64,000 nt of DNA from Enterocloster asparagiformis (GTDB taxonomy: Bacteria; Bacillota; Clostridia; Lachnospirales; Lachnospiraceae): assembly GCA_018380885.1 (NCBI GenBank), contig JAGZSY010000001.1, positions 124,001 to 188,000 of the forward strand, read 5' to 3'. Positions 1-64,000 of the stretch are shown here, in pieces. Position numbers and translations under genes: made by a program. Position 1 is the first letter of the stretch. Every line of letters starts with the position of its first letter. The notes under the pieces are model-generated. The model saw only the letters and a list, made by a program, of their open reading frames with translations. It was not told the origin of the DNA and did no database searches.

Positions 1-2
1 GA

Positions 3-1724
3 CTGGTGGGCGAGCCCGCCAAGCGTCAGGCAGTGACCAACGCCGACAAGACCATCTCCTCCATCAAGCGCCACATGGGAACCGACTACAAGGTTGACAT
101 CGACGGCAAGAAATATACGCCCCAGGAGATTTCCGCGATGATCCTGCAGAAGCTGAAGGCGGACGCGGAGGCTTATCTGGGCGAGCCGGTAAACGAGGCG
201 GTTATCACCGTTCCCGCGTATTTTAACGACGCGCAGCGCCAGGCTACCAAGGACGCAGGCAAGATTGCGGGCCTGGAAGTAAAGCGTATCATCAACGAGC
301 CCACGGCCGCAGCCCTGGCTTACGGCCTGGACAATGAAAAAGAGCAGAAGATCATGGTATACGACTTGGGCGGCGGCACCTTCGACGTTTCCATCATTGA
401 GATCGGGGACGGCGTTATCGAGGTTCTGTCCACCAACGGCGACACCCGCCTGGGCGGCGACGACTTTGACAACCGCATCACCCAGTGGATGATCGACGAG
501 TTCAAGAAGGCCGAGGGCGTGGATCTCTCCGGCGACAAGATGGCTATGCAGCGTCTGAAAGAGGCCGCTGAGAAGGCGAAGAAGGAAGTTTCCACCGCCA
601 CCACCACCAACATCAACCTGCCCTTCATCACCGCTACCTCCGAGGGGCCGAAGCATTTGGATATGAACCTGACCCGTGCGAAATTCGACGAGCTGACCCA
701 TGACCTGGTTGAGCGCACCGCCATCCCGGTTCAGAACGCGCTGCGCGACGCTGGTATCTCCGCCTCCGAGCTGGGCAAAGTGCTGTTGGTAGGCGGTTCC
801 ACCCGTATGATCGCGGCTCAGGATAAAGTAAAGCAGCTGACCGGCAAAGAGCCCAGCAAGTCCTTAAACCCCGATGAGTGCGTGGCAATCGGCGCGGCTA
901 TCCAGGGCGGCAAGCTGGCGGGAGACGCCGGCGCGGGAGATATCCTGCTGTTGGATGTTACCCCCCTGTCCCTGTCCATCGAGACCATGGGCGGCGTAGC
1001 TACCAGGCTGATCGAGCGCAACACCACCATCCCCACCAAGAAGAGCCAGATCTTCTCCACCGCGGCCGACAACCAGACCGCAGTTGACATCCACGTGGTA
1101 CAGGGCGAGCGCCAGTTCGCAAGAGACAACAAGACTCTGGGCCAGTTCCGTCTGGACGGTATCCCGCCGGCGAGAAGAGGCATTCCGCAGATCGAGGTTA
1201 CCTTTGACATCGACGCCAACGGCATCGTGAACGTATCCGCCAAGGATCTGGGCACCGGCAAGGAGCAGCACATCACCATCACCTCCGGCTCCAACATGTC
1301 CGACGACGATATCGAAAAGGCAGTGAAGGAAGCGGCCGAGTACGAGGCACAGGATAAGAAGCGCAAGGAAGCCATCGACGCCAGAAACGACGCGGACTCC
1401 ATGGTGTTCCAGACCGAGAAGGCGCTGGAGGAGGTTGGCGACAAGATTTCTGCCAGCGACAAGGCCGAGGTAGAGGCTGACCTGAGCACGCTGAAGGAAG
1501 CCATCAACCGCGCTCCGGTTGATCAGATGACCGACGCTCAGGTGGAGGACATCAAGGCAGGCAAGGAGAAGCTGATGAACAGCGCTCAGAAGCTGTTTGC
1601 CAAGGTATACGAGCAGGCTCAGGCCTCCGGCCAGGCAGGTCCGGGACCGGATATGGGCGGCGCCCAGGCGGGCGGCTCCAATCCGGACGACGACGTGGTT
1701 GACGCTGATTTCAAGGAAGTATAA
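3..1724 (+). CDS. dnaK: Molecular chaperone DnaK (Hsp70), 5'-truncated by window edge
   Basis: ATP-dependent cytosolic Hsp70 chaperone that works with DnaJ and GrpE. The reading frame is already open at base 3, so the first roughly 45-50 residues lie outside the window; the GTG at base 6 is an internal Val codon of the conserved [11 protein letters not shown] segment, not a start. Visible hallmarks are [14 protein letters not shown] and [11 protein letters not shown] of the ATPase domain, LLVGGSTR, the substrate-binding domain with [14 protein letters not shown], a helical lid, and an acidic [12 protein letters not shown] tail. dnaJ follows 81 bases downstream on the same strand, the usual hsp operon order. 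Confidence 0.98.
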
Positions 1725-1750
1725 TACAACGGGAAAATAAATGACAGCTG

Positions 1751-1774
1751 TATGCCGGACCCTGGTCCGGCATA
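1751..1774 (+). other. Intercistronic hairpin between dnaK and dnaJ
   Basis: Perfect 10-bp inverted repeat (1751-1760 with 1765-1774) around a CCTG loop. No T-run follows, so it is more likely an mRNA-processing or stabilising hairpin that sets the dnaK/dnaJ ratio than a terminator. The role is inferred. Confidence 0.6.
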
Positions 1775-1805
1775 TGGCGTGATTCCATAACGAGGTAGAG
1801 ACAAC

Positions 1806-2948
1806 ATGGCAGAGAGTAAAAGAGATTACTATGAAGTTCTGGGCGTTCCGAAGACTGCGGACGACGATGCTTTGAAAAAAGCATACAGAGCTCTGGCCAA
1901 AAAGTACCATCCGGATGCGAACCCGGGGGACAAAGAGGCTGAGGCCAAATTCAAAGAAGCTTCCGAGGCTTACAGCGTGCTCAGCGATCCCCAGAAGCGT
2001 CAGCAGTACGACCAGTTCGGCCATGCTGCGTTTGACCCGGGCGCCGGGGCCGGAGCCGGCGGATTCGGCGGATTCGATTTCTCCGGGGATATGGGCGACA
2101 TTTTCGGCGATATCTTCGGCGATATTTTCGGCACCGGCCGGTCCAGCAGGAGGAACAACGGGCCCATGCGGGGCGCCAACGTGCGGACCTCCGTGCGGCT
2201 TTCCTTTGAGGAGGCCATTTTCGGCTGCGAGAAGGAGATTGAGATCAATTTCAAGGAGACCTGCGCCAGCTGTCACGGCACAGGGGCCAAAGCGGGAACC
2301 TCTCCCCAGACCTGTCCCAAGTGTAACGGCAAGGGCAAAATCATGTACACCCAGCAGTCCTTCTTCGGCCAGGTGCAGAACGTGCAGACCTGTCCGGATT
2401 GCGGCGGCAGCGGCCAGGTCATCAAGGAGCGCTGTCCGGACTGCTACGGCACAGGCTACAAGACGGTGCGCAAGCGCTTTAAAGTGCCGATGCCCGCGGG
2501 CATCGACAACGGCCAGTCCGTGCGCCAGGCGGGCGGCGGCGAACCCGGCGTAAACGGCGGCGAGCGGGGCGATCTGCTGGTGGAGGCGGTGGTCTCCCAG
2601 CATCCGATCTTCAAGCGCCAGGATACCAGCATTTACTCCACGGTGCCGATCTCCTTTACCAAGGCGGCGCTGGGCGGAGCCATCCGTATCAAGACCGTGG
2701 ACGGCGAGGTGGAGTACGAGGTGAAGCCGGGGACCCAGACCGACACCAAGGTGCGCTTAAAAGGCAAGGGCGTGCCCTCGCTGCGCAACCGAAACGTCCG
2801 CGGCGACCACTACGTGACCCTGGTGATCCAGGTTCCGGAGCGCCTGACCCAGGCCCAGAAGGAGGCGCTGCGCAAGTTCGAGGAGGCCATGGAGGGCGTG
2901 TCTTCGTCCGAGCCGGAGAAGCCCAGAAAAAAAGGGATTTTTAAATAG
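1806..2948 (+). CDS. dnaJ: Co-chaperone DnaJ (Hsp40)
   Basis: Type I Hsp40 that stimulates DnaK ATPase activity and delivers unfolded clients. The 380-residue protein has the full order: J domain (residues about 5-70) with the HPD motif in [10 protein letters not shown], a Gly/Phe-rich linker (about 75-115), four zinc-binding CxxCxGxG repeats ([32 protein letters not shown]; about 150-215) and the C-terminal client-binding barrels. The ATG has a GAGGTAGAG-type ribosome binding site just upstream. It lies in the dnaK operon and is followed by a strong terminator. Confidence 0.98.
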
Positions 2949-2967
2949 ACGGATAATAGAAGCTTTC

Positions 2968-3007
2968 AGGCGGATTTTCCGGTTTCAGACCGGAAAGCCG
3001 CCTTTTT
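2968..3007 (+). terminator. Rho-independent terminator after dnaJ
   Basis: GC-rich stem (AGGCGG...CCGGT paired with ACCGG...CCGCCT, one internal mismatch) followed by TTTTT. It ends the dnaK-dnaJ operon. Confidence 0.85.
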
Positions 3008-3043
3008 GCGCGCGGAGGGGAGAAAACGAGGCCGGGCGGGACG

Positions 3044-3090
3044 CAAAAAAATTCCCCTGTCCCGGCTCGTGAGAGCAGGGGCAGGGGAAA
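3044..3090 (-). terminator. Terminator of the acetyltransferase gene
   Basis: Read on the minus strand, a TTCCCCTG...CAGGGGAA stem is followed by seven T residues. It lies immediately downstream of the minus-strand acetyltransferase. Confidence 0.75.
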
Positions 3091-3133
3091 ACGGTGTGTT
3101 CCTGTGAAACTGTGGCCTGTCCGGGCCGGTGGT

Positions 3134-3763
3134 TTAGCGCAGGCGGTCCACCCGGCCGGACTGGATGGCCTTAATATTCTGCTTTATGCGCTCCCTGGGC
3201 CAATCCCACCACCGAAGCTCCAGCAGGGCGGAGATGGTCTCCTCCGAAAAACGCCTGCGGATCGGCCTGGCGGGAACTCCGCCCACAATGGTGTAGGGCG
3301 GGACGTCCTTTGTCACCACCGCTCTGGCGCCGATGATCGCCCCGTCGCCCACGGTCACGCCGGCCAGGATCACGGCCTCGTAGCCGATCCAGACGTCGTT
3401 TCCGATCACAATGTCGCCCCGGTTGTCCCAGGAATCGGTCACATCCCCGCGGTCTAAATCCCACTCCTCGAAGAACAGGGGAAAGGGGTAGGTGGAGAGC
3501 GAAGCCATGGTGTGGTTCGCGCTGTTGAACAGGAATTTGGCGCCGCAGGCGATGGAGCAGAATTTCCCGATAACCAGCCTGTCGTGGTTGATGGGGTAAT
3601 GATACAGGACGTTGTTCCGCTCAAAAGCCGTGGGATCGTTGGTAAAATCATTGTACATGGTGTAGTCTCCAACCTGGATATTGGGGTTGGTGATCACCTG
3701 CTTTAAATACACAGTCTGTCTGTCCCCTGTACGGGGGTATATTTGCTGCTCTGGAATAGTCAT
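3134..3763 (-). CDS. Vat/CatB-type xenobiotic O-acetyltransferase (left-handed beta-helix)
   Basis: Hexapeptide-repeat acetyl-CoA-dependent O-acetyltransferase of the XAT family (streptogramin and type B chloramphenicol acetyltransferases). The 209-residue product shows [18 protein letters not shown], the catalytic-type His in NSANHTM, and the repeat series [22 protein letters not shown]...[14 protein letters not shown] ending in IVGGVPAR, all typical of the family. The start is ATG 3763 (MTIPEQQ), with an AGGAGG site 7-8 bases upstream. Real substrates of chromosomal XATs in gut Clostridia are often unknown, so an antibiotic-resistance role is only a possibility. Confidence 0.85.
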
Positions 3764-3977
3764 TTTAAATCCTCCTGATATGCTACAATATGTCCACAAC
3801 TATTCCAGCCGCTGCAATGCAGAGTTTCACGGAATACCACCTCTCTTTTCATCAGATACCGCTATTTTACCACGATTCCTGCCCCAAGTAAACAGGGGGA
3901 GGAGGTGCGTTTTCGGCTATACATTTTTCCGCATATCGTGTATGATAGGAGTATCTGTCAGAGAGGAATGTGAGGGA

Positions 3978-5423
3978 ATGATGAACGAAAACGATTATTT
4001 TTTGACATTGAGCACGCCGCTGCCCGAGGATATCCAGAAATTAAAATGGTGCGGGCAGTTTGAACAGGCCAGGCGGGTGATCGGACTGCGGCTTGAGCGG
4101 GAGCTGCCCCGGGCGATGAGGGACCGGCTGAGGCTGGAGCTGGAGATTCTGGAGAGAATGCCGGGACAGTACCCCTACTCCTGGGAGGAGGCCCTTGAAA
4201 TTCTCAGGAGGGAGATTCAGGACTTTGAGGATGCTGAGCTGACGCGGCTGTGGGAGGAGGACGCCGCCGACTGGATTTACGTGGACGGCAAGGTGAGATT
4301 CCGCAGCAGCTTTCTGTCCAATATCCTGAAAACGCGTCCCCAGTACGGCAAGCGGGCCGTGGATCCCAGCAGGATAAGCGGCAGGAAGGACAATTTACGG
4401 CTGCTGGAGGAGGCCATGAGGCGCATGAAAGAGTCGGAGGGCATGAGCTGCAGCTTCCGCATCCGCAGCACCGTGGAGATCAAGCCGGAGGCGGAGCGGG
4501 AAGGGGAGCCGATCCGGGTTTACCTCCCCCTGCCCATCGAGTACAGCCAGATTCGCAATGTAAAGGTGGAGGGCGTGTACGTCGGCGGACGTGAGGCGGA
4601 GCCGTCGGAGTACACGGTGGCGGCCCCCCTGGAGGCGCAGCGGACGATCTGCTTTCACACGAATCACCGCAGGGGGCAGCAGTACGCGGTGGAGTATTCC
4701 TTTGAAAACCATGCGCCGTACCACGATTTTTCCCGGGGACAGGCTCTGCTTCGGGCCGCGGCCCTGGCGGAGCGGTCGGAGGGCAGCCAGGGAGAGATTC
4801 GGGAGATATGCCGGGATTTCTGCCGGGAACAGCTTCCGCACATCCGCTTTACGCCCTATCTGCGCTCCCTGGTCCGGGAGGTGGTGGGGGAGGAGACCAA
4901 TCCCCTGTTAAAGGCCAGGCTGATCTACGATTACATAACGAGCCACGTGATGTACTCCTATGTGCGCAGCTACTTTACGCTGACGGACATTCCCGAGTAC
5001 GTGAGCACCTGCTTTAAGGGGGACTGCGGCGTGCAGGCGCTGCTCTTTATCACCATGTGCCGGGCCGCCGGGGTGCCCGCCAGGTGGCAGGCGGGGCTTT
5101 ACGCCACGCCCCTGGAGATCGGCTGCCACGATTGGGCCCAGTTCTACGTGGAGCCCTTTGGCTGGCTGTATGCGGACTGCTCCTTCGGAGGGGCGGCCTT
5201 CCGGGAGGACTACCAGGAGCGCTGGGAGTTCTATTTCGGCAATCTTGATCCCTACCGCATGCCGGCCGCCAGAGAGTTTCAGGCGGATTTTAATCCGCCC
5301 ATGGCGCATCTGCGCAACGACCCGTACGACAACCAGGTGGGCGAGGCCGAGTATGAGGACCGCAGCCTGACGGAGTGCGAGTATACCACCGACCACAGGA
5401 TGGTGAAGCTGCGGGAGTGGTAG
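3978..5423 (+). CDS. Transglutaminase-like superfamily protein
   Basis: 481-residue soluble protein with a C-terminal papain-fold transglutaminase-like domain (about residues 290-430). The candidate nucleophile is in GDCGVQALLF, the His in GCHDWAQFYV and the Asp/aromatic segment in GWLYADCSFGG, which together form the Cys-His-Asp layout of the family. The N-terminal half is helical and charged and not assigned. No signal peptide is seen, so a cytosolic protease or amidase-like role is more likely than cell-wall crosslinking. ATG 3978 is preferred for its GAGAGGA site; ATG 3981 is the alternative. It stands alone and has its own terminator. Confidence 0.8.
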   Translation: MMNENDYFLTLSTPLPEDIQKLKWCGQFEQARRVIGLRLERELPRAMRDRLRLELEILERMPGQYPYSWEEALEILRREIQDFEDAELTRLWEEDAADWIYVDGKVRFRSSFLSNILKTRPQYGKRAVDPSRISGRKDNLRLLEEAMRRMKESEGMSCSFRIRSTVEIKPEAEREGEPIRVYLPLPIEYSQIRNVKVEGVYVGGREAEPSEYTVAAPLEAQRTICFHTNHRRGQQYAVEYSFENHAPYHDFSRGQALLRAAALAERSEGSQGEIREICRDFCREQLPHIRFTPYLRSLVREVVGEETNPLLKARLIYDYITSHVMYSYVRSYFTLTDIPEYVSTCFKGDCGVQALLFITMCRAAGVPARWQAGLYATPLEIGCHDWAQFYVEPFGWLYADCSFGGAAFREDYQERWEFYFGNLDPYRMPAAREFQADFNPPMAHLRNDPYDNQVGEAEYEDRSLTECEYTTDHRMVKLREW

Positions 5424-5452
5424 AGCGCGGCTATGAGCGTTTATCGATATTT

Positions 5453-5484
5453 TGAACGGCGTGTTGTTGCGCCGTTCTTTTTTT
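5453..5484 (+). terminator. Terminator after the transglutaminase-like gene
   Basis: GAACGGCG stem paired with CGCCGTTC and followed by a run of seven T residues. Confidence 0.9.
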
Positions 5485-5513
5485 GTGAAAAAGTTGGAAT
5501 CCGGCGCGATTTT

Positions 5514-5688
5514 GGTATACCTATCAAAAGATGGTATACTTTAAAATGTAAAATACTGCAAAAAATACAGTAAATTTGTGGGAAAAATATTGTGTGATTG
5601 TTATTTTTTATACATATAAGAAAAAATTTATACTTTTTATTGACATTTTAGACAATAGATGGTATCCTGTCATTACAAAAGGTATACC
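5514..5688 (+). promoter_or_regulatory. Promoter with four GGTATACC-type operator repeats before the DASS transporter
   Basis: A sigma-A promoter TTGACA (5640-5645), 17-base spacer, TATCCT (5663-5668) lies in an AT-rich intergenic stretch. The self-complementary octamer GGTATACC, or a one- or two-base variant, occurs at 5514, 5533, 5661 and 5681, in two pairs spaced 19 and 20 bases, about two helical turns. The 5661 copy overlaps the -10. This looks like binding of a dimeric regulator to both pairs, possibly with looping. No cognate regulator gene is adjacent, so its identity is unknown. Confidence 0.6.
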
Positions 5689-5718
5689 AATTGAATAACA
5701 CAAAGAAAAGGTGATAAT

Positions 5719-7186
5719 ATGACCAAAGAAAGCAATACTAATGAATCAAGGGTATTTTTCTCCCGAAAAACATTAATTCAATTAGCTATTGGATTCGCTA
5801 TTTTAGTTGTTATCAGTATTATCCCGGTACCCTCTATCGCTGGAGATGGGGGGGGGGGGATTAACTCCTGAGGGACAACGGGCAATCGCTGTCCTTGTTA
5901 TGGCTGGTTATCTGTGGATTGGCAATGTTCTGCCGGTTGGGGCCACGGCGTTTCTGCTGCTGTCATTGCTGCCGCTGATGGGGCTTGTCACGGCGAAGGA
6001 TTCCATGGCGCAGCTGGCTAACGACACCAACTTTCTGGTGATGGGCGGCTTCGTGGTTGCCGGTAGTATGTCGATCTACGGCCTGGACAAACGGATTGCC
6101 ATCAGCGTGATCAAACGGATTGGCACCAGTATCCCGAAAGTGTTTCTCGGCGTGATGGTTTCCTGTGCTTTCTTGTCAATGTGGATGTCCAACACGGTCG
6201 CCATGCTTTGTGTGTTACCGATTGTTTTGGGAATATTCCGGGTTATGAATATTAAACCGGGTGATTCCCTTGCGAAGATGTTTTATATGGGTCTGCTGAT
6301 GTCCGCGGTTTTGGGAGGCATGAGCACCATCGTGGGAACCCCGCCCAACGTCTATTGCGTGTCAACGCTGGCTGAAGCCGGAATTGAAGTGTCGTTTTTG
6401 AGTTGGATGGTGGTGGGAACGCCCATATCCTGGGGGAGCATGCTCCTTTCCTGGTTCTTTATGTACAAGTTTGTGTTCAAGCTTTCCATGAAGAAGGACC
6501 CCGCCTTAACCCAGTATGTCCACGAAGAGTACGCGAAGCTGGGTAAGATGGGGACCGGGGAGCTGATATCCGCCATTTCACTGGTCGTATTTATCATTAT
6601 GCTTATGTTTAAAGATTTTTTTGCAGGGATTTTCGGCGCAGATTTCTATACAAACGGAATTGCCGCCCTTGTACCGGCCGTATTTCTCTTTATCGCTGGC
6701 GCGGTCAACTGGAAGGAAGCGGTGGATTCGATTTCATGGCAGACGATGCTGTTCTTTTCCTCCGGCCTGGTGTTGTCCAACGCCATTAAGGGAACCGGGG
6801 CCGCGGCCTGGATGGCCAACGGAATCTCATCCTTCTGCCCGGCCAGCCTTATTCCGCTGATGTTCATGCTGATGGCCGTTATTCTGACCCAGTTTTCGTC
6901 CAACACTGCGGTTGCCGCCGTATTTCTGCCGGTGGCCCTTGCCACGGCCACGGCGGCGGGAGCAAATCCCACGATCACCTGCGTGTGCCTGGCGCTGGCC
7001 TCGTCCCTCGGATTTTTAACGCCCATTGGAACGCCCATCGGCGTGATCCTGCTGGGCAAACAGGTGGATGGAAACAGCTATGTGGACGAGCCGATTGAGT
7101 ATTTAAAATATAATTTCATTCCCTTTATGGTCTGTTTTGTCTTTGTAATTGCATATTGTTCACTCCTTGTCCCCGTATTGATTTAG
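5719..7186 (+). CDS. DASS/SLC13-family anion symporter, out of frame at a 12-G tract
   Basis: Membrane symporter for di/tricarboxylates or a related anion. From ATG 5719 (AAAAGGTGAT site) the frame encodes a charged N-tail and first membrane helix ending near IPVPSIAGD, then enters 12 consecutive G (5848-5859) and hits TGA at 5869-5871. The rest, starting LTPEGQRAIAVLV, continues in another frame to 7186 with both family SNT motifs (MSNTVAML and SSNTAVAA) and GTPPN. Removing one G (or adding two) would give a normal 488-residue protein with the family's usual N-terminus. As read, the gene is OFF. A TTG at 5807 could open the downstream frame but has no ribosome binding site. A sequencing error in the homopolymer is the alternative. 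Confidence 0.85.
5848..5859 (+). repeat. Homopolymeric 12-G tract inside the DASS transporter
   Basis: Twelve consecutive G residues at codons 44-47 of the transporter. Tracts of this length are prone to slipped-strand length change. Lengths of 11 or 14 would restore the frame and 12 does not, so this is a candidate on/off switch. Confidence 0.85.
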
Positions 7187-7211
7187 CGGAGCTGGCGGGT
7201 GTTGAGCGCTG

Positions 7212-7239
7212 GGGCGGATATTCGGTATCCGCCCTTTTT
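7212..7239 (+). terminator. Terminator after the DASS transporter
   Basis: GGCGGATA paired with TATCCGCC around TTCGG, followed by CTTTTTG. Confidence 0.9.
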
Positions 7240-7415
7240 GCGCGCAATGGGCCCCTTGCGCAGCCAGCGGGCGATTGTTGCGCGCAAGCCTTGGCGGCCC
7301 TGTTTTTGGAAAAAGCTGTTTTATTTGTTTAAACAAATGTTAAGGAAAATGATAAGACATTCCCCCCGCGAATGCTTATAATAAAGTCAGAGGAAAAAAG
7401 AAAGCGGGTGATTTG

Positions 7416-7796
7416 ATGGGATACGGATTTTTCGGTATAATGGATACAATATTCCCGCTGATATTCGGCGGTGTGTTTCTGCTGGTGATCGGCACCATGA
7501 TCGCGATGCTGGTCCGGTCCGCCTCCGAGTGGAGCAGCAACAACCGTTCGCCCGTGCTCAGCGTGGAGGCGAAGGTGGTCTCAAAGCGGACCAATATTTC
7601 ACGGCATGTGAACCAGGCGGAAAACGCCATGGCCCACACCTCCACGGTCTATTACGCCACCTTCCAGGTGGAGAGCGGGGACAGGATGGAGCTGCGGATG
7701 TCCGGGCGGGAGTTCGGGCTCCTGGCGGAGGGCGACCGGGGCAAGCTCACCTTCCAGGGGACGCGTTACCGCGGGTTTGAGCGCAGGCTGGTCTAG
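7416..7796 (+). CDS. DUF2500-like membrane-anchored protein
   Basis: 126-residue protein with one N-terminal membrane helix (about residues 10-32), then a small soluble beta-rich domain containing LSVEAKVVSKR, a central TSTVYYATFQVESGDRMEL segment and GKLTFQGTRYRGF at the end. This pattern matches the DUF2500 family, whose function is unknown. ATG 7416 is preferred over TTG 7413; the upstream site is the weak AAAGCGGGTG. The gene is convergent with the DNA glycosylase and its stop overlaps the end of that gene by a few bases. Confidence 0.75.
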   Translation: MGYGFFGIMDTIFPLIFGGVFLLVIGTMIAMLVRSASEWSSNNRSPVLSVEAKVVSKRTNISRHVNQAENAMAHTSTVYYATFQVESGDRMELRMSGREFGLLAEGDRGKLTFQGTRYRGFERRLV

Positions 7797-8692
7797 GGCG
7801 TTATCTTGTTTTGGTTCAGGCGCTCATAGTAGAATATGTATTGCTGGAGCACGCCGGCATAGCCGCCGTACCTCCCGAAGTGATCCGCCAGGATGGTGTC
7901 GTAGAGGCGGTTTTGGGGGATTTGGCGGTATTTTTTTGCGCTGAAATACTCCCGCAGCAGGATTTTCTCAATCCAGGTGTCCACGGGAAATGCCTCGATG
8001 TGGTGCAGGCCAAAGAGACAGACGCAGTTGGCCACCTTCTTTCCGATGCCGTAAAAGCCGGTGAGGTATTCCATAGCCTCGCCGTACTCCATGGCGGTGA
8101 GCTTCTCCAGATCCAGGGTTCCGGCTGCCGCGTCCCCGGCCAGGCGGTGGATGTATTTGGCGCGGTAGCCCAGCTTTAGGTCCAAAAGCTCCTCCAGGGA
8201 AGCTTGGGCCAATTCCGCGGGGGTGGGAAAGGCGTAGACGGCGGACGGTTCCCCGGCGGCGCGGAGGGCGGGGGATCCCTCGTCTGCAATCATCCGTCCC
8301 CAGCGGCGGGAGAGGTCCTCCACCAGCCGGCGGATGCAGGGGATGGTTTTCTGCTGGGAGATCACGAAGGTGATGATCATTTCCCAGGGGTCCTGGCGCA
8401 GGATGCGGATGCCCCGCCCCGCCGCGGCAGCGGCCGTCAGGTAGGCGTCGGCCGGGTCCACGGAGGCGATGATGGCGGCGTAGTCCGTGGAACAGTCAAA
8501 GTAATCCAGCCAGGCGTCCAGGTCCTTTTCCGGGCAGTCAAAGCGGACCCGGCTCCCCTCCTGAAAGACGCGCAGCAGCCGGCCCCTGCTGACAACGGCG
8601 TAGCCGCCGGGGATGGGCAGCATGCGGAAGCACTGGCCAGAGTCGGCGATCTGCTTTAAGTCCAGGCAATCTATGGTATGTACGTGGTTCAT
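7793..8692 (-). CDS. OGG-type 8-oxoguanine DNA glycosylase/AP lyase
   Basis: Base-excision repair enzyme of the HhH-GPD superfamily that removes oxidised guanine. The 299-residue protein has the OGG N-terminal domain (QIADSGQCFRM), then the helix-hairpin-helix GFYGIGKKVANCVCLFG with the catalytic Lys, followed by IEAFPVDTWI with the catalytic Asp, the same arrangement as human OGG1. The start is ATG 8692 with an AAAGGAG site; the longer frame to 8767 lacks one. Confidence 0.9.
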   Translation of the reverse strand: MNHVHTIDCLDLKQIADSGQCFRMLPIPGGYAVVSRGRLLRVFQEGSRVRFDCPEKDLDAWLDYFDCSTDYAAIIASVDPADAYLTAAAAAGRGIRILRQDPWEMIITFVISQQKTIPCIRRLVEDLSRRWGRMIADEGSPALRAAGEPSAVYAFPTPAELAQASLEELLDLKLGYRAKYIHRLAGDAAAGTLDLEKLTAMEYGEAMEYLTGFYGIGKKVANCVCLFGLHHIEAFPVDTWIEKILLREYFSAKKYRQIPQNRLYDTILADHFGRYGGYAGVLQQYIFYYERLNQNKITP

Positions 8693-8830
8693 CGTTTGTA
8701 CGGCTCCTTTTCGTCGCGGGTGTTGAGTGTCTGACACCAGTTTACGGCTGGGACGGCTCCTTGTCAAATGGGTTTTGATGGGATGGGGGATGGGGGGGCT
8801 TCCGGCCGCTGGTCCGTTCGGACGGCTAAT

Positions 8831-8941
8831 CTTCTTGACCGAAAAAGCCGGTCAAGAAGCATCGGATGTCCATCCGATGTGAAAATTGCTGGAGAAAGGC
8901 GCTTACAAGCGAGCTTGACGCGCCTTTCTCCAGCAATTTTC
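8831..8941. repeat. Cluster of three consecutive perfect hairpins
   Basis: Three back-to-back inverted repeats lie between the glycosylase gene and the pheS leader: 11-bp arms at 8831-8841/8849-8859, 9-bp arms at 8860-8868/8871-8879, and 22-bp arms at 8881-8902/8920-8941. The 17-base loop of the third contains a further CAAGC/GCTTG stem. There is no T-run on either side, so these are not ordinary terminators. They could be a palindromic repeat element or a structured RNA. Short frames here on both strands simply mirror the palindromes. Confidence 0.8.
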
Positions 8942-9014
8942 CCGCCGTCTGAACTCTTTCCGGAAAACCTCTTGACTTTTTTCAAAGTTATGGATAAAAT
9001 GTAGTTTAGATTTT

Positions 9015-9294
9015 AAATCGCAAAGGCGATGAAGGTGTTCAGTAGAGGCTTATTTTCCGGCAGAGAGAGGGAGTCACCGGCTGCAAGCTCCCCCAGGTTC
9101 AGATAAGCGCTTGAAATTCCCACCGGAGCCGCACAGGTGAAGGCCCAAGGGCCGGTAGTCTGTGACGCCGGCACGCGTTATGTGCAAATGAGTGTCTGTG
9201 CTTCCTGTGGAGCGCAGGAATCAGGGTGGTACCGCGAGAATATTTATGTCCCGTCCCTTTTGCCGCAAACGGCAGAGGAACGGGACTTTTTTGT
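9015..9294 (+). promoter_or_regulatory. T-box riboswitch controlling pheST
   Basis: tRNA-sensing leader. The diagnostic T-box AGGGTGGTACCGCG is at 9223-9236 and is followed by a terminator made of GTCCCGT...ACGGGAC and TTTTTT (9250-9294). Stem I features are present upstream, including AGTAGAGGC near 9041 and CAGAGAGAGGGAG near 9060. A TTC triplet in the GAAATTCC stretch (about 9112-9119) fits a Phe specifier. Uncharged tRNA-Phe binding would favour the antiterminator and turn on pheS-pheT. The exact specifier assignment is inferred. Confidence 0.93.
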
Positions 9295-9365
9295 TACACA
9301 GGAGATTGCAGAGGCAGGGAATCCCGCGGCCGGGATTCTTTAATTCAAGGAGAAAAGGAGAAGCC

Positions 9366-10385
9366 ATGAAAGAGCAGTTAGAAAAAATCAGAGAAGAAGC
9401 GTTAAAACAGATCGAAGCTTCCGAGGCGCTGGAAAAGCTGAACGAGATCCGGGTGGCGTACCTGGGCAAGAAGGGCGAGCTGACCAACCTGCTTAAGGGC
9501 ATGAAGAATGTGGCGCCCGAGGAGCGTCCCAAGGTGGGCCAGATGGTCAACGAGGTCAGGGAGCAGCTGGAGGGCAGGCTGGAGGAGGCCAAGAGCACCC
9601 TTGCCAAAAAGGCCAGGGAGGAGCAGTTAAAGCGGGAGGTCATCGACGTGACCCTGCCGGCCAAAAAGAACAAGGTGGGCCACAGCCATCCCAACACCAT
9701 CGCCTTGGAAGAGGTGGAGCGCATTTTCGTGGGCATGGGCTACGAGGTGGTGGAGGGTCCCGAGGTGGAGTACGACCGCTACAACTTTGAGAAGCTGAAT
9801 ATACCAAAAGGGCATCCGGCCAGGGACGAGCAGGATACCTTCTACATCAACGATACGATCCTGCTGAGAAGCCAGACCTCCCCGGTGCAGGTGCGCACCA
9901 TGGAGAAGGGACGGCTGCCCATCCGCATGATCGCCCCGGGGCGCGTGTTCCGCTCCGACGAGGTGGACGCCACCCACTCCCCCTCCTTCCATCAGATCGA
10001 GGGCCTGGTGATCGACAAGAACATCACCTTCGCCGACTTAAAGGGCACGCTGGCGGAGTTCGCCAGGGAGCTGTTCGGGCCGGAGACAAAGGTGAAATTC
10101 CGCCCCCATCATTTCCCCTTCACAGAGCCCAGCGCGGAGGTGGACGTGACCTGCTTCAAGTGCGGCGGCAAGGGCTGCCGGTTCTGCAAGGGTTCCGGCT
10201 GGATTGAGATTCTCGGCTGCGGTATGGTGCATCCCCACGTGCTGGAGATGTGCAATATCGATCCGGAAGAATACTCCGGTTTCGCCTTCGGCGTGGGCCT
10301 GGAGCGGATCGCCCTGCTGAAGTACGAGATTGACGACATGCGGCTGCTGTACGAGAACGATATCCGGTTCCTGAAGCAGTTCTAA
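9366..10385 (+). CDS. pheS: Phenylalanyl-tRNA synthetase alpha subunit
   Basis: Catalytic subunit of the (alpha-beta)2 enzyme that charges tRNA-Phe. It has 339 residues with an N-terminal coiled coil (about 1-85) and the class II core, including the motif 2 region [29 protein letters not shown] (split here only by description), a Cys-rich [17 protein letters not shown] insert and motif 3 in [16 protein letters not shown]. The start is ATG 9366, with AAGGAGAAGCC just upstream; the frame that opens earlier runs through the T-box leader. pheT follows after 62 bases. Confidence 0.97.
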
Positions 10386-10447
10386 ATTGCGGCCTGACGG
10401 GCGGCAGAACCTGCGCCCGAACCCATAGAGAGAAAAGGAGAAGAAAA

Positions 10448-12871
10448 ATGAACACTGCATTATCCTGGATAAAAGCATATGTTCCTGATCTGGATGTGAC
10501 GGCTCAGGAGTACACGGACGCCATGACCCTCACAGGCACCAAGGTGGAGGGCTTTGAGCGCCTTGATAAAAATCTCGAAAAGATCGTTGTCGGACAAATT
10601 CTCTCCATTGAGAAGCACCCGGATGCGGACAAGCTGATCGTCTGCCAGGTGGACATCGGAGCCGGGGAGCCGGTTCAGATCGTCACCGGCGCGCCCAATG
10701 TGAAAACCGGAGACAAGGTTCCGGTGGTGCTGGACGGCGGAAAGGTGGCCGGCGGCCATGACGGCGGCCCGCTGCCTGAGGACGGGATCAAGATCAAGAA
10801 GGGCCAGCTCAGGGGCATTGAGTCCAACGGCATGATGTGCTCCATCGAAGAGCTGGGCTCTGACCGCGACATGTACCCCCTGGCCCCGGAGAGCGGCATC
10901 TACATTCTGCCGGAGGACACCCAGGTGGGAGCGGACGCCGTGGAGGTCCTGGGACTGCGGGACGTGGTGTTTGAGTATGAGATCACCTCCAACCGCGTGG
11001 ACTGCTACAGCGTGGTGGGCATCGCCCGGGAGGCTGCCGCCACATTCGGCAAAGAATTCCATCCGCCGGTGGTGACGCCTACCGGAAATGACGAGGATAT
11101 CAACGATTACCTGAAGGTGCGCGTGGAGAATCCCGAGCTGTGTCCCCGCTACTGCGCCAGAATGGTCAAAAACATCAAGCTGGCTCCCTCGCCGGAGTGG
11201 ATGCAGCGCCGCCTGGCTGCCAGCGGCATCCGCCCCATCAACAATATCGTGGACATCACCAACTATGTGATGGAGGAGTACGGCCAGCCCATGCACGCCT
11301 TTGACTACGACACGCTGTCCGGCCATGAGATCGTGGTGAAATGCGCAAAGGACGGCGACGTGTTCCAGACCCTGGACGGCCAGGAGCGCAAGCTGGACAG
11401 CACGATCCTGATGATCAACGACGGCGAGAAGGAAGTGGGCATCGCGGGCATCATGGGCGGAGAAAACTCCAAGATCACGGACAGCGTGAGCACCATGGTA
11501 TTCGAGTCCGCCTGCTTTAACGGCACCAACATCCGCCTGTCCGCCAAGAAGGTGGGACTGCGCACGGACGCGTCCGGAAAGTACGAGAAGGGCCTGGACC
11601 CCAACACCGCGGGGGAGGCCGTAAACCGCGCCTGCCAGCTCATTGAGGAGTTGGGCGCCGGCCAGGTGGTCGGCGGAATGATTGACATTTATTCCCAGAA
11701 ACGTCAGGAGAACCGAGTGCCCTTTGACCCGGAGAAGATCAACCGCCTGTTGGGCACGGACATCGCCGAGGACGTCATGATCTCCTATTTCAAGAAGATT
11801 GATCTGGGCTACGATGCCTGCGCCAAAGAGGTGATTGTGCCCACCTGGCGCCAGGACCTGTACCGCATGGCGGACCTGGCCGAGGAGGTGGCCCGCTTCT
11901 ACGGCTACGACAAGATTCCCACCACCCTGCCCTCCGGCGAGGCGACCACGGGCAAGCTGCCCTACGAGCTGAGAATCCAGGAGGTGGCCAGGGAGACCGC
12001 CGAGTTCTGCGGCTTCTCCCAGGGTATGACCTACTCCTTTGAGAGCCCCAAGGTATTCGACAAGCTGATGATCCCGGCGGACAGCAGGCTGCGCCGGACC
12101 GTGGAGATATCCAATCCCCTGGGCGAGGATTTCAGCGTGATGCGCACCACGCCTTTAAACGGCATGCTGACCTCCCTGTCCACCAACTACAACCGCCGCA
12201 ACAAGGACGTGCGCCTGTATGAGATGGCCAATGTGTACCTGCCGGTGGCCCTGCCTCTGACCGAGCTTCCCGACGAGCGCATGCAGTTCACCCTGGGAAT
12301 GTACGGAGAGGGGGATTTCTTCACCATGAAGGGCGTGGTGGAGGAGTTCTTCGACCGCGTGGGCATGAACAAGAAGCCCCACTATGATCCCAACGGCGAC
12401 CATCCCTACCTGCATCCCGGCAGAAAAGCGGATATTGTCTACGACGGCGTGACCGTGGGCTACCTGGGCGAGCTTCACCCAGACGTGGCGGACAACTACA
12501 AGATCGGCGACCGCGCTTACGTGGCTGTGATCGATATGCCGTCCGTGATCCCCTTCACCACCTTTGACCGCAAGTACACGGGAATCGCCAAGTTCCCGGC
12601 CGTGACCAGGGACATCAGCATGGTGGTGCCCAAGAACGTGCTGGTGGGCCAGATCGAGGACGTGATTGAGCAGAGAGGCGGCAAGGTGTTGGAGAGTTAC
12701 AAGCTCTTCGACATCTACGAGGGCGCCCAGGTATTGGCCGGCCACAAATCCGTGGCTTACTCTATCACCTTCCGGGCCAAGGACCACACCCTGGAGGACA
12801 AGGAAGTGACCGCGGTGATGAACAAGATTTTAAATGGGCTCTCCGGCCTGGGTATCGAGCTGAGAGCATAA
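10448..12871 (+). CDS. pheT: Phenylalanyl-tRNA synthetase beta subunit
   Basis: Structural, editing and tRNA-binding subunit of PheRS. The 807-residue protein is full length: an N-terminal EMAP/tRNA-binding domain (about 40-150, KHPDADKLIVCQVD), B3/4 editing domain, B5 domain, catalytic-like core and a C-terminal FDX-ACB anticodon-binding domain (FPAVTRDISMVVP). It is co-transcribed with pheS under the T-box and starts after AGAAAAGGAGAAG. Confidence 0.98.
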   Translation: MNTALSWIKAYVPDLDVTAQEYTDAMTLTGTKVEGFERLDKNLEKIVVGQILSIEKHPDADKLIVCQVDIGAGEPVQIVTGAPNVKTGDKVPVVLDGGKVAGGHDGGPLPEDGIKIKKGQLRGIESNGMMCSIEELGSDRDMYPLAPESGIYILPEDTQVGADAVEVLGLRDVVFEYEITSNRVDCYSVVGIAREAAATFGKEFHPPVVTPTGNDEDINDYLKVRVENPELCPRYCARMVKNIKLAPSPEWMQRRLAASGIRPINNIVDITNYVMEEYGQPMHAFDYDTLSGHEIVVKCAKDGDVFQTLDGQERKLDSTILMINDGEKEVGIAGIMGGENSKITDSVSTMVFESACFNGTNIRLSAKKVGLRTDASGKYEKGLDPNTAGEAVNRACQLIEELGAGQVVGGMIDIYSQKRQENRVPFDPEKINRLLGTDIAEDVMISYFKKIDLGYDACAKEVIVPTWRQDLYRMADLAEEVARFYGYDKIPTTLPSGEATTGKLPYELRIQEVARETAEFCGFSQGMTYSFESPKVFDKLMIPADSRLRRTVEISNPLGEDFSVMRTTPLNGMLTSLSTNYNRRNKDVRLYEMANVYLPVALPLTELPDERMQFTLGMYGEGDFFTMKGVVEEFFDRVGMNKKPHYDPNGDHPYLHPGRKADIVYDGVTVGYLGELHPDVADNYKIGDRAYVAVIDMPSVIPFTTFDRKYTGIAKFPAVTRDISMVVPKNVLVGQIEDVIEQRGGKVLESYKLFDIYEGAQVLAGHKSVAYSITFRAKDHTLEDKEVTAVMNKILNGLSGLGIELRA

Positions 12872-12918
12872 TATAAGTCCAGCCCGGACGGCAGCGAAGC
12901 CGGGCGGGAGCGGACAGA

Positions 12919-12970
12919 ACAGACAGCGCGGCAGCGACGCGGAGGCGGAGCGGCCGCGCTGTCTGCGTTT
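12919..12970 (+). terminator. Probable terminator after pheT
   Basis: A 13-bp stem (CAGACAGCGCGGC paired with GCCGCGCTGTCTG) is followed by CGTTTT. The T-run is short, so termination may be partial. Confidence 0.6.
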
Positions 12971-13047
12971 TCCAGGAGTTCGGTTACAAAAAAATAGTAA
13001 AAGTGGCGGATTATGTAGAAAAAATAGCCCGGAATCCAACATAATTG

Positions 13048-13076
13048 TTCACTGTGGATGGTAAATGTGCTATAAT
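13048..13076 (+). promoter_or_regulatory. Sigma-A promoter of the large GGDEF/EAL gene
   Basis: TTCACT (13048-13053), 17-base spacer, TATAAT (13071-13076) with an extended TGC just before the -10. Confidence 0.65.
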
Positions 13077-13157
13077 TCGGTTAGAATGCCGCCGCGAGAA
13101 AAAGGGTCTCCCGGGGAACGACAGTGAGGGGGGAACGGCGGCAGGAGGTGAACAGGC

Positions 13158-16100
13158 ATGGAGTCAGTTGAGGAAAGCATGGAAGATATGTTGTGCCGGG
13201 AGGATATGGAGCGTTTCATGAAACGTCTGCCTGCCGGCTTTTTGCGTTGCGCAGAGGAAGGCGGAATCGAATATATCAGCAAGGGAATCCTGGAATTGTA
13301 CGGCTGTCGCGATCGGGCGCAGTTTCGGGAGCTTTGCGGGGACCACGTCGCCGGGATGGTATTTCCGGAGGACCGGGAGCGGTCCTTCGGGGAGATCGCC
13401 GAACTCCTCGGCCGGGGAAACGGAAGCGCTAAGACGGAGTTTCGGATACAGCGCCGGGACGGCGAGATCAGGTGGGTTGGCTGCAGCGGCTGCGCGGTCA
13501 CAGAAATGGACGGACGGAAGCACTTTTATGGCGTGTTGATCGACGACACGGAGGCCAAGATGGCGGGGCTGCGCTACCGGGAGCAGGCGCGCAGGGACTC
13601 CCTCACCGGCCTGCTCAACAGGGCCGCCTGCCGGGACTTGGTCAACGCCTGTCAGGACGAGCGGGTGCGGGGGGAGAATGAGATCAGCGCGCTGATGATT
13701 GTGGATGTGGACAATTTTAAGGCGCTCAACGATACCTGGGGCCATCTCTTTGGGGATACCGTGCTGACTGAGATTTCCAGAAGGCTGCAGCAGCTGTTTC
13801 GCAGAAGCGATGTGGTGGGCAGGATCGGGGGCGATGAGTTTGTGGTGTATCTCCGCGATCTGAACGACATGAGCCAGCCGCTGCAGCACGGCGGGCGGAT
13901 TGTGCAGAGTATAAACGAATTGCAGTTTCTGCTGAAAAACAAGGTGGAGGTCACATGCAGCGTGGGCATCGCCGTCTGTCCCCGTGACGGGAGAAGCTTT
14001 GAGCAGCTGCTGGAGCGGGCGGACGCGGCCCTCTACTCCGGCAAGCGCGGCGGGAAAAACAGGTGCACGCTGTTCGAGCCGTCCATGTCCGTCTGGGGGG
14101 AGGCTGAGGGCGGAGCGCGGCCTGAGGATTCCCGAATCGATTCGGAGGCAGGGCTGCGCAGGGTAAACTCCCAGATTATCCAGTATGTGTTCCGGGCCCT
14201 ATACGATTCCACCAATCTGGAGGAGGCGATCCAGCTGATCCTGCAGATCGTGGGCAGGCAGTTTGACGTCAGCAGAGTATATATATTTGAAAACCGGCCG
14301 GACGGCATACACACGGACAACACCTTCGAGTGGTGCAACGACGGCATTGAACCGGAGATCGACCATTTGCAGAGCGTGAGCTACGAGGCGGATGCGCCGG
14401 GCTACGCGGAGAATTTTGATGAGAACGGGGTGTTTTTCTGCCCGGACGTCTCCCTGCTGGGGGAAAAGCAGCGCAGCCTGATGGAGCGGCAGAACATCAA
14501 ATCCATATTGCAGTGCGCCATCTTCGACAACGGGGACCTGGCGGGCTTTATGGGATTTGACGAGTGCCGCAGGAACCGGATCTGGAGTGAGGAGCAGATC
14601 GACGCCCTGTCCTTTGTGGCCAAGATTCTGGGAACCTTCCTGATGAAGGGGAGGGCCAAGGATAAGCTGGAGGAACAGATCGGCGGCCTCAAGGAGATAC
14701 TGGACAAGCTGCCGGGATGGGTCTATGTGGTGGACGCGTCCACCTATAATCTGTATTATCTGAATCAGAAAACCAAGGAGATCGTCCCGGGCAGCCGGCT
14801 GGGAGCGTGCTGCTACCACGAGTTTATGGGGCTGAGCCAGCCCTGCCAGTCCTGTCCGGCCAGGGAATCCCTGCGCAAGGGAGGCCTTGTGTCCATGGAA
14901 ATCTACAACGGGTATCTGAATGTGTGGACCAACGCCAGCGGCATCCCGCTTATCTGGGAGGGAAAGCAGGCGGTGCTCCTGTTCCTGCAGGACATCAGCA
15001 AATACAGGCGGGCCCTGGCCTACATGCCCATGGCGGAGCAGTGCCGCCCGTCGGACGGATGGGGGCGCTGCGGGGCGCTCGGGGAGGGGGACGGGAACCA
15101 GGCCGCCCCCGCTCCGGCCGCCCAGGACGATACTGTGGCGATTTACGCGTCGGACCAGAAGGGGGAGAGCTACGGGGCGTTTGACAGCGCCAAGACGGTT
15201 ACGGCAGCGGCCCTGGATATTTTCCGGTCCCAGGAAACCTTCGCCAAGGCGGTCCAGGTCCTGCTGGGCTATCTGGGCAGCCGCTACGGGGTGAGCCGCG
15301 TTTCACTGTACATGAACAACGCCAGGGACGGCGGGAAGGACACCATCTATCAGTGGATCGACAACTGCACCGCTCAGCCCATCTCCCTGTCCGACAGCTT
15401 CCGCAAGGAGGAATTTTTCATCTGCTACGGGCTGTACGACCAGAAGGGCACGGTGGTTCTGTCCAGGGAAAATTATGAAAACTATACGGATAATCTTCGC
15501 CGGTTCCTGGAACAGAGCAACGCCATGACCGTCCTGTTTGCGGGCATCAACATCGAGGGGCGCTACTCCGGGCAGCTGGCGCTGGTGAGCTGCGGCGAGA
15601 CGCACCGGTGGGACGAGAGGGAGCGGGAGGAGGTATCGGAGGTGGCCAGCCTGGTGGCCTCGGAGGCCAGGACGCTGGCGGAGCTGGACAACGCCAACCG
15701 CAGGGCGGAATACTACCGGGATGTGGATTTCCTGACCGGACTGTTCACCTACCGCATGTTCAAGGGCTTGGCCCAGAGGGCTCTGGATGAGAGCGGCCCC
15801 AGGCGGGTGCTGGTGGCCAGCGATATCAAGGGCTTTAAGTATATTAACACCGCCATCGGATACACCCAGGGGGACAATATCCTGCGGATGTTCGCGGACA
15901 TGATGGTGCAGAGCAGCGGCCCGGAGACGATCAACGCCAGGTCCAACGACGACGTGTTCCTGACGCTGGGCGTTTATGAGGACCGGGAGGAGTTCGAGAG
16001 GAAGCTCCAAGAGAGCAACGACAGCTTCGCGCGCCTGCAAAATCAGATTTACGACGGCCTCAACATCAGGGTCCGCTCCGGGGTGTATTTCCTGGAACCG

Positions 16101-17012
16101 GACTGCCGGGAGATCGACCTGGCGGTGGACCGGGCCAACCTGGCCAGAAAGTCGGTGGACTATATTCTCAAATCCACGGTGGTGGTGTACAAGGAAGCGC
16201 CCTTTAGCAGGAAGCTCCGGGAAAATGAGATGATCAACCGGATGGAGTACGCGCTGGAACATGGGGAGTTCCAGGTGTATTACCAGCCGATGATCAACCT
16301 GACGGACGGCTCACCGGCGGGGGCGGAGGCTCTGGTCCGCTGGGCGCAGAAGGACGGCGGGATCGTGCCGCCGGACGAGTTCGTGCCTCTGTTTGAGAAA
16401 AACGGCTTTATCACCAGGCTGGACCTCCACGTGCTGCGCAGCGTGTGCGCGTGGCTTAAGGAGCGGAGGAAGCGGGGGGAGCCGCTGCTAAAGGTGTCCG
16501 TGAACCTGTCCGGTGTGGACGTGCGGGACGAGCAGATTTTAATACTGATCCAGGACAGCGTGAGGGAGTACGACATCCCGCCGAAGCTTCTGGAGTTTGA
16601 GCTGACGGAGACGGCGTTCCTCAGCGATGCGAAGAGGACCTTCGACGTGCTCAAGCATTTACAGGAAATGGGATTTACTACTGCCATCGACGATTTTGGC
16701 TCAGGCTATTCCATCATGAATATGATGACGGAGATTCCCACCGATACCATCAAAATGGACTGTGCCTTTGTGCAGAACTGCGCAAAGACAGACCGCGGCA
16801 GGGAATTTCTCGGCCAGCTGCTCCAGATGGTACGCAGGATGGGATTTACGGCTCTGTGCGAGGGTATTGAGACAGAAGAGCAGCTGGAGATGGTGCGGGG
16901 CTTGGACTGCGGTTTGGGCCAGGGCTACTATTTTTCCCGGCCCATTCCGGAGCAGGAGTTCGAGGAGTGGCTGAAAAGCAACGGTTCCATCCGAACGGAT
17001 TTTGTGATATGA
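13158..17012 (+). CDS. PAS-GGDEF-GAF-PAS-GAF-(GGDEF)-EAL cyclic-di-GMP signalling protein
   Basis: 1284-residue cytosolic sensor without membrane segments. A PAS domain (about 30-145) leads into a GGDEF domain with intact GGDEF at about residue 224, predicting diguanylate cyclase activity. A GAF domain (about 340-500) is followed by a PAS-like segment with a Cys cluster (CCYHEF...PCQSCPA), a second GAF (about 690-850), and a second GGDEF-like domain whose site has decayed to SNDDV (about 929). The C-terminal EAL domain (about 1020-1275) keeps AEALVRW, NLSGVD, ELTETAF, DDFGSGYS and CEGIETEEQ, so phosphodiesterase activity is expected. It may be bifunctional with ligand-controlled output. Start ATG 13158 has GGAGGTG upstream. 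Confidence 0.93.
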   Translation: MESVEESMEDMLCREDMERFMKRLPAGFLRCAEEGGIEYISKGILELYGCRDRAQFRELCGDHVAGMVFPEDRERSFGEIAELLGRGNGSAKTEFRIQRRDGEIRWVGCSGCAVTEMDGRKHFYGVLIDDTEAKMAGLRYREQARRDSLTGLLNRAACRDLVNACQDERVRGENEISALMIVDVDNFKALNDTWGHLFGDTVLTEISRRLQQLFRRSDVVGRIGGDEFVVYLRDLNDMSQPLQHGGRIVQSINELQFLLKNKVEVTCSVGIAVCPRDGRSFEQLLERADAALYSGKRGGKNRCTLFEPSMSVWGEAEGGARPEDSRIDSEAGLRRVNSQIIQYVFRALYDSTNLEEAIQLILQIVGRQFDVSRVYIFENRPDGIHTDNTFEWCNDGIEPEIDHLQSVSYEADAPGYAENFDENGVFFCPDVSLLGEKQRSLMERQNIKSILQCAIFDNGDLAGFMGFDECRRNRIWSEEQIDALSFVAKILGTFLMKGRAKDKLEEQIGGLKEILDKLPGWVYVVDASTYNLYYLNQKTKEIVPGSRLGACCYHEFMGLSQPCQSCPARESLRKGGLVSMEIYNGYLNVWTNASGIPLIWEGKQAVLLFLQDISKYRRALAYMPMAEQCRPSDGWGRCGALGEGDGNQAAPAPAAQDDTVAIYASDQKGESYGAFDSAKTVTAAALDIFRSQETFAKAVQVLLGYLGSRYGVSRVSLYMNNARDGGKDTIYQWIDNCTAQPISLSDSFRKEEFFICYGLYDQKGTVVLSRENYENYTDNLRRFLEQSNAMTVLFAGINIEGRYSGQLALVSCGETHRWDEREREEVSEVASLVASEARTLAELDNANRRAEYYRDVDFLTGLFTYRMFKGLAQRALDESGPRRVLVASDIKGFKYINTAIGYTQGDNILRMFADMMVQSSGPETINARSNDDVFLTLGVYEDREEFERKLQESNDSFARLQNQIYDGLNIRVRSGVYFLEPDCREIDLAVDRANLARKSVDYILKSTVVVYKEAPFSRKLRENEMINRMEYALEHGEFQVYYQPMINLTDGSPAGAEALVRWAQKDGGIVPPDEFVPLFEKNGFITRLDLHVLRSVCAWLKERRKRGEPLLKVSVNLSGVDVRDEQILILIQDSVREYDIPPKLLEFELTETAFLSDAKRTFDVLKHLQEMGFTTAIDDFGSGYSIMNMMTEIPTDTIKMDCAFVQNCAKTDRGREFLGQLLQMVRRMGFTALCEGIETEEQLEMVRGLDCGLGQGYYFSRPIPEQEFEEWLKSNGSIRTDFVI

Positions 17013-17053
17013 TATAGGTAAATCACAGAGGAGAAACAGGAGGGGTAACCGCT

Positions 17054-17986
17054 ATGAGAAAAATTTGTTATCCGGCTGTGGCCGCGGCGGGGTTACTGGC
17101 GCTTATGCTGGCGTTTCCGGCTTACGCGAAGGACGAGGAGGACCGGGAACCGGTGGGCGTGATTTCGCTGAGATTTTCTTCCACCATAGAAGCGGGGGAG
17201 GACGGCGACGTGGACGTGGAGGTTGTGTCCGGCAGCTGCAGCGTGTCCGAGGTGGATGTGGACAACCCCAAGGGCTACTGGGTCGGGGGCGACAAGCCCA
17301 AGGTGAAGGTGGAGCTGTCCGCGGACAGGGGCTGTTATTTCGACCAGAAGGGAAAGAGCGCCTTTGAGCTGGACGGGGCTAAGTATTCAAGCTCCAACCG
17401 CGACAGCGACAAGGAGATCATGAAGCTGACCGTAACCCTGGACAAGCTGGAGGACGGGGATCTGGACGTGGACGATCTGCGCTGGGATGAGGAGAACGCC
17501 ATCGCCCACTGGGAGGAGAGCCCGGAGGCTAAGGAGTACAAGGTGCGGCTGTACCGCGGCGACAACAGCGTGGGTTCGGTGATCACCACCAAGGAGACCA
17601 GCTGGGAGTTTGCCGACAAGCTGGACCGGCCGGGCAACTACACCTTCAAGGTGCGCATCATCGACCGCGGCGGCAACGGCGGCGACTGGGAGGAATCCGC
17701 CCAGTTCTCCGTGACAAGCGCGGAGGTGGAGCGCTTTGTGGGCGGCTGGCGGCAGGATGAGCGCGGCTGGTGGTTCTGCAACGCGGATCAGACGTATCCG
17801 GCAAATTGCTGGAAAAATCTGGGACAGTTTTGGTATTTCTTCGGCGAGGACGGGTATATGAAAACCGGCTGGATTCAGTGGGAAGGGAAAATGTACTACT
17901 GCGACGCAGCCACCGGCTCCATGCTGACCAACACGGTGACGCCGGACGGGTTCCATGTGGGCGCGGACGGGGCGAGAGTGGAATAA
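17054..17986 (+). CDS. Secreted protein with C-terminal choline/glucan-binding-type repeats
   Basis: 310-residue exported protein. Residues 1-25 form a signal peptide ending AYA. Two beta-rich domains follow: one of unknown type (about 35-135), then a fibronectin-III-like segment (about 140-225). The last 75 residues contain aromatic repeats (GWRQDERGWWFCN, GQFWYFFGEDGYMKTGWIQW, GKMYYCDAATGSML) of the cell-wall-binding/choline-binding repeat type. A surface-attached role is inferred; no catalytic domain is visible. It starts 41 bases after the c-di-GMP gene and may share its transcript. Confidence 0.8.
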   Translation: MRKICYPAVAAAGLLALMLAFPAYAKDEEDREPVGVISLRFSSTIEAGEDGDVDVEVVSGSCSVSEVDVDNPKGYWVGGDKPKVKVELSADRGCYFDQKGKSAFELDGAKYSSSNRDSDKEIMKLTVTLDKLEDGDLDVDDLRWDEENAIAHWEESPEAKEYKVRLYRGDNSVGSVITTKETSWEFADKLDRPGNYTFKVRIIDRGGNGGDWEESAQFSVTSAEVERFVGGWRQDERGWWFCNADQTYPANCWKNLGQFWYFFGEDGYMKTGWIQWEGKMYYCDAATGSMLTNTVTPDGFHVGADGARVE

Positions 17987-18025
17987 TTTTCTTTAAAAAT
18001 GGCTATCCTTATATCAATGGAATGA

Positions 18026-19315
<1,290 letters not shown>

Positions 19316-19326
19316 AAATTTTTTAC

Positions 19327-19356
19327 AAAAGCTCCCGGCCCTCCGGGGGCTTTTTC
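19327..19356 (+). terminator. Terminator after eno
   Basis: AAGCTCCCGG paired with CCGGGGGCTT around CCCT, followed by TTTTT. Confidence 0.88.
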
Positions 19357-19369
19357 GGCTTCGCGAACC

Positions 19370-19397
19370 TTGACAAACGGTTAATCCATAGTATGAT
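19370..19397 (+). promoter_or_regulatory. Sigma-A promoter of manA
   Basis: TTGACA (19370-19375), 16-base spacer, TATGAT (19392-19397), about 75 bases before the manA start. Confidence 0.7.
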
Positions 19398-19470
19398 AAA
19401 AGAGATGAAAAACTTGCCGCCATGAAAGGTGAAATGAGATTCAAGGGGAACGTGATAAGGAGAAATGCAC

Positions 19471-20415
19471 ATGAGCGAATTATTATTTATGGAACCGGTA
19501 TTTAAGGAAGCCATCTGGGGCGGAAGCCGCCTGAGAGAGGTGTACGGCTACGATATTCCCAGCGACCACACGGGGGAGTGCTGGGCCATCAGCGCCCACA
19601 AGAGCGGGGACGGGCGCGTGGCCTCAGGCCTTTACAAGGGCCAGACCCTAAGCTCCCTGTGGGAGAGCCACCGGGAGCTGTTCGGCGCGGAGGGCAAGGA
19701 GGGCGTGTTCCCTCTGCTGGTCAAGATCATTGACGCCAAAAACGACCTGAGCATCCAGGTGCACCCGGACGACGCCTATGCGGGCCTCCACGAGAACGGC
19801 TCCCTGGGCAAGATGGAGTGCTGGTATATTCTGGACTGCGACCAGGACGCCACCATTGTGGTTGGCCACAACGCCAAGGATCACGACGAGATGGTCCGCA
19901 TGATCGAGGAGAAGCGCTGGGGAGAGTTTATCCGCGAGATACCCATCAAAAAAGGAGATTTTTTCCAGATCAATCCCGGCTGCGTTCACGCTATCAAGGG
20001 CGGAACCCTGATTCTGGAGACCCAGCAGAGCAGCGACATCACCTACCGGGTGTACGACTATGACCGCCTCAGCGACGGCAAGCCCCGTCCCCTGCACGTA
20101 AAGCAGAGCATGGACGTGATCCGCGCCCCCTTTGCGGCGGACGAGGGAGAGGGGCCCAAGGTTACGGTGGACGACGGCCATGTGGTCAGGACCCATTTGG
20201 TGACCTGCCCGCGCTACACTGTGGTGAAGCTGGATGTGGCCGACGCCTGGGAGGAGACCTTCCCGGCCGGGTTTGCCAATGTCAGCGTGCTGGAGGGCAG
20301 CGGAACCGTGAACGGGACGAGTATCCGCAAGGGCCAGCACTTTATCGTGCCCGCGGGCTACGGCGCCTGCCGATTTGAGGGGCAACTGTCCCTGATCTGC
20401 TCCTGGCCGGAATAG
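19471..20415 (+). CDS. manA: Mannose-6-phosphate isomerase, class I
   Basis: Zinc-dependent cupin isomerase that interconverts mannose-6-P and fructose-6-P. The 314-residue protein carries EAIWGGSRLREVYG, the metal-binding LSIQVHPDDAYA, a further ligand Glu in GKMECWYIL and the His in NPGCVHAIKGG. ATG 19471 is chosen because AAGGAG (19457-19462) is 8 bases upstream; ATG 19465 would be too close. Confidence 0.95.
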   Translation: MSELLFMEPVFKEAIWGGSRLREVYGYDIPSDHTGECWAISAHKSGDGRVASGLYKGQTLSSLWESHRELFGAEGKEGVFPLLVKIIDAKNDLSIQVHPDDAYAGLHENGSLGKMECWYILDCDQDATIVVGHNAKDHDEMVRMIEEKRWGEFIREIPIKKGDFFQINPGCVHAIKGGTLILETQQSSDITYRVYDYDRLSDGKPRPLHVKQSMDVIRAPFAADEGEGPKVTVDDGHVVRTHLVTCPRYTVVKLDVADAWEETFPAGFANVSVLEGSGTVNGTSIRKGQHFIVPAGYGACRFEGQLSLICSWPE

Positions 20416-20464
20416 GGGTAAATGGGCAGAGCTGTAAATTGCGGTAATTCGGCGGGAAAACTAG

Positions 20465-20493
20465 TTGTAATCCCGGACAAAGTATGGTATATT
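20465..20493 (+). promoter_or_regulatory. Sigma-A promoter of secG
   Basis: TTGTAA (20465-20470), 17-base spacer, TATATT (20488-20493). Confidence 0.6.
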
Positions 20494-20535
20494 ATTTATG
20501 TTTGTGACCATAGAAAATGAAAGAGGTGTATCAAA

Positions 20536-20787
20536 GTGGCGGTTGCGGAGATAATTTTATCAGTTATATATGTAATTCTCGGTGTTGCAATATCTGCAGT
20601 GATTCTGATGCAGGAGGGCAAATCCCAGGGCCTTGGCGCGCTGGGCGGTATTGCCGACAGCTATTGGGGCAAGAACAAGGGACGTTCCATGGAGGGCGCT
20701 CTGGAGAAGTTCACCAAGTACGGCGCCATCGTGTTCATGCTGATTACCATTGCTATGAACATGATTTTGAAGTCCCAGGGAGCATAA
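20536..20787 (+). CDS. secG: Preprotein translocase subunit SecG
   Basis: Small auxiliary subunit of the SecYEG channel. The 83-residue product has two membrane helices (about 3-25 and 60-78) flanking the conserved cytosolic segment MQEGKSQGLGALGG. The start is GTG 20536 after AAAGAGG. secG upstream of rnr and smpB is a common Firmicutes order. Confidence 0.95.
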   Translation: MAVAEIILSVIYVILGVAISAVILMQEGKSQGLGALGGIADSYWGKNKGRSMEGALEKFTKYGAIVFMLITIAMNMILKSQGA

Positions 20788-20812
20788 ATCAGAACAGAAA
20801 CGAAAGCGATCA

Positions 20813-20855
20813 GACACCCTTTTGTAATTTACATAAGGGTGTTTTGTTTTTCTTT
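20813..20855 (+). terminator. Terminator between secG and rnr
   Basis: CACCCTT paired with AAGGGTG and followed by TTTTGTTTTT. It probably reduces, rather than abolishes, read-through into rnr, since no clear separate rnr promoter was seen. Confidence 0.75.
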
Positions 20856-20967
20856 GAACGCAATGGGCCGCCGGCTCCGCTCAGAGGCGGCGCGGGGGAA
20901 TGGACCGGGCCTGCGGCCGGGGCGCGGTTTTGCCGGCTGCGGTGCGAACGGCCAGGAAAGAGGAAAT

Positions 20968-23202
<2,235 letters not shown>

Positions 23203-23216
23203 GGAGGAACTTTACA

Positions 23217-23684
23217 ATGGGGAAGGAAAGTATCAAGCTGGTAGCAAACAACAAGAAAGCCTACCACGACTATTTTATCGACGATAAATACGAGGCCGGT
23301 ATCGAGCTGTTCGGCACGGAGGTGAAATCCATCCGCATGGGCAAGTGCAGCGTCAAGGAGGCTTTTGTCAAGATCGACAAGGGAGAGGTGTACATCTACG
23401 GCATGCACATCAGCCCCTACGAGAAGGGCAACATCTTCAACAAGGATCCCCTGCGGGTGCGAAAGCTCCTGCTTCACCGCAGCGAGATCATGAAGCTGAA
23501 CGGCAAGATCACCCAGAAGGGATACACCCTGGTGCCGCTGCAGGTGTATTTTAAGGGCAGTCTGGTGAAGGTGGAGATCGGCCTGGCCCGGGGCAAGAAG
23601 CTCTACGACAAGCGGGCCGACCTGGCCAAGAAGGACCAGCGCCGGGAGCTGGAGAAGGATTTCAAGGTGAAGAATCTGTATTGA
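23217..23684 (+). CDS. smpB: SsrA-binding protein SmpB
   Basis: tmRNA-binding protein needed for trans-translation rescue of stalled ribosomes. 155 residues of normal length, with [29 protein letters not shown] and the basic C-terminal tail ([19 protein letters not shown] split by family convention). It has AAGGAGG upstream and is co-transcribed with rnr. No tmRNA gene is seen nearby. Confidence 0.97.
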
Positions 23685-23688
23685 CGGA

Positions 23689-23782
23689 AGAGGTTTGGCC
23701 GGCGCGCACCAGCGCGCCGGCCAAACCTCTGCGCAATTTAAAATGGCAGAGCCGGTTCCGGCCCTGCCATTTTAAATTGCGC
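23689..23782. repeat. Two long hairpins between convergent smpB and XRE genes
   Basis: Perfect 19-bp inverted repeat at 23689-23707/23712-23730 (loop ACCA), followed at once by a second 19-bp repeat at 23731-23749/23764-23782 whose loop holds a GCCGG/CCGGC stem. Neither has a clear T-run. They sit between convergent genes, so a bidirectional transcription barrier or mRNA 3'-end protection is plausible. Their build resembles the 8831-8941 cluster. Confidence 0.75.
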
Positions 23783-23792
23783 CCCCGCGGGC

Positions 23793-24500
23793 TTACGTGA
23801 CGGCCAGCATATTGTAAAGCTTCAGCAGCCGGATGTCCTCCTTCGATATTTTCAGCCTTCTGGACAGGTCGGGGTCCTCCTTGAGGATTTCCCTGGAAAA
23901 CAGCATTTTTGTGGCGATGGGCATCATGGGGCGGGAGGAGAAGCCGTTCCACAGCCCCCATTTCGTGTCCGCATCCAGGTAGGAGGCCAGAATCTGGACG
24001 CTGGCCTTTTCCATTGGGGTGTCCCTGTTGGTGAGGACGATATTGGTGATGGCGTCAAAGTGCTCAATATAGCCCCAGTAGGTGTTTTCGCAAATCTGGT
24101 ATTTGCCGTAGTCGGAAAAATTCATGTACATCATAAGCTTGTATTGGTTCTGCTCCGTCTTTGAGAGCACGTCAAAACGGCAGCGGATGATCTGGTTGCT
24201 TCTCCCGTCGAACAGGTAGGAGAAAAAATGGGATACGCCGTTAAAAAATGCCGGGTGGCTGGGCGAGGCCGAGATGGGGACCCTGTCGGGCGGACAGTAC
24301 AATAGCTGCTCCACGTGCACGTTCAGGGCGGCGGCCAGCTCGTACAACGTCTCCACATCCACGGCGATCTCGCCCCGTTCATATTTCGAGATGGTGGCCT
24401 TGCTCTTGCAGATAATTTTCGACATATCCTCCAGGGTCATATGCCTCATTTTCCTGAAATCCCGGATATGCTTTCCGATCTCGGCCATTGTCCCGCTCAT
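23793..24500 (-). CDS. XRE-family transcriptional regulator
   Basis: 235-residue protein with an N-terminal HTH_3 domain (about residues 6-62: IGKHIRDFRKMRHMTLEDMSKIICKSKATISKYERG) described here in parts, and a C-terminal domain of unknown function that could sense a ligand. Start ATG 24500 follows AGGACAACAG; an upstream extension to 24596 lacks a site. It is transcribed away from the MalY/PatB-type lyase gene, sharing a 240-base intergenic region, so it is likely the local regulator of that enzyme. Confidence 0.85.
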   Translation of the reverse strand: MSGTMAEIGKHIRDFRKMRHMTLEDMSKIICKSKATISKYERGEIAVDVETLYELAAALNVHVEQLLYCPPDRVPISASPSHPAFFNGVSHFFSYLFDGRSNQIIRCRFDVLSKTEQNQYKLMMYMNFSDYGKYQICENTYWGYIEHFDAITNIVLTNRDTPMEKASVQILASYLDADTKWGLWNGFSSRPMMPIATKMLFSREILKEDPDLSRRLKISKEDIRLLKLYNMLAVT

Positions 24501-24610
24501 CTGTTGTCCTCCATAAAAGTTTCCTGAAAGTATAATTTTCCACGAAATTTCCCGATTTTTTCTTGTATACAAAAATTCTAGCATATATGATTTCAAAATT
24601 CAATTTCAGG

Positions 24611-24684
24611 GAAAAAAATTGCAAATTTTTCTACTCAGACGAAAAATACCTCCCTTTGACCGGGTTCTGTTTTGCTGTTAAGAT
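24611..24684 (+). promoter_or_regulatory. Promoter of the C-S lyase with an upstream A/T palindrome
   Basis: TTGACC (24656-24661), 17-base spacer, TAAGAT (24679-24684). An imperfect palindrome GAAAAA..TTGCAA.TTTTTC lies at 24611-24631, between the two divergent genes, and is a candidate operator for the XRE regulator. Confidence 0.55.
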
Positions 24685-24739
24685 AGCATCATGAAGCGTG
24701 GGCTGCGCAAAAACAAAACAGAAGGAGGAGTGATTGTGT

Positions 24740-25963
24740 ATGTATAATTTTGATGAGATAATCGACAGAACGCACACCAACGCCATGAATACCGATGGTT
24801 TCCGGGATTATATCTTTCACGCGGACGAGACCATGACCTTTCCCTACAGGGATGAGGAGTTTATCAGGATGTGGGTGGCGGATATGGAGTTCGCCACGCC
24901 GGACGTTGTGATCGAGGGCATGAGAGAGCGTCTGGACAAGCGGATTTTCGGCTACACCAGAGTATTTGAGAAGCGCTATTACGACGCGTTTTCCGCCTGG
25001 TGCCGGAGGCGCTACGGATGGGATTTCGACCGCGGGGAGCTGGTGATGTCCAACGGCGTTATCCCGGCCCTCTATGAGCTGGTGGAGTACATCTGCAAGC
25101 CGGAGGAGAAGGTTCTGTTCATGACCCCGTCCTACGCGTATTTTAAATATGCCGCGGATTTCAACAAGCGGGACTATGTCTGCTCGGATTTGATCTGTAC
25201 CGACGGATACTATTCCGTTGATTTTGAAGATTTCGCAAAGAAGGCCGCGGATGAGAAAACCACCTTGTTCATTCTCTGCAATCCCCACAACCCCAGCGGC
25301 CGGGTCTGGAAGCAGGAGGAGTTGGAGCGGATGGCCGGGATCATTGAGAAGAACCGCCTGTGGGTGATTTCCGACGAGATTCACTGCGACTTACTCCGCC
25401 TGAACCAGAAACACATCCCCCTGGGAAAGGTGATGCCGGATTACGGCCGGCTGATCACGGCCATGGCGCCCAGCAAGACCTTCAATCTGGCCGGAATGAT
25501 GATTTCCAACGTGATCATCCGGGACGAGGGTCTGAGGAAGGTCTGGCTTGACCGTCATTACAATTTCGACAACCCCTTAAGCATTGCCGCCGCCCAGGCC
25601 GCCTACGAGAAGGGGGAGCAGTGGCTGGAGGAGCTGCGGGCTTATCTGGATGAAAATTTCCGCTTTACGGGAGCGTATCTGAAGGAATATCTGCCCAGGG
25701 CGGGATATCGGATTTCCGAGGCCACCTATCTGGCCTGGGTCGACCTGAACGCGTACTTCGAGCCGGACGAGCAGCTTCCGCTGTTCTTCGCTTACCGGGC
25801 CGGGGTTCTCCTGGAGGGCGGAAATATGTTTGTGCAGAATTCCGACGGCTTTATCCGTCTCAACCTGGCCTGCCCCAGGGCGGTTCTTACCGAGGGCTTA
25901 AAGCGAATCTGCGAGGCGGTCAACACCAGGCATGGGGAGAAGTATTTGGGAGAAAGCAGCTGA
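24740..25963 (+). CDS. MalY/PatB-type PLP-dependent C-S lyase (cystathionine beta-lyase)
   Basis: Fold-type I PLP enzyme. The 407-residue protein matches the MalY/PatB group: MWVADMEFATPDVV at the N-terminus, LCNPHNPSGRVW, the PLP-contacting VISDEIHCDL, and the Schiff-base Lys in APSKTFNLAG. These enzymes cleave cystathionine, cysteine or other S-conjugates by beta-elimination; aminotransferase activity is the alternative. ATG 24740 is chosen since GAAGGAGGAG is 9 bases upstream. It lies divergent from an XRE regulator. Confidence 0.88.
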   Translation: MYNFDEIIDRTHTNAMNTDGFRDYIFHADETMTFPYRDEEFIRMWVADMEFATPDVVIEGMRERLDKRIFGYTRVFEKRYYDAFSAWCRRRYGWDFDRGELVMSNGVIPALYELVEYICKPEEKVLFMTPSYAYFKYAADFNKRDYVCSDLICTDGYYSVDFEDFAKKAADEKTTLFILCNPHNPSGRVWKQEELERMAGIIEKNRLWVISDEIHCDLLRLNQKHIPLGKVMPDYGRLITAMAPSKTFNLAGMMISNVIIRDEGLRKVWLDRHYNFDNPLSIAAAQAAYEKGEQWLEELRAYLDENFRFTGAYLKEYLPRAGYRISEATYLAWVDLNAYFEPDEQLPLFFAYRAGVLLEGGNMFVQNSDGFIRLNLACPRAVLTEGLKRICEAVNTRHGEKYLGESS

Positions 25964-25965
25964 TC

Positions 25966-26231
25966 ATCCCTGCCAGGACACGCTGTACGCCATGATAAAG
26001 CTGAAGGAAAAGGGGGCGCTGATTGATTTCCAGAATATTTCCGCCTTTTCCGGCGTTTAAGCTGTTTTTACAGAAGCGGGAAAATGCCCTGGTTTTTGAA
26101 CCGATCAAGCAGGAGGGAAAATCGGACTTCCGTTCTTTATTCTGGAGGACGGGAACGAGACGTTCGACCTGGAGTTTGTTTTGAAAAGGCTGGACCAGGC
26201 GTCCGGCAACAGCAGCGCCGCGTGCGGCTGA
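25966..26231 (+). pseudogene. Decayed glutaredoxin-like gene
   Basis: No long frame is open here, but translation in successive frames gives a coherent protein: PCQDTLYAMIKLKEKG and ALIDFQNISAFSG, then after a frame change LKLFLQKRENALVFEPIKQEG, then after a second change KIGLPFFILEDGNETFDLEF, ending at TGA 26229. This matches small glutaredoxin-related proteins of Clostridia, whose N-terminus has a CxDT active site. The start and at least two frames are lost, so it is non-functional unless the assembly is wrong. It directly follows the C-S lyase gene. The remaining stretch to 26402 holds a GC-rich inverted repeat near 26253-26283 and the leader of the next gene. Confidence 0.6.
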
Positions 26232-26402
26232 GGCTGGGACAGGGGGAGGTTCGCCGGCCGGATTTGAAAGATTTGGCCGGCGGACTTCCCCCATATTGAT
26301 TGTTTAAGAATTGACAGGTTTGTTAATCGTTTAATTTGCACAAGATACATTGACTTTACCCTGTACATTTAGTATGATTTGATTAAGGAAGGAGGCCAAA
26401 AT

Positions 26403-26786
26403 ATGACAAGAAACAGTGATTTGCCGCTTCTGCTCCTGGACAACAGCAGCATGATGACTGCCATCAACCAGGGCGAATACAAATGTACGAATTTGAGCTT
26501 TGAGGAGGCGAGATCGATTCTGGAGATGTACGGGGACGACGTGATCCGCGGTTTTACCAACCCGTCCATTGAGACGATTATCTTCGAGCATCTCGGCATC
26601 AGCAGCCGTCATTACCCGTACAGGAGTATCCGCAATATGCGGCCCAACCAGGACGCCATTGCATTCAAGCTTTATGTGACACCGTCGGAGACACAGCCCA
26701 TTATCGAAGTAGAGGGCGTGGAGGCTAAAAAGATCCAGAATGTGTATGTATACTGTCAGTTTATTAACCGGAAACCGGAAGCATGA
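26403..26786 (+). CDS. DUF1874 / STIV-B116-like small protein
   Basis: 127-residue protein with AAGGAGGCC upstream of ATG 26403. The architecture LLLLDNSS...INQGEYKCTNLSFEEARSIL, then a helix SIETIIFEHLGI, then DAIAFKLYVTPS and a C-terminal strand NVYVYCQFINR resembles the DUF1874 family (archaeal virus B116 fold). That family includes AcrIII-1/Crn2 ring nucleases that cleave cyclic tetra-adenylate using a conserved His in a GH-D-S/T motif. Here the corresponding stretch reads RGFTNPSIET, without that His, so ring-nuclease activity is doubtful. The assignment rests on pattern recognition only. Confidence 0.5.
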   Translation: MTRNSDLPLLLLDNSSMMTAINQGEYKCTNLSFEEARSILEMYGDDVIRGFTNPSIETIIFEHLGISSRHYPYRSIRNMRPNQDAIAFKLYVTPSETQPIIEVEGVEAKKIQNVYVYCQFINRKPEA

Positions 26787-26813
26787 TCGGGAAGCTCATA
26801 GCCGTCTGCCGTA

Positions 26814-26866
26814 ATCCCCCGGCCGCAGGAGACATGGTCGCCGCGCCGGGGGATTTGTGTTTTTAT
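26814..26866 (+). terminator. Terminator after the DUF1874-like gene
   Basis: AATCCCCCGGC (26814-26824) pairs with GCCGGGGGATT (26846-26856), followed by TGTGTTTTT. Confidence 0.75.
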
Positions 26867-26872
26867 AGGACG

Positions 26873-27658
26873 CTACTGTGCGTTCTGCTGTAAATTGTCC
26901 AGGATTTCCTTCATCTGGGAGATTTCTTCCTCCTGCTGCTCAATGATGCCGTTGGCCAGCTGGGTTACCTCCTCCTCGTCCGTGTATTCCAGGATGGATC
27001 GGGCCATATCCACAGCCATCTGGTGGTGCATCATCATGCCCTCGGCAAAGGCCTGGTCCACGGAGTCCGGGGTGGAGTCCGTCATGTGGTGGCCGTGAGC
27101 GCCGTCCTCGAACATTTTCTCATATTCCTGGCGGTAGGCTTTGGCCTGATCCTCGTTGTGGCTGCCATTTTCCTTTAAGTCGCCGGCCATTTTTTCCATC
27201 TGGTCGATCTCCTCTTTTTGGACTTCGATGATGTTTTGCGCCATCTCCTTGAGCTCTCTGTTCTCCCCGCCATATTTGAGATAGGATTCCGCCATCTCGA
27301 TGGCCGCCTGGTGGTGGGGGATCATGCCGGTGAGAAAGTCCACGGCTGCGCTGCCGGACTCGGGGATGTCCTGCATTCCGGCCATCATGTCGTTCATCTG
27401 CCGGTCCTGATCCGCCATGTAGCGGCTTAAGTTCTGGTCTGCAAAGGCGTCGTGGCCGTCCATGCTGTGGCCGCTGTGGTCCGCGGCGGATTCAGTTGTT
27501 TCTGCGGCCGTGCTGCTGTCCGCAGGGGCGTCGGTGGACTGGGCGGTGGTGTTCTGGCTGTCGTTTCCCGGGTTGCCGGCGGAGAACATGATCCAAATCA
27601 GCAGCAGCGCCAGCACCACGATGGCTCCAATGGCCCAGTATCTTGAATTTTTGTTCAT
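26873..27658 (-). CDS. Membrane-anchored DUF305 protein with two repeats
   Basis: 261-residue protein with an N-terminal membrane anchor (about 8-26), a low-complexity Ser/Thr/Ala linker and two DUF305 four-helix units: FLTGMIPHHQAAIEMAESYL and FAEGMMMHHQMAVDMARSIL. The paired HH and Met-rich faces suggest extracytoplasmic metal binding, often copper or silver in this family. The function is not experimentally settled for the group. The start is ATG 27658. It is a single gene, convergent with the DUF1874-like gene. Confidence 0.88.
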   Translation of the reverse strand: MNKNSRYWAIGAIVVLALLLIWIMFSAGNPGNDSQNTTAQSTDAPADSSTAAETTESAADHSGHSMDGHDAFADQNLSRYMADQDRQMNDMMAGMQDIPESGSAAVDFLTGMIPHHQAAIEMAESYLKYGGENRELKEMAQNIIEVQKEEIDQMEKMAGDLKENGSHNEDQAKAYRQEYEKMFEDGAHGHHMTDSTPDSVDQAFAEGMMMHHQMAVDMARSILEYTDEEEVTQLANGIIEQQEEEISQMKEILDNLQQNAQ

Positions 27659-27783
27659 AATACATTTTCCCTTCTATGATTGAAATGATTATTTGTATGG
27701 GAATAGTATTGGGAGTAATTAACATTTTCATACATGGAAGATATGGAAGGGAGAAGGCTTTTTGGGCGGCGGACGGTTGCGGA

Positions 27784-27818
27784 CAACAAAAAAACAACCG
27801 GTAAATACCGATTGTTTC
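27784..27818 (-). terminator. Terminator of tRNA-Glu
   Basis: On the minus strand, AACAATCGGTA pairs with ACCGGTTGTT around TTT and is followed by T8. Confidence 0.85.
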
Positions 27819-27824
27819 CTGTAG

Positions 27825-27896
27825 TGACCTGACCGGGAATCGAACCCGGGTTTACGCCGTGAGAGGGCGTCGTCTTAGCCGCTTGACCATCAGGCC
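27825..27896 (-). tRNA. tRNA-Glu (anticodon CTC)
   Basis: 72-nt cloverleaf on the minus strand: acceptor GGCCTGA with TCAGGTC plus discriminator A, D-arm GGTCAAGCGGCTAAGAC, anticodon stem ACGCC/GGCGT with loop CTCTCAC (anticodon CTC), and T-arm CCGGGTTCGATTCCCGG. The 3' CCA is not encoded. Confidence 0.95.
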
Positions 27897-28053
27897 GTCG
27901 TTTTTTCTGTCTCATCTCCGACAGCTCGTTTATAATACCATATGTTTTTTAGTTTGTCTATAGTTTTTTAAAAATTTTTTGAATTTTTTTATTCCGCTGC
28001 TTTCGGGGGCGGGGCGGGGATGAGAAATATATTGATAGTGCGAATAATTATTG

Positions 28054-28083
28054 TTGTCAAAATCTGCCATATTACGGTATAAT
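28054..28083 (+). promoter_or_regulatory. Promoter of the membrane GGDEF/EAL gene
   Basis: TTGTCA (28054-28059), 18-base spacer, TATAAT (28078-28083). The -10 forms the start of the first tandem repeat unit. The 331-base gap between the tRNA and this gene holds only this promoter, the tandem repeats and a ribosome binding site. Confidence 0.6.
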
Positions 28084-28183
28084 CAAGGAAACGTATTACT
28101 GGTCATCAACCTGGCGGTTGGTGACAAGGATAATCAAGGAAACGTACTGCCGGTCATGGAACCGCCAGGTTCATGGCCAGGAT
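28079..28183 (+). repeat. Tandem 51-base repeats, each with a hairpin, in the leader of the GGDEF/EAL gene
   Basis: ATAATCAAGGAAACGTA occurs at 28079 and again at 28130. Each copy is followed by a hairpin: 28102-28111/28116-28125 (loop TGGC) and about 28152-28163/28168-28178 (loop GCCA). The stem flanks differ between copies but pairing is kept. The apical 12 bases of copy 1 (AACCTGGCGGTT) are the exact reverse complement of copy 2 (AACCGCCAGGTT), so the two can also pair with each other. It does not match the c-di-GMP-I or -II riboswitch consensus. A novel cis-regulatory RNA is possible. Confidence 0.65.
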
Positions 28184-28227
28184 AATAATGACCTGACATA
28201 ACAAGGCAAGCTTAAGAGGGGGACATC

Positions 28228-30153
28228 ATGATGCATTGGTCGTTTGAGGGGGAGTATATCGCTTGTATTATTATCGTGATATTGGCGCTCTACTCCAGGG
28301 AGCGCATTTCGCATGTGGAGCAGCAGAACACGCTGTTTTATGAGTGCCTGTCCGCCTCGTTCTGTTCAATCGTCATCAACATTGCCGCGATCTGGCTGAT
28401 GGGCCGGCCGGACCGGACGCCGTACTGGCTTTTGTACTTTTTGAATATCCTGTATTTTGTCTCCATGGCCGCGGTGGAGTTTCTCATGACGCGGTATTAC
28501 CTGCTGCTGATACACAAGAACAGCAAGGACAAGAGCTGCTATTACCGGGCGGAGAAGGTGTCGGGGGGACTTCTGGTGCTGTATCTGGCCGTGGCGGCCT
28601 TCAATCTGCAAACCGGGCTTATCTTTACCCTGGAGGCGGACGGGACCTACGTCAGGGGGCCGGGCAACCGGCTGATCTACCTCCTGTTTCTGATCTACTG
28701 GCTGATGGTGCTGGTCTGTTTTGTGCGCCAGCGCCGGTATGTGGATCAGTCCATGCGCCAGGTCATGAAGCTGGCGCCGGTGATCGCCCTGTTTCTGGGC
28801 ACGTTCCAGGGGCTGTATCCCCAGATGATTATGTCGGGAACTGTGATGGCGGTGTCCCTGCTGATCCTCTTTATCAGCTTTCAGAGCCAGAAGATCCACA
28901 CCGACGATTTGACGGGGCTGTTCACCCGGGAGGTATTTTACCATCAGATGGAACAGCTGCACCAGGAAAAGCAGCCGTTTAAGACCGTGATCATCAGCGT
29001 TCACCAGTTTAAAACCGTCAATGAGAAGTACGGCACCCGGGTGGGGGACGCGTTTCTGCGCCAGATCGCGGATTATATCAAGGAGGCCAGCGGTGATGCC
29101 GTGGTGTTCCGCTACGCCGGCGTGCGCTTCGGCGTCATTTTCCAGGGCATTTCTCAGGAGGAGTTTGAAGGCTTCCTGGCAAAGGTGCGGGAGCGGTTTG
29201 AGTCCGCGTGGATTTACGAGGAGTTCTGCTGCCTGCTGCCGGTCAGCATGGCCTACATCGATCAATACTATGATATGGCGGACGTGGGCGGGCTGAGCGC
29301 CTGCCTGGACTACGCCATCGGTATCTGCAAGGAACGGGGAGGAGGGCAGTGCCTGTACTTCTCCCGGAAAATGTATCAGGACTTTCTCCGCCAGAACCAG
29401 CTGGTGGAGCTGATCAAGCGGGGCATGGAGACGGAGCAGTTCTACCTGAATTTCCAGCCGGTCTACAACTGCGTCAAGGGGAAATTCGACAGCTGCGAGG
29501 TGCTGCTGCGTCTGAAGGACGAGAAGGGGAACAACGTGTCCCCGGCGGAGTTTATCCCCCTGGCGGAAAAGCGGGGGCTGATCAACAGCCTGAGCTGGAT
29601 GGTCATCGAGATGGCCTGCCGGTTTATCCAAGACCACCCGGATTACCAGGGCTCCCTGTCCATCAATTTTTCCGTCCTGCAATTTCTGGAAGCGGACATG
29701 GTGCCGCGGATCGTATCCCTGACCCAGCGCTGCGGGGTGCGGCCGGAGCGGCTTAAGATTGAGATTACGGAGCGGATCATCGCGGAGGACACCGGGCGGG
29801 TGCTGTTTGTCATGAATCAGCTGAAACGTTCCGGCTTCGGCTTTTACCTGGACGATTTCGGCACCGGGTACTCCAGCCTGTCCTATGTGCTGACGCTGCC
29901 CTTTGAGAGCATCAAGCTGGATAAGAGCCTGGTGGACGGCATCGGAAATGAAAAGAACAGGATTCTGGTGGAGTCCATTGTCAAGTGCTTCCACGCCATC
30001 GGGGTGGAGACCATCACAGAGGGCGTGGAGAATGAAGAGCAGAGGCGCATCATGGAGGAGCTGGGCACGGACAAGATCCAGGGCTACTACTATTCCAGGC
30101 CGCTGTCCGAGGAGGAGTTTCTGGCGCTGATGCGCGCTCAGGAGGCAACGTGA
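28228..30153 (+). CDS. Membrane-bound GGDEF(degenerate)-EAL protein, probable c-di-GMP phosphodiesterase
   Basis: 641-residue protein. The N-terminal 220 residues form about seven membrane helices. The GGDEF domain (about 230-380) begins with DDLTGLFTREVFY but its active site reads YAGVRFG near residue 295, so cyclase activity is unlikely. The EAL domain (about 390-640) has EVLLRL in place of EALLRW-type residues but keeps INFSVLQF, EITERII, LDDFGTGYSS, KLDKSLVDG, ITEGVENEEQ and GYYYSRP, so c-di-GMP hydrolysis is plausible. Start ATG 28228 follows AGAGGGGGA. Its stop overlaps the start of the radical SAM gene, indicating translational coupling. Confidence 0.92.
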   Translation: MMHWSFEGEYIACIIIVILALYSRERISHVEQQNTLFYECLSASFCSIVINIAAIWLMGRPDRTPYWLLYFLNILYFVSMAAVEFLMTRYYLLLIHKNSKDKSCYYRAEKVSGGLLVLYLAVAAFNLQTGLIFTLEADGTYVRGPGNRLIYLLFLIYWLMVLVCFVRQRRYVDQSMRQVMKLAPVIALFLGTFQGLYPQMIMSGTVMAVSLLILFISFQSQKIHTDDLTGLFTREVFYHQMEQLHQEKQPFKTVIISVHQFKTVNEKYGTRVGDAFLRQIADYIKEASGDAVVFRYAGVRFGVIFQGISQEEFEGFLAKVRERFESAWIYEEFCCLLPVSMAYIDQYYDMADVGGLSACLDYAIGICKERGGGQCLYFSRKMYQDFLRQNQLVELIKRGMETEQFYLNFQPVYNCVKGKFDSCEVLLRLKDEKGNNVSPAEFIPLAEKRGLINSLSWMVIEMACRFIQDHPDYQGSLSINFSVLQFLEADMVPRIVSLTQRCGVRPERLKIEITERIIAEDTGRVLFVMNQLKRSGFGFYLDDFGTGYSSLSYVLTLPFESIKLDKSLVDGIGNEKNRILVESIVKCFHAIGVETITEGVENEEQRRIMEELGTDKIQGYYYSRPLSEEEFLALMRAQEAT

Positions 30154-31025
30154 TGCACAGAGTTAAGGCCAGAGGGCTTCTGTCCGCTGAAAATACCATG
30201 AATCTGTACCGGGGCTGCCAGCACGGCTGCATCTACTGCGATTCCCGCAGCAGGTGCTATCACATGGACCACGCCTTTGAGGATATCGAGGTGAAGGAGA
30301 ACGCGCCGGAGCTGCTGGAGCAGGCGCTGCGCCGCAAGCGGGAGAAGTGTATGATCGGCACCGGAGCCATGGGCGACCCTTACATTCCCCTGGAGCGTGA
30401 GCTGGGCCTAACCCGCAGATGCCTGGAGATCGTGGCGCGGTACGGCTTCGGCCTGGGAATCCTGACCAAGTCGGCGGATATTCTGCGGGACTTAGACCTG
30501 CTGCGCGAGATTCACCGAAACGCCAAGTGCGTGGTGCAGATGACGCTGACCACCTGCGACGAAAAGCTGTGCCGGATTCTGGAGCCGGGGGTCTCCACCA
30601 CCGGGGAGCGGGCCGAGGTGCTCTTTACCCTGCGGGATGAGGGGATTCCCACGGTGGTGTGGCTCTCGCCGCTTTTGCCCTATATCAACGACAGTGTGGA
30701 GAATCTGACCGGGATCCTGGATTACTGTATCAGGGCCGGCGTGTACGGGGTGATCTGCTTTGACATGGGCATGACCCTGCGGGAGGGGAACCGGGAATAC
30801 TATTACAGCCGGCTGGAGCGGCATTTCCCCGGACTTAAGGAGCGCTACATTCAGGAATTTGGGAATTCTTACCAGGTACCCAGCCCCAACCGGGCGCAGC
30901 TCTGGGCGGAATTTTACCGGCTGTGCGGGGAGAACGGCATTGTCACGGACATTGACCGCATTTTTACTTATCTGCGGACCTTTGAGAACCGCAATTACCA
31001 GCAAATGAAACTTGATCTGCGGTGA
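30153..31025 (+). CDS. SPL-like radical SAM protein
   Basis: 290-residue radical SAM enzyme. The cluster motif is CQHGCIYC (CxxxCxxC), preceded by MNLYRGC, which is typical of the spore-photoproduct-lyase-related family found widely outside spore formers (Rv2578c-like). MIGTGAMGDPYIPLE and the Thr/Ser-rich GILTKSADI strands fit the TIM-barrel core. Substrate unknown. ATG 30153 is preferred, 7 bases after GGAGG; it overlaps the upstream stop by one base. Confidence 0.85.
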   Translation: MHRVKARGLLSAENTMNLYRGCQHGCIYCDSRSRCYHMDHAFEDIEVKENAPELLEQALRRKREKCMIGTGAMGDPYIPLERELGLTRRCLEIVARYGFGLGILTKSADILRDLDLLREIHRNAKCVVQMTLTTCDEKLCRILEPGVSTTGERAEVLFTLRDEGIPTVVWLSPLLPYINDSVENLTGILDYCIRAGVYGVICFDMGMTLREGNREYYYSRLERHFPGLKERYIQEFGNSYQVPSPNRAQLWAEFYRLCGENGIVTDIDRIFTYLRTFENRNYQQMKLDLR

Positions 31026-31119
31026 AGCGATCACGGAACATTGTGAAAGTGCTGGGTTTGTGAGATGGTTTTTGTAAAATGTGCACAAAAATGCTAAAAA
31101 ATTTTGAGATATTCGCTAG

Positions 31120-31148
31120 TGGACTAATAAATTTTTAGGTGTTATAAT
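31120..31148 (+). promoter_or_regulatory. Promoter of the purine/molybdenum-hydroxylase operon
   Basis: TGGACT (31120-31125), 17-base spacer, TATAAT (31143-31148), immediately upstream of the riboswitch. Confidence 0.6.
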
Positions 31149-31174
31149 AATAACAACTTAATAAGTCGTTTATC

Positions 31175-31263
31175 AATATGTATATCCTGGGGATTGGCCC
31201 AGAGTCTCTACCAACTACCGAAAAGAGTTGACTACATAGTTTATGTAGCCAGCTCTTTTTTTC
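31175..31263 (+). promoter_or_regulatory. Purine-class riboswitch with overlapping terminator (ON-type)
   Basis: P1 TATGTA (31177-31182) pairs with TACATA (31233-31238). P2 is CTGGG/CCCAG with loop GATTGG. J2/3 reads AGTCTCTACC against the guanine consensus AGTTTCTACC. P3 is CAACT/AGTTG with loop ACCGAAAAG, and J3/1 has the C (31232) typical of guanine-class, not adenine-class, aptamers. The terminator (31222-31263: AGAG..CTACATA/TATGTAG..CTCT then T7) uses the 3' strands of P3 and P1. Ligand binding should therefore block termination and switch the operon ON. The ligand is probably a 6-oxopurine such as guanine, hypoxanthine or xanthine. Confidence 0.88.
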
Positions 31264-31435
31264 GTCCGGAAGTATCCGGGGAATCGGCTGTGCGCTGGGG
31301 AAAACGTAGTTGGAGGAGGTCTGCCGGACTCGCACAAAGAGGCATTTGGTGCGGGGTTGGCGGACTTTTTGATTGGGCAGCATGAGCCGGGGAGTTACAA
31401 GTGGACGGCAAGACGAGGTAAGGAGGAAGCATAGA

Positions 31436-33862
31436 ATGAAGATTGTAGGCCAGGAATTGAAACGGGTCGACGCTTACGGCAAGGTGACCGGGGAGGCGAA
31501 GTATACCGCGGATTTGGAACCGAGGGATATTCTCCACGGGAAGGTGGTGCACTCCACCATCGCCAACGGGCGGGTCAAGAGCTTTGATCTGACCGAGGCC
31601 ATGAAGGTGCCGGGCGTTGTGAAGATCGTCACCTGCTTTGACGCTCCGGAGTGCCAGTTTCCCACCGCGGGACATCCGTGGAGCGTGGAGGCTAAGCATC
31701 AGGACATCTGCGACAGGCGGATATTAAACGAGCGCGTCCGTCTGTACGGCGACGACATTGCGGCCGTGGTGGCGGAGAACGAGGTGGCGGCGGCCCAGGC
31801 GGCCAGGCTGATCAAGGTGGAGTACGAGGAGTATGAGCCCATTGTCACCGTGGAGGCGGCCATGGCGGAGGACGCGACCCCGCTGCACCCGGACCTGCGA
31901 AAGGACAACGTGATCGTGCACTCCCACATGACCATGGGGGACAGCGATTTTACCTTTGACCAGGGGATTCTGGACGCCAGGAAGCAGTGTCCGGGGGAGG
32001 AGCTGGTGGAGATCGAGGTGGAGTACGACACGCCCCGCATCTCCCACTGCCACATTGAATTGCCGGTTTCCTGGGCGTATGTGGACACCAACGGAAAGGT
32101 CACCGTGGTATCCTCCACCCAGATTCCCCATATCGTGCGGCGCTGTACGGCCCAGGCGCTGGGAATCCCGGTGGGCCAGGTGCGCATCATCAAACCGTAC
32201 ATAGGGGGAGGCTTCGGCAACAAGCAGGATGTGCTCTACGAGCCGTTAAACGCTTTTCTGACCATGTCTGTGGGCGGCCGGCCGGTACGGCTGGAGATCA
32301 GCCGCGAGGAGACCATTTCCGGCACCCGCACCCGCCATGCGATCAAGGGAAAATGTAAAGGGCTGGTGACAAAGGACGGCCGCGTGCTGGCCAGAAAGCT
32401 GGAGGCCTACGCGAACAACGGCGCCTACGCCTCCCACGGGCACGCGATCTGCGCCAACTGCGGCAATGTGTTCAAGGACCTGTACCGGGATGAGCTGGGC
32501 TGCGAGGTGGACTGCTGGACCGTGTACACCTCATCGCCCACAGCCGGAGCCATGAGGGCCTACGGCATCCCGCAGGCCGACTGGTTCGCAGAGTGCCTGG
32601 CGGACGATTTGGCCTGGGAGATCGGCATGGACCCCTGCGAATTCCGCCTGAAAAACTGTATGCAGGACGGGTTTGTGGACCCGGCCAACGGGATCACCTT
32701 CCACTCCTACGGGCTGAGGCAGTGCATCGAGGAGGGCAGAAAGTACCTGGGCTGGGACGAGAAATGGAAGGCCTACGGCAATCAGACCGGCCCGGTCCGC
32801 AGGGGCGTGGGCATGGCGATTTTCTGCTACAAGACGGGCGTGCACCCCATTTCCCTGGAGACCAGCTCCGCGAGGATGGTGCTGAACCAGGACGGCTCCA
32901 TGCAGCTGTGCATGGGCGCTACGGAGATCGGCCAGGGCGCGGACACCGTGTTCTCCCAGATGGCTGCCGAGACCACGGGAATCTCGTTCGACAAGGTTTA
33001 TATCGTGTCCACCCAGGACACGGACACCACGCCCTTTGACACGGGCGCGTACGCGTCCCGCCAGACCTACGTTTCCGGCATGGCCTGCAAGAAGTGCGGG
33101 GAGGAGTTCCGCCACAAGATTCTGGAGTATGCGGCTTATATGCTGAATCACGACTTAACCGACCTGTCCAAGACCATTTACGCGGATCAGGTGAAGGAGG
33201 CCGCGGTCAGGCTGCGGGAGGCCCTGGGGCTTCACGAGGGCGACCAGGTGACGGAGGATATGCTGGATATCGCGGACAGCAAGATCGTGGTGAACGGCGG
33301 GGACCCGGTGCTCTTTGATGTGGCCGTGGTGGCCGACACCGCCTTCTATTCCCTGGACCGCTCCGTGCACATCACGGCGGAGGTTACCAACCAGTGCAAG
33401 GACAACACCTTCTCCTCCGGCTGCTGCTTTGTGGAGATCGAGGTGGATATGCCCCTGGGGCTGGTGACGGTGAAGGACATTGTCAATGTCCACGACTCCG
33501 GCGTGCTGATCAACCCCATCACCGCCCGCGCGCAGGTGCACGGCGGAATGAGCATGGGTCTGGGCTACGGGCTTTCGGAGGAGCTGCTGGTGGATGAAAA
33601 GACCGGCAGAGCTTTAAACAACAACCTGCTGGACTACAAGATTCCCACGGCCATGGACACTCCGGACCTGAATGTGAAATTCATCCAGCTGGAGGACCCC
33701 ACCGGCCCTTACGGAAATAAGTCCCTGGGCGAGCCGCCGGCTATTCCCGTGGCCCCGGCTATCCGGAACGCGATTTTAAACGCCACCGGCGTGCACATGA
33801 ATGTGACGCCCATGACAGCCCAGCGGCTGATCGAAAAATTCAAAGAAAAAGGTCTGATATAA
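31436..33862 (+). CDS. Xanthine dehydrogenase-family large subunit (molybdopterin-binding)
   Basis: 808-residue catalytic subunit of a molybdenum hydroxylase. It begins MKIVGQELKRVDAYGKVTGEAKYTAD, typical of the family, and includes the Mo-cofactor motifs IGGGFGNKQD, AGAMRAYGIPQ, MGATEIGQGADTV and the C-terminal catalytic-Glu region KSLGEPPAIPVAPA. Start ATG 31436 follows AAGGAGG. FAD and iron-sulfur subunits follow, as in Clostridial three-subunit xanthine dehydrogenases. Riboswitch control and the NCS2 permease support a purine substrate. The enzyme needs molybdopterin, and possibly selenium, from elsewhere in the genome. Confidence 0.92.
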   Translation: MKIVGQELKRVDAYGKVTGEAKYTADLEPRDILHGKVVHSTIANGRVKSFDLTEAMKVPGVVKIVTCFDAPECQFPTAGHPWSVEAKHQDICDRRILNERVRLYGDDIAAVVAENEVAAAQAARLIKVEYEEYEPIVTVEAAMAEDATPLHPDLRKDNVIVHSHMTMGDSDFTFDQGILDARKQCPGEELVEIEVEYDTPRISHCHIELPVSWAYVDTNGKVTVVSSTQIPHIVRRCTAQALGIPVGQVRIIKPYIGGGFGNKQDVLYEPLNAFLTMSVGGRPVRLEISREETISGTRTRHAIKGKCKGLVTKDGRVLARKLEAYANNGAYASHGHAICANCGNVFKDLYRDELGCEVDCWTVYTSSPTAGAMRAYGIPQADWFAECLADDLAWEIGMDPCEFRLKNCMQDGFVDPANGITFHSYGLRQCIEEGRKYLGWDEKWKAYGNQTGPVRRGVGMAIFCYKTGVHPISLETSSARMVLNQDGSMQLCMGATEIGQGADTVFSQMAAETTGISFDKVYIVSTQDTDTTPFDTGAYASRQTYVSGMACKKCGEEFRHKILEYAAYMLNHDLTDLSKTIYADQVKEAAVRLREALGLHEGDQVTEDMLDIADSKIVVNGGDPVLFDVAVVADTAFYSLDRSVHITAEVTNQCKDNTFSSGCCFVEIEVDMPLGLVTVKDIVNVHDSGVLINPITARAQVHGGMSMGLGYGLSEELLVDEKTGRALNNNLLDYKIPTAMDTPDLNVKFIQLEDPTGPYGNKSLGEPPAIPVAPAIRNAILNATGVHMNVTPMTAQRLIEKFKEKGLI

Positions 33863-33874
33863 GGAGAAGGTTCT

Positions 33875-34765
33875 ATGTTTGACATTAAATCATTTTACGA
33901 GGCAAAGAGCGTTGCGGACGCCGTGGACGCCCTTGTGAAGGACCAGGATGCCGAGGTTATCAGCGGCGGCACCGATGTGCTGATCCGGGTGCGTGAGGGC
34001 AAGGACGCAGGGCGCTCCGTGGTTTCCATCCATAATCTGCAGGAGCTCAAAGGCGTGAAGCTGCTGGAGAACGGCGACCTGTGGATCGGCGCGGGCACCG
34101 CGTTCTCCCATATCACCAACGATCCCCTGATCCAGAAGTACATCCCCATGCTGGGGGAGGCGGTGGACATGGTGGGAGGCCCACAGATTCGCAACACCGG
34201 CACCATCGGCGGCAACATCTGCAACGGCGCCACCTCCGCGGATTCAGCGTCCACCATGTGGACCCTGGAGGCCGGCGTGGTTCTGGAGGGGCCTGAGGGG
34301 GAGCGCACTGTGCCTGTCTGTGAGTTCTACACAGGGCCGGGCCGGACGGTTCGCGAGAGAACAGAGGTCTGTAAGTATTTCCTGATCCCCAGGGAGAGCT
34401 TTGAGGGCTGGACCGGACATTACGTCAAATACGGCAAGCGCAAGGCCATGGAGATCGCCACCCTGGGCTGCGCGGTCCGCGTAAAGCTGTCCGAAGATAA
34501 AACGCGGGTGGAGGACGTGCGCCTGGGCTACGGAGTGGCCGGCCCCACGCCGCTGCGCTGCCGGAAGGCGGAGGAGCGCTTAAAGGGCTGTCTGGTGACG
34601 GACCGCCAGGCTGTGGCGGAATTTGCCAAAGCGGCGCTTGACGAGGTAAATCCGCGCTCTTCCTGGAGAGCGTCAAAGGAATTCCGCCTGCAGCTCATCG
34701 AGGAGCTGGCCAAGCGGGCGTTTTATGAGGCGGTAAGAAAAGCGGGAGGTGAGGTCAATGCTTAA
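33875..34765 (+). CDS. Xanthine dehydrogenase-family FAD-binding subunit
   Basis: 296-residue medium subunit that passes electrons from the iron-sulfur clusters to FAD. The FAD-binding domain (about 1-180) has ISGGTDVLIRV and GGPQIRNTGTIGGNICNGAT, the classic family signature, and a C-terminal CO-dehydrogenase flavoprotein domain (GKRKAMEIATLGCAVR). It lies 12 bases after the large subunit with AAGGAGAAGG upstream and overlaps the next gene by 8 bases. Confidence 0.94.
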   Translation: MFDIKSFYEAKSVADAVDALVKDQDAEVISGGTDVLIRVREGKDAGRSVVSIHNLQELKGVKLLENGDLWIGAGTAFSHITNDPLIQKYIPMLGEAVDMVGGPQIRNTGTIGGNICNGATSADSASTMWTLEAGVVLEGPEGERTVPVCEFYTGPGRTVRERTEVCKYFLIPRESFEGWTGHYVKYGKRKAMEIATLGCAVRVKLSEDKTRVEDVRLGYGVAGPTPLRCRKAEERLKGCLVTDRQAVAEFAKAALDEVNPRSSWRASKEFRLQLIEELAKRAFYEAVRKAGGEVNA

Positions 34766-35252
34766 CATCGTACATATGAAAGTGAACGGCAAGGAAGTGG
34801 AGCTGGCGGTGGATGAGCGGGAATCCCTGTTGGATACCCTGCGCCAGCGGCTGGGGCTGACCAGCGTAAAAAAGGGCTGCGAGGTGGGCGAGTGCGGCGC
34901 CTGCACCGTGCTGGTGAACGGGGAAGCCGTCGACAGCTGCATCTATTTGACCATGTGGGCCGACAACAAGAGCGTGATGACCGTGGAGGGCCTGAAAGGC
35001 CCCAACGGCGAGCTTTCGCCCATCCAGAAGGCATTTATCGAGGAGGCCGCGGTCCAGTGCGGGTTCTGCACGCCGGGGCTGATTATGAGCGCTGTGGAGA
35101 TCGTGGGCACAGGTAAGAAGTACAACCGTGAAGAGCTGAAAAAGTTGATTTCCGGCCATCTGTGCCGCTGCACGGGATATGAGAACATTTTAAACGCTAT
35201 GGAGCGCATCGTGGAGGAGGTCTATCGGACCAGCCATCCGGAGGAGGCGTAA
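34758..35252 (+). CDS. Xanthine dehydrogenase-family 2Fe-2S subunit
   Basis: 164-residue small subunit with two [2Fe-2S] clusters. The plant-type cluster ligands are in KKGCEVGECGACTVLVNG and VDSC; the second cluster uses CGFCTPGLIMS and HLCRCTGYENI. ATG 34758 is chosen, following GGGAGGTGAGG; it overlaps the FAD subunit gene, which suggests tight translational coupling. The 158-base gap before the permease is GC-rich with imperfect repeats and shows no clear terminator. Confidence 0.95.
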   Translation: MLNIVHMKVNGKEVELAVDERESLLDTLRQRLGLTSVKKGCEVGECGACTVLVNGEAVDSCIYLTMWADNKSVMTVEGLKGPNGELSPIQKAFIEEAAVQCGFCTPGLIMSAVEIVGTGKKYNREELKKLISGHLCRCTGYENILNAMERIVEEVYRTSHPEEA

Positions 35253-35410
35253 GCGGAAGGCTTTACAGCCTGCGCGGGCGGGATGCCCAGCGGGCTTTTG
35301 GGGCCGCGGGCCGGGGGAAGGGCCTGCGGGAGATTGCAGATGGTAATGGGCCGCGGCAGCGGCCCGGCCTGCGGTCCATTGTAATCAATAAAATCAGGGG
35401 GTAGCAAATC

Positions 35411-36766
35411 ATGAACAGCAATGCGAATTGCAGTATCAATAACATCTACCAGCTGGAGGGGAGGGTGCCGCTGGAAAAAGCGATACCCTTCGGCCTTCAG
35501 CACATCTTGGCCATGTTCGTCTCGAACCTGGCTCCGATCACCATTATCGCCGGGGCGGCCCAGCCTGCGCTGAGCCAGGCCCAGACCGCGATCCTGCTCC
35601 AGAACGCCATGTTCGTGGCCGGCATCGCCACGCTGATCCAGCTGTATCCGATCTGGCGGATCGGTTCCCGACTGCCCGTGGTGATGGGAGTCAGCTTTAC
35701 CTTTGTCACCGTGCTCAGCACCATTGCGGCAAACTACGGATACCCGTCCGTGGTGGGAGCCGTGCTGGTGGGCGGCCTCATGGAGGGAACTCTGGGCCTG
35801 TTAGCCAAATACTGGCGCAAAATCATCACGCCCATTGTGGCGGCTTCCGTGGTGACGGCCATCGGTTTCTCACTGTTCACCGTGGGCACCCGCTCCTTCG
35901 GCGGCGGTTACGCCGAGGATTTCGGCTCCGCCTCCAACCTGACGCTGGGCGCGATTACGCTGCTGACCTGCCTGCTGTGGAACATTTTCGCCAAGGGGTA
36001 TTTAAAGCAGCTCTCCGTGCTGGCCGGCCTGATCGTGGGCTATGTTCTGGCCATTTTCATGGGCAAGGTGGATTTGAGCCTGATTATGTCCGGGGGCGTA
36101 ATCGCATTTCCCAAGCTGCTGCCCTTTATGCCGGAGTTTCACGCCGGGGCTATCATCTCGGCCTGTATTATTTTCCTGGTGTCCGCGGCGGAGACCATCG
36201 GGGACACGTCGGCTCTGGTGTCCGGCGGCTTAAACCGGGAGATCACCGGTAAGGAGATTTCGGGGTCCCTGGCCTGCGACGGCTACGCCTCGGCCATGTC
36301 CACCCTGTTCGGATGTCCGCCTGTGACCTCCTTTTCCCAGAACGTGGGCCTGATCGCCATGACCAAGGTGGTCAATCGGTTCACGATCATGACCGGCGCG
36401 GCCTGTATGATCCTGGCCGGCCTGCTGCCGCCGGTGGGGAACTTCTTCGCCTCCCTGCCCCAGGCGGTTCTGGGCGGCTGCACGATCATGATGTTCGGCT
36501 CTATTTTGACCTCCGGAATCCAGATGATCGCCAAGTGCGGCTTCTCCCAGCGCAACATCGTGATCGCCTCCCTCTCCCTGTCCATCGGGATCGGCTTTAC
36601 CACGGCCAGCGAGATCGGAATCTGGAATATTTTCCCGTCCCTGGTGCAGTCCGTATTCTCGGCCAACGTGGTGGCGGTGGTGTTCGTGGTTTCCGTGTTC
36701 TTAAGCCTTGTGCTGCCGAAGGATATGGATATCAAGATGCTGGAGGACGGCGGGAGCGGGAAGTAA
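35411..36766 (+). CDS. NCS2-family purine (xanthine/uracil) permease
   Basis: 451-residue, roughly 14-helix symporter for nucleobases. The family signature QNVGLIAMTKVVNR is present, with GLQHILAMFVSNLAPI near the N-terminus and the substrate-binding Glu region SAAETIGDTSAL. It follows the three molybdenum-hydroxylase genes under the purine riboswitch, which points to xanthine or another purine rather than uracil. ATG 35411 follows CAGGGGGTAGC. A terminator lies 80 bases downstream. Confidence 0.92.
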   Translation: MNSNANCSINNIYQLEGRVPLEKAIPFGLQHILAMFVSNLAPITIIAGAAQPALSQAQTAILLQNAMFVAGIATLIQLYPIWRIGSRLPVVMGVSFTFVTVLSTIAANYGYPSVVGAVLVGGLMEGTLGLLAKYWRKIITPIVAASVVTAIGFSLFTVGTRSFGGGYAEDFGSASNLTLGAITLLTCLLWNIFAKGYLKQLSVLAGLIVGYVLAIFMGKVDLSLIMSGGVIAFPKLLPFMPEFHAGAIISACIIFLVSAAETIGDTSALVSGGLNREITGKEISGSLACDGYASAMSTLFGCPPVTSFSQNVGLIAMTKVVNRFTIMTGAACMILAGLLPPVGNFFASLPQAVLGGCTIMMFGSILTSGIQMIAKCGFSQRNIVIASLSLSIGIGFTTASEIGIWNIFPSLVQSVFSANVVAVVFVVSVFLSLVLPKDMDIKMLEDGGSGK

Positions 36767-36847
36767 CCGGATTCTTTCGTTTATGCAGTAGAACTTTATC
36801 GATAGTTTCTTTAATTGTTTAATATTCCAATTCTGTCATATTTGTCT

Positions 36848-36892
36848 TTGCCAGAAGGTTTACCTGATTGAAGGTATCCTTCTGGCATTTTT
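36848..36892 (+). terminator. Terminator after the NCS2 permease
   Basis: TGCCAGAAGG (36849-36858) pairs with CCTTCTGGCA (36878-36887), followed by TTTTTG. It marks the end of the GC-rich purine operon. Confidence 0.9.
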
Positions 36893-37007
36893 GCATCTGT
36901 GACTCCTTCTCAGGCAGGTTATAAGGAGAATGGGATATGGAGAATAGCCCTTCATGCAAAAATATAGTATATTGTTAAAATGTGTTGATTTTTAAATTGA
37001 TGAACAC

Positions 37008-37083
37008 TTGACATGAAATAAAAAATTTGATATTATTATCTAAATAACGAATAACAATTTTAATAACAAAATTGTTAAACAAT
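37008..37083 (+). promoter_or_regulatory. Promoter and palindromic operator of the amidohydrolase-dpp operon
   Basis: TTGACA (37008-37013), 17-base spacer, TATTAT (37031-37036). The perfect palindrome ATTGTTAAACAAT lies at 37071-37083, and a second inverted arrangement AACAATTTT/AAAATTGTT at 37053-37061/37068-37076 overlaps it. The palindrome recurs at three other promoters in the island and fits a FadR-type GntR operator. It lies downstream of the predicted start site, where binding would repress. Confidence 0.75.
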
Positions 37084-37101
37084 ATTTTGAGGAGGAATGT
37101 T

Positions 37102-38469
37102 ATGCCGGATCAAATGAACCCAGTCATACGAACATGGTACGAGGATAACAAGCATGATGTAGCGGATTTAGCGCTGAAGGTGTGGGCAAATGCTGAATCG
37201 CTGCACGAGGAGTACTATGCATGTGAAGTCACCGCTGAATTTATGAAAAAACAGGGATTTTCCGTGGAGACGTTCCATTGCTTATATCCTGAACGACGGC
37301 CTAACACGGTAGTTGCTACATGGGGGAGCGGAAAGCCGGTCATTGGTTTTATTGGCGAATACGATGGATTGCCTGATCACGGACAGGAAGCGGTTCCTTA
37401 TCGTGCCCCGATTGAAGGCAAGTGTGGTCATGGATGTGGCCATAACCTGATGAACGCTTCCTGCGCATCCGCTACTGCGGCTCTGAAAGCGGCTATGGAA
37501 GCGGAAGGCCTTTCCGGTACAATTAAGTATTTTGCATGTCCGGCGGAAGAGGGTGGGGACGGTAAAATGCACATGGCTAAGGCGGGAGTGTTTGACGGAC
37601 TTGACTGCTGCTTCTCCTGGCATCCTCAGCCGGGGACCAACTTGCGTATTAAGGAAGTAATCATGAATACGGGAATTAGTCTGAAAGTGGAATTTTTTGG
37701 AAAAACTGCGCATGCCAGCGTTGCCCCCCAAGATGGCCGTTCTGCTCTGGATGCCTGCGAGCTGATGAATGTCGGGATCAACTACCTGCGGGAGCACATT
37801 CCTTCCACCAGCCGGGTTTTTTATAAATATTCCGCCGGAGGGGATAACGTTTTGCCGGAGTATGCAGCCTATGAATACTTTGTCCGTGCGGCAGATTTAA
37901 ACGCCGCCACCGATCTGTACCAGCGGGTGAGGAAATGTGCGGTTGGCGCTGCTACAATGACGGAAACCAAGTATAAGATTACAGTACCTTCTATCAGCCT
38001 CGCGCCTATTCAGATTGATGATTTCAATAATCTGCTGGCGAACGCGATGATGAAGCTGCCTAAGCTGACATACACAGAGGATGAAATAAAGTTTGCCCGG
38101 GAACTTTACCGCAATATTTCCGGCTGTGAACCCGCCAGTGATGAGGTTGCGATTCCATCCGGGTTTGAAGCCCCCACCGGCATTCATACCCATGTTCCCA
38201 ACACAACCGACGTTGGCTGGGTGGCGCGTAAGATTCCAACTGCCCGGCTTCAGGGATTGGCTATGATTGGAGGCACCAGCATGCATTCCTGGGCCTGCGT
38301 GGCCTGCACAGGCCATTCCATTGGCGTTAAGGGCGCTGTCTGGTCGGGAATGGCGCAGGCGCAGGGAGGGTACGATGTGCTGAAGAATCCTTCCGTTATT
38401 GAGGCTTGGTGGGAGGAGCTGCGCAGGCAGACAAAGGACGAGACAGAACCCGTTGTAATGGAAGTTTAA
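37102..38469 (+). CDS. AbgB-like M20 amidohydrolase, copy 1
   Basis: 455-residue metal-dependent amidase of peptidase family M20 (subgroup of AbgB, aminobenzoyl-glutamate and indole-acetyl-amino-acid hydrolases). Metal-ligand regions are GKCGHGCGHNLMN, PAEEGGDGK and SWHPQPGTN, with the C-terminal His in GGTSMHSWACVACTGHS. Start ATG 37102 follows GAGGAGG; the upstream TTG at 37072 lies inside the operator. Soluble, no signal peptide, so it acts on imported conjugates. It is followed 11 bases later by an equal-length paralogue. Confidence 0.88.
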   Translation: MPDQMNPVIRTWYEDNKHDVADLALKVWANAESLHEEYYACEVTAEFMKKQGFSVETFHCLYPERRPNTVVATWGSGKPVIGFIGEYDGLPDHGQEAVPYRAPIEGKCGHGCGHNLMNASCASATAALKAAMEAEGLSGTIKYFACPAEEGGDGKMHMAKAGVFDGLDCCFSWHPQPGTNLRIKEVIMNTGISLKVEFFGKTAHASVAPQDGRSALDACELMNVGINYLREHIPSTSRVFYKYSAGGDNVLPEYAAYEYFVRAADLNAATDLYQRVRKCAVGAATMTETKYKITVPSISLAPIQIDDFNNLLANAMMKLPKLTYTEDEIKFARELYRNISGCEPASDEVAIPSGFEAPTGIHTHVPNTTDVGWVARKIPTARLQGLAMIGGTSMHSWACVACTGHSIGVKGAVWSGMAQAQGGYDVLKNPSVIEAWWEELRRQTKDETEPVVMEV

Positions 38470-38480
38470 GGAGAGTATCA

Positions 38481-39848
38481 ATGAGCGATCAAGTAAATCC
38501 GATAATTAAGAAATGGTTTGATGAACACAGCGCAGAGACAGTGCAGCTGGCATTGGATATCTGGAATCATCCAGAACCCGCCCATGAGGAATATTATGCT
38601 TGCGAGATCACTGCGGAATTTATGAAAAAAAATGGCTTTCGCGTTGAGACGTTCCACTGTCTGGATCAAACGCGGAAGCCCAATACGGTTGTAGCGACAT
38701 GGGGCAGCGGAAGCCCGGTAATCGGTATTCTTGGCGAATATGATGCATTGCCTGGCCTGGGGCAGGAGTCGGTTCCCTACCGAGCTCCAATTAAAGGGAA
38801 ATGTGGTCATGGCTGTGGTCATAATCTGATGAATGCCGCGTGCTCATCTGCAGCTGTTGCGCTGAAGGAGGCAATAGAGGCCGGCGGACTTAAGGGGACA
38901 GTTAAATACTTTGCCTGTCCTGCAGAGGAGGGCGGAGATGGCAAAATGCACATGGCTAAAGCAGGTGTGTTCGACGGTTTAGATTGCTGCTTTGCCTGGC
39001 ATCCTCAGCCTGGTACCAATCTTCGTATTAAGGAGGTTATTTTGAATTCCATTATTGGTATGAAGGTGGAATTTTTCGGCAAGGATTCCCACGCAGCTGT
39101 TGCACCCGAGGAGGGACGCTCCGCGCTGGATGCCTGTGAAATCATGAATGTCGGTGTCAACTATCTGCGGGAGCATATGCCTGCCACCAGCCGTGTGCAC
39201 TACATATATACCAATGGTGGAGAGAGGACGAACATAGTTCCGAATTATGCTTCTCTGGCTTACACAATCAGAGCTGTGGATCTCAATTCGGTGAGAAGCC
39301 TCTACGAGAGAGTGAAAAAATGCGCGGAAGGTGCAGCTACTATGACGGAGACGGAATTTAAAATAACAGTTGAATCGGTCGGTCTGGCTCCCGCTCAGAT
39401 TGATGATTTCAATAATTTCTTTTATCGTTCCATGCAGAAACTGCCCAAGCTGTCCTACACAGAAGATGAGATTAAATTTGCAAGAGAGTTGTTCCGCAAT
39501 GTTACCGGGCGCGAACCTGCCAGCGATGAGGAAGCGATTCCGTCCGGTATCGAGGCGCCTACAGGAATCCATAAAAATGTTCCTAATTCCACAGATGTGG
39601 GATGGGTGGCCCGCAAGGTGCCAACCTCGCGTCTGATGGGGCTGGCCATGATTGGCGGGACCAGTATGCATTCCTGGGCCTGTGTGGCCTGCACCGGCCA
39701 TTCAATTGGCACAAAGGGGGCTTGCTACGTGGCTATGGCCATTGCCCAGGCTGCATTCGACGTTGCCTGTGACCCCTCTGTGATTCCACCTTGGTGGGAG
39801 GATCTCCGCGCCCAGACGAAAGATGAGAGTGAGCCCGTTTTTGATTGA
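38481..39848 (+). CDS. AbgB-like M20 amidohydrolase, copy 2
   Basis: 455-residue paralogue of the preceding gene, of identical length and with the same metal-ligand regions (GKCGHGCGHNLMN, PAEEGGDGK, AWHPQPGTN, GGTSMHSWACVACTGHS). The two differ mainly in the lid/dimerisation domain (residues about 195-320), for example STSRVFYKYSAGG against ATSRVHYIYTNGG. AbgA/AbgB-type enzymes can be heterodimers, so the pair may form one complex or two enzymes with different specificity. ATG 38481 follows AAGGAGAG; the longer frame to 38406 overlaps copy 1. Confidence 0.88.
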   Translation: MSDQVNPIIKKWFDEHSAETVQLALDIWNHPEPAHEEYYACEITAEFMKKNGFRVETFHCLDQTRKPNTVVATWGSGSPVIGILGEYDALPGLGQESVPYRAPIKGKCGHGCGHNLMNAACSSAAVALKEAIEAGGLKGTVKYFACPAEEGGDGKMHMAKAGVFDGLDCCFAWHPQPGTNLRIKEVILNSIIGMKVEFFGKDSHAAVAPEEGRSALDACEIMNVGVNYLREHMPATSRVHYIYTNGGERTNIVPNYASLAYTIRAVDLNSVRSLYERVKKCAEGAATMTETEFKITVESVGLAPAQIDDFNNFFYRSMQKLPKLSYTEDEIKFARELFRNVTGREPASDEEAIPSGIEAPTGIHKNVPNSTDVGWVARKVPTSRLMGLAMIGGTSMHSWACVACTGHSIGTKGACYVAMAIAQAAFDVACDPSVIPPWWEDLRAQTKDESEPVFD

Positions 39849-39887
39849 ATCAGAAAGTAAGCAGAACAATTAAAGGAGGAAGCTATA

Positions 39888-41522
39888 ATGAAAAAAAGTG
39901 TGTCCCTGTTACTCGCAGTCTGTATGACATTCAGTTTAGTGGCCTGCGCAAAGACAAATGACAGTCAGAAAAGTTCTAATTCCAGCTCTGATTCCGGTGG
40001 CACTGAAGCGTATGTTGATGTTGTAGGCAATCCGGCTCCCGGAGGCATTGCCACAACTACGGCAAAAGAAGAGTTTACATTTGGTATGCTTGGAGAGCCC
40101 ATGTCTTTGGACCCGCCTACTTCCCGTGATGCGACCACTCCGACCGGTTGGCTGTTCCATTCTCAGCTGTATGATACGCTGCTTCGTTATGATGCGCAGA
40201 CCCAGCAGTTCCACCCTGTTCTGGCCACCGAATGGGAGATCAACGATGATGTCACCGAGGTATTGTTTACTCTGCGTGAGGGCGTTAAGTACCACTGCGG
40301 TGAGACGATGACGGCTGATGATGTTGTCTGGTCCCTGACAAGAGCGCTTGAAGCTGGTTATACGGATGCTCTGAATGATGCCATTGATCATTTCGAGAAG
40401 GTGGACGAAACACACATTAAGGTTGTTTTGAAATATGCATATGTGCCGATTCTTCAGGTGCTGACTGTTCCATGCTGGGGTGTGGTCTGCCCCCATGATG
40501 TTCAGAAATGTGAGGCCAATGGCAGCGATTTTGGCAGAAATCCATGTGGGACTGGAGCTTACAAGTTTGCAACATGGGAGAGTGGAAAACAGCTTACCTT
40601 TGATGCATTTGAAGATTACTGGGAGGGGGTCCCGGCAATAAAGAAAGTTACCTCTACAATCCTTGGAGATGCCTCCGCTGGTGCGCTGGCTTTGGAGGAA
40701 GGCCTGATCGACTACTTCCCCAGTGTCGCCACATCAGATATTCAGCACCTGTCCACTCTGGACAACCTGCATGTTGAGATTTTGCCGGGAACCGCGATTG
40801 TTGCTATCTGTATGAATTCCACCGACGGCGTATTTTCCGATGTTCGTGTCCGCCAGGCTGTTTCATATGCTGTGAACCGTGAAGATATCCTGACGGGTGC
40901 CAAGAACGGCAACGGTTCGCTGGCATACTGTTATTGTGCGCCGATGTGTGTCGGCTATGATGCTGAGTTCCAGGCGAATGAGCAAAACATTGAGAAGGCA
41001 AAGCAGCTGCTGGCAGAAGCCGGTTATCCAGACGGACTGACGGTCACCTGCCAGCAGGATTCCAGTGCAACCTATATGCCTGTGGCGGAGGTGGTACAGG
41101 CCCAGCTGAAAGACATCGGCATTAATCTGGAGTTTGATAAAATGGAGCGAACTACCTGGATGGACGTTGTTTCGGTCAACAGACAATTTGATATCACAGT
41201 CCGCCAATCTACATATTCTATTTTCGATGCCGACTATATGCTGACCAGACGTCTGCATAGTAAGAATATTGGTGTGGGGGGTAATTATTCCGGTTACGCC
41301 AACCCTAAACTGGATGAAGTTCTGGACGCTGCTCGTACTGAGCCGGATGCCGTTAAGCGTCAGGCGTTGTACACAGAGGCTTACGCCATTGTCCGTGATG
41401 ACGCTCCGATGATACCACTACTGTATACTGCTAGTCCACAGATTACGAATGTGAATTTGAGAGGGATGATGGATGATGCCAGTTGGAGAGATCTGTGGAG
41501 CCGCCTCTATTTTATTCGCTGA
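39888..41522 (+). CDS. ABC transporter substrate-binding lipoprotein, family 5 (Dpp/Opp type)
   Basis: 544-residue extracellular receptor. A lipoprotein signal ends in LVACAK (Cys about residue 20), then a Ser/Asn-rich linker and the SBP_bac_5 domain, starting FTFGMLGEPMSLDPPTSRD. Family 5 receptors bind di/oligopeptides, nickel or other amides. Its place after two amidohydrolases suggests it captures their amide-linked substrate. A hairpin lies between it and the permease genes. Confidence 0.92.
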   Translation: MKKSVSLLLAVCMTFSLVACAKTNDSQKSSNSSSDSGGTEAYVDVVGNPAPGGIATTTAKEEFTFGMLGEPMSLDPPTSRDATTPTGWLFHSQLYDTLLRYDAQTQQFHPVLATEWEINDDVTEVLFTLREGVKYHCGETMTADDVVWSLTRALEAGYTDALNDAIDHFEKVDETHIKVVLKYAYVPILQVLTVPCWGVVCPHDVQKCEANGSDFGRNPCGTGAYKFATWESGKQLTFDAFEDYWEGVPAIKKVTSTILGDASAGALALEEGLIDYFPSVATSDIQHLSTLDNLHVEILPGTAIVAICMNSTDGVFSDVRVRQAVSYAVNREDILTGAKNGNGSLAYCYCAPMCVGYDAEFQANEQNIEKAKQLLAEAGYPDGLTVTCQQDSSATYMPVAEVVQAQLKDIGINLEFDKMERTTWMDVVSVNRQFDITVRQSTYSIFDADYMLTRRLHSKNIGVGGNYSGYANPKLDEVLDAARTEPDAVKRQALYTEAYAIVRDDAPMIPLLYTASPQITNVNLRGMMDDASWRDLWSRLYFIR

Positions 41523-41555
41523 GTATTTCCAGAAATAGTGTGCCCATGTGAAATT

Positions 41556-41588
41556 AGCCGGGCGGGTAGGAGCGCCCGGCTTGTTTTA
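41556..41588 (+). terminator. Intercistronic attenuator after the binding-protein gene
   Basis: GCCGGGCG (41557-41564) pairs with CGCCCGGC (41573-41580), followed by TTGTTTTA. Incomplete termination here would give excess binding protein over permease, as is common in ABC operons. Confidence 0.7.
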
Positions 41589-41608
41589 TACATAGCAGGG
41601 AGGTAAAA

Positions 41609-42559
41609 ATGCTAAAATACGTGTTGAAACGAGTCCTTATGCTCATACCGGTCGTGTTTGGAATCTCGCTTATTATTTTCTTTATCATGAGCCTCACGCC
41701 GGGCGATCCGGCATTGGCGATGTTGGGAGATGATCCTTCTCCTGAGGTATATGAACTGCTTCGCAAGGAGCTGGGCTTGAATGATCCCATTATTGTCAGG
41801 TATTTCAAGTATATTCTGGGCGCGCTGCAAGGAGATCTGGGGACGTCCTATAAAAGCGGCCTGCCTGTGATCGATGAAATCAGGATACGTTTACCTTATA
41901 CGCTGCGCCTTGCGCTGATCAGTACGACGTTTGCTGTGATCGTAGGGATTCCAATTGGAATTTTGTCGGCGGTAAAGCAGTATTCACTGCTCGACACGAC
42001 TGTATTGGGAACTTCACTGATTCTGACTTCTTTGCCGGGCTTTTTCTTTGGTCTGATTTTAATTTTGATTTTTTCTGTTCATCTGCATTTACTGCCGATG
42101 ATGGGGATGGATTCTGTGAAAGCGCATATTTTGCCCTGCCTTGCGGCGTGTACCGGCACACTTGCTTCCATGATTCGTATGACACGCTCTACGATGCTGG
42201 AGGTTATCCGGCAGGATTATATTCGTACCGCCCGGGCTAAAGGTGTTCCGGAGAGAAAGATCATCTTTAAACATGCCCTGAAAAATTCCCTTCTCCCTGT
42301 TATAACAATTATTGGCCTCCATATGGGACTGGCTATGGGAGGGTCCATTGCAATTGAGCAGCTATTTTCAATAACAGGCATCGGACAGCTGATGATTACG
42401 GCAATTCGCCAGAAAGACACGCCCGTCGTAATGGCTTGCATTATGATGACGGCACTGATTGTGAGCGTTTCAAACTTACTGGTGGATATTCTATATTACT
42501 ATGTTGATCCAAGATTGAAAACTCAAGTTGCAGGAAACAGAAAGAGGGTGAGAGTATGA
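41609..42559 (+). CDS. ABC transporter permease, DppB type
   Basis: 316-residue inner-membrane subunit with six predicted helices, the N-terminal MLKYVLKRVLMLIPVVFGISL motif of DppB/OppB in outline, and the EAA loop YIRTARAKGVPERKIIFKHALKN shown here in part (ARAKGV). AGGGAGG precedes the ATG. It overlaps the next gene by 4 bases (ATGA). Confidence 0.93.
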   Translation: MLKYVLKRVLMLIPVVFGISLIIFFIMSLTPGDPALAMLGDDPSPEVYELLRKELGLNDPIIVRYFKYILGALQGDLGTSYKSGLPVIDEIRIRLPYTLRLALISTTFAVIVGIPIGILSAVKQYSLLDTTVLGTSLILTSLPGFFFGLILILIFSVHLHLLPMMGMDSVKAHILPCLAACTGTLASMIRMTRSTMLEVIRQDYIRTARAKGVPERKIIFKHALKNSLLPVITIIGLHMGLAMGGSIAIEQLFSITGIGQLMITAIRQKDTPVVMACIMMTALIVSVSNLLVDILYYYVDPRLKTQVAGNRKRVRV

Positions 42560-43452
42560 CAGCGGGGACAAAAACGTTGGTGGGGGAAGAAGGTATTTTG
42601 AAGAAGAAGGGCCAGCTACGGGTCATCTGGATGCGTTACTGCCGCAGCAGGCTGGCGGTTTTCGGTCTAATCATTTTTTCCGTTATGCTGCTGCTGGTAC
42701 TGTCCGCCGACCTGTATATGGATTATGATACAAATGCTTTGAAAATGAATATGAGCGAGCAGTATCTGGCTCCAAGTATGCGGCATCTGATGGGGACTGA
42801 TTCCATGGGAAGAGATTATTTTGCCCGCGTGATATATGGTGGCCGTATCTCGATGTTCGTCGGAGTGGCGACCGTTATTTTTGCACTGCTTGTCGGCGGC
42901 CTGATCGGCGCCGTAGCGGCTTACTATGGCGGTAAGCTGGAGAATATTCTGATGCGGATCATGGATGTTTTTCTGGCAATTCCACCGACTCTTCTGGCTC
43001 TGACAATCATTGCCACGGTTGGTTCGGGAATTTCCACCTTAGTCATTGCTATGGGCATTTCTCAAACTCCCCGTATGGCGCGTATTGTACGGTCGGCTGT
43101 TCTCGGAGTCAAGGGTTCGGATTATGTAGAAGCGGCCAGGGCATGCGGTACCAGCAATGCGCGTATTATTCTCCGCCATATTATTCCCAATGCTATGGGA
43201 CCGATTCTGGTTCAGGCAACTCAGACGGTAGCCAGATCCGTTCTGATTATCTCCAGCTTGAGTTTTATCGGTCTTGGTGTATCTGAACCTACCCCTGAGT
43301 GGGGGAGCATGCTGTCCACGGTAAAAACGCAGATGCGTTATTATCCGCATCTGGCGATTGCCCCCGGAATTGCGATGGGTCTTTCTGTTTTGTCACTGAC
43401 ACTGATTGGGGATGGACTTCGTGACGCTATGGACCCGCGCCTGCGAAATTAA
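42556..43452 (+). CDS. ABC transporter permease, DppC type
   Basis: 298-residue second permease subunit with an N-terminal OppC_N segment, the GTDSMGRDYFARVIYGGR motif and the EAA loop EAARACGTSNARIILRHI. It forms the heterodimeric channel with the DppB-type subunit and is translationally coupled to it. Confidence 0.93.
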   Translation: MTAGTKTLVGEEGILKKKGQLRVIWMRYCRSRLAVFGLIIFSVMLLLVLSADLYMDYDTNALKMNMSEQYLAPSMRHLMGTDSMGRDYFARVIYGGRISMFVGVATVIFALLVGGLIGAVAAYYGGKLENILMRIMDVFLAIPPTLLALTIIATVGSGISTLVIAMGISQTPRMARIVRSAVLGVKGSDYVEAARACGTSNARIILRHIIPNAMGPILVQATQTVARSVLIISSLSFIGLGVSEPTPEWGSMLSTVKTQMRYYPHLAIAPGIAMGLSVLSLTLIGDGLRDAMDPRLRN

Positions 43453-43465
43453 AGGAGGCTGTTAA

Positions 43466-44464
43466 ATGTCGAATCCATTGTTCAAAATAGAAGATTTACA
43501 TGTGATATATAAAACTGACACGGATACGATTTATGCGTTGAACGGTGTCAATCTTGCGCTGGAAAAAGGTGAAACAGTCGGACTGGTAGGCGAGACTGGC
43601 GCTGGCAAGAGTACGATTGCCCTCAGTACCATGAAAATACTGCCTCAAAAGGTAGGCTTTATTACGAAAGGGAGTATACGCTTTGACGGCAAGGAATTGA
43701 TGGAGGCATCAGAGGCGGACATGCGTATCATTCGGGGCAGTGATATTTCTATGATTTTTTCTGATCCAATGAGCGCGTTGAATCCGTTGTTGACTGTAGG
43801 GGATCAGATTGCCGAGGTCATTGAAATGCACGAGGTGGATTTCAGCCATGCTCAGATCGACAAAAAGGTCGACAGCATGATGGAATTAGTCGGCATTCCG
43901 GCCAAGAGGAAAAGCGAATATCCCCACCAGTTCTCAGGAGGTATGAAACAGAGAATCGTTATCGCCATTGCATTGGCCTGCAATCCCAGGCTCATCCTGG
44001 CGGATGAACCCACCACGGCGTTGGATGTAACGATTCAGGCACAGGTCCTGAAGATGATGAATGAGCTGAAGGATAAGTTTGGAACTGCGATGCTGCTGAT
44101 CACCCATGACTTGGGTATTGTCGCACAGATGTGTGACTCTGTAGGGATCATCTATGCCGGTGAGATCATCGAATATGGCACTGCCGAAGATATCTACGAG
44201 AGTGATAGACACCACCCCTATACGATTGGCCTGTTTGGGGCAATTCCCGATATCAAGAGCCAGGCTCGCCGTCTAACTCCAATCGACGGTATGATGCCCG
44301 ATCCCGCGAAGCTGCCTAAGGGCTGCAGCTTTGCGGACAGGTGCAACAGGTGCATGGATATTTGCAGGGCCGAGAAGCCGCCTGTATGTAAGTTTGGCAG
44401 CCACAGCATCAAATGCCATCTCTTCTGTGCTGAGGCGACTGATGAGGGAAGGGAGATTGAATGA
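43466..44464 (+). CDS. ABC transporter ATPase, DppD type
   Basis: 332-residue ATP-binding subunit with Walker A GETGAGKST, signature FSGGMKQR, Walker B LILADEPTTALD and a C-terminal oligopeptide-transporter domain with the usual Cys-rich GCSFADRCNRCMDIC. Overlaps the second ATPase gene (ATGATG at 44461 across the TGA). Confidence 0.94.
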   Translation: MSNPLFKIEDLHVIYKTDTDTIYALNGVNLALEKGETVGLVGETGAGKSTIALSTMKILPQKVGFITKGSIRFDGKELMEASEADMRIIRGSDISMIFSDPMSALNPLLTVGDQIAEVIEMHEVDFSHAQIDKKVDSMMELVGIPAKRKSEYPHQFSGGMKQRIVIAIALACNPRLILADEPTTALDVTIQAQVLKMMNELKDKFGTAMLLITHDLGIVAQMCDSVGIIYAGEIIEYGTAEDIYESDRHHPYTIGLFGAIPDIKSQARRLTPIDGMMPDPAKLPKGCSFADRCNRCMDICRAEKPPVCKFGSHSIKCHLFCAEATDEGREIE

Positions 44465-45414
44465 TGGGAACACCTCTGATTCAAACAGTAGACCTTATTA
44501 AGTATTTTAACACGCCTAACGGTAAACTCCATGCTGTAGATAAGGTCAATATGGAGATTCAAAAAGGTGAGACGCTTGGTGTGGTAGGCGAATCCGGATG
44601 TGGAAAATCGACGCTTGGTAGAACAATCCTTCGATTGCTTGACCCCACCGACGGCGATATTCTGTATAATGGAGAGAGTATTGTTCATTACAATAAAGCG
44701 CAGATGAAACAGATGCGCAATGAAATGCAAATCATTTTTCAGGACCCGTTTACTTCCCTGAATCCACGTATGACTGTCAGCGATATTATAGCGGAACCTA
44801 TACGTGTCAGCGGTATGATCAAAAATAAGAAGGAGATTCAGGAGCGGGTTGAACATCTGATGGAAACGGTTGGACTGGCACGCCGTTTTATCAATACATT
44901 TCCCCATGAGCTGGACGGAGGGAGACGGCAGCGTATTGGCATAGCACGGGCGCTGGCGGTTGATCCGGGATTCATTGTGTGTGATGAACCCGTTTCCGCT
45001 CTTGATGTTTCGATTCAGGCCCAAATTCTGAACCTGATGATGGATCTTCAGGAGAATATTGGTTTGACGTATATGTTTGTAACCCATGATATGAGCGTGG
45101 TAAAACATATCAGCCAGCACATCATGGTCATGTACCTTGGCCAGAGCGTCGAAAAGGCACCAACAGAGGAGTTGTTTGAAAATCCGCTTCATCCGTACAC
45201 AAAAGCGCTGTTGGATGCAATTTTTGTCCCCAGCATCCGTCATCGGAAGGAACTAAAAATTCTGAAGGGAGAGGTCACGAATCCCGTGGAGCCGAAGCCG
45301 GGATGCCGTTTTGCAGACCGTTGCCCAGTGGCTGCTACGGAGTGCTATGGCCATGATTTTGTTTTAAAAGAAGTCAGTCCAGGTCACTTTGTTGCATGCA
45401 GGCTTTACCAGTAA
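44461..45414 (+). CDS. ABC transporter ATPase, DppF type, with altered signature motif
   Basis: 317-residue second ATPase subunit with Walker [10 protein letters not shown], Walker [13 protein letters not shown] and a C-terminal [11 protein letters not shown] motif. The ABC signature reads [17 protein letters not shown], with Asp where the family has Ser (usually LSGGQRQR). The Ser contacts ATP in the opposite subunit, so one of the two ATP sites may be weak or non-catalytic. Confidence 0.93.
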
Positions 45415-45442
45415 AAGTATATAATAATAAGATAAAGGCACC

Positions 45443-45500
45443 GAAAGCTGCTGGATACCGCATATATTACCTCTGTAATATTGGTATCCGGCTTCTTTTG
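45443..45500 (+). terminator. Probable terminator after the dpp-type operon
   Basis: GGATACC (near 45453) pairs with GGTATCC (near 45483) inside a longer imperfect stem ending CTTCTTTTGG. The stem has internal loops and a broken T-run, so confidence is moderate. Confidence 0.55.
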
Positions 45501-45536
45501 GTAGTCCAAATCCATATTGATAAGGATAATATGATA

Positions 45537-45576
45537 TTGACATTTAAAAAAACATGTAATATAATTGTTATACAAT
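45537..45576 (+). promoter_or_regulatory. Consensus promoter with operator over the -10, before the GntR regulator
   Basis: TTGACA (45537-45542), 17-base spacer, TATAAT (45560-45565), a perfect sigma-A promoter. The palindrome ATTGTTATACAAT (45564-45576) overlaps the -10. Binding here would block RNA polymerase, so negative autoregulation is expected. Confidence 0.85.
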
Positions 45577-45632
45577 ATAAACGATCAATATTGATGATAT
45601 CAAAAAACTTATATAAAATGTGAGGTAAGAAT

Positions 45633-46280
45633 ATGGCCAGAGTAAATAAGGTCAACTTTATTTATGAATCTTTAAAAGAGCAGATCGTAAGCGGCGCTTT
45701 ACAGTCGGATAAAATGCTTACAGAGGCAGATTTAGCAGCCCGGTATAATGTGAGCCGCAGTACTGCAAAGAAAGCGCTTCTCATGCTTGAGGGCGACGGT
45801 TTGCTTGTAATCGAGAAGAATAAAAGTGCGCGGTTATATGACGTTTCGTTGGAGGAGGTATCCTCTTATCTTGAATTGCGGGCAGTTTTAGAAGGATATA
45901 TCGTGCAGAATGCGGTGGCGACAATCACGGCTGCAGATATTGAGAAAATGGGGGAATTGTTGGAAGTAATGACAGAACATATCAATAATAAAGAGTTGCT
46001 TGCATATGTTAAATGTAATCAGGAATTCCATAATGTGATTTTTGAAGCCTGTACAAATCCGACAGCGATTAAAATGGTACTGCAATTGAAGAATCTGTTA
46101 CGCAAGTATAACGCTAAGACAATCTTGGTGCCTGGGAGGGATAAAAGTTCTCTCGCAGAGCATGTTCAAATTTTTGAAGCGATAAAGGAACACGATGCAA
46201 AGAAGGCAAATGAGAAGATGCAGCAGCATATTCTGAATTTGAAAAAGACCTTTGAAGATAATGTAGAATTGTTATGTTAA
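45633..46280 (+). CDS. GntR-family regulator with FCD domain (FadR subfamily)
   Basis: 215-residue dimeric regulator. The N-terminal winged HTH (about 1-70) contains LKEQIVSGALQSDKMLTEADLAARYNVSRSTAKKALLML, given here in outline, and the C-terminal all-helical FCD domain (about 78-205) has LELRAVLEGYIVQNAV and the His pair region NQEFHNVIFEA and SLAEHVQIFEAI that usually binds a metal and a carboxylate effector. It is flanked by the transporter operons it probably controls, and its predicted operator occurs at four promoters between 37 and 50 kb. Confidence 0.92.
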   Translation: MARVNKVNFIYESLKEQIVSGALQSDKMLTEADLAARYNVSRSTAKKALLMLEGDGLLVIEKNKSARLYDVSLEEVSSYLELRAVLEGYIVQNAVATITAADIEKMGELLEVMTEHINNKELLAYVKCNQEFHNVIFEACTNPTAIKMVLQLKNLLRKYNAKTILVPGRDKSSLAEHVQIFEAIKEHDAKKANEKMQQHILNLKKTFEDNVELLC

Positions 46281-46300
46281 TTATTTAAAACTGAATTTTA

Positions 46301-46343
46301 TAAAAATGCCTATTCTGAGTTGAATCGGAATGGGCATTTTTTA
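46301..46343 (+). terminator. Terminator after the GntR regulator
   Basis: AAAATGCCTATTC pairs with GGAATGGGCATTTT around a short loop, followed by TTTTTT. Confidence 0.85.
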
Positions 46344-46390
46344 TGTAGAAATTTCATGATTTTTATCTCTAAATGTAATCCCCCCTACGA

Positions 46391-46433
46391 TTGACAAGGT
46401 AAAACAATTATGATAAATTAATTGTATAACAAT
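46391..46433 (+). promoter_or_regulatory. Promoter and operator of the tripartite tricarboxylate transporter operon
   Basis: TTGACA (46391-46396), 17-base spacer, TAAATT (46414-46419). The palindrome ATTGTATAACAAT (46421-46433) lies over the predicted start site. Same architecture as the promoter at 49745. The region from 46281 to 46599 otherwise holds the preceding terminator, the 12-G tract and the tctB ribosome binding site. Confidence 0.7.
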
Positions 46434-46513
46434 TTAATAATACAAAAATGATTTACGAGTGTTCGGTAATTGCTGCTTTGTATGATGGCATAGAAATAGC
46501 GCAGTGGAGAGGA

Positions 46514-46525
46514 GGGGGGGGGGGG
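46514..46525 (+). repeat. Second homopolymeric 12-G tract, in the tct leader
   Basis: Twelve G residues lie about 75 bases before the likely tctB start and about 90 bases after the predicted transcription start. If translation began at GTG 46504 the tract would be coding and in frame, but that codon has no ribosome binding site. Length change would more likely alter leader RNA folding or expression level than reading frame. Confidence 0.75.
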
Positions 46526-46599
46526 ATAAGAGAAGCTTCGAATGGACATCAACAATTCACGTTACCTTACCCCAAATATTAAGAAAAGAGGTGAGCAAC

Positions 46600-47085
46600 T
46601 TGCGAAAATATCTAACCCTGGAAACGGTCGTAACCTTATCGATTCTCTTATTCATCGGTGTGCTGGCTGTGGAGGGACTTGTAGTGGAAAAGCTTTCGCC
46701 AAAGGCGATGGCATTTCCCGGATTTGTATTTGGAGCGGCCGGTATCATTGGCCTTTTTGAAATTATCCGCGTTGTCAGGCAGATAAATCGAAGTGAAGCC
46801 ATGGAAAAGACGGAGAAATCTGTGCCTCCCGCTGTATTTAAAAATCGGCGTAACTTTATTGAATTTGTTGCTATGACCATATGCTATTTTTTGCTGATGT
46901 ATTTACTCGGCTTTCTTCCTGCAAGCATTATTTTCTGTGCTGTGTACGGCTTGCGCAAAAAGTACGAGAGAATGGGGCGGCTTATTATTGCCGCAGTTGC
47001 AGTCAATCTGCTTTGGTATCTTTTGTTCAGTAAGGTATTTGTAATCCGTATCCCCAACGCTGTCTTGCTTAAATGGATTATGTAA
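46600..47085 (+). CDS. Tripartite tricarboxylate transporter, small membrane subunit (TctB)
   Basis: 161-residue protein with four predicted helices, beginning RKYLTLETVVTLSILLFIG and ending near VLLKWIM, typical of TctB. TTG 46600 is chosen because AAAGAGGTGAG lies just upstream; GTG 46591 sits inside that site and GTG 46504 would place the poly-G tract in the protein. The transporter is probably driven by an ion gradient and takes up a di/tricarboxylate. Confidence 0.85.
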   Translation: MRKYLTLETVVTLSILLFIGVLAVEGLVVEKLSPKAMAFPGFVFGAAGIIGLFEIIRVVRQINRSEAMEKTEKSVPPAVFKNRRNFIEFVAMTICYFLLMYLLGFLPASIIFCAVYGLRKKYERMGRLIIAAVAVNLLWYLLFSKVFVIRIPNAVLLKWIM

Positions 47086-47118
47086 GCTTGATGGTATGAG
47101 GTATAGAAGGAGGATAAA

Positions 47119-48600
47119 ATGAACTTTAACACGATTTTGGAAGCCTTTTGGACAAGTGTCACTCTCGCAAATATAGGTATGTTGTTTCTCGGTACCTTCT
47201 TGGGGATTGTGGTTGGCGCGCTTCCTGGTCTGGGGCCAACGATTGGGGTGGCATTGCTGATTCCGATCAGCTATGGGATGGAGACTTCCACTGCGCTGAT
47301 ATTGATGGCAGGTATTTATACCGGCGCAGTATACGGCGGTTCGATAACCGCCATCTTGTTGGGCATTCCCGGAACTCCTAACTCGGCAGCAACGGTCCTT
47401 GACGGCTTTGAGATGGCAAAGCAGGGCAAGAGCATGGATGCATTGGGGGCTTCCACCGTGGCATCGGGTTTTGGCGGTTTGACCGCCGCGCTGTGTATGA
47501 TGTTTTTTACGCCGTTGGTATCCCGGATTGTGTTGTATTTTGGGGTGGCCGAACAGTTTATGCTGGCAATTTTTGGACTGAGTGTAATTGCGATTGCCTC
47601 AAAAGAGAATTTCCTTAAGGGCCTGTTGGGGGGATTTTTTGGATTGGCGATTGCCACCATCGGTTATGATCCCATTACAGGACTCGATCGTTTTACCTTT
47701 GGTACCACCCTTTTGGCTGACGGTATCGATTTTATGGTCGTAGTCATGGGATTATTCGGCATTGCTCAGACCTTTTCACTGGCCGAGGAGGCGAGGAGCA
47801 TTTCGGCTACCCCCAAGCTTTCGGGGAGCGTTCGCAATGGCGCCGTATCAGTGCTGCGCCACTGGAAAGTAACCATACGGGCGACAGGAATCGGCCTGTT
47901 TTTTGGGGCTGTTCCCGGAGTTGGAGGGGGAGCGGCCAACATGATCGCATATACTTCTGCGGCGGCAGCCTCCGAGGACAGGGAATCCTTTGGCTGTGGA
48001 AATATCAGAGGCGTCATTGCTCCGGAAGCCGCCAATAATGCGACGGTAGGGTCCGCTCTGATCCCCACTCTGGCTTTCGGTATTCCAGGTAGTGCGGTCT
48101 GCGCAATTGTGATGGGGCTTCTCACAATGCATGGGATTGATGTGGGGCCAAAGCTTTTTACGAAGCTGCCCCCGGAACTGTACGTGTTTTTCTGGGGTAT
48201 GCTGTTGACCAACTTTGCATTGGTTATCATTGCACTTCCGCTGATGCGTTACTTTGCCAAAGTGACGCTTGTACCATATCAGATTCTAGTACCCAATATT
48301 ATTATCCTTTGTGGGTTGGGTACCTACAGTCTCCGCGGTTCCTTTTTTGATGTGTTTATGACGATTGCATTTGGAATATTGGGATACTTTTTAAAAAAAG
48401 CCAATTTTCCCACTGTCACGATTGTGCTTGGTCTTGTCCTGGGGTCGCTGGCTGAAGCAAACCTTAGCCGGTCGCTCCTCATCTATAAGGGATGGCGCTT
48501 TTTATACACCCGTCCGATCGTCTTGGCATTGGTGATCATCACCTGTTTAATCATTGTGCTGCCATATATTGACTTTAAAAAATGGAAAAAAGAAAAATAA
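47119..48600 (+). CDS. Tripartite tricarboxylate transporter, large membrane subunit (TctA)
   Basis: 493-residue protein with about 12 membrane helices. The family signature is clear: GALPGLGPTIGVALLIPISY, YTGAVYGGSITAILLGIPGTP and a second GAVPGVGGGAANMIAYTSA with PEAANNATVGSALIPTLAFG in outline. It is the channel-forming subunit, partnered by the small subunit before it and the receptor after it. AGAAGGAGG precedes the ATG. Confidence 0.96.
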   Translation: MNFNTILEAFWTSVTLANIGMLFLGTFLGIVVGALPGLGPTIGVALLIPISYGMETSTALILMAGIYTGAVYGGSITAILLGIPGTPNSAATVLDGFEMAKQGKSMDALGASTVASGFGGLTAALCMMFFTPLVSRIVLYFGVAEQFMLAIFGLSVIAIASKENFLKGLLGGFFGLAIATIGYDPITGLDRFTFGTTLLADGIDFMVVVMGLFGIAQTFSLAEEARSISATPKLSGSVRNGAVSVLRHWKVTIRATGIGLFFGAVPGVGGGAANMIAYTSAAAASEDRESFGCGNIRGVIAPEAANNATVGSALIPTLAFGIPGSAVCAIVMGLLTMHGIDVGPKLFTKLPPELYVFFWGMLLTNFALVIIALPLMRYFAKVTLVPYQILVPNIIILCGLGTYSLRGSFFDVFMTIAFGILGYFLKKANFPTVTIVLGLVLGSLAEANLSRSLLIYKGWRFLYTRPIVLALVIITCLIIVLPYIDFKKWKKEK

Positions 48601-48642
48601 ACTGCTGAATAACTTTAAAAATGTGAAAGGAGTCATCTCAAA

Positions 48643-49734
48643 ATGACAAAAGAAAAAAAGAACATAATGAAATTATTGGCTGTAGTTCTTTGTTTGATGC
48701 TGACCATTGGTCTGGCCGCTTGCGGCGCATCCACACCTAGTAAGCCAACAGAAGCGGCGGCTGCATCAGAGGCGTCGGAGGGTGGAACAACTGGAACAAC
48801 TGAAACAACTGAAACAACTGAAACAACTGCCTCAGCGGAAAAAGCTTCGGTTGCCCAGAACAATTATCCCAATTCTACCATTCGCATTGTTTCACATTCC
48901 AATCCGGGCAGCAATGATTTATATATCCGCGCACTGCAGCCTTACCTGCAGCAGGAACTGGGAGTCAATGTGATTATTGAAAATGTCGTCGGTGCGGCAG
49001 GCCGTCTTGCCAGCAATGAAATGTGGACGGCTGAGCCTGATGGGTACAATCTTTACAGTATGACCATACCGTTGGTTGTGGCCAGCGATATTTTATATGA
49101 CGCAGACTATGATGTGCTGGGCTTTGAATATATTTACGCGTTTGACCGCACGCCTTATGCAGTAGTGGTCAAAGCCGGTTCTCCTTATGAGAATTTTGAT
49201 GCGTTGCTGGAAGCAATTAAAAACGGAGATATGACCAACGGAACCTCAGGCGTAGGCGGTTCCATGCATCTGCAGAGTATGGTGATGAAGAAAGCGCTTG
49301 GCATTGATTATGTGGATGTTCCATTTGACGGCAGCGCGAACGCTGTACTTGGAGTTATGTCGGGAGACGTTGACTTTGCAATTGTTCCGGCTGACGTTGC
49401 TTCCACTAATGAGGGGGAGACAAGGGCGCTTGCAGTTCTTGCGGCCAACCGTTTTTCGGCGTATCCGGATGTGCCCTGTACCCAGGAACTGGGCTATGAT
49501 TTTACGACACTTGACTCGATCCGAGGCATTGTTGCGCCTCCGGGAACCCCGAGGGAAGTCTGCGACGTAGTAGCAAAAGCACTTGATAAAGCGACGCAGG
49601 CGCCGGAGTTCCAGGAATTCCTTCAGAAAAATGCACTCGAGCTGGATGTTAAAAACTCTGAAGAATACTATGAGGTTGCCAAGGATATCTATGATTCGAT
49701 TTATGAGCTTAAGGATTTGGTTGATATCGATTAA
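48643..49734 (+). CDS. Tripartite tricarboxylate transporter substrate-binding lipoprotein (TctC)
   Basis: 363-residue receptor with a lipoprotein signal ending LAACGAS (Cys near residue 27), a repeat linker of Thr-Thr-Glu units and a Bug/TctC domain: STIRIVSHSNPGSNDLYIRAL, NVIIENVVGAAGR and GTSGVGGSMHLQSM. Bug-family receptors bind carboxylates. The gene order B-A-C differs from the common C-B-A. Confidence 0.93.
   Translation: MTKEKKNIMKLLAVVLCLMLTIGLAACGASTPSKPTEAAAASEASEGGTTGTTETTETTETTASAEKASVAQNNYPNSTIRIVSHSNPGSNDLYIRALQPYLQQELGVNVIIENVVGAAGRLASNEMWTAEPDGYNLYSMTIPLVVASDILYDADYDVLGFEYIYAFDRTPYAVVVKAGSPYENFDALLEAIKNGDMTNGTSGVGGSMHLQSMVMKKALGIDYVDVPFDGSANAVLGVMSGDVDFAIVPADVASTNEGETRALAVLAANRFSAYPDVPCTQELGYDFTTLDSIRGIVAPPGTPREVCDVVAKALDKATQAPEFQEFLQKNALELDVKNSEEYYEVAKDIYDSIYELKDLVDID
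48784..48828 (+). repeat. Five in-frame 9-bp tandem repeats in the tctC linker
   Basis: Five copies of GRAACAACT (two GGAACAACT then three GAAACAACT) encode the Thr-rich spacer between lipid anchor and binding domain. A 9-bp period keeps the frame whatever the copy number, so the tether length could vary between strains. Confidence 0.85.
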
Positions 49735-49744
49735 AAGTTTAGTA

Positions 49745-49790
49745 TTGACTTTTATGATTACATATATTACAATTTAAATTGTTCAACAAT
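49745..49790 (+). promoter_or_regulatory. Promoter and operator of the carboxylate-degradation operon
   Basis: TTGACT (49745-49750), 17-base spacer, TACAAT (49768-49773). The perfect palindrome ATTGTTCAACAAT (49778-49790) begins 5 bases after the -10 and covers the expected start site. Confidence 0.82.
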
Positions 49791-49825
49791 AATAACAACA
49801 ATATAGATGAATAGGAGAGTGCAAC

Positions 49826-50713
49826 ATGAAAAATTTAATTGAAGGTGCATATGATTTACATGTACATTCGGGTCCGGATATTTTGCCGCGCCGTATGGAC
49901 GATATTGAGATGGCTCAGAGAGTGATCGAAAGCGGTATGGCAGGATATGCCATAAAATCTCATTTTTTCTGCACAGCGGAGAGAGCGAGCCTTATCAATA
50001 AGTTATATCCTGGCTGTGACGCGATAGGCGCGGTTGTACTGAACAATGCGGTAGGTGGGATTAACCCTATTGCGGTGGAGATGGCGGCACGGGCAGGTGC
50101 AAAAATTGTGTGGATGCCCACATGCGACAGTGCACATGAACAAAAATTAGTTTTTGGTGGAGAGCACAAGGGAAAGCTGCCTTACTGGGCCACACTTGCA
50201 ATCCGGTTACGCGAGGAGGGCGTTAAGATCAAAGAGCTGTCAATTTTGGATACAGATGGAAAATTGACGAAAGAAACATGTGAGGTTCTGGATGTGATTG
50301 CGCGCCATGACATGATTCTTGAAAGCGGTCATTTATCACAGCCGGAGGTATTCATACTGATTAAAGAAGCGGCCAGGCGCGGTGTAAAACGAATGCTCAT
50401 CACGCATGCTGACTACCCCGGAACGTATTACACGATTGACCAGCAGAAGGAATTGGTCCAGTACGGCGCATATATTGAACATTGCTATACTACCTGGGCA
50501 ACAAAGAAAGTTGATTTTGAAGAGACGGTTGAACAGATCAGGGCAGTTGGCCCGGAGCACGCGACACTGGCGACTGATTTAGGGCAGAAAACGGCGAAGT
50601 ATCCGGATGAAGGCTTGTTGGAATTCGCAGTCAAACTGTATGAAGCCGGCTTTAGTGAAGATGAAATTCATATGATGGCCGTAACAAATCCGCGTTATTT
50701 GCTCAATAAATAA
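49826..50713 (+). CDS. DUF6282-type metal-dependent hydrolase-like protein
   Basis: 295-residue soluble protein. The start GAYDLHVHSGPDILPRRMDD has the HxH motif of amidohydrolase/PHP-like TIM barrels, with later candidate metal ligands in IKSHFFCTAER, ESGHLSQPEV and LITHADYPG. This matches the pattern of DUF6282 proteins, whose reaction is unknown. As first gene of the operon it may open a ring, lactone or amide, or remove a protecting group, before the hydratases act. AGGAGAG lies upstream of the ATG. Confidence 0.7.
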   Translation: MKNLIEGAYDLHVHSGPDILPRRMDDIEMAQRVIESGMAGYAIKSHFFCTAERASLINKLYPGCDAIGAVVLNNAVGGINPIAVEMAARAGAKIVWMPTCDSAHEQKLVFGGEHKGKLPYWATLAIRLREEGVKIKELSILDTDGKLTKETCEVLDVIARHDMILESGHLSQPEVFILIKEAARRGVKRMLITHADYPGTYYTIDQQKELVQYGAYIEHCYTTWATKKVDFEETVEQIRAVGPEHATLATDLGQKTAKYPDEGLLEFAVKLYEAGFSEDEIHMMAVTNPRYLLNK

Positions 50714-50743
50714 AATGGCGGAATTCGGCGAGGAGAAGGACAT

Positions 50744-51958
50744 ATGGCGGGAAAAACGATAGCGGAAAAGATATTAGGGAGTCATGCAGGGAGGGATGTT
50801 CACGCAGATGAGATCGCACTGTGCAATGTAGATTTTATCATGCTGCATGATGCGAATAGTCCCCTTGCAATCCGCGCATTTGAAAGCATGGGCGGAACGC
50901 AGGTATTTGACCCGGATAAGGTAGCGGTTATTTTTGATCACTGTACCCCACCATCTAATGAAAAGCTTTCTAATATTCATGCTTATCTTCGCAGGTTTGC
51001 GCGAGGACAAGGTGTCCGATTTTACGAAGGCGGACGGGGGGTATGCCATCAGCTGATGGTTGAAAGCGGAATTTTACATCCAGGTGACCTAGTCGTTGGA
51101 AGCGATTCACATACCTGTACATACGGCGCATTGGGGGTGCTTTCTACCGGATTGGGGGCAACTGACATTGCAGCCGCTATGTTTACCGGACAGCTATGGT
51201 TTCGCGTACCTAAGACAATCCGTATTCAGCTTAATGGCAGCCTCTCGCCTATGTGCAGCGCCAAGGATATTATACTTTATGTAATCGGTACCCTTGGCGC
51301 TGACGGAGGGAATTATTTCAGCTTTGAATTTTATGGAGACTATTTAGAAAAATGCTCACAATCGCAGCGGCTGACAATTGCCAATATGCTTGTGGAGATG
51401 GGGGCAAAGTGCGGATTTCTATGTCATGATGGACTTGGTATTACGGCAGATGAGGACGCTGTTTACGAAAAAAATATAGAGATCAATCTTGACGGAATCG
51501 AGCCTGTCATTGCCAAGCCACACACGGTTGACAATATCTGCTTTGTAGGAGAGGCTGAGGGCATTCACATCAATCAGGCAGTACTCGGCAGTTGTACGAA
51601 TGGTCGGCTGGAAGATCTGGAAGCGGCAGCGCGGATATTGAAAGGAAAGCATATTCATTCAGATATCAGATTGTTGGTCCTTCCTGCATCTGAGACAGTG
51701 CTTCGGCAGGCGGCAAATACAGGCGTACTCGTAGACTTGATCGATGCAGGGGCAACTATTTGTACTCCAGGCTGCGGTATCTGTGTTGGAACGCTTGGCG
51801 GTGTTCCCGCCGATGGCGAAGTTGTTATTTCAAGCACAAACCGAAATTTTAAAGGGAGAATGGGAAATAACAAGGCATCAATTTACCTGGCATCTCCTGA
51901 GACAGTAGCCGCCTCGGCGCTTATGGGCGAGATTACAGATCCGCGGAAACTACTTTGA
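50744..51958 (+). CDS. Aconitase-superfamily large subunit, LeuC/DmdA type, copy 1
   Basis: 404-residue iron-sulfur hydro-lyase subunit. [4Fe-4S] ligands are Cys in GSCTNGRLED and the CxxC in TPGCGICVG; the substrate-loop motifs GVCHQLMVESG and VVGSDSHTCTYGALG are intact. Length fits the isopropylmalate isomerase/dimethylmalate dehydratase/homoaconitase group rather than full aconitase. Pairs with the small subunit 27 bases downstream. It would move or remove a hydroxyl on a 2-hydroxy di/tricarboxylate. The exact substrate is unknown. Confidence 0.9.
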   Translation: MAGKTIAEKILGSHAGRDVHADEIALCNVDFIMLHDANSPLAIRAFESMGGTQVFDPDKVAVIFDHCTPPSNEKLSNIHAYLRRFARGQGVRFYEGGRGVCHQLMVESGILHPGDLVVGSDSHTCTYGALGVLSTGLGATDIAAAMFTGQLWFRVPKTIRIQLNGSLSPMCSAKDIILYVIGTLGADGGNYFSFEFYGDYLEKCSQSQRLTIANMLVEMGAKCGFLCHDGLGITADEDAVYEKNIEINLDGIEPVIAKPHTVDNICFVGEAEGIHINQAVLGSCTNGRLEDLEAAARILKGKHIHSDIRLLVLPASETVLRQAANTGVLVDLIDAGATICTPGCGICVGTLGGVPADGEVVISSTNRNFKGRMGNNKASIYLASPETVAASALMGEITDPRKLL

Positions 51959-51985
51959 TGTACAGGAAAGAGAGGTGGAAGTTCA

Positions 51986-52498
51986 ATGCTGATATCATCA
52001 AAAGCAATTGTCTACGGGGATGATATTAATACGGATTTAATCATTGCCGGAAAGTATACAAAAACCCTTGATACAAATGATCTTGTAGCGCATGTTATGG
52101 AAGATTTGGACCCGTTGTTCAGAGACAAATGTGCGGGCGGCGCATTTGTTGTGGCAGGTGAATACTTTGGCTGTGGTTCTTCTCGGGAGCAGGCCCCGGT
52201 TGCGCTGCTGGAAGCTGGTGTACAGTGTGTTGTGGCAAAAAGCTTTTCACGTATTTTTTACCGCAACGCTATCAATATCGGCCTTCCGATCGTAGAATGC
52301 GACACAGGCTTTATTGCTGACGGAGATATTCTTTCTTACGAATTGGGCTCAAGCCACCTTTTCGATATCACAAATGGTCAATCCTGTAAGATTATGCCTT
52401 TGGAGCCGTTGATGGTGAAAATACTGAACTGCGGCGGTATGGTGGCGTTCATGAAGAAATATGGAAGTTTTAAAGCTTTATGCGAAGAGGAAAATTAA
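51986..52498 (+). CDS. Aconitase-superfamily small subunit, LeuD/DmdB type, copy 1
   Basis: 170-residue swivel-domain subunit with YGDDINTDLIIAGKY, the active-site loop FGCGSSREQAPVALLEAG and FSRIFYRNAINIGLP. It forms the active enzyme with the preceding LeuC-type subunit. GAGAGGTGG lies upstream of the ATG. Confidence 0.92.
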   Translation: MLISSKAIVYGDDINTDLIIAGKYTKTLDTNDLVAHVMEDLDPLFRDKCAGGAFVVAGEYFGCGSSREQAPVALLEAGVQCVVAKSFSRIFYRNAINIGLPIVECDTGFIADGDILSYELGSSHLFDITNGQSCKIMPLEPLMVKILNCGGMVAFMKKYGSFKALCEEEN

Positions 52499-52500
52499 TT

Positions 52501-53775
52501 ATGGGGAAAACATTTGCAGAAAAGGCGCTGGGCAAGGCTGCAGGCTATGCGGTCAGCGAAGGGGATGTCGTGACGGTATATCCTGATTTCTGTTTGACTC
52601 ACGAAAACACAGCTTCAGTATACGCAACGTTTAGCACGCTCGGAATCGAGCGGGTTTACGATGCCGGCCGAATTGTGGTGGTCTTTGACCATACGGTACC
52701 CCCTTCCACTGCGGCGTACGCCAACAGCCACATGCAAACACGCAAATTTGTTGCGGAACAGGGAATCGAACATTTTTATGATTTGAATAAAAAGGGCGGT
52801 ATATGTCATCAGATTATGTGCCAGGAGGGGTTTGCCGCACCAGGTGAGGTGATCGTTGGTTCGGACAGCCATACCTGTACTTATGGCGCCATGGGAGCTT
52901 TTTCCACAGGGATTGGAAGAAGCGAAATGGCAGCCACATGGGCGACGGGAAAACTGTGGTTGAGAGTGCCGGAATCAATGAAAATTACAGTGGAAGGTAG
53001 ATTTCTAGCAGGCGTTACCGCGAAAGATCTGATTTTGACGATTGCCGGTGACGTAACCGCTTCAGGCGCCGATTATCTATCCATCGAATATCACGGAGAG
53101 GGTATACAGAATATGAGTATCGCCGAGCGCATGACCCTTTGTAATATGGGAGTAGAGCTTGGGGCAAAAAACAGCGTGTGTGAGCCTGACGAGAAGGTTT
53201 TTGAGCAGTTAAAGGGAAAAGCAAAAAAGGATGGATGGGAACCACTCTGGGCGGATTGTGATGCCCATTATGTAAAGGAATTACATTATAACCTGGAGGA
53301 TATTGTGCCGGTGGCAGCTATGCCCGGCAGGGTCGACAACCGGGAATACATTGAAAACGTGGCGGGATATCCCATTGATCAGGTGTTTATAGGCACCTGT
53401 ACCAATGGAAGATTGGAAGATTTACGAATTGCAGCAGAGATACTGAGGGGGAAGAACGTACAGGTTCGCACCATAGTACAGCCCGCTTCGGTGGAGATAT
53501 ATCGCAAGGCGATCGCTGAAGGTATCATTACTGAGCTGCTGGATGCCGGCTGCGTGGTTTCACATCCCGGCTGCGGCCCTTGCGTAGGGGTGTGCGGAGG
53601 CATTTTGGGGGACGGAGAGGTGTGCGTGTCCACGGCAAATCGCAATTTTACCGGGCGGATGGGAAGTAAAACGTCAAAGATTATATTAGCCAGCCCTGCT
53701 ACAGCTGCAGCCAGCGCGTTAGAAGGCAAGATTGCCGATCCGAGGAAATACTTCGTGTCAAAGGAGGGCGTGTAA
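52501..53775 (+). CDS. Aconitase-superfamily large subunit, LeuC/DmdA type, copy 2
   Basis: 424-residue paralogue with intact GICHQIMCQEGFA, VVGSDSHTCTYGAMG in family form (IVGSDSHTCTYGAMG here), GTCTNGRLED and HPGCGPCVGVCGG. It is clearly diverged from copy 1 (CGP against CGI around the cluster, plus a longer middle segment with KKDGWEPLWADCDA). Start ATG 52501 is 2 bases after the copy 1 small-subunit stop, with GAAGAGGA upstream. Two different hydro-lyases in one operon suggest two successive hydration steps or two substrates. Confidence 0.9.
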   Translation: MGKTFAEKALGKAAGYAVSEGDVVTVYPDFCLTHENTASVYATFSTLGIERVYDAGRIVVVFDHTVPPSTAAYANSHMQTRKFVAEQGIEHFYDLNKKGGICHQIMCQEGFAAPGEVIVGSDSHTCTYGAMGAFSTGIGRSEMAATWATGKLWLRVPESMKITVEGRFLAGVTAKDLILTIAGDVTASGADYLSIEYHGEGIQNMSIAERMTLCNMGVELGAKNSVCEPDEKVFEQLKGKAKKDGWEPLWADCDAHYVKELHYNLEDIVPVAAMPGRVDNREYIENVAGYPIDQVFIGTCTNGRLEDLRIAAEILRGKNVQVRTIVQPASVEIYRKAIAEGIITELLDAGCVVSHPGCGPCVGVCGGILGDGEVCVSTANRNFTGRMGSKTSKIILASPATAAASALEGKIADPRKYFVSKEGV

Positions 53776-53776
53776 T

Positions 53777-54274
53777 TTGTCAATCAAAGGGAAAGCGCTG
53801 GTATATGGAGATGATATCAGCACAGATCTGATCTATCCCGGCCGTTATACATACATTTTGCTGACCGAGGAACAGATGGCGGAGCATGCGCTTGAGGATT
53901 TAGACCCGGATTTTAAGGACTGCGAGGTCAGAGGCCGCATTTTGGTCGCCGGCAAAAATTTTGGTTGTGGATCTGCAAGAGAACAGGCGGTGAAATGCCT
54001 TAAGCAAAAGGGAATTACAGCGATCATCGCTAAAAGCATTTCCCGCATCTATTACCGGAACTGCATCAATGAAGGCCTTTTGCCCATTGTATGCCCTGCC
54101 GCCGTCGAAGCCATACAAACCGGGGATACGATTGATATTGATGTCGAAGAGGGACTGCTGACAATCGGTCGACGGCAATACCCGTTTCCAAAGTATCCCG
54201 CTTTTGTTTTAGAAATTATAAACTGCGGTGGCCTTATTGCCAGCATACGGGAATCACATTTGAGGAGGAGTTGA
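53777..54274 (+). CDS. Aconitase-superfamily small subunit, LeuD/DmdB type, copy 2
   Basis: 165-residue swivel subunit with VYGDDISTDLIYPGRYTY, the loop FGCGSAREQAVKCLKQKG and SISRIYYRNCINEG. The likely start is TTG 53777, 9 bases after AAGGAGG; the frame starting 53732 overlaps the previous gene. Pairs with large subunit copy 2. Confidence 0.9.
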   Translation: MSIKGKALVYGDDISTDLIYPGRYTYILLTEEQMAEHALEDLDPDFKDCEVRGRILVAGKNFGCGSAREQAVKCLKQKGITAIIAKSISRIYYRNCINEGLLPIVCPAAVEAIQTGDTIDIDVEEGLLTIGRRQYPFPKYPAFVLEIINCGGLIASIRESHLRRS

Positions 54275-54275
54275 A

Positions 54276-55442
54276 ATGCGTCAAATTGATGTTGAAAGTG
54301 CAAAAGAGAAATTTGGAAAGCTTCTGGAGTCAGAGGCGGCTCGGATTGAACGCATGAGAAATACCGGGCCTGCGCCGGATTTCAGTGTTGTGAGTCCAAT
54401 TATTGTAGGGGTGATTCCTGGGGATGGGATTGGTCCCATCATTATGGAGCAGACGCTGAGAGTACTCCGCGAGCTGATCGGAGACAGGATTGAAAAAGGG
54501 ACTGTCGACCTGCGCATAATCAAAGGCCTCTCTATTGATGAACGCGTGGAGAAAATGCAGACGCTGCCGCTGGAAGCGCTGAATGCCCTTAAGGAGTGCC
54601 ATGTTATTTTAAAAGGGCCCATGACGACTCCGCGTCCGGGCGATCCTTGGCCTTACCTGCCCAGCGCAGTTGCAGGAATTCGCAGGGAATTGGAATTAAA
54701 TGTAAGCTTGCGTCCGGTTGTCAATCCTGTCAAAAAGATTGATTGGGTTATGTTCCGCGAGAATATCGAAGGCGCTTATATCTGGGGGAGCAAAGGGATT
54801 CAGGTGGACGATGATTTGGCCGTGGATTTTGTAGTAGAGACTAAATTACAGAGCCTGCATGTAGCGCGTATGGCGTTTGAATATGCCAGAAAAAATGGAA
54901 GACATCATGTGACAGCTGTGACAAAGGTCAACATTGTCAAGCTGACGGACGGCAATCTCCTTGCCGCGTGCCGCGAAATCGCGAAAGAGTATCCTGAAAT
55001 TGTGTATGATGAAAGGCTGGTTGACATTACGGCGTCCAAGCTTACCGATCCCGAGTTCACCAGCGATTTAGAAGTATTGGTGCTGCCCAATCTCTACGGC
55101 GACATTATTTCAGATATTGCGGCGGAGATTTCCGGCGGGGTGAGTACAGCAGGAAGCGCCAATATAGGTTCTCGGTATGCGCTGTTTGAGGCTATCCATG
55201 GAACGGCTCCATTTCTCACTAAAAATAATCGGGGAGAGTACGCAGATCCCAGCAGCCTGCTGAAAGCAATGGGGATGATGCTGGCGCATATTGGCTTTAC
55301 GGAAGAAGCCCGCCGTCTGGAAAAGGCCATGGAAATTTGCGGTTATACGGAGCGTAAAGTGACTGTTACCAGTTTTCCGGAGGATGCCAGCACCAGAGAA
55401 TACACGGATTATATTCTGGAAACACTCGCTCAGATTGATTGA
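54276..55442 (+). CDS. Isopropylmalate/isocitrate dehydrogenase-family enzyme
   Basis: 388-residue NAD(P)-dependent beta-decarboxylating dehydrogenase. Motifs: GVIPGDGIGPIIMEQ, the substrate-Arg region RRELELNVSLRPV and MFRENIEGAY, catalytic Lys in TAVTKVNIVKLTDGN, metal Asp in LPNLYGDIISDIAAE and the cofactor loop EAIHGTAPFL. A 35-residue N-terminal extension precedes the core. Placed straight after the hydro-lyases, it should oxidise and decarboxylate their 3-substituted malate-type product to a 2-oxo acid, as LeuB follows LeuCD. The sequence does not settle the substrate. Confidence 0.9.
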   Translation: MRQIDVESAKEKFGKLLESEAARIERMRNTGPAPDFSVVSPIIVGVIPGDGIGPIIMEQTLRVLRELIGDRIEKGTVDLRIIKGLSIDERVEKMQTLPLEALNALKECHVILKGPMTTPRPGDPWPYLPSAVAGIRRELELNVSLRPVVNPVKKIDWVMFRENIEGAYIWGSKGIQVDDDLAVDFVVETKLQSLHVARMAFEYARKNGRHHVTAVTKVNIVKLTDGNLLAACREIAKEYPEIVYDERLVDITASKLTDPEFTSDLEVLVLPNLYGDIISDIAAEISGGVSTAGSANIGSRYALFEAIHGTAPFLTKNNRGEYADPSSLLKAMGMMLAHIGFTEEARRLEKAMEICGYTERKVTVTSFPEDASTREYTDYILETLAQID

Positions 55443-55475
55443 TATAGGTTCAGACTAGAAAGGCGGTATGATTTG

Positions 55476-56459
55476 ATGAAGACAATTGCATTAACAGGCC
55501 CATATAATCCGGCTACGCGCAGTGCAATCCATCAGGCAGTCCCGGAAGGATATCGTTTGATTGATGTCCCGGACTATGAGCATTATGAAGATTTAAAGAC
55601 TGCGGATTATATGATTATCCGTACTCTGAAGTTAAAAAAAGAGGATCTGGCAGGCACCAATGTACGTTTTGTTCAGAAGTGGGGGGCCGGATACGACATG
55701 ATAGACGTAAAAGGCATCAGTGAGTTGGATATTCCTGTAGCAATTTGTAATGGAGTCAATGCGACGCCCGTCGCGGAGATGGCCGTTTTGCATATGCTGG
55801 CTCTTTATCGGAATTTCATTGCAATTAATTCCAAGCTTAGGAACCGGATTTGGGCAAAAGATGAGTATTCGTCTAAATCCTATATAATTAACGGAAAAAC
55901 GGTTGGGATTGTGGGCTTGGGAAATATAGGCGGCAAGGTAGCTAAAATTGTAAGCGGCTTTGGAGCGAAGGTAGTATACTCTGATATACGGGAAGGCGCG
56001 CTTGCTCTTCAGCCAGATATTGAGAGGCTTCCGCTGGAAGAGCTTCTGGCTGTGTCCGATATTGTCACGGTGCATGTTCCCCTTACGGATCAGACCCGCA
56101 ATATGTTTGACGCGAAGAAATTCTCAATGATGAAACCGACGGCAGTGTTCATCAATACAGCCCGTGGAGAGGTTATCAACGAGGCAGACCTTGCCGACGC
56201 GCTTCGCAGCGGGAAAATTGCAGGAGCCGGTCTTGACGCTCTGTCAAAAGAACCGCCGGAGGAAGATTGGCCCTTTTACGCAATGGAGAATGTTGTTTAC
56301 ACACCTCACACAGGCGGAAATACTGCGGATAACGATATTAACATGATTAAATGCTGTATGGATAATATCAGCAGGATTGACAAAGGTGAGCCAATCAGCG
56401 CCCGCAATCTTATTAATAACCATTTATTGAAAAATAAAAAAAGGGAGTGTGCCATATGA
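55476..56459 (+). CDS. D-isomer-specific 2-hydroxyacid dehydrogenase
   Basis: 327-residue NAD-dependent oxidoreductase with Rossmann motif VGIVGLGNIGGKVAK, the catalytic Arg in NTARGEVINEADL, catalytic Glu in GAGLDALSKEPP and His in YTPHTGGNTADN. It probably reduces the 2-oxo acid formed upstream, or oxidises an incoming D-hydroxy acid. ATG 55476 is preferred over TTG 55473, with AAGGCGG about 10 bases upstream. Confidence 0.9.
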   Translation: MKTIALTGPYNPATRSAIHQAVPEGYRLIDVPDYEHYEDLKTADYMIIRTLKLKKEDLAGTNVRFVQKWGAGYDMIDVKGISELDIPVAICNGVNATPVAEMAVLHMLALYRNFIAINSKLRNRIWAKDEYSSKSYIINGKTVGIVGLGNIGGKVAKIVSGFGAKVVYSDIREGALALQPDIERLPLEELLAVSDIVTVHVPLTDQTRNMFDAKKFSMMKPTAVFINTARGEVINEADLADALRSGKIAGAGLDALSKEPPEEDWPFYAMENVVYTPHTGGNTADNDINMIKCCMDNISRIDKGEPISARNLINNHLLKNKKRECAI

Positions 56460-57148
56460 TGAAAGATAATCCACTGCTGCTTGATAAACATATTGTCGAA
56501 CGTGCTGAGGCACTCGGTTCTGCTTTGCTGGCTGACGGGATGAAAGGGATGGGGATTGAGATGGACGGCTGTATGTGTTCAGACGTCATGCCAATCACAC
56601 CGTCTATGAAGATGGCGGGAACAGCGCTCACTGTAGAGACAGATGACGGTGATAATTTTCCGATCCATGTGGCTACATATGCAGGAGGCGAGGGCTATGT
56701 GATGGTTATAGACGGGAAAAACTGCTCATATCGTCCGTATTTTGGCGAATTGATTGCAAGTGCCGCTAAGGCGGTGGGTTTTAGGGGAATGGTATGTGAC
56801 GGACTGGTGCGCGACCGGGACGGCTGCAGTGAGCTTGGACTTCCGGTCTTTGCAAGAGGCTTTTTACAGCGGGGGCCTGTGAAAAAGAATCCGGGCAAGA
56901 TCAATGAACCCATTCGCTGTGCCGGAATTATGGTAAATCCCGGTGACTTGGTGGTTGGGGATTGTGATGGAGTAACCGTAGTGCCGAGAGAGCTTGTGGA
57001 AGAGATAATAAAGAAAGCGGAGGATAAATTAGCTTACGAGCAGAAGCGTATTAAAACGATAACCGAGTATAACGAAGCAAAAAAGAATGGGAATCCGCTG
57101 CCGGAGCTTGCTCCGAAATGGGTTCTGGATATGCTCAACGCACAGTAG
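56456..57148 (+). CDS. RraA-like/HMG aldolase-family protein
   Basis: 230-residue protein of the RraA/HMG-CHA aldolase fold. The metal-binding active-site segment is GMVCDGLVRDRDGC, with the conserved Arg and Asp used by class II pyruvate aldolases (4-hydroxy-4-methyl-2-oxoglutarate aldolase) and GGEGYVMVIDG for the loop. In a catabolic operon an aldolase or oxaloacetate-decarboxylase role is more likely than RNase E inhibition. It overlaps the upstream gene by ATGATGA and ends the operon. Confidence 0.85.
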   Translation: MMKDNPLLLDKHIVERAEALGSALLADGMKGMGIEMDGCMCSDVMPITPSMKMAGTALTVETDDGDNFPIHVATYAGGEGYVMVIDGKNCSYRPYFGELIASAAKAVGFRGMVCDGLVRDRDGCSELGLPVFARGFLQRGPVKKNPGKINEPIRCAGIMVNPGDLVVGDCDGVTVVPRELVEEIIKKAEDKLAYEQKRIKTITEYNEAKKNGNPLPELAPKWVLDMLNAQ

Positions 57149-57161
57149 AGACTGACTTAAT

Positions 57162-57222
57162 AAAAGGGAATTGCTGTATTGTCTAATGATTATTCAGAAG
57201 ACGTATATCAGTTCCCTTTGTT
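57162..57222 (+). terminator. Terminator at the end of the carboxylate operon
   Basis: AAAGGGAA pairs with TTCCCTTT across a long loop, with a short T-rich tail. It marks the right edge of the AT-richer island. Confidence 0.65.
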
Positions 57223-57295
57223 ATTGTGAAATGCTTCCCGGAAAAATATAAATCTATGAGAGCTGAGGTGACAGAAAACGCAGCCCGCGCAGACA

Positions 57296-57324
57296 TTGAA
57301 ATATAGATGTGACTATGATAGAAT
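57296..57324 (+). promoter_or_regulatory. Promoter of the coiled-coil lipoprotein gene
   Basis: TTGAAA (57296-57301), 17-base spacer, TAGAAT (57319-57324). Confidence 0.6.
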
Positions 57325-57390
57325 AGAACTATAGCTTTGGACGGCCGGGGTATATGCGGAGGCAGAGCGAATCAGGAGGAGGGGTTACGA

Positions 57391-58023
57391 ATGAGAAGAG
57401 GCGTATTGTTTGTGTGTGCGGCTGCGCTGGCGCTGGCATTGGCCGGCTGCGGCAACAGCAAGGAGCTGGAGGCGGAAAACGCGTCCCTGTCCGCCAAGGT
57501 GGGGAAGCTGTCGGATGAGAACGAGAGCCTGGAGGACGAGAAAAAGGATCTGCAGGAAGCGCTTGAGAAGGCTGAGGAGGAGAAGAAGAGCGCGGAGGAG
57601 CAGCTGTCCGCCGTAAGGGAGTCGGTTCTGGCTCTGGAGGCGGAGAAAACGGTTCAGGAGGGCGACGTGACGGTGCTTCTGGTGAACAAGGGCGAATCGC
57701 CCAAGGATGTCAAAAACTGGGTATTCAACAGCCGTTGCACCTTTGAGTTTTTGGTGACCAACAATACGGATAAGGACATCCAGGGAGTGGAGGGAGCGCT
57801 GAAGTTGATGGACCTGTTCGGCAAGGAGATCCAGACGGTGGGCTGCGATTTCACCGGCCGGATCATCCCCGCCCACGACAGCCTGACCGTGGATACCCTC
57901 TCGCTGGAGGTGAACGAATATATGGACGAAGATGTGAAGCTCTATAACACGAAGTTTGCGGATTTGAAATCGGAGTACACAGTGACCAAGATCGTTTTCA
58001 CGGACGGAACTGAGAAGGAGTGA
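57391..58023 (+). CDS. Coiled-coil lipoprotein of unknown function
   Basis: 210-residue exported lipoprotein: signal ending LALAGCGNS (Cys near residue 20), a charged coiled coil (about 24-85, heptads of Leu with Glu/Lys), then a beta-rich C-terminal domain (about 90-205; FEFLVTNNTDKDIQGVEG, KLMDLFGKEIQ) that looks like an Ig/FxLYD-type module. Function unknown. ATG 57391 follows GGAGGAGG. Confidence 0.8.
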   Translation: MRRGVLFVCAAALALALAGCGNSKELEAENASLSAKVGKLSDENESLEDEKKDLQEALEKAEEEKKSAEEQLSAVRESVLALEAEKTVQEGDVTVLLVNKGESPKDVKNWVFNSRCTFEFLVTNNTDKDIQGVEGALKLMDLFGKEIQTVGCDFTGRIIPAHDSLTVDTLSLEVNEYMDEDVKLYNTKFADLKSEYTVTKIVFTDGTEKE

Positions 58024-58051
58024 GCGGATGAAAACCGCGGTGGGAGCTTGA

Positions 58052-58099
58052 CAACGCGCCGCCATTGGGAAAGATATTCTCCCGTGGCGGCGCGTTTTT
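58052..58099 (+). terminator. Terminator after the coiled-coil lipoprotein
   Basis: AACGCGCCGCCA pairs with TGGCGGCGCGTT and is followed by TTTTG. It lies between convergent genes. Confidence 0.85.
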
Positions 58100-58104
58100 G
58101 CGTG

Positions 58105-58965
58105 TTACAGCGCGAATTTGCGGATGGCCCAGGCCACCCCGTCCTCCCGGTTGCTCTTCGTCTCGTACTTGGCGGCCGCCTTCAGGCAGTCCATGGCGTT
58201 GCCCATTGCTACGGTATAGCCGAACTCCGGGGCGAACATGGAGAGGTCGTTGTCGCTGTCCCCCAGAACCATGATCTCCTCCGGGCGGATGCCCAGCCCG
58301 GCGGCGTAGGCCTTCAGCGCCAGGCCTTTCTGGGCCCTGACGTTGGTCAGCTCGATGTCCGTGGGGAAGGTGGAGGCGGTGGCGATATCCGGGCAATCTG
58401 CGAAGCGCTCCTTTAGGCGGACCACGGTTTCGGCGGGAAGGCCGCTGCTGCATATCTTAAAGATAACCGCAGCTTCCGGCACGCTGCCCAGGGAATCCGT
58501 GAAGGTGAATCTGGAGGTGAATTGGCTCACCATGCGTTCAAGCTCCGCCGAGGGACTCCCGGAGGCCAGGGAGCCGTCGTCGTAAAAGCGGTAGAGCTCC
58601 TGCAGCTTGTCCTCCCTGCGGTATGTGCTGAATACCCCAAGGCTTGTCATGATGTCCATGGAGACTCCGGCGTCCGTCAGAATCCGGTTGATGTCCGCCA
58701 GATTTTCAGGGGAGAGGGGGATGACAGCGCGCGGCTCGCCCTCGTCCGAGCAGATCATGGCCCCGCTCAGACAGATATAGCTGCAATGGATACCTGCCTC
58801 GCTGACAATGGGGCGGGCTTCGGAGTAGGCTCTGCCGCTGCAGATCACAAATTCCACGCCGCGCCGCTGCAGTTCCCGGACTGCGGCGGCGTTTTCCGCA
58901 GAGATGCGGGAGAGCGGGTCTAAAAGCGTTCCGTCCATATCGGAGGCGACCAAGCGGATTTTCAT
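58105..58965 (-). CDS. Cof-type HAD-IIB phosphatase
   Basis: 286-residue haloacid dehalogenase-family phosphatase with motif I VASDMDGTLLD, motif II ICSGRAY, the Lys region RAQKGLALKAYA and motif IV VLGDSDNDLSMF. The IIB cap lies between residues 85 and 195. Typical substrates are sugar phosphates or flavin/PLP precursors; none can be assigned here. ATG 58965 follows AAAGGAGAATC. Confidence 0.93.
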   Translation of the reverse strand: MKIRLVASDMDGTLLDPLSRISAENAAAVRELQRRGVEFVICSGRAYSEARPIVSEAGIHCSYICLSGAMICSDEGEPRAVIPLSPENLADINRILTDAGVSMDIMTSLGVFSTYRREDKLQELYRFYDDGSLASGSPSAELERMVSQFTSRFTFTDSLGSVPEAAVIFKICSSGLPAETVVRLKERFADCPDIATASTFPTDIELTNVRAQKGLALKAYAAGLGIRPEEIMVLGDSDNDLSMFAPEFGYTVAMGNAMDCLKAAAKYETKSNREDGVAWAIRKFAL

Positions 58966-59152
58966 AACATTGATTCTCCTTTTGCAATTATTTTCTATTT
59001 ACTTAGTTTATATCAAAAATAAAATTTGTCAATTTGAATCGGCAGACGTTTCCTTTTTCGGTGTCGTCCCTTATAATGATTAGGAGCGACCGATCAGAGG
59101 GATGGATCGGTTGTACAAGCAGTATGCGGGGGTTTTGAAAGGAGAAGGAGCC

Positions 59153-60685
59153 ATGTACCATATTTTACTGGTGGACGATGAGTCCCAGGAGCGGGAGGGA
59201 ATCTCCTGGCTGATCGGGAAATACCATCTGCCGTTATCCGTGGCCCAGGCGGCCGACGGGCAGAAGGCGCTGGCGCACCTGGAAAATTATCCGGTGGACA
59301 TCCTGTTTACGGACGTGAAGATGCCGTTTATGGACGGGCTGGAGCTGGCGTCGGAGACGTCAAAGCGCTTTCCGGATGTGAAGATTATTATGTTCAGCGC
59401 CTACGGCGAGTTCGAGTACGCCAAGCGGGCCATGGAGGCCAACGCGGTGGATTACCTGCTAAAGCCCATCGAGGTGGACGAGTTTGAGAAGGTGATGGGC
59501 AAGGTGATCGGGGAACTTAACGAGCGGAGCCGGGAGAAACAGCAGGGGCGGGAGGAAGCCGCGGCGATAGGCCGCCACGCGCTCTACAAGCTCTTTACCG
59601 GCGGCCAGCTCTCCGCCCAGGATCAGGAGCTGCTGCCGGTCTGCTTCGAAGAGATTGGAAAAAAATGGGCGGCCATTATCAGCCTGGAGAGCAGCTCCAA
59701 CCTGTTTGAGAACAGGGAGGACGTGTTCTTAAAGCTGGCGGAGACGTACCTGCCCGCCGGGTTTTGCTATGTCAATTTGTACCCGGACACCTCTTGGATT
59801 CTGGTGTTCGGCGAGCAGGGGTATCTGAAAAAGGATCTGATCCAGGGCATGGAAAAAATCGGGCGGGATGTGAGAATGCTGGCACAGCAGGAGCTGTCCG
59901 CGGTGGTCAGCCGGTCCTTTTTGGGGCTGGACGGCCTGGTGAAGGCCGCCCGGGAGGTCAACGCTGTCCGGGAAAATTACTACGGGGGCAGCGATGAGAT
60001 CATCTGCTTATCCGATACCGTCCTCAACTCGGAGTATTATGTGGCGGAGATCGAGAAAACCAAGAAACTGCTGCTGGGAGCGGTGCGCCAGGAGAACCGG
60101 GATTTGATTCTGCTGTACGGCAACCAGCTGGCCGGGCATATGCAGCACGGCCGCGTGGTCAGCAAGATTTACGTCTATCACCTGTTGAACGACATTCTCA
60201 CCGCCTTTTATGAACAGTTCCAGGACTACGATAAAAAGCGGATGCTGGAAAATCTGGGAGAGCTTTTGGCCTGCCGCAGCAGCGCCCAGCTCATCGACAA
60301 ATTCCGGGAGATTTTAAACGGGGGAATCGCCGGGGAGACGGGCGGGAGGACGGACGAGCGCGGGATCGTGACGCAGATCAAAAATATCGTGCGCCTGGAG
60401 TACGCAAAGGATTTGAATCTCAACGACATCGCCGGGCGGGTGAATATGGCGCCGGCCTACATCAGCTTTCTGTTCAAGCGGGAGACCGGCAGGACCCTGA
60501 TCCGCTATATCACGGATTTCCGCATGGAGCGGGCCAGGGAATATCTGGAAGAGAGCGAGTTGAAGATCGTGCAGGTGAGCAGGGCCTGCGGCTATGAGAA
60601 CCAGCCCTACTTTAACAAGTTGTTCAAGAACTATTACGGCGTGACGCCCGGGGAGTACAGGGAACGGCATGAGACGAAAAAATAA
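59153..60685 (+). CDS. YesN-type response regulator with AraC output domain
   Basis: 510-residue regulator. The receiver domain (about 1-120) has ILLVDDESQERE, the phospho-acceptor Asp in DILFTDVKMPFMDG and the Lys in YLLKPIEVDEF. A linker domain (about 150-390) precedes the AraC-type DNA-binding domain (about 410-505; LNLNDIAGRVNMAPAYISF in part, and RACGYENQPYFNKLFKNYYG). Start ATG 59153 has AAAGGAGAAGGAG; the frame from 59102 lacks a site. Overlaps the kinase gene by 17 bases and likely controls the sugar ABC genes downstream. Confidence 0.94.
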   Translation: MYHILLVDDESQEREGISWLIGKYHLPLSVAQAADGQKALAHLENYPVDILFTDVKMPFMDGLELASETSKRFPDVKIIMFSAYGEFEYAKRAMEANAVDYLLKPIEVDEFEKVMGKVIGELNERSREKQQGREEAAAIGRHALYKLFTGGQLSAQDQELLPVCFEEIGKKWAAIISLESSSNLFENREDVFLKLAETYLPAGFCYVNLYPDTSWILVFGEQGYLKKDLIQGMEKIGRDVRMLAQQELSAVVSRSFLGLDGLVKAAREVNAVRENYYGGSDEIICLSDTVLNSEYYVAEIEKTKKLLLGAVRQENRDLILLYGNQLAGHMQHGRVVSKIYVYHLLNDILTAFYEQFQDYDKKRMLENLGELLACRSSAQLIDKFREILNGGIAGETGGRTDERGIVTQIKNIVRLEYAKDLNLNDIAGRVNMAPAYISFLFKRETGRTLIRYITDFRMERAREYLEESELKIVQVSRACGYENQPYFNKLFKNYYGVTPGEYRERHETKK

Positions 60686-62399
60686 TCTATTTACCTGGTA
60701 TTACGGCAGCGCATCCATCCGGAAAAAGCTGGTGATCAGCTATCTGCTGCTGATCGCGGTGCCGATTCTGGTGCTGGGAACCTATTCTTACTCCGTGGCC
60801 CGGAAGAATTTTGAGGATCAGACCAAAAACACCATGAGCAACAACGTGGCGTTTCTCACCACGGACTTAAACACCAGCTTGAAGCGCGAAAATGACAATA
60901 TCAAATTTCTGTCCTACAACATTGAATTCCGACAGACGCTGAAGCTGAACGGGGAGAACCGGAACCCCACGGAGATCGCCTGGGTGCTCAACAAGGTGGT
61001 GGAGCCCACGTTTTGGTACTTTATCGCCAGCGACATGAACATCAAGGGGATGGAGATTTACACGCCCTATGTGGACTACGATATCGGCAGCTTTCTGAGG
61101 ACGGACCGGGAATGCAGGGACGAGGTCTGGTACCAGTGGCATCGGACGAATTTCAACACCCGCTGGCACTGTGAGAACGGGGAAATTTACGCCACCAGAA
61201 CCATTCTGGACGCCCGCACCTCCTCGGAGCTCATCGGCGTTTTAAAGCTGAAGCTGTACCCCACCAGGATCTTTGAGACCCTGGACGAGGCCGCCTATTT
61301 AAACAACGGCCTTTTGCTCACGGACGGGCAGGGCAATGCGATCTATTCCCGGGGCATCGGAAACGGGGAAATCGACGGGGCGGTGGCGGAGCAGGCGCGC
61401 TCCGGGCAGCCGGGCGGGGTGGACAACGGCGATTACTTCCTGGTCACCGGGGAGGTGGCAAACAGCGGATGGCGTTTGTACTACTACGTGGACCGCAGGG
61501 AGATATCCGGGCAGCTGGACGAGATTCTGGACTCCACCCTGGTGGCGGCGGCGCTGTGCCTGGGAATCAGCCTGGTGCTCATCAGCGTGCTTTCGAAAAT
61601 TCTCAGCAAGCGGATTCTGGAGTTGAAGCGCAGCGCGGAGCAGGTGGCGGAGGGGAATTTCTCCCTGGATATCCGAACCGACTATGAGGACGAGATCGGC
61701 GCGGTGGCCGTGAGCTTAAAGAGCATGAGCAGGCGGCTGAGCGAGATGATCGACCGGGTGTACAAGTCGGAGCTGGAAAAGAAGGCTATGGAGTTAAAAG
61801 CCCTCCAGGCCATGATCAACCCCCATTTTCTCTACAACTGCCTGTCCAGCATCAAGTGGAAGGCCATGCGCTCGGGCAACGACGAGATCAGCGATATCAC
61901 AGGATTTCTGGCGAAGTTTTACCGGACCAGCTTAAACGGGGGCAGACAGATCACCACCGTGAAGCTGGAGCTGGAGAACATCCGCTCCTATATCGAGCTG
62001 CAGTCCATGACCCGCGACCACGATTTTGAGGTGCGCTACGAGGTTCAGGAGGAATGCGCGGACTGCTCCATGCTGAATTTCCTCCTTCAGCCCCTGGTGG
62101 AAAACGCCATTGAACACGGTCTCGCCCGCCAGGAGGGAGGCGGGGAGCGGCTTCTGATCGTGCGCTGCCGCGCGGACGGGGAATTTCTGCTGTTCCAGAT
62201 TTTAAACAACGGACCCAGGATGGACCGGGAACATCTGGAGGAGGTGCTGCGAAAGCCGGGAAAGGGCTACGGCATCTTCAACATCCGGGAGCGCATCCGG
62301 ATTTATTACGGGGAGCGGTGCGGCATCTCGGTGGAGATCACGGAGGAGGGATATACCTGCTTTACCGTGAAATTGCTGCGGGAGCTGACCATTTCCTAA
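60669..62399 (+). CDS. YesM-type sensor histidine kinase
   Basis: 576-residue membrane kinase with two transmembrane helices (about 20-40 and 280-302) around an extracellular sensor domain (dCache-like), a HAMP domain (about 305-357), the His_kinase domain with phospho-His in LQAMINPHFLYNCLSSIKW and the ATPase N-box LVENAIEHGLA plus GYGIFNIRERI. Together with the YesN-type regulator it senses an extracellular carbohydrate-like signal. The start overlaps the regulator's end. Confidence 0.94.
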   Translation: MRRKNNLFTWYYGSASIRKKLVISYLLLIAVPILVLGTYSYSVARKNFEDQTKNTMSNNVAFLTTDLNTSLKRENDNIKFLSYNIEFRQTLKLNGENRNPTEIAWVLNKVVEPTFWYFIASDMNIKGMEIYTPYVDYDIGSFLRTDRECRDEVWYQWHRTNFNTRWHCENGEIYATRTILDARTSSELIGVLKLKLYPTRIFETLDEAAYLNNGLLLTDGQGNAIYSRGIGNGEIDGAVAEQARSGQPGGVDNGDYFLVTGEVANSGWRLYYYVDRREISGQLDEILDSTLVAAALCLGISLVLISVLSKILSKRILELKRSAEQVAEGNFSLDIRTDYEDEIGAVAVSLKSMSRRLSEMIDRVYKSELEKKAMELKALQAMINPHFLYNCLSSIKWKAMRSGNDEISDITGFLAKFYRTSLNGGRQITTVKLELENIRSYIELQSMTRDHDFEVRYEVQEECADCSMLNFLLQPLVENAIEHGLARQEGGGERLLIVRCRADGEFLLFQILNNGPRMDREHLEEVLRKPGKGYGIFNIRERIRIYYGERCGISVEITEEGYTCFTVKLLRELTIS

Positions 62400-62491
62400 A
62401 AAAAGTGCAAGGTTTCTAAAAAATATGTTAAAGAATACTCCTTCGGTCTGCGGTATGATAAGGACAACAAAAGAAGGAGGAAGGTAACGGT

Positions 62492-63814
62492 ATGAAAAAG
62501 AAAATTTGGGGAACATTGTTGTGCGCCGCAATGGCGGCAAATCTTCTTGGCGGCTGCGCGGGGGCGGGAGCTGAAAAGACATCGGCGGAGAGCCCTGCGG
62601 ACCAAAAGCAGGAGGCGGCGTCCAGCCAGGATACGGAGCCGGCGGGGGAAACGGGAAAAAAGGTGAAAATCCGCATGACCTACTGGAACAGCGAGGACAC
62701 GGTGGAGGAGCTGCTCAAATATCTGGCAGAGGCTGTGCCGGAGGCTGAGATCGAGTACCAGTTTATCGACAACTCCAACTACGACACCATTGTGGACACC
62801 CAGCTGTCCGCCGGGGAGGGGCCGGATATCATCTGCGAGTCCTCGGGACTGGCCTTAAAGCACGCCAGGCTGGGTTATCTCGTTCCGCTAAACGAGTTAG
62901 GAGAACAGTTCCTGCCGTCGGGCGTCAGCGTTTACACCTACAACGGCGATATCTACGCGCTGCCGGGTACCAGCTGGTTTGAGGGAATCTTCTACAACAA
63001 GGAGATTTTTGCGGAGCACAATATCCAGCTGCCCACCACCTTTGACGAGTACATCAGCATGTGCAAACAGTTCCAGGAGCTGGGGATCACTCCCCTGGCC
63101 GCGGGCTTAAAGAAGGGCGGCCCCCTGATGAAGAACTCCATGGCCTTTGTGACCGCCGACTATCTGTCCAAGGATGCGGGCAAGAACTTCGGCGAGGAGT
63201 ACCGGGAGGGGAAAACCACCCTGGCGGGCAGCTGGGATCCCTATATGGAGAAGTGGTCCGAGATGATCACCGAGGGAGTCTACACCCAGGATATGACCGG
63301 GATCGACAAGGATCAGGCGCTGGAGCAGTTTGCGGTGGGCGACGCGGCCATGTTCTGCTCCGGCCCCTGGGACCTGGACACCATCATGAGCAAGAATCCT
63401 GATTTGCAGATCGACATGATGCCCTTCCACGGCTCCGAGGCCGACGCGGGATGGCTGGTAGGAGGCCCCGGCTGCGGATTTGCGGCCAACGCCGCTTCCC
63501 CCAACCTGGAAGTGGTGATGAAGGTTCTGGACGCCATCGCCTCCCCGGAGGGCCAGAAGGCGTTCTGGGAGAACAACCAGGGCGGTTCCTCCTACTTAAA
63601 GGGCGTGACCTTTGACCTGCCGGACGCTTACAACAGCGTGGCGGACACCCTGGCCGCAGGCAACGTGTACTGTCCGTGGGACGCCTGGGGCGTGGCGGCC
63701 AGCGCGCACAAGGTGTTTGAGACCGAGATGCAGAGCTATTTTATCGGGGCACAGGATTTGCACACAACCCTGGCCAATGTGGACCAGGTGGTGAAGGAGC
63801 TGCTGGAGAAATAA
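62492..63814 (+). CDS. Sugar ABC transporter substrate-binding lipoprotein (family 1)
   Basis: 440-residue lipoprotein: signal ending LLGGCAG (Cys near residue 23), an acidic/Ala-rich linker, and an SBP_bac_1 domain (KVKIRMTYWNSEDTVEELLKYL in outline, GEGPDIICESSG, YALPGTSWFEGIFYNKEIF). It binds a mono- or oligosaccharide for the permease that begins at 63919. GAAGGAGG precedes the ATG. Confidence 0.93.
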   Translation: MKKKIWGTLLCAAMAANLLGGCAGAGAEKTSAESPADQKQEAASSQDTEPAGETGKKVKIRMTYWNSEDTVEELLKYLAEAVPEAEIEYQFIDNSNYDTIVDTQLSAGEGPDIICESSGLALKHARLGYLVPLNELGEQFLPSGVSVYTYNGDIYALPGTSWFEGIFYNKEIFAEHNIQLPTTFDEYISMCKQFQELGITPLAAGLKKGGPLMKNSMAFVTADYLSKDAGKNFGEEYREGKTTLAGSWDPYMEKWSEMITEGVYTQDMTGIDKDQALEQFAVGDAAMFCSGPWDLDTIMSKNPDLQIDMMPFHGSEADAGWLVGGPGCGFAANAASPNLEVVMKVLDAIASPEGQKAFWENNQGGSSYLKGVTFDLPDAYNSVADTLAAGNVYCPWDAWGVAASAHKVFETEMQSYFIGAQDLHTTLANVDQVVKELLEK

Positions 63815-63831
63815 AAGGATAACAGCGAAAA

Positions 63832-63889
63832 ACGCTGTTCATGCAGTGGGGAAGGAGATTTCCGCATGGGCAGCGTTTTTTTGCACCTT
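63832..63889 (+). terminator. Attenuator between the binding-protein and permease genes
   Basis: AACGCTG pairs with CAGCGTT, with an inner CATGC/GCATG stem, followed by T7. It should allow excess binding protein over permease. Confidence 0.8.
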
Positions 63890-63918
63890 TTTTTCGGGAT
63901 TTTGATGGGAGACTGCGT

Positions 63919-64000
63919 ATGAAACATAAGACCAGAAAGCGGACAGCCGGTTCCCTGGGGGGATATTTCGGTATCTTTCTGACTCCGGCCCTGGCGATTT
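63919..64000 (+). CDS. Carbohydrate ABC transporter permease, 3'-truncated by window edge
   Basis: Only 27 codons are visible: a basic N-tail (MKHKTRKRTAG) running into the start of a membrane helix (GIFLTPALAI). The position after a family 1 binding protein, and the basic tail before the first helix, suggest a MalF-type permease. Identity rests mainly on context. Confidence 0.6.
   Translation, partial: MKHKTRKRTAGSLGGYFGIFLTPALAI

What the first reader, a model, noticed from the sequence alone, without database searches (positions are those of the whole stretch)
36994..57230. A GntR-controlled regulon for uptake and breakdown of an unidentified, probably amide-conjugated, carboxylate
Seen: two AbgB-like amidohydrolases, a Dpp-type ABC importer, a GntR/FCD regulator, a TctBAC transporter, a DUF6282 hydrolase-like protein, two full LeuCD/DmdAB-type hydro-lyases, a LeuB/Icd-like dehydrogenase, a D-2-hydroxyacid dehydrogenase and an RraA/HMG-aldolase-like protein. 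Known: LeuCD-LeuB chemistry turns a 2-alkyl-2-hydroxy acid into a 2-oxo acid by isomerisation and oxidative decarboxylation; HMG aldolases release pyruvate from 4-hydroxy-2-oxo acids. Inferred: an amide conjugate is imported and hydrolysed, or the free acid enters by Tct, and the acid is isomerised, decarboxylated, reduced and cleaved to central metabolites. I know of no described pathway with two hydro-lyase pairs in this arrangement.
Basis: partly seen in the sequence, partly recalled or inferred. Interest (0 to 1): 0.9.

Follow-up and report, generated by a model that had tools for sequence, protein, structure and literature searches.

The report
Foreign 20-kb island digesting an organic acid
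This stretch is a block of about 20,000 bases that looks acquired from elsewhere, with one switch protein apparently controlling import and breakdown of an unusual, perhaps lignin-type, organic acid; it suggests a job for an enzyme family (DUF6282) that has none yet.

Summary
The named genes are present, and the block is sharply bounded: GC3 is 0.43-0.58 in its 19 genes and 0.77-0.86 in the nine other window genes measured, so it looks horizontally acquired. The "GntR regulon" gains support: ATTGTnnnACAAT occurs exactly four times in the window (0.09 expected), once before each of the four inferred transcription units, covering both the M20/Dpp and the Tct/catabolic halves. The site also precedes DUF6282 in four of nine other loci examined (a fifth with one mismatch).

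The hydro-lyases are not LeuCD. HacA1-B1-A2-B2 recurs as a block in two other genomes. Of 13 DUF6282 loci read at 41% identity or more, ten carry a 4-oxalomesaconate-hydratase-like (GalB) or fumarase-like enzyme and nine of these also RraA. On a Thermus plasmid this trio lies among aromatic ring-cleavage genes, DUF6282 in the slot of the PDC hydrolase.

Best reading: DUF6282 opens a lactone (perhaps 2-pyrone-4,6-dicarboxylate), a homoaconitase-like pair hydrates the product, RraA cleaves it to pyruvate plus oxaloacetate. Iso_dh, D2HDH and the second hydro-lyase stay unexplained; amide conjugates remain a weak inference. No substrate was tested.

The parts
37071..37083 (+). GntR operator candidate 1 (ATTGTTAAACAAT), 3' of promoter TTGACA-17-TATTAT at 37008-37036; upstream of M20a
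   Evidence: (exact match; 4 found, 0.09 expected)
37102..38469 (+). M20a, AbgB/M20D-type amidohydrolase
   Evidence: (TIGR01891 183.8 bits, cut-off 153.75)
38481..39848 (+). M20b, tandem paralogue of M20a (72% identical)
39888..41522 (+). DppA/NikA-type substrate-binding lipoprotein
   Evidence: below equivalog cut-offs
41609..45414 (+). DppB, DppC, DppD, DppF (permeases and ATPases of the importer)
   Evidence: named by eye
45564..45576 (+). GntR operator candidate 2 (ATTGTTATACAAT), touching the -10 of TTGACA-17-TATAAT (45537-45565); upstream of gntR itself
45633..46280 (+). GntR/FCD regulator, 46-49% identical to the GntR genes beside DUF6282 in L091 and L107
46421..46433 (+). GntR operator candidate 3 (ATTGTATAACAAT), next to promoter TTGACA-17-TAAATT at 46391-46419; upstream of tctBAC
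46504..49734 (+). TctB, TctA, TctC tripartite tricarboxylate transporter (TctB start uncertain, perhaps 46600)
   Evidence: TctC by Pfam; TctA, TctB by eye
49778..49790 (+). GntR operator candidate 4 (ATTGTTCAACAAT), 3' of promoter TTGACT-17-TACAAT at 49745-49773; 35 bp before DUF6282
49826..50713 (+). DUF6282 protein; amidohydrolase-superfamily TIM barrel; candidate lactonase (LigI-like role)
50744..51958 (+). HacA1, large subunit of hydro-lyase pair 1
51986..52498 (+). HacB1, small subunit; loop GKYTKT, resembling homoaconitase YLRT
52501..53775 (+). HacA2, large subunit of pair 2 (44% identical to HacA1)
53777..54274 (+). HacB2, small subunit; loop GRYTYIL
54276..55442 (+). Iso_dh, isocitrate/homoisocitrate-dehydrogenase-like, about 40 aa N-terminal extension
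55473..56459 (+). D-2-hydroxyacid dehydrogenase
56456..57148 (+). RraA-like class II pyruvate aldolase (CHA/HMG aldolase type); start 56456 or 56459

Best explanation
A horizontally acquired catabolic island controlled by one GntR/FCD regulator, which probably also controls itself. The acid enters by TctBAC. DUF6282, an amidohydrolase-superfamily enzyme, opens a lactone ring, most likely 2-pyrone-4,6-dicarboxylate (PDC) or a close analogue, to 4-oxalomesaconate (OMA). [quoted passage not shown] RraA splits CHA into pyruvate and oxaloacetate and may decarboxylate the latter. The second hydro-lyase with Iso_dh probably runs a parallel isocitrate/homoisocitrate-type isomerisation and oxidative decarboxylation; D2HDH is a redox step or electron sink. 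M20a/b and Dpp feed in a peptide- or amide-linked precursor under the same switch. Shown by sequence: gene content, island composition, operators and their footprint, the conserved blocks, the Thermus context. Inferred: every substrate and every catalytic step.
Against: No sequence match of DUF6282 to LigI appeared, and the structural matches are to the superfamily at large. Three DUF6282 loci at 41-45% (L094, L095, L096) have no GalB-like gene, and six at 29-37% have mixed contexts. L117 and L118 carry the double hydro-lyase with no DUF6282 beside it. HacA1 relatives share contig lengths with Iso_dh relatives (18 values between lists of 120) far more than with DUF6282 relatives (2, one being the window), so HacAB1 may serve Iso_dh rather than OMA. 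No OMA tautomerase and no ring-cleaving oxygenase is in the island, so PDC would have to be imported. The window's RraA is below the CHA-aldolase equivalog cut-off (142 of 179 bits), and other pathways use RraA-family aldolases (recalled).
Confidence: 0.45

Rival explanations
1. A tricarboxylate (citrate, trans-aconitate, isocitrate or homocitrate type) fermentation island: Tct imports the acid, HacAB1 acts as aconitase or homoaconitase, Iso_dh makes the 2-oxo acid, D2HDH reduces it to a D-2-hydroxy acid as electron sink, and RraA works mainly as oxaloacetate decarboxylase.
For: HacA1 and Iso_dh relatives share 18 contig lengths between lists of 120, shifted-control mean 0.7, largest 3. Of 80 Iso_dh loci, 40 hold an aconitase-superfamily large-subunit match; those read are 645-665-aa aconitases in L001, L002, L004, L005 and L007. 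Iso_dh keeps Ser130, Arg136 and Arg146, which I align from memory with isocitrate-binding residues of E. coli IDH.
Against: DUF6282 then has no role, although it is first in the operon and has its own operator; RraA is most similar (58-59%) to those of DUF6282-GalB clusters; two hydro-lyase pairs are not needed.
Confidence: 0.2
2. Degradation of a hydroxycitrate-type lactone: DUF6282 opens the lactone, HacAB isomerises the dihydroxy tricarboxylate, Iso_dh forms 4-hydroxy-2-oxoglutarate, RraA yields pyruvate plus glyoxylate, D2HDH reduces glyoxylate.
For: Puts DUF6282, one hydro-lyase pair, Iso_dh, RraA and D2HDH in one line. D2HDH scores with a glyoxylate reductase model, though far below cut-off (176 of 455 bits).
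Against: Does not explain the GalB- and fumarase-type relatives, the aromatic context in Thermus or the second hydro-lyase pair. The chemistry is my own reasoning; no sequence evidence names this substrate.
Confidence: 0.1
3. One reading: an amide conjugate is imported by Dpp, cut by M20, and the freed acid is isomerised, decarboxylated, reduced and cleaved.
For: M20/Dpp and the catabolic operon share the operator and the foreign composition.
Against: No window-like M20/Dpp was matched beside DUF6282 or the double hydro-lyase elsewhere; the order of steps is not supported by the conserved cores.
Confidence: 0.1
4. Two or three unrelated operons brought together in one island, with the shared operator reflecting common GntR control rather than one pathway.
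For: The HacA1-Iso_dh pair, the double hydro-lyase block, the DUF6282-RraA core and M20 relatives each occur without the others.
Against: Iso_dh, the hydro-lyases, DUF6282 and RraA lie in one tight operon (gaps of 30 bp or less), and the four units carry the same exact operator.
Confidence: 0.1

Closest known systems
Lower protocatechuate 4,5-cleavage / gallate pathway (LigI, LigU/GalD, LigJ/GalB, LigK/GalC)
   Same: Proposed hydrolysis, hydration, then aldol cleavage to pyruvate and oxaloacetate; an RraA-type aldolase; in relatives a GalB-like hydratase; in Thermus aromatic upper-pathway genes are adjacent.
   Different: No GalB, LigJ, tautomerase or dioxygenase in the island; DUF6282 instead of LigI; two LeuCD-type pairs, Iso_dh, D2HDH and Tct/Dpp importers added.
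DUF6282-GalB-RraA clusters of Clostridia (L091 G156, L107 and L108 G784, L102 G510, L103 G688, L093 Enterocloster asparagiformis)
   Same: DUF6282 53-64% in all six; RraA 55-59% in L091, L103 and L107 (30-40% in L093, L102 and L108); GntR plus ATTGTnnnACAAT in L102, L107 and L108, with one mismatch in L091.
   Different: PIG-L hydratase instead of two LeuCD pairs; TRAP-TAXI-type transporter genes by eye in all but L108 (Tct); no Iso_dh, D2HDH, M20 or Dpp matched beside them apart from a distant ABC ATPase in L102.
Double hydro-lyase clusters L117 (G425) and L118 (G512)
   Same: Same four-gene order HacA1-HacB1-HacA2-HacB2 (49-65%); L117 with Tct, RraA and a dehydrogenase, L118 with D2HDH.
   Different: No DUF6282 or GntR beside them and no Iso_dh relative in either genome at 1e-60; L118 has HpcH/HpaI and PEP-mutase/isocitrate-lyase family lyases, L117 a DUF1932 dehydrogenase and a PrpR-like regulator.
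Nicotinate fermentation (enamidase, DmdAB, dimethylmalate lyase) of Eubacterium barkeri (recalled)
   Same: An amidohydrolase-superfamily enzyme plus a LeuCD-type hydratase plus a C-C lyase releasing pyruvate.
   Different: No mutase, methylitaconate isomerase or dimethylmalate lyase in the island; a different aldolase family.

Membership tests
Leucine-biosynthesis LeuCD | Large subunit above the LEU2 equivalog cut-off (TIGR02083, 610.65 bits) | tested here: not met
   HacA1 448.0, HacA2 436.5 bits; a LeuC beside leuD- and leuB-like genes (L111) scores 776.2; apart in the quick tree
Aconitase/LeuC superfamily hydro-lyase | Subfamily models and the cysteines of the [4Fe-4S] cluster | tested here: met
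   NF001614 519 and 531 bits, cut-off 385; C284, C344, C347 invariant in 19 HacA1-type rows; HacA2 has the CTNG and CGPC motifs (by eye)
Homoaconitase | Equivalog cut-offs (NF040615 550; NF040604 and NF040625 230 bits) | tested here: not met
   HacA1 429.9, HacA2 448.2; HacB1 143.8 and 172.2, HacB2 140.9 and 142.3 bits
PDC hydrolase LigI | Amidohydrolase-superfamily fold | tested here: met
PDC hydrolase LigI | Homology to LigI itself | tested here: inconclusive
   No PDB sequence match named LigI with the profile; LigI not among the 50 structural matches listed
PDC hydrolase LigI | Hydrolyses 2-pyrone-4,6-dicarboxylate to 4-oxalomesaconate | not testable with these tools
   needs an enzyme assay
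Protocatechuate/gallate lower pathway | GalB or LigJ-type OMA hydratase and OMA tautomerase genes | tested here: not met
   none seen among the island's ORFs (family searches)
CHA/HMG aldolase (LigK, GalC) | RraA-like fold with catalytic Arg and metal-binding Asp (Arg-123, Asp-124) | tested here: met
   PF03737 133.6 bits; aligned to 3noj, both residues conserved
CHA/HMG aldolase (LigK, GalC) | Equivalog cut-offs | tested here: not met
   NF006731 142.1 of 179; TIGR02798 128.4 of 304.5
NAD-dependent isocitrate dehydrogenase | Equivalog cut-offs | tested here: not met
   best isocitrate dehydrogenase model NF006673 234.7 of 509 bits
GntR/FCD regulon | FCD regulator plus a shared palindrome at the target promoters | tested here: met
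   PF07729 and PF00392; 4 exact sites, 0 of 100 shuffles with 4 or more
GntR/FCD regulon | The regulator binds those sites | not testable with these tools
   needs a gel shift; the footprint in GntR-bearing loci is indirect
AbgB/M20D amidohydrolase | TIGR01891 cut-off | tested here: met
   183.8 and 227.9 of 153.75 bits

The most novel reading that the evidence does not exclude
DUF6282 (close clade) is a previously unassigned lactonase family acting on PDC-type pyrones, and in this lineage homoaconitase-like LeuCD paralogues have replaced the PIG-L hydratase, so anaerobic Clostridia ferment an aromatic-ring-cleavage product (PDC/4-oxalomesaconate) that so far belongs to aerobic lignin and gallate degraders, with a second hydro-lyase/Iso_dh branch handling the isomeric acid.
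Probability: 0.3. Interest if true: 0.75.

Novelty: new variant of a known kind. Interest (0 to 1): 0.6.

Why it matters
If right, it gives a testable function to DUF6282 (no paper of the searched library holds the term), a new role for LeuCD-type hydro-lyases (the named relatives are called 3-isopropylmalate dehydratase), and a fermentative route for PDC-like acids that would link aerobic aromatic breakdown to anaerobic communities. It also shows how annotation can hide such pathways: alternative hydratases (PIG-L, fumarase-like, LeuCD-like) sit around one hydrolase-aldolase core. The operator makes the regulon boundaries and the inducer directly testable.

Tried and rejected
Rejected: ordinary leucine LeuCD; chance assembly of genes. 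Scans of IMG/VR contigs for DUF6282 and for Iso_dh found no relative. No contig carrying DUF6282, both hydro-lyase pairs, Iso_dh and RraA together was found outside the window. HacA1 searched in 295 genomes of the order of G001 gave 6 genomes at 1e-110, 46-48% identical: L111 is a LeuC above cut-off and L114 is 92% identical to it; the other four belong to another hydro-lyase block. LigI did not appear among the listed structural matches, which excludes nothing. Considered and given low weight: beta-citrylglutamate or another amide of a tricarboxylate as the Dpp/M20 substrate (no evidence). Near DUF6282 of L097 (33%) a PepD-like M20 peptidase is present by eye; it did not match M20a at 1e-5.

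Literature, listings only unless said: DUF6282, 0 papers; PDC with anaerobic, gut and fermentation terms, 55 papers by term count, 12 listed, none about anaerobic PDC breakdown in title or start of abstract; isopropylmalate dehydratase, RraA family, Tct, CHA, OMA and Clostridia, 2 papers, neither about this in title or start of abstract; trans-aconitate, rumen, fermentation, tricarballylate, 29 papers, 10 listed, none used; further searches. Passages were read in PMC12314914, PMC5065237 and PMC3764938 ('aromatic', 'dioxygenase' and 'benzoate' do not occur in its main text). PMC10815724, which names Thermus oshimai and protocatechuate, was not read.


Full report
What is there. The window carries on its + strand, from 37.1 to 57.15 kb, two M20 amidohydrolases (72% identical to each other), a Dpp/Nik-type importer, a GntR/FCD regulator, TctB-TctA-TctC, DUF6282, two complete LeuCD-type pairs (called HacA1-B1 and HacA2-B2 here), an isocitrate/isopropylmalate-dehydrogenase-family protein, a D-2-hydroxyacid dehydrogenase and an RraA-like aldolase. 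From DUF6282 to RraA the gaps are 30 bp or less or the genes overlap.

An island. Third-position GC is 0.425-0.580 in the 19 genes of the block and 0.769-0.857 in the nine other window genes measured: xdhA, xdhB, xdhC and pbuX on the left, a lipoprotein, a HAD phosphatase and an AraC-type response regulator on the right, and eno and pheT further left. The change is abrupt at both ends and includes the M20/Dpp half. I did not look for integrases or repeats at the edges; the only tRNA found in the window is at 27.8 kb.

One regulon. Comparing intergenic stretches with those of relatives gave the palindrome ATTGTnnnACAAT. The window holds four exact copies, at 37071, 45564, 46421 and 49778, against 0.09 expected, and 0 of 100 shuffles had four. 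With one mismatch allowed there are six against 1.5 expected. Each exact copy lies at or just 3' of a promoter match of 10 to 12 of 12 letters, upstream of M20a, gntR, tctB and DUF6282; in the 13.3 kb scanned there are 37 promoter matches (21 expected), seven of them at 10 or more. Elsewhere, of nine DUF6282 upstream stretches examined, four have an exact copy 29-54 bp before the gene (L102, L107, L108, L119), one has it with one mismatch 29 bp before (L091), and four do not (L092, L093, L104, which have a LysR-type gene by eye, and Thermus L121, which has a GntR). The exact copies are matched by 0 to 2 of 500 shuffles; the L091 copy alone is not significant (34 of 500). L107 and L119 each have a second exact copy before gntR. 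L103 starts inside DUF6282 and could not be examined. Two unrelated loci of the 118 searched also hold a copy (L015, L063). Binding is inferred.

The hydro-lyases. Neither large subunit reaches the LEU2 cut-off (448 and 436 against 610.65 bits), while a LeuC next to leuD- and leuB-like genes in L111 scores 776. In a quick tree of 30 rows HacA1 and HacA2 fall in separate clades, each apart from that LeuC; 7 of 27 inner branches are weak and the tool warned of long branches meeting around the aconitase outgroup and L111/L114. The block HacA1-HacB1-HacA2-HacB2 recurs in the same order in the two genomes of 391 (class of G001) that have HacA1 at 1e-125 or better; both belong to one small order with six genomes held. 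Identity is 58-65% for the large and 49-65% for the small subunits. L117 has the block with TctCBA, a DUF1932 dehydrogenase, RraA (38%) and a PrpR-like regulator; L118 with TRAP-TAXI (by eye), D2HDH (37%), an HpcH/HpaI lyase and a PEP-mutase/isocitrate-lyase family protein. HacB1 has the loop GKYTKT in 3 of 3 copies, against YLRT in the homoaconitase subunit 2pkp and YLVYT in the isopropylmalate isomerase subunit 3vba; HacB2 has GRYTY or GVHTY. That this loop sets specificity is recalled; no title listed is on the methanogen homoaconitase itself.

Its neighbours. I read 13 neighbourhoods with 41% identity or more. Ten have a hydratase candidate next to DUF6282: PIG-L/GalB-like in L091, L093, L102, L103, L107, L108, L119 and L121, class I fumarase-like alpha and beta in L092 and L104 (two near-identical clusters). 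Nine of the ten also have RraA; L119 ends at the record border, and no RraA is annotated in the first 9 kb of that circular record. The other three, L094, L095 and L096 (41-45%), have no GalB-like gene by eye; L095 has an RraA (38%). Six loci at 29-37% are mixed (L097, L098, L099, L124, L125, L126); in one of them, L099, a YbhJ-like hydro-lyase stands next to DUF6282. The PIG-L of L091 matches 4-oxalomesaconate hydratase 5cgz over the full length (E 8e-48) and those of L108, L121 and L122 at 43-67%; that of L119 is annotated PIG-L and matches at 55%; L093, L102, L103 and L107 are assigned by their N-terminal sequence by eye.

The Thermus clue. On pTHEOS01 of Thermus oshimai JL-2 the order is extradiol dioxygenase, GntR, DUF6282, PIG-L, CHA aldolase, DUF1932 dehydrogenase, with a 4-hydroxybenzoate 3-monooxygenase and a ring-hydroxylating dioxygenase alongside. 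The dioxygenase is above the catechol 2,3-dioxygenase cut-off and the aldolase above NF006731; the monooxygenase is above the subfamily but below the equivalog cut-off. In the protocatechuate 4,5 pathway the OMA steps are preceded by PDC hydrolase, LigI (enzyme list in PMC12314914, passages only). DUF6282 occupies that slot. In an Agrobacterium tannase cluster, where gallate cleavage would give OMA directly, PIG-L, CHA aldolase and OMA tautomerase are present and no DUF6282 is annotated in the 18.7 kb shown. Which acid the Thermus dioxygenase cleaves is not known, and catechol itself is possible.

How it most likely works. DUF6282 opens a lactone; the product is hydrated; RraA cleaves. In the window neither GalB nor fumarase is present in the island, so one of the LeuCD-type pairs is the natural hydratase, and OMA is formally 4-oxo-homoaconitate, which fits a homoaconitase-like enzyme. 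The window's RraA is 58-59% identical to those of L091 and L107 and keeps Arg-123 and Asp-124 of 3noj; Glu-199 falls beside a one-residue gap. It is below the CHA-aldolase cut-off.

What does not fit neatly. HacA1 relatives and Iso_dh relatives share 18 contig lengths between two lists of 120 (17 of them of 6 kb or more; shifted control mean 0.7, largest 3), but the HacA1 and DUF6282 lists share only 2, one being the window, and the DUF6282 and Iso_dh lists none. Contig length is an indirect fingerprint, and the DUF6282 list holds only relatives at 61% or more. Iso_dh relatives at 1e-60 are absent from 8 of 9 genomes with DUF6282 or double hydro-lyase clusters. So HacAB1 plus Iso_dh may be a module of its own for an isocitrate- or homoisocitrate-type acid. 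Of 80 Iso_dh loci, 40 hold an aconitase-superfamily large-subunit match. Iso_dh relatives at 55-57% sit with subsets of 650-aa aconitases, YbhJ-like hydratases, a PrpF/OMA-tautomerase-family protein and RraA in L002, L003, L004, L006 and L007, again mixing OMA-type and isocitrate-type genes. I give the PDC/OMA reading 0.45 and the tricarboxylate rival 0.2.

Amides. M20/Dpp shares operator and composition with the rest, so it probably belongs to the regulon. But M20 relatives in nine genomes with DUF6282 or double hydro-lyase clusters are only 35-44% identical and present in 5 of 9 at 1e-60. I read four of these places: beside M20 are a LysR-type gene (three of four) and two-part transporters by eye, no Dpp match beyond distant ABC ATPases and no operator. 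In G054 and G368 they lie about 11 and 13 kb from the DUF6282 gene, beyond other genes.

Verdict. A real, coherent and probably transferred regulon; the hydro-lyase arrangement is not unique; a plausible new function for DUF6282 and a new role for LeuCD-type enzymes, both untested.

Noticed in passing
L109, L110, L112, L113 (about 0-4.2 kb): Another hydro-lyase block in genomes of the order of G001, large-small-large subunits by eye, beside a CobW-like GTPase and a PfkB-like kinase (by eye, in three of the four); the two large subunits tested are not canonical LeuC (450 and 458 bits of 610.65).
   Followed up: partly
L002, L003, L004, L006, L007: Clusters of Iso_dh with PrpF/OMA-tautomerase-family protein, YbhJ-type hydratases, a 650-aa aconitase, RraA and LysR (each locus has a subset) in Peptoniphilus, Epulopiscium, Enterocloster and others; perhaps a second unassigned tricarboxylate pathway.
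   Followed up: partly
L092, L104, L108, L117, L121, L122: A DUF1932 (6-phosphogluconate-dehydrogenase-like) dehydrogenase recurs beside GalB-like, fumarase-like or double hydro-lyase plus RraA genes; its substrate is unknown.
   Followed up: partly
L123 (Bradyrhizobium japonicum plasmid p1S06B) 7998-11822: Aconitase-family large subunit, small protein, PEP-mutase-family lyase and isocitrate/isopropylmalate dehydrogenase in a row, near a homoserine-lactone synthase and a P450.
   Followed up: no
window 31373-36766: Xanthine dehydrogenase genes (XdhA, XdhB, a third subunit) and an NCS2/xanthine permease directly left of the island, with high GC3.
   Followed up: no
window 46514-46525: A run of 12 G just after the GTG of the mechanical TctB start, so the true TctB start is probably further down, near 46600.
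   Followed up: partly
window 13158-17012 and 28228-30153: Two large proteins with c-di-GMP diguanylate cyclase/phosphodiesterase matches.
   Followed up: no
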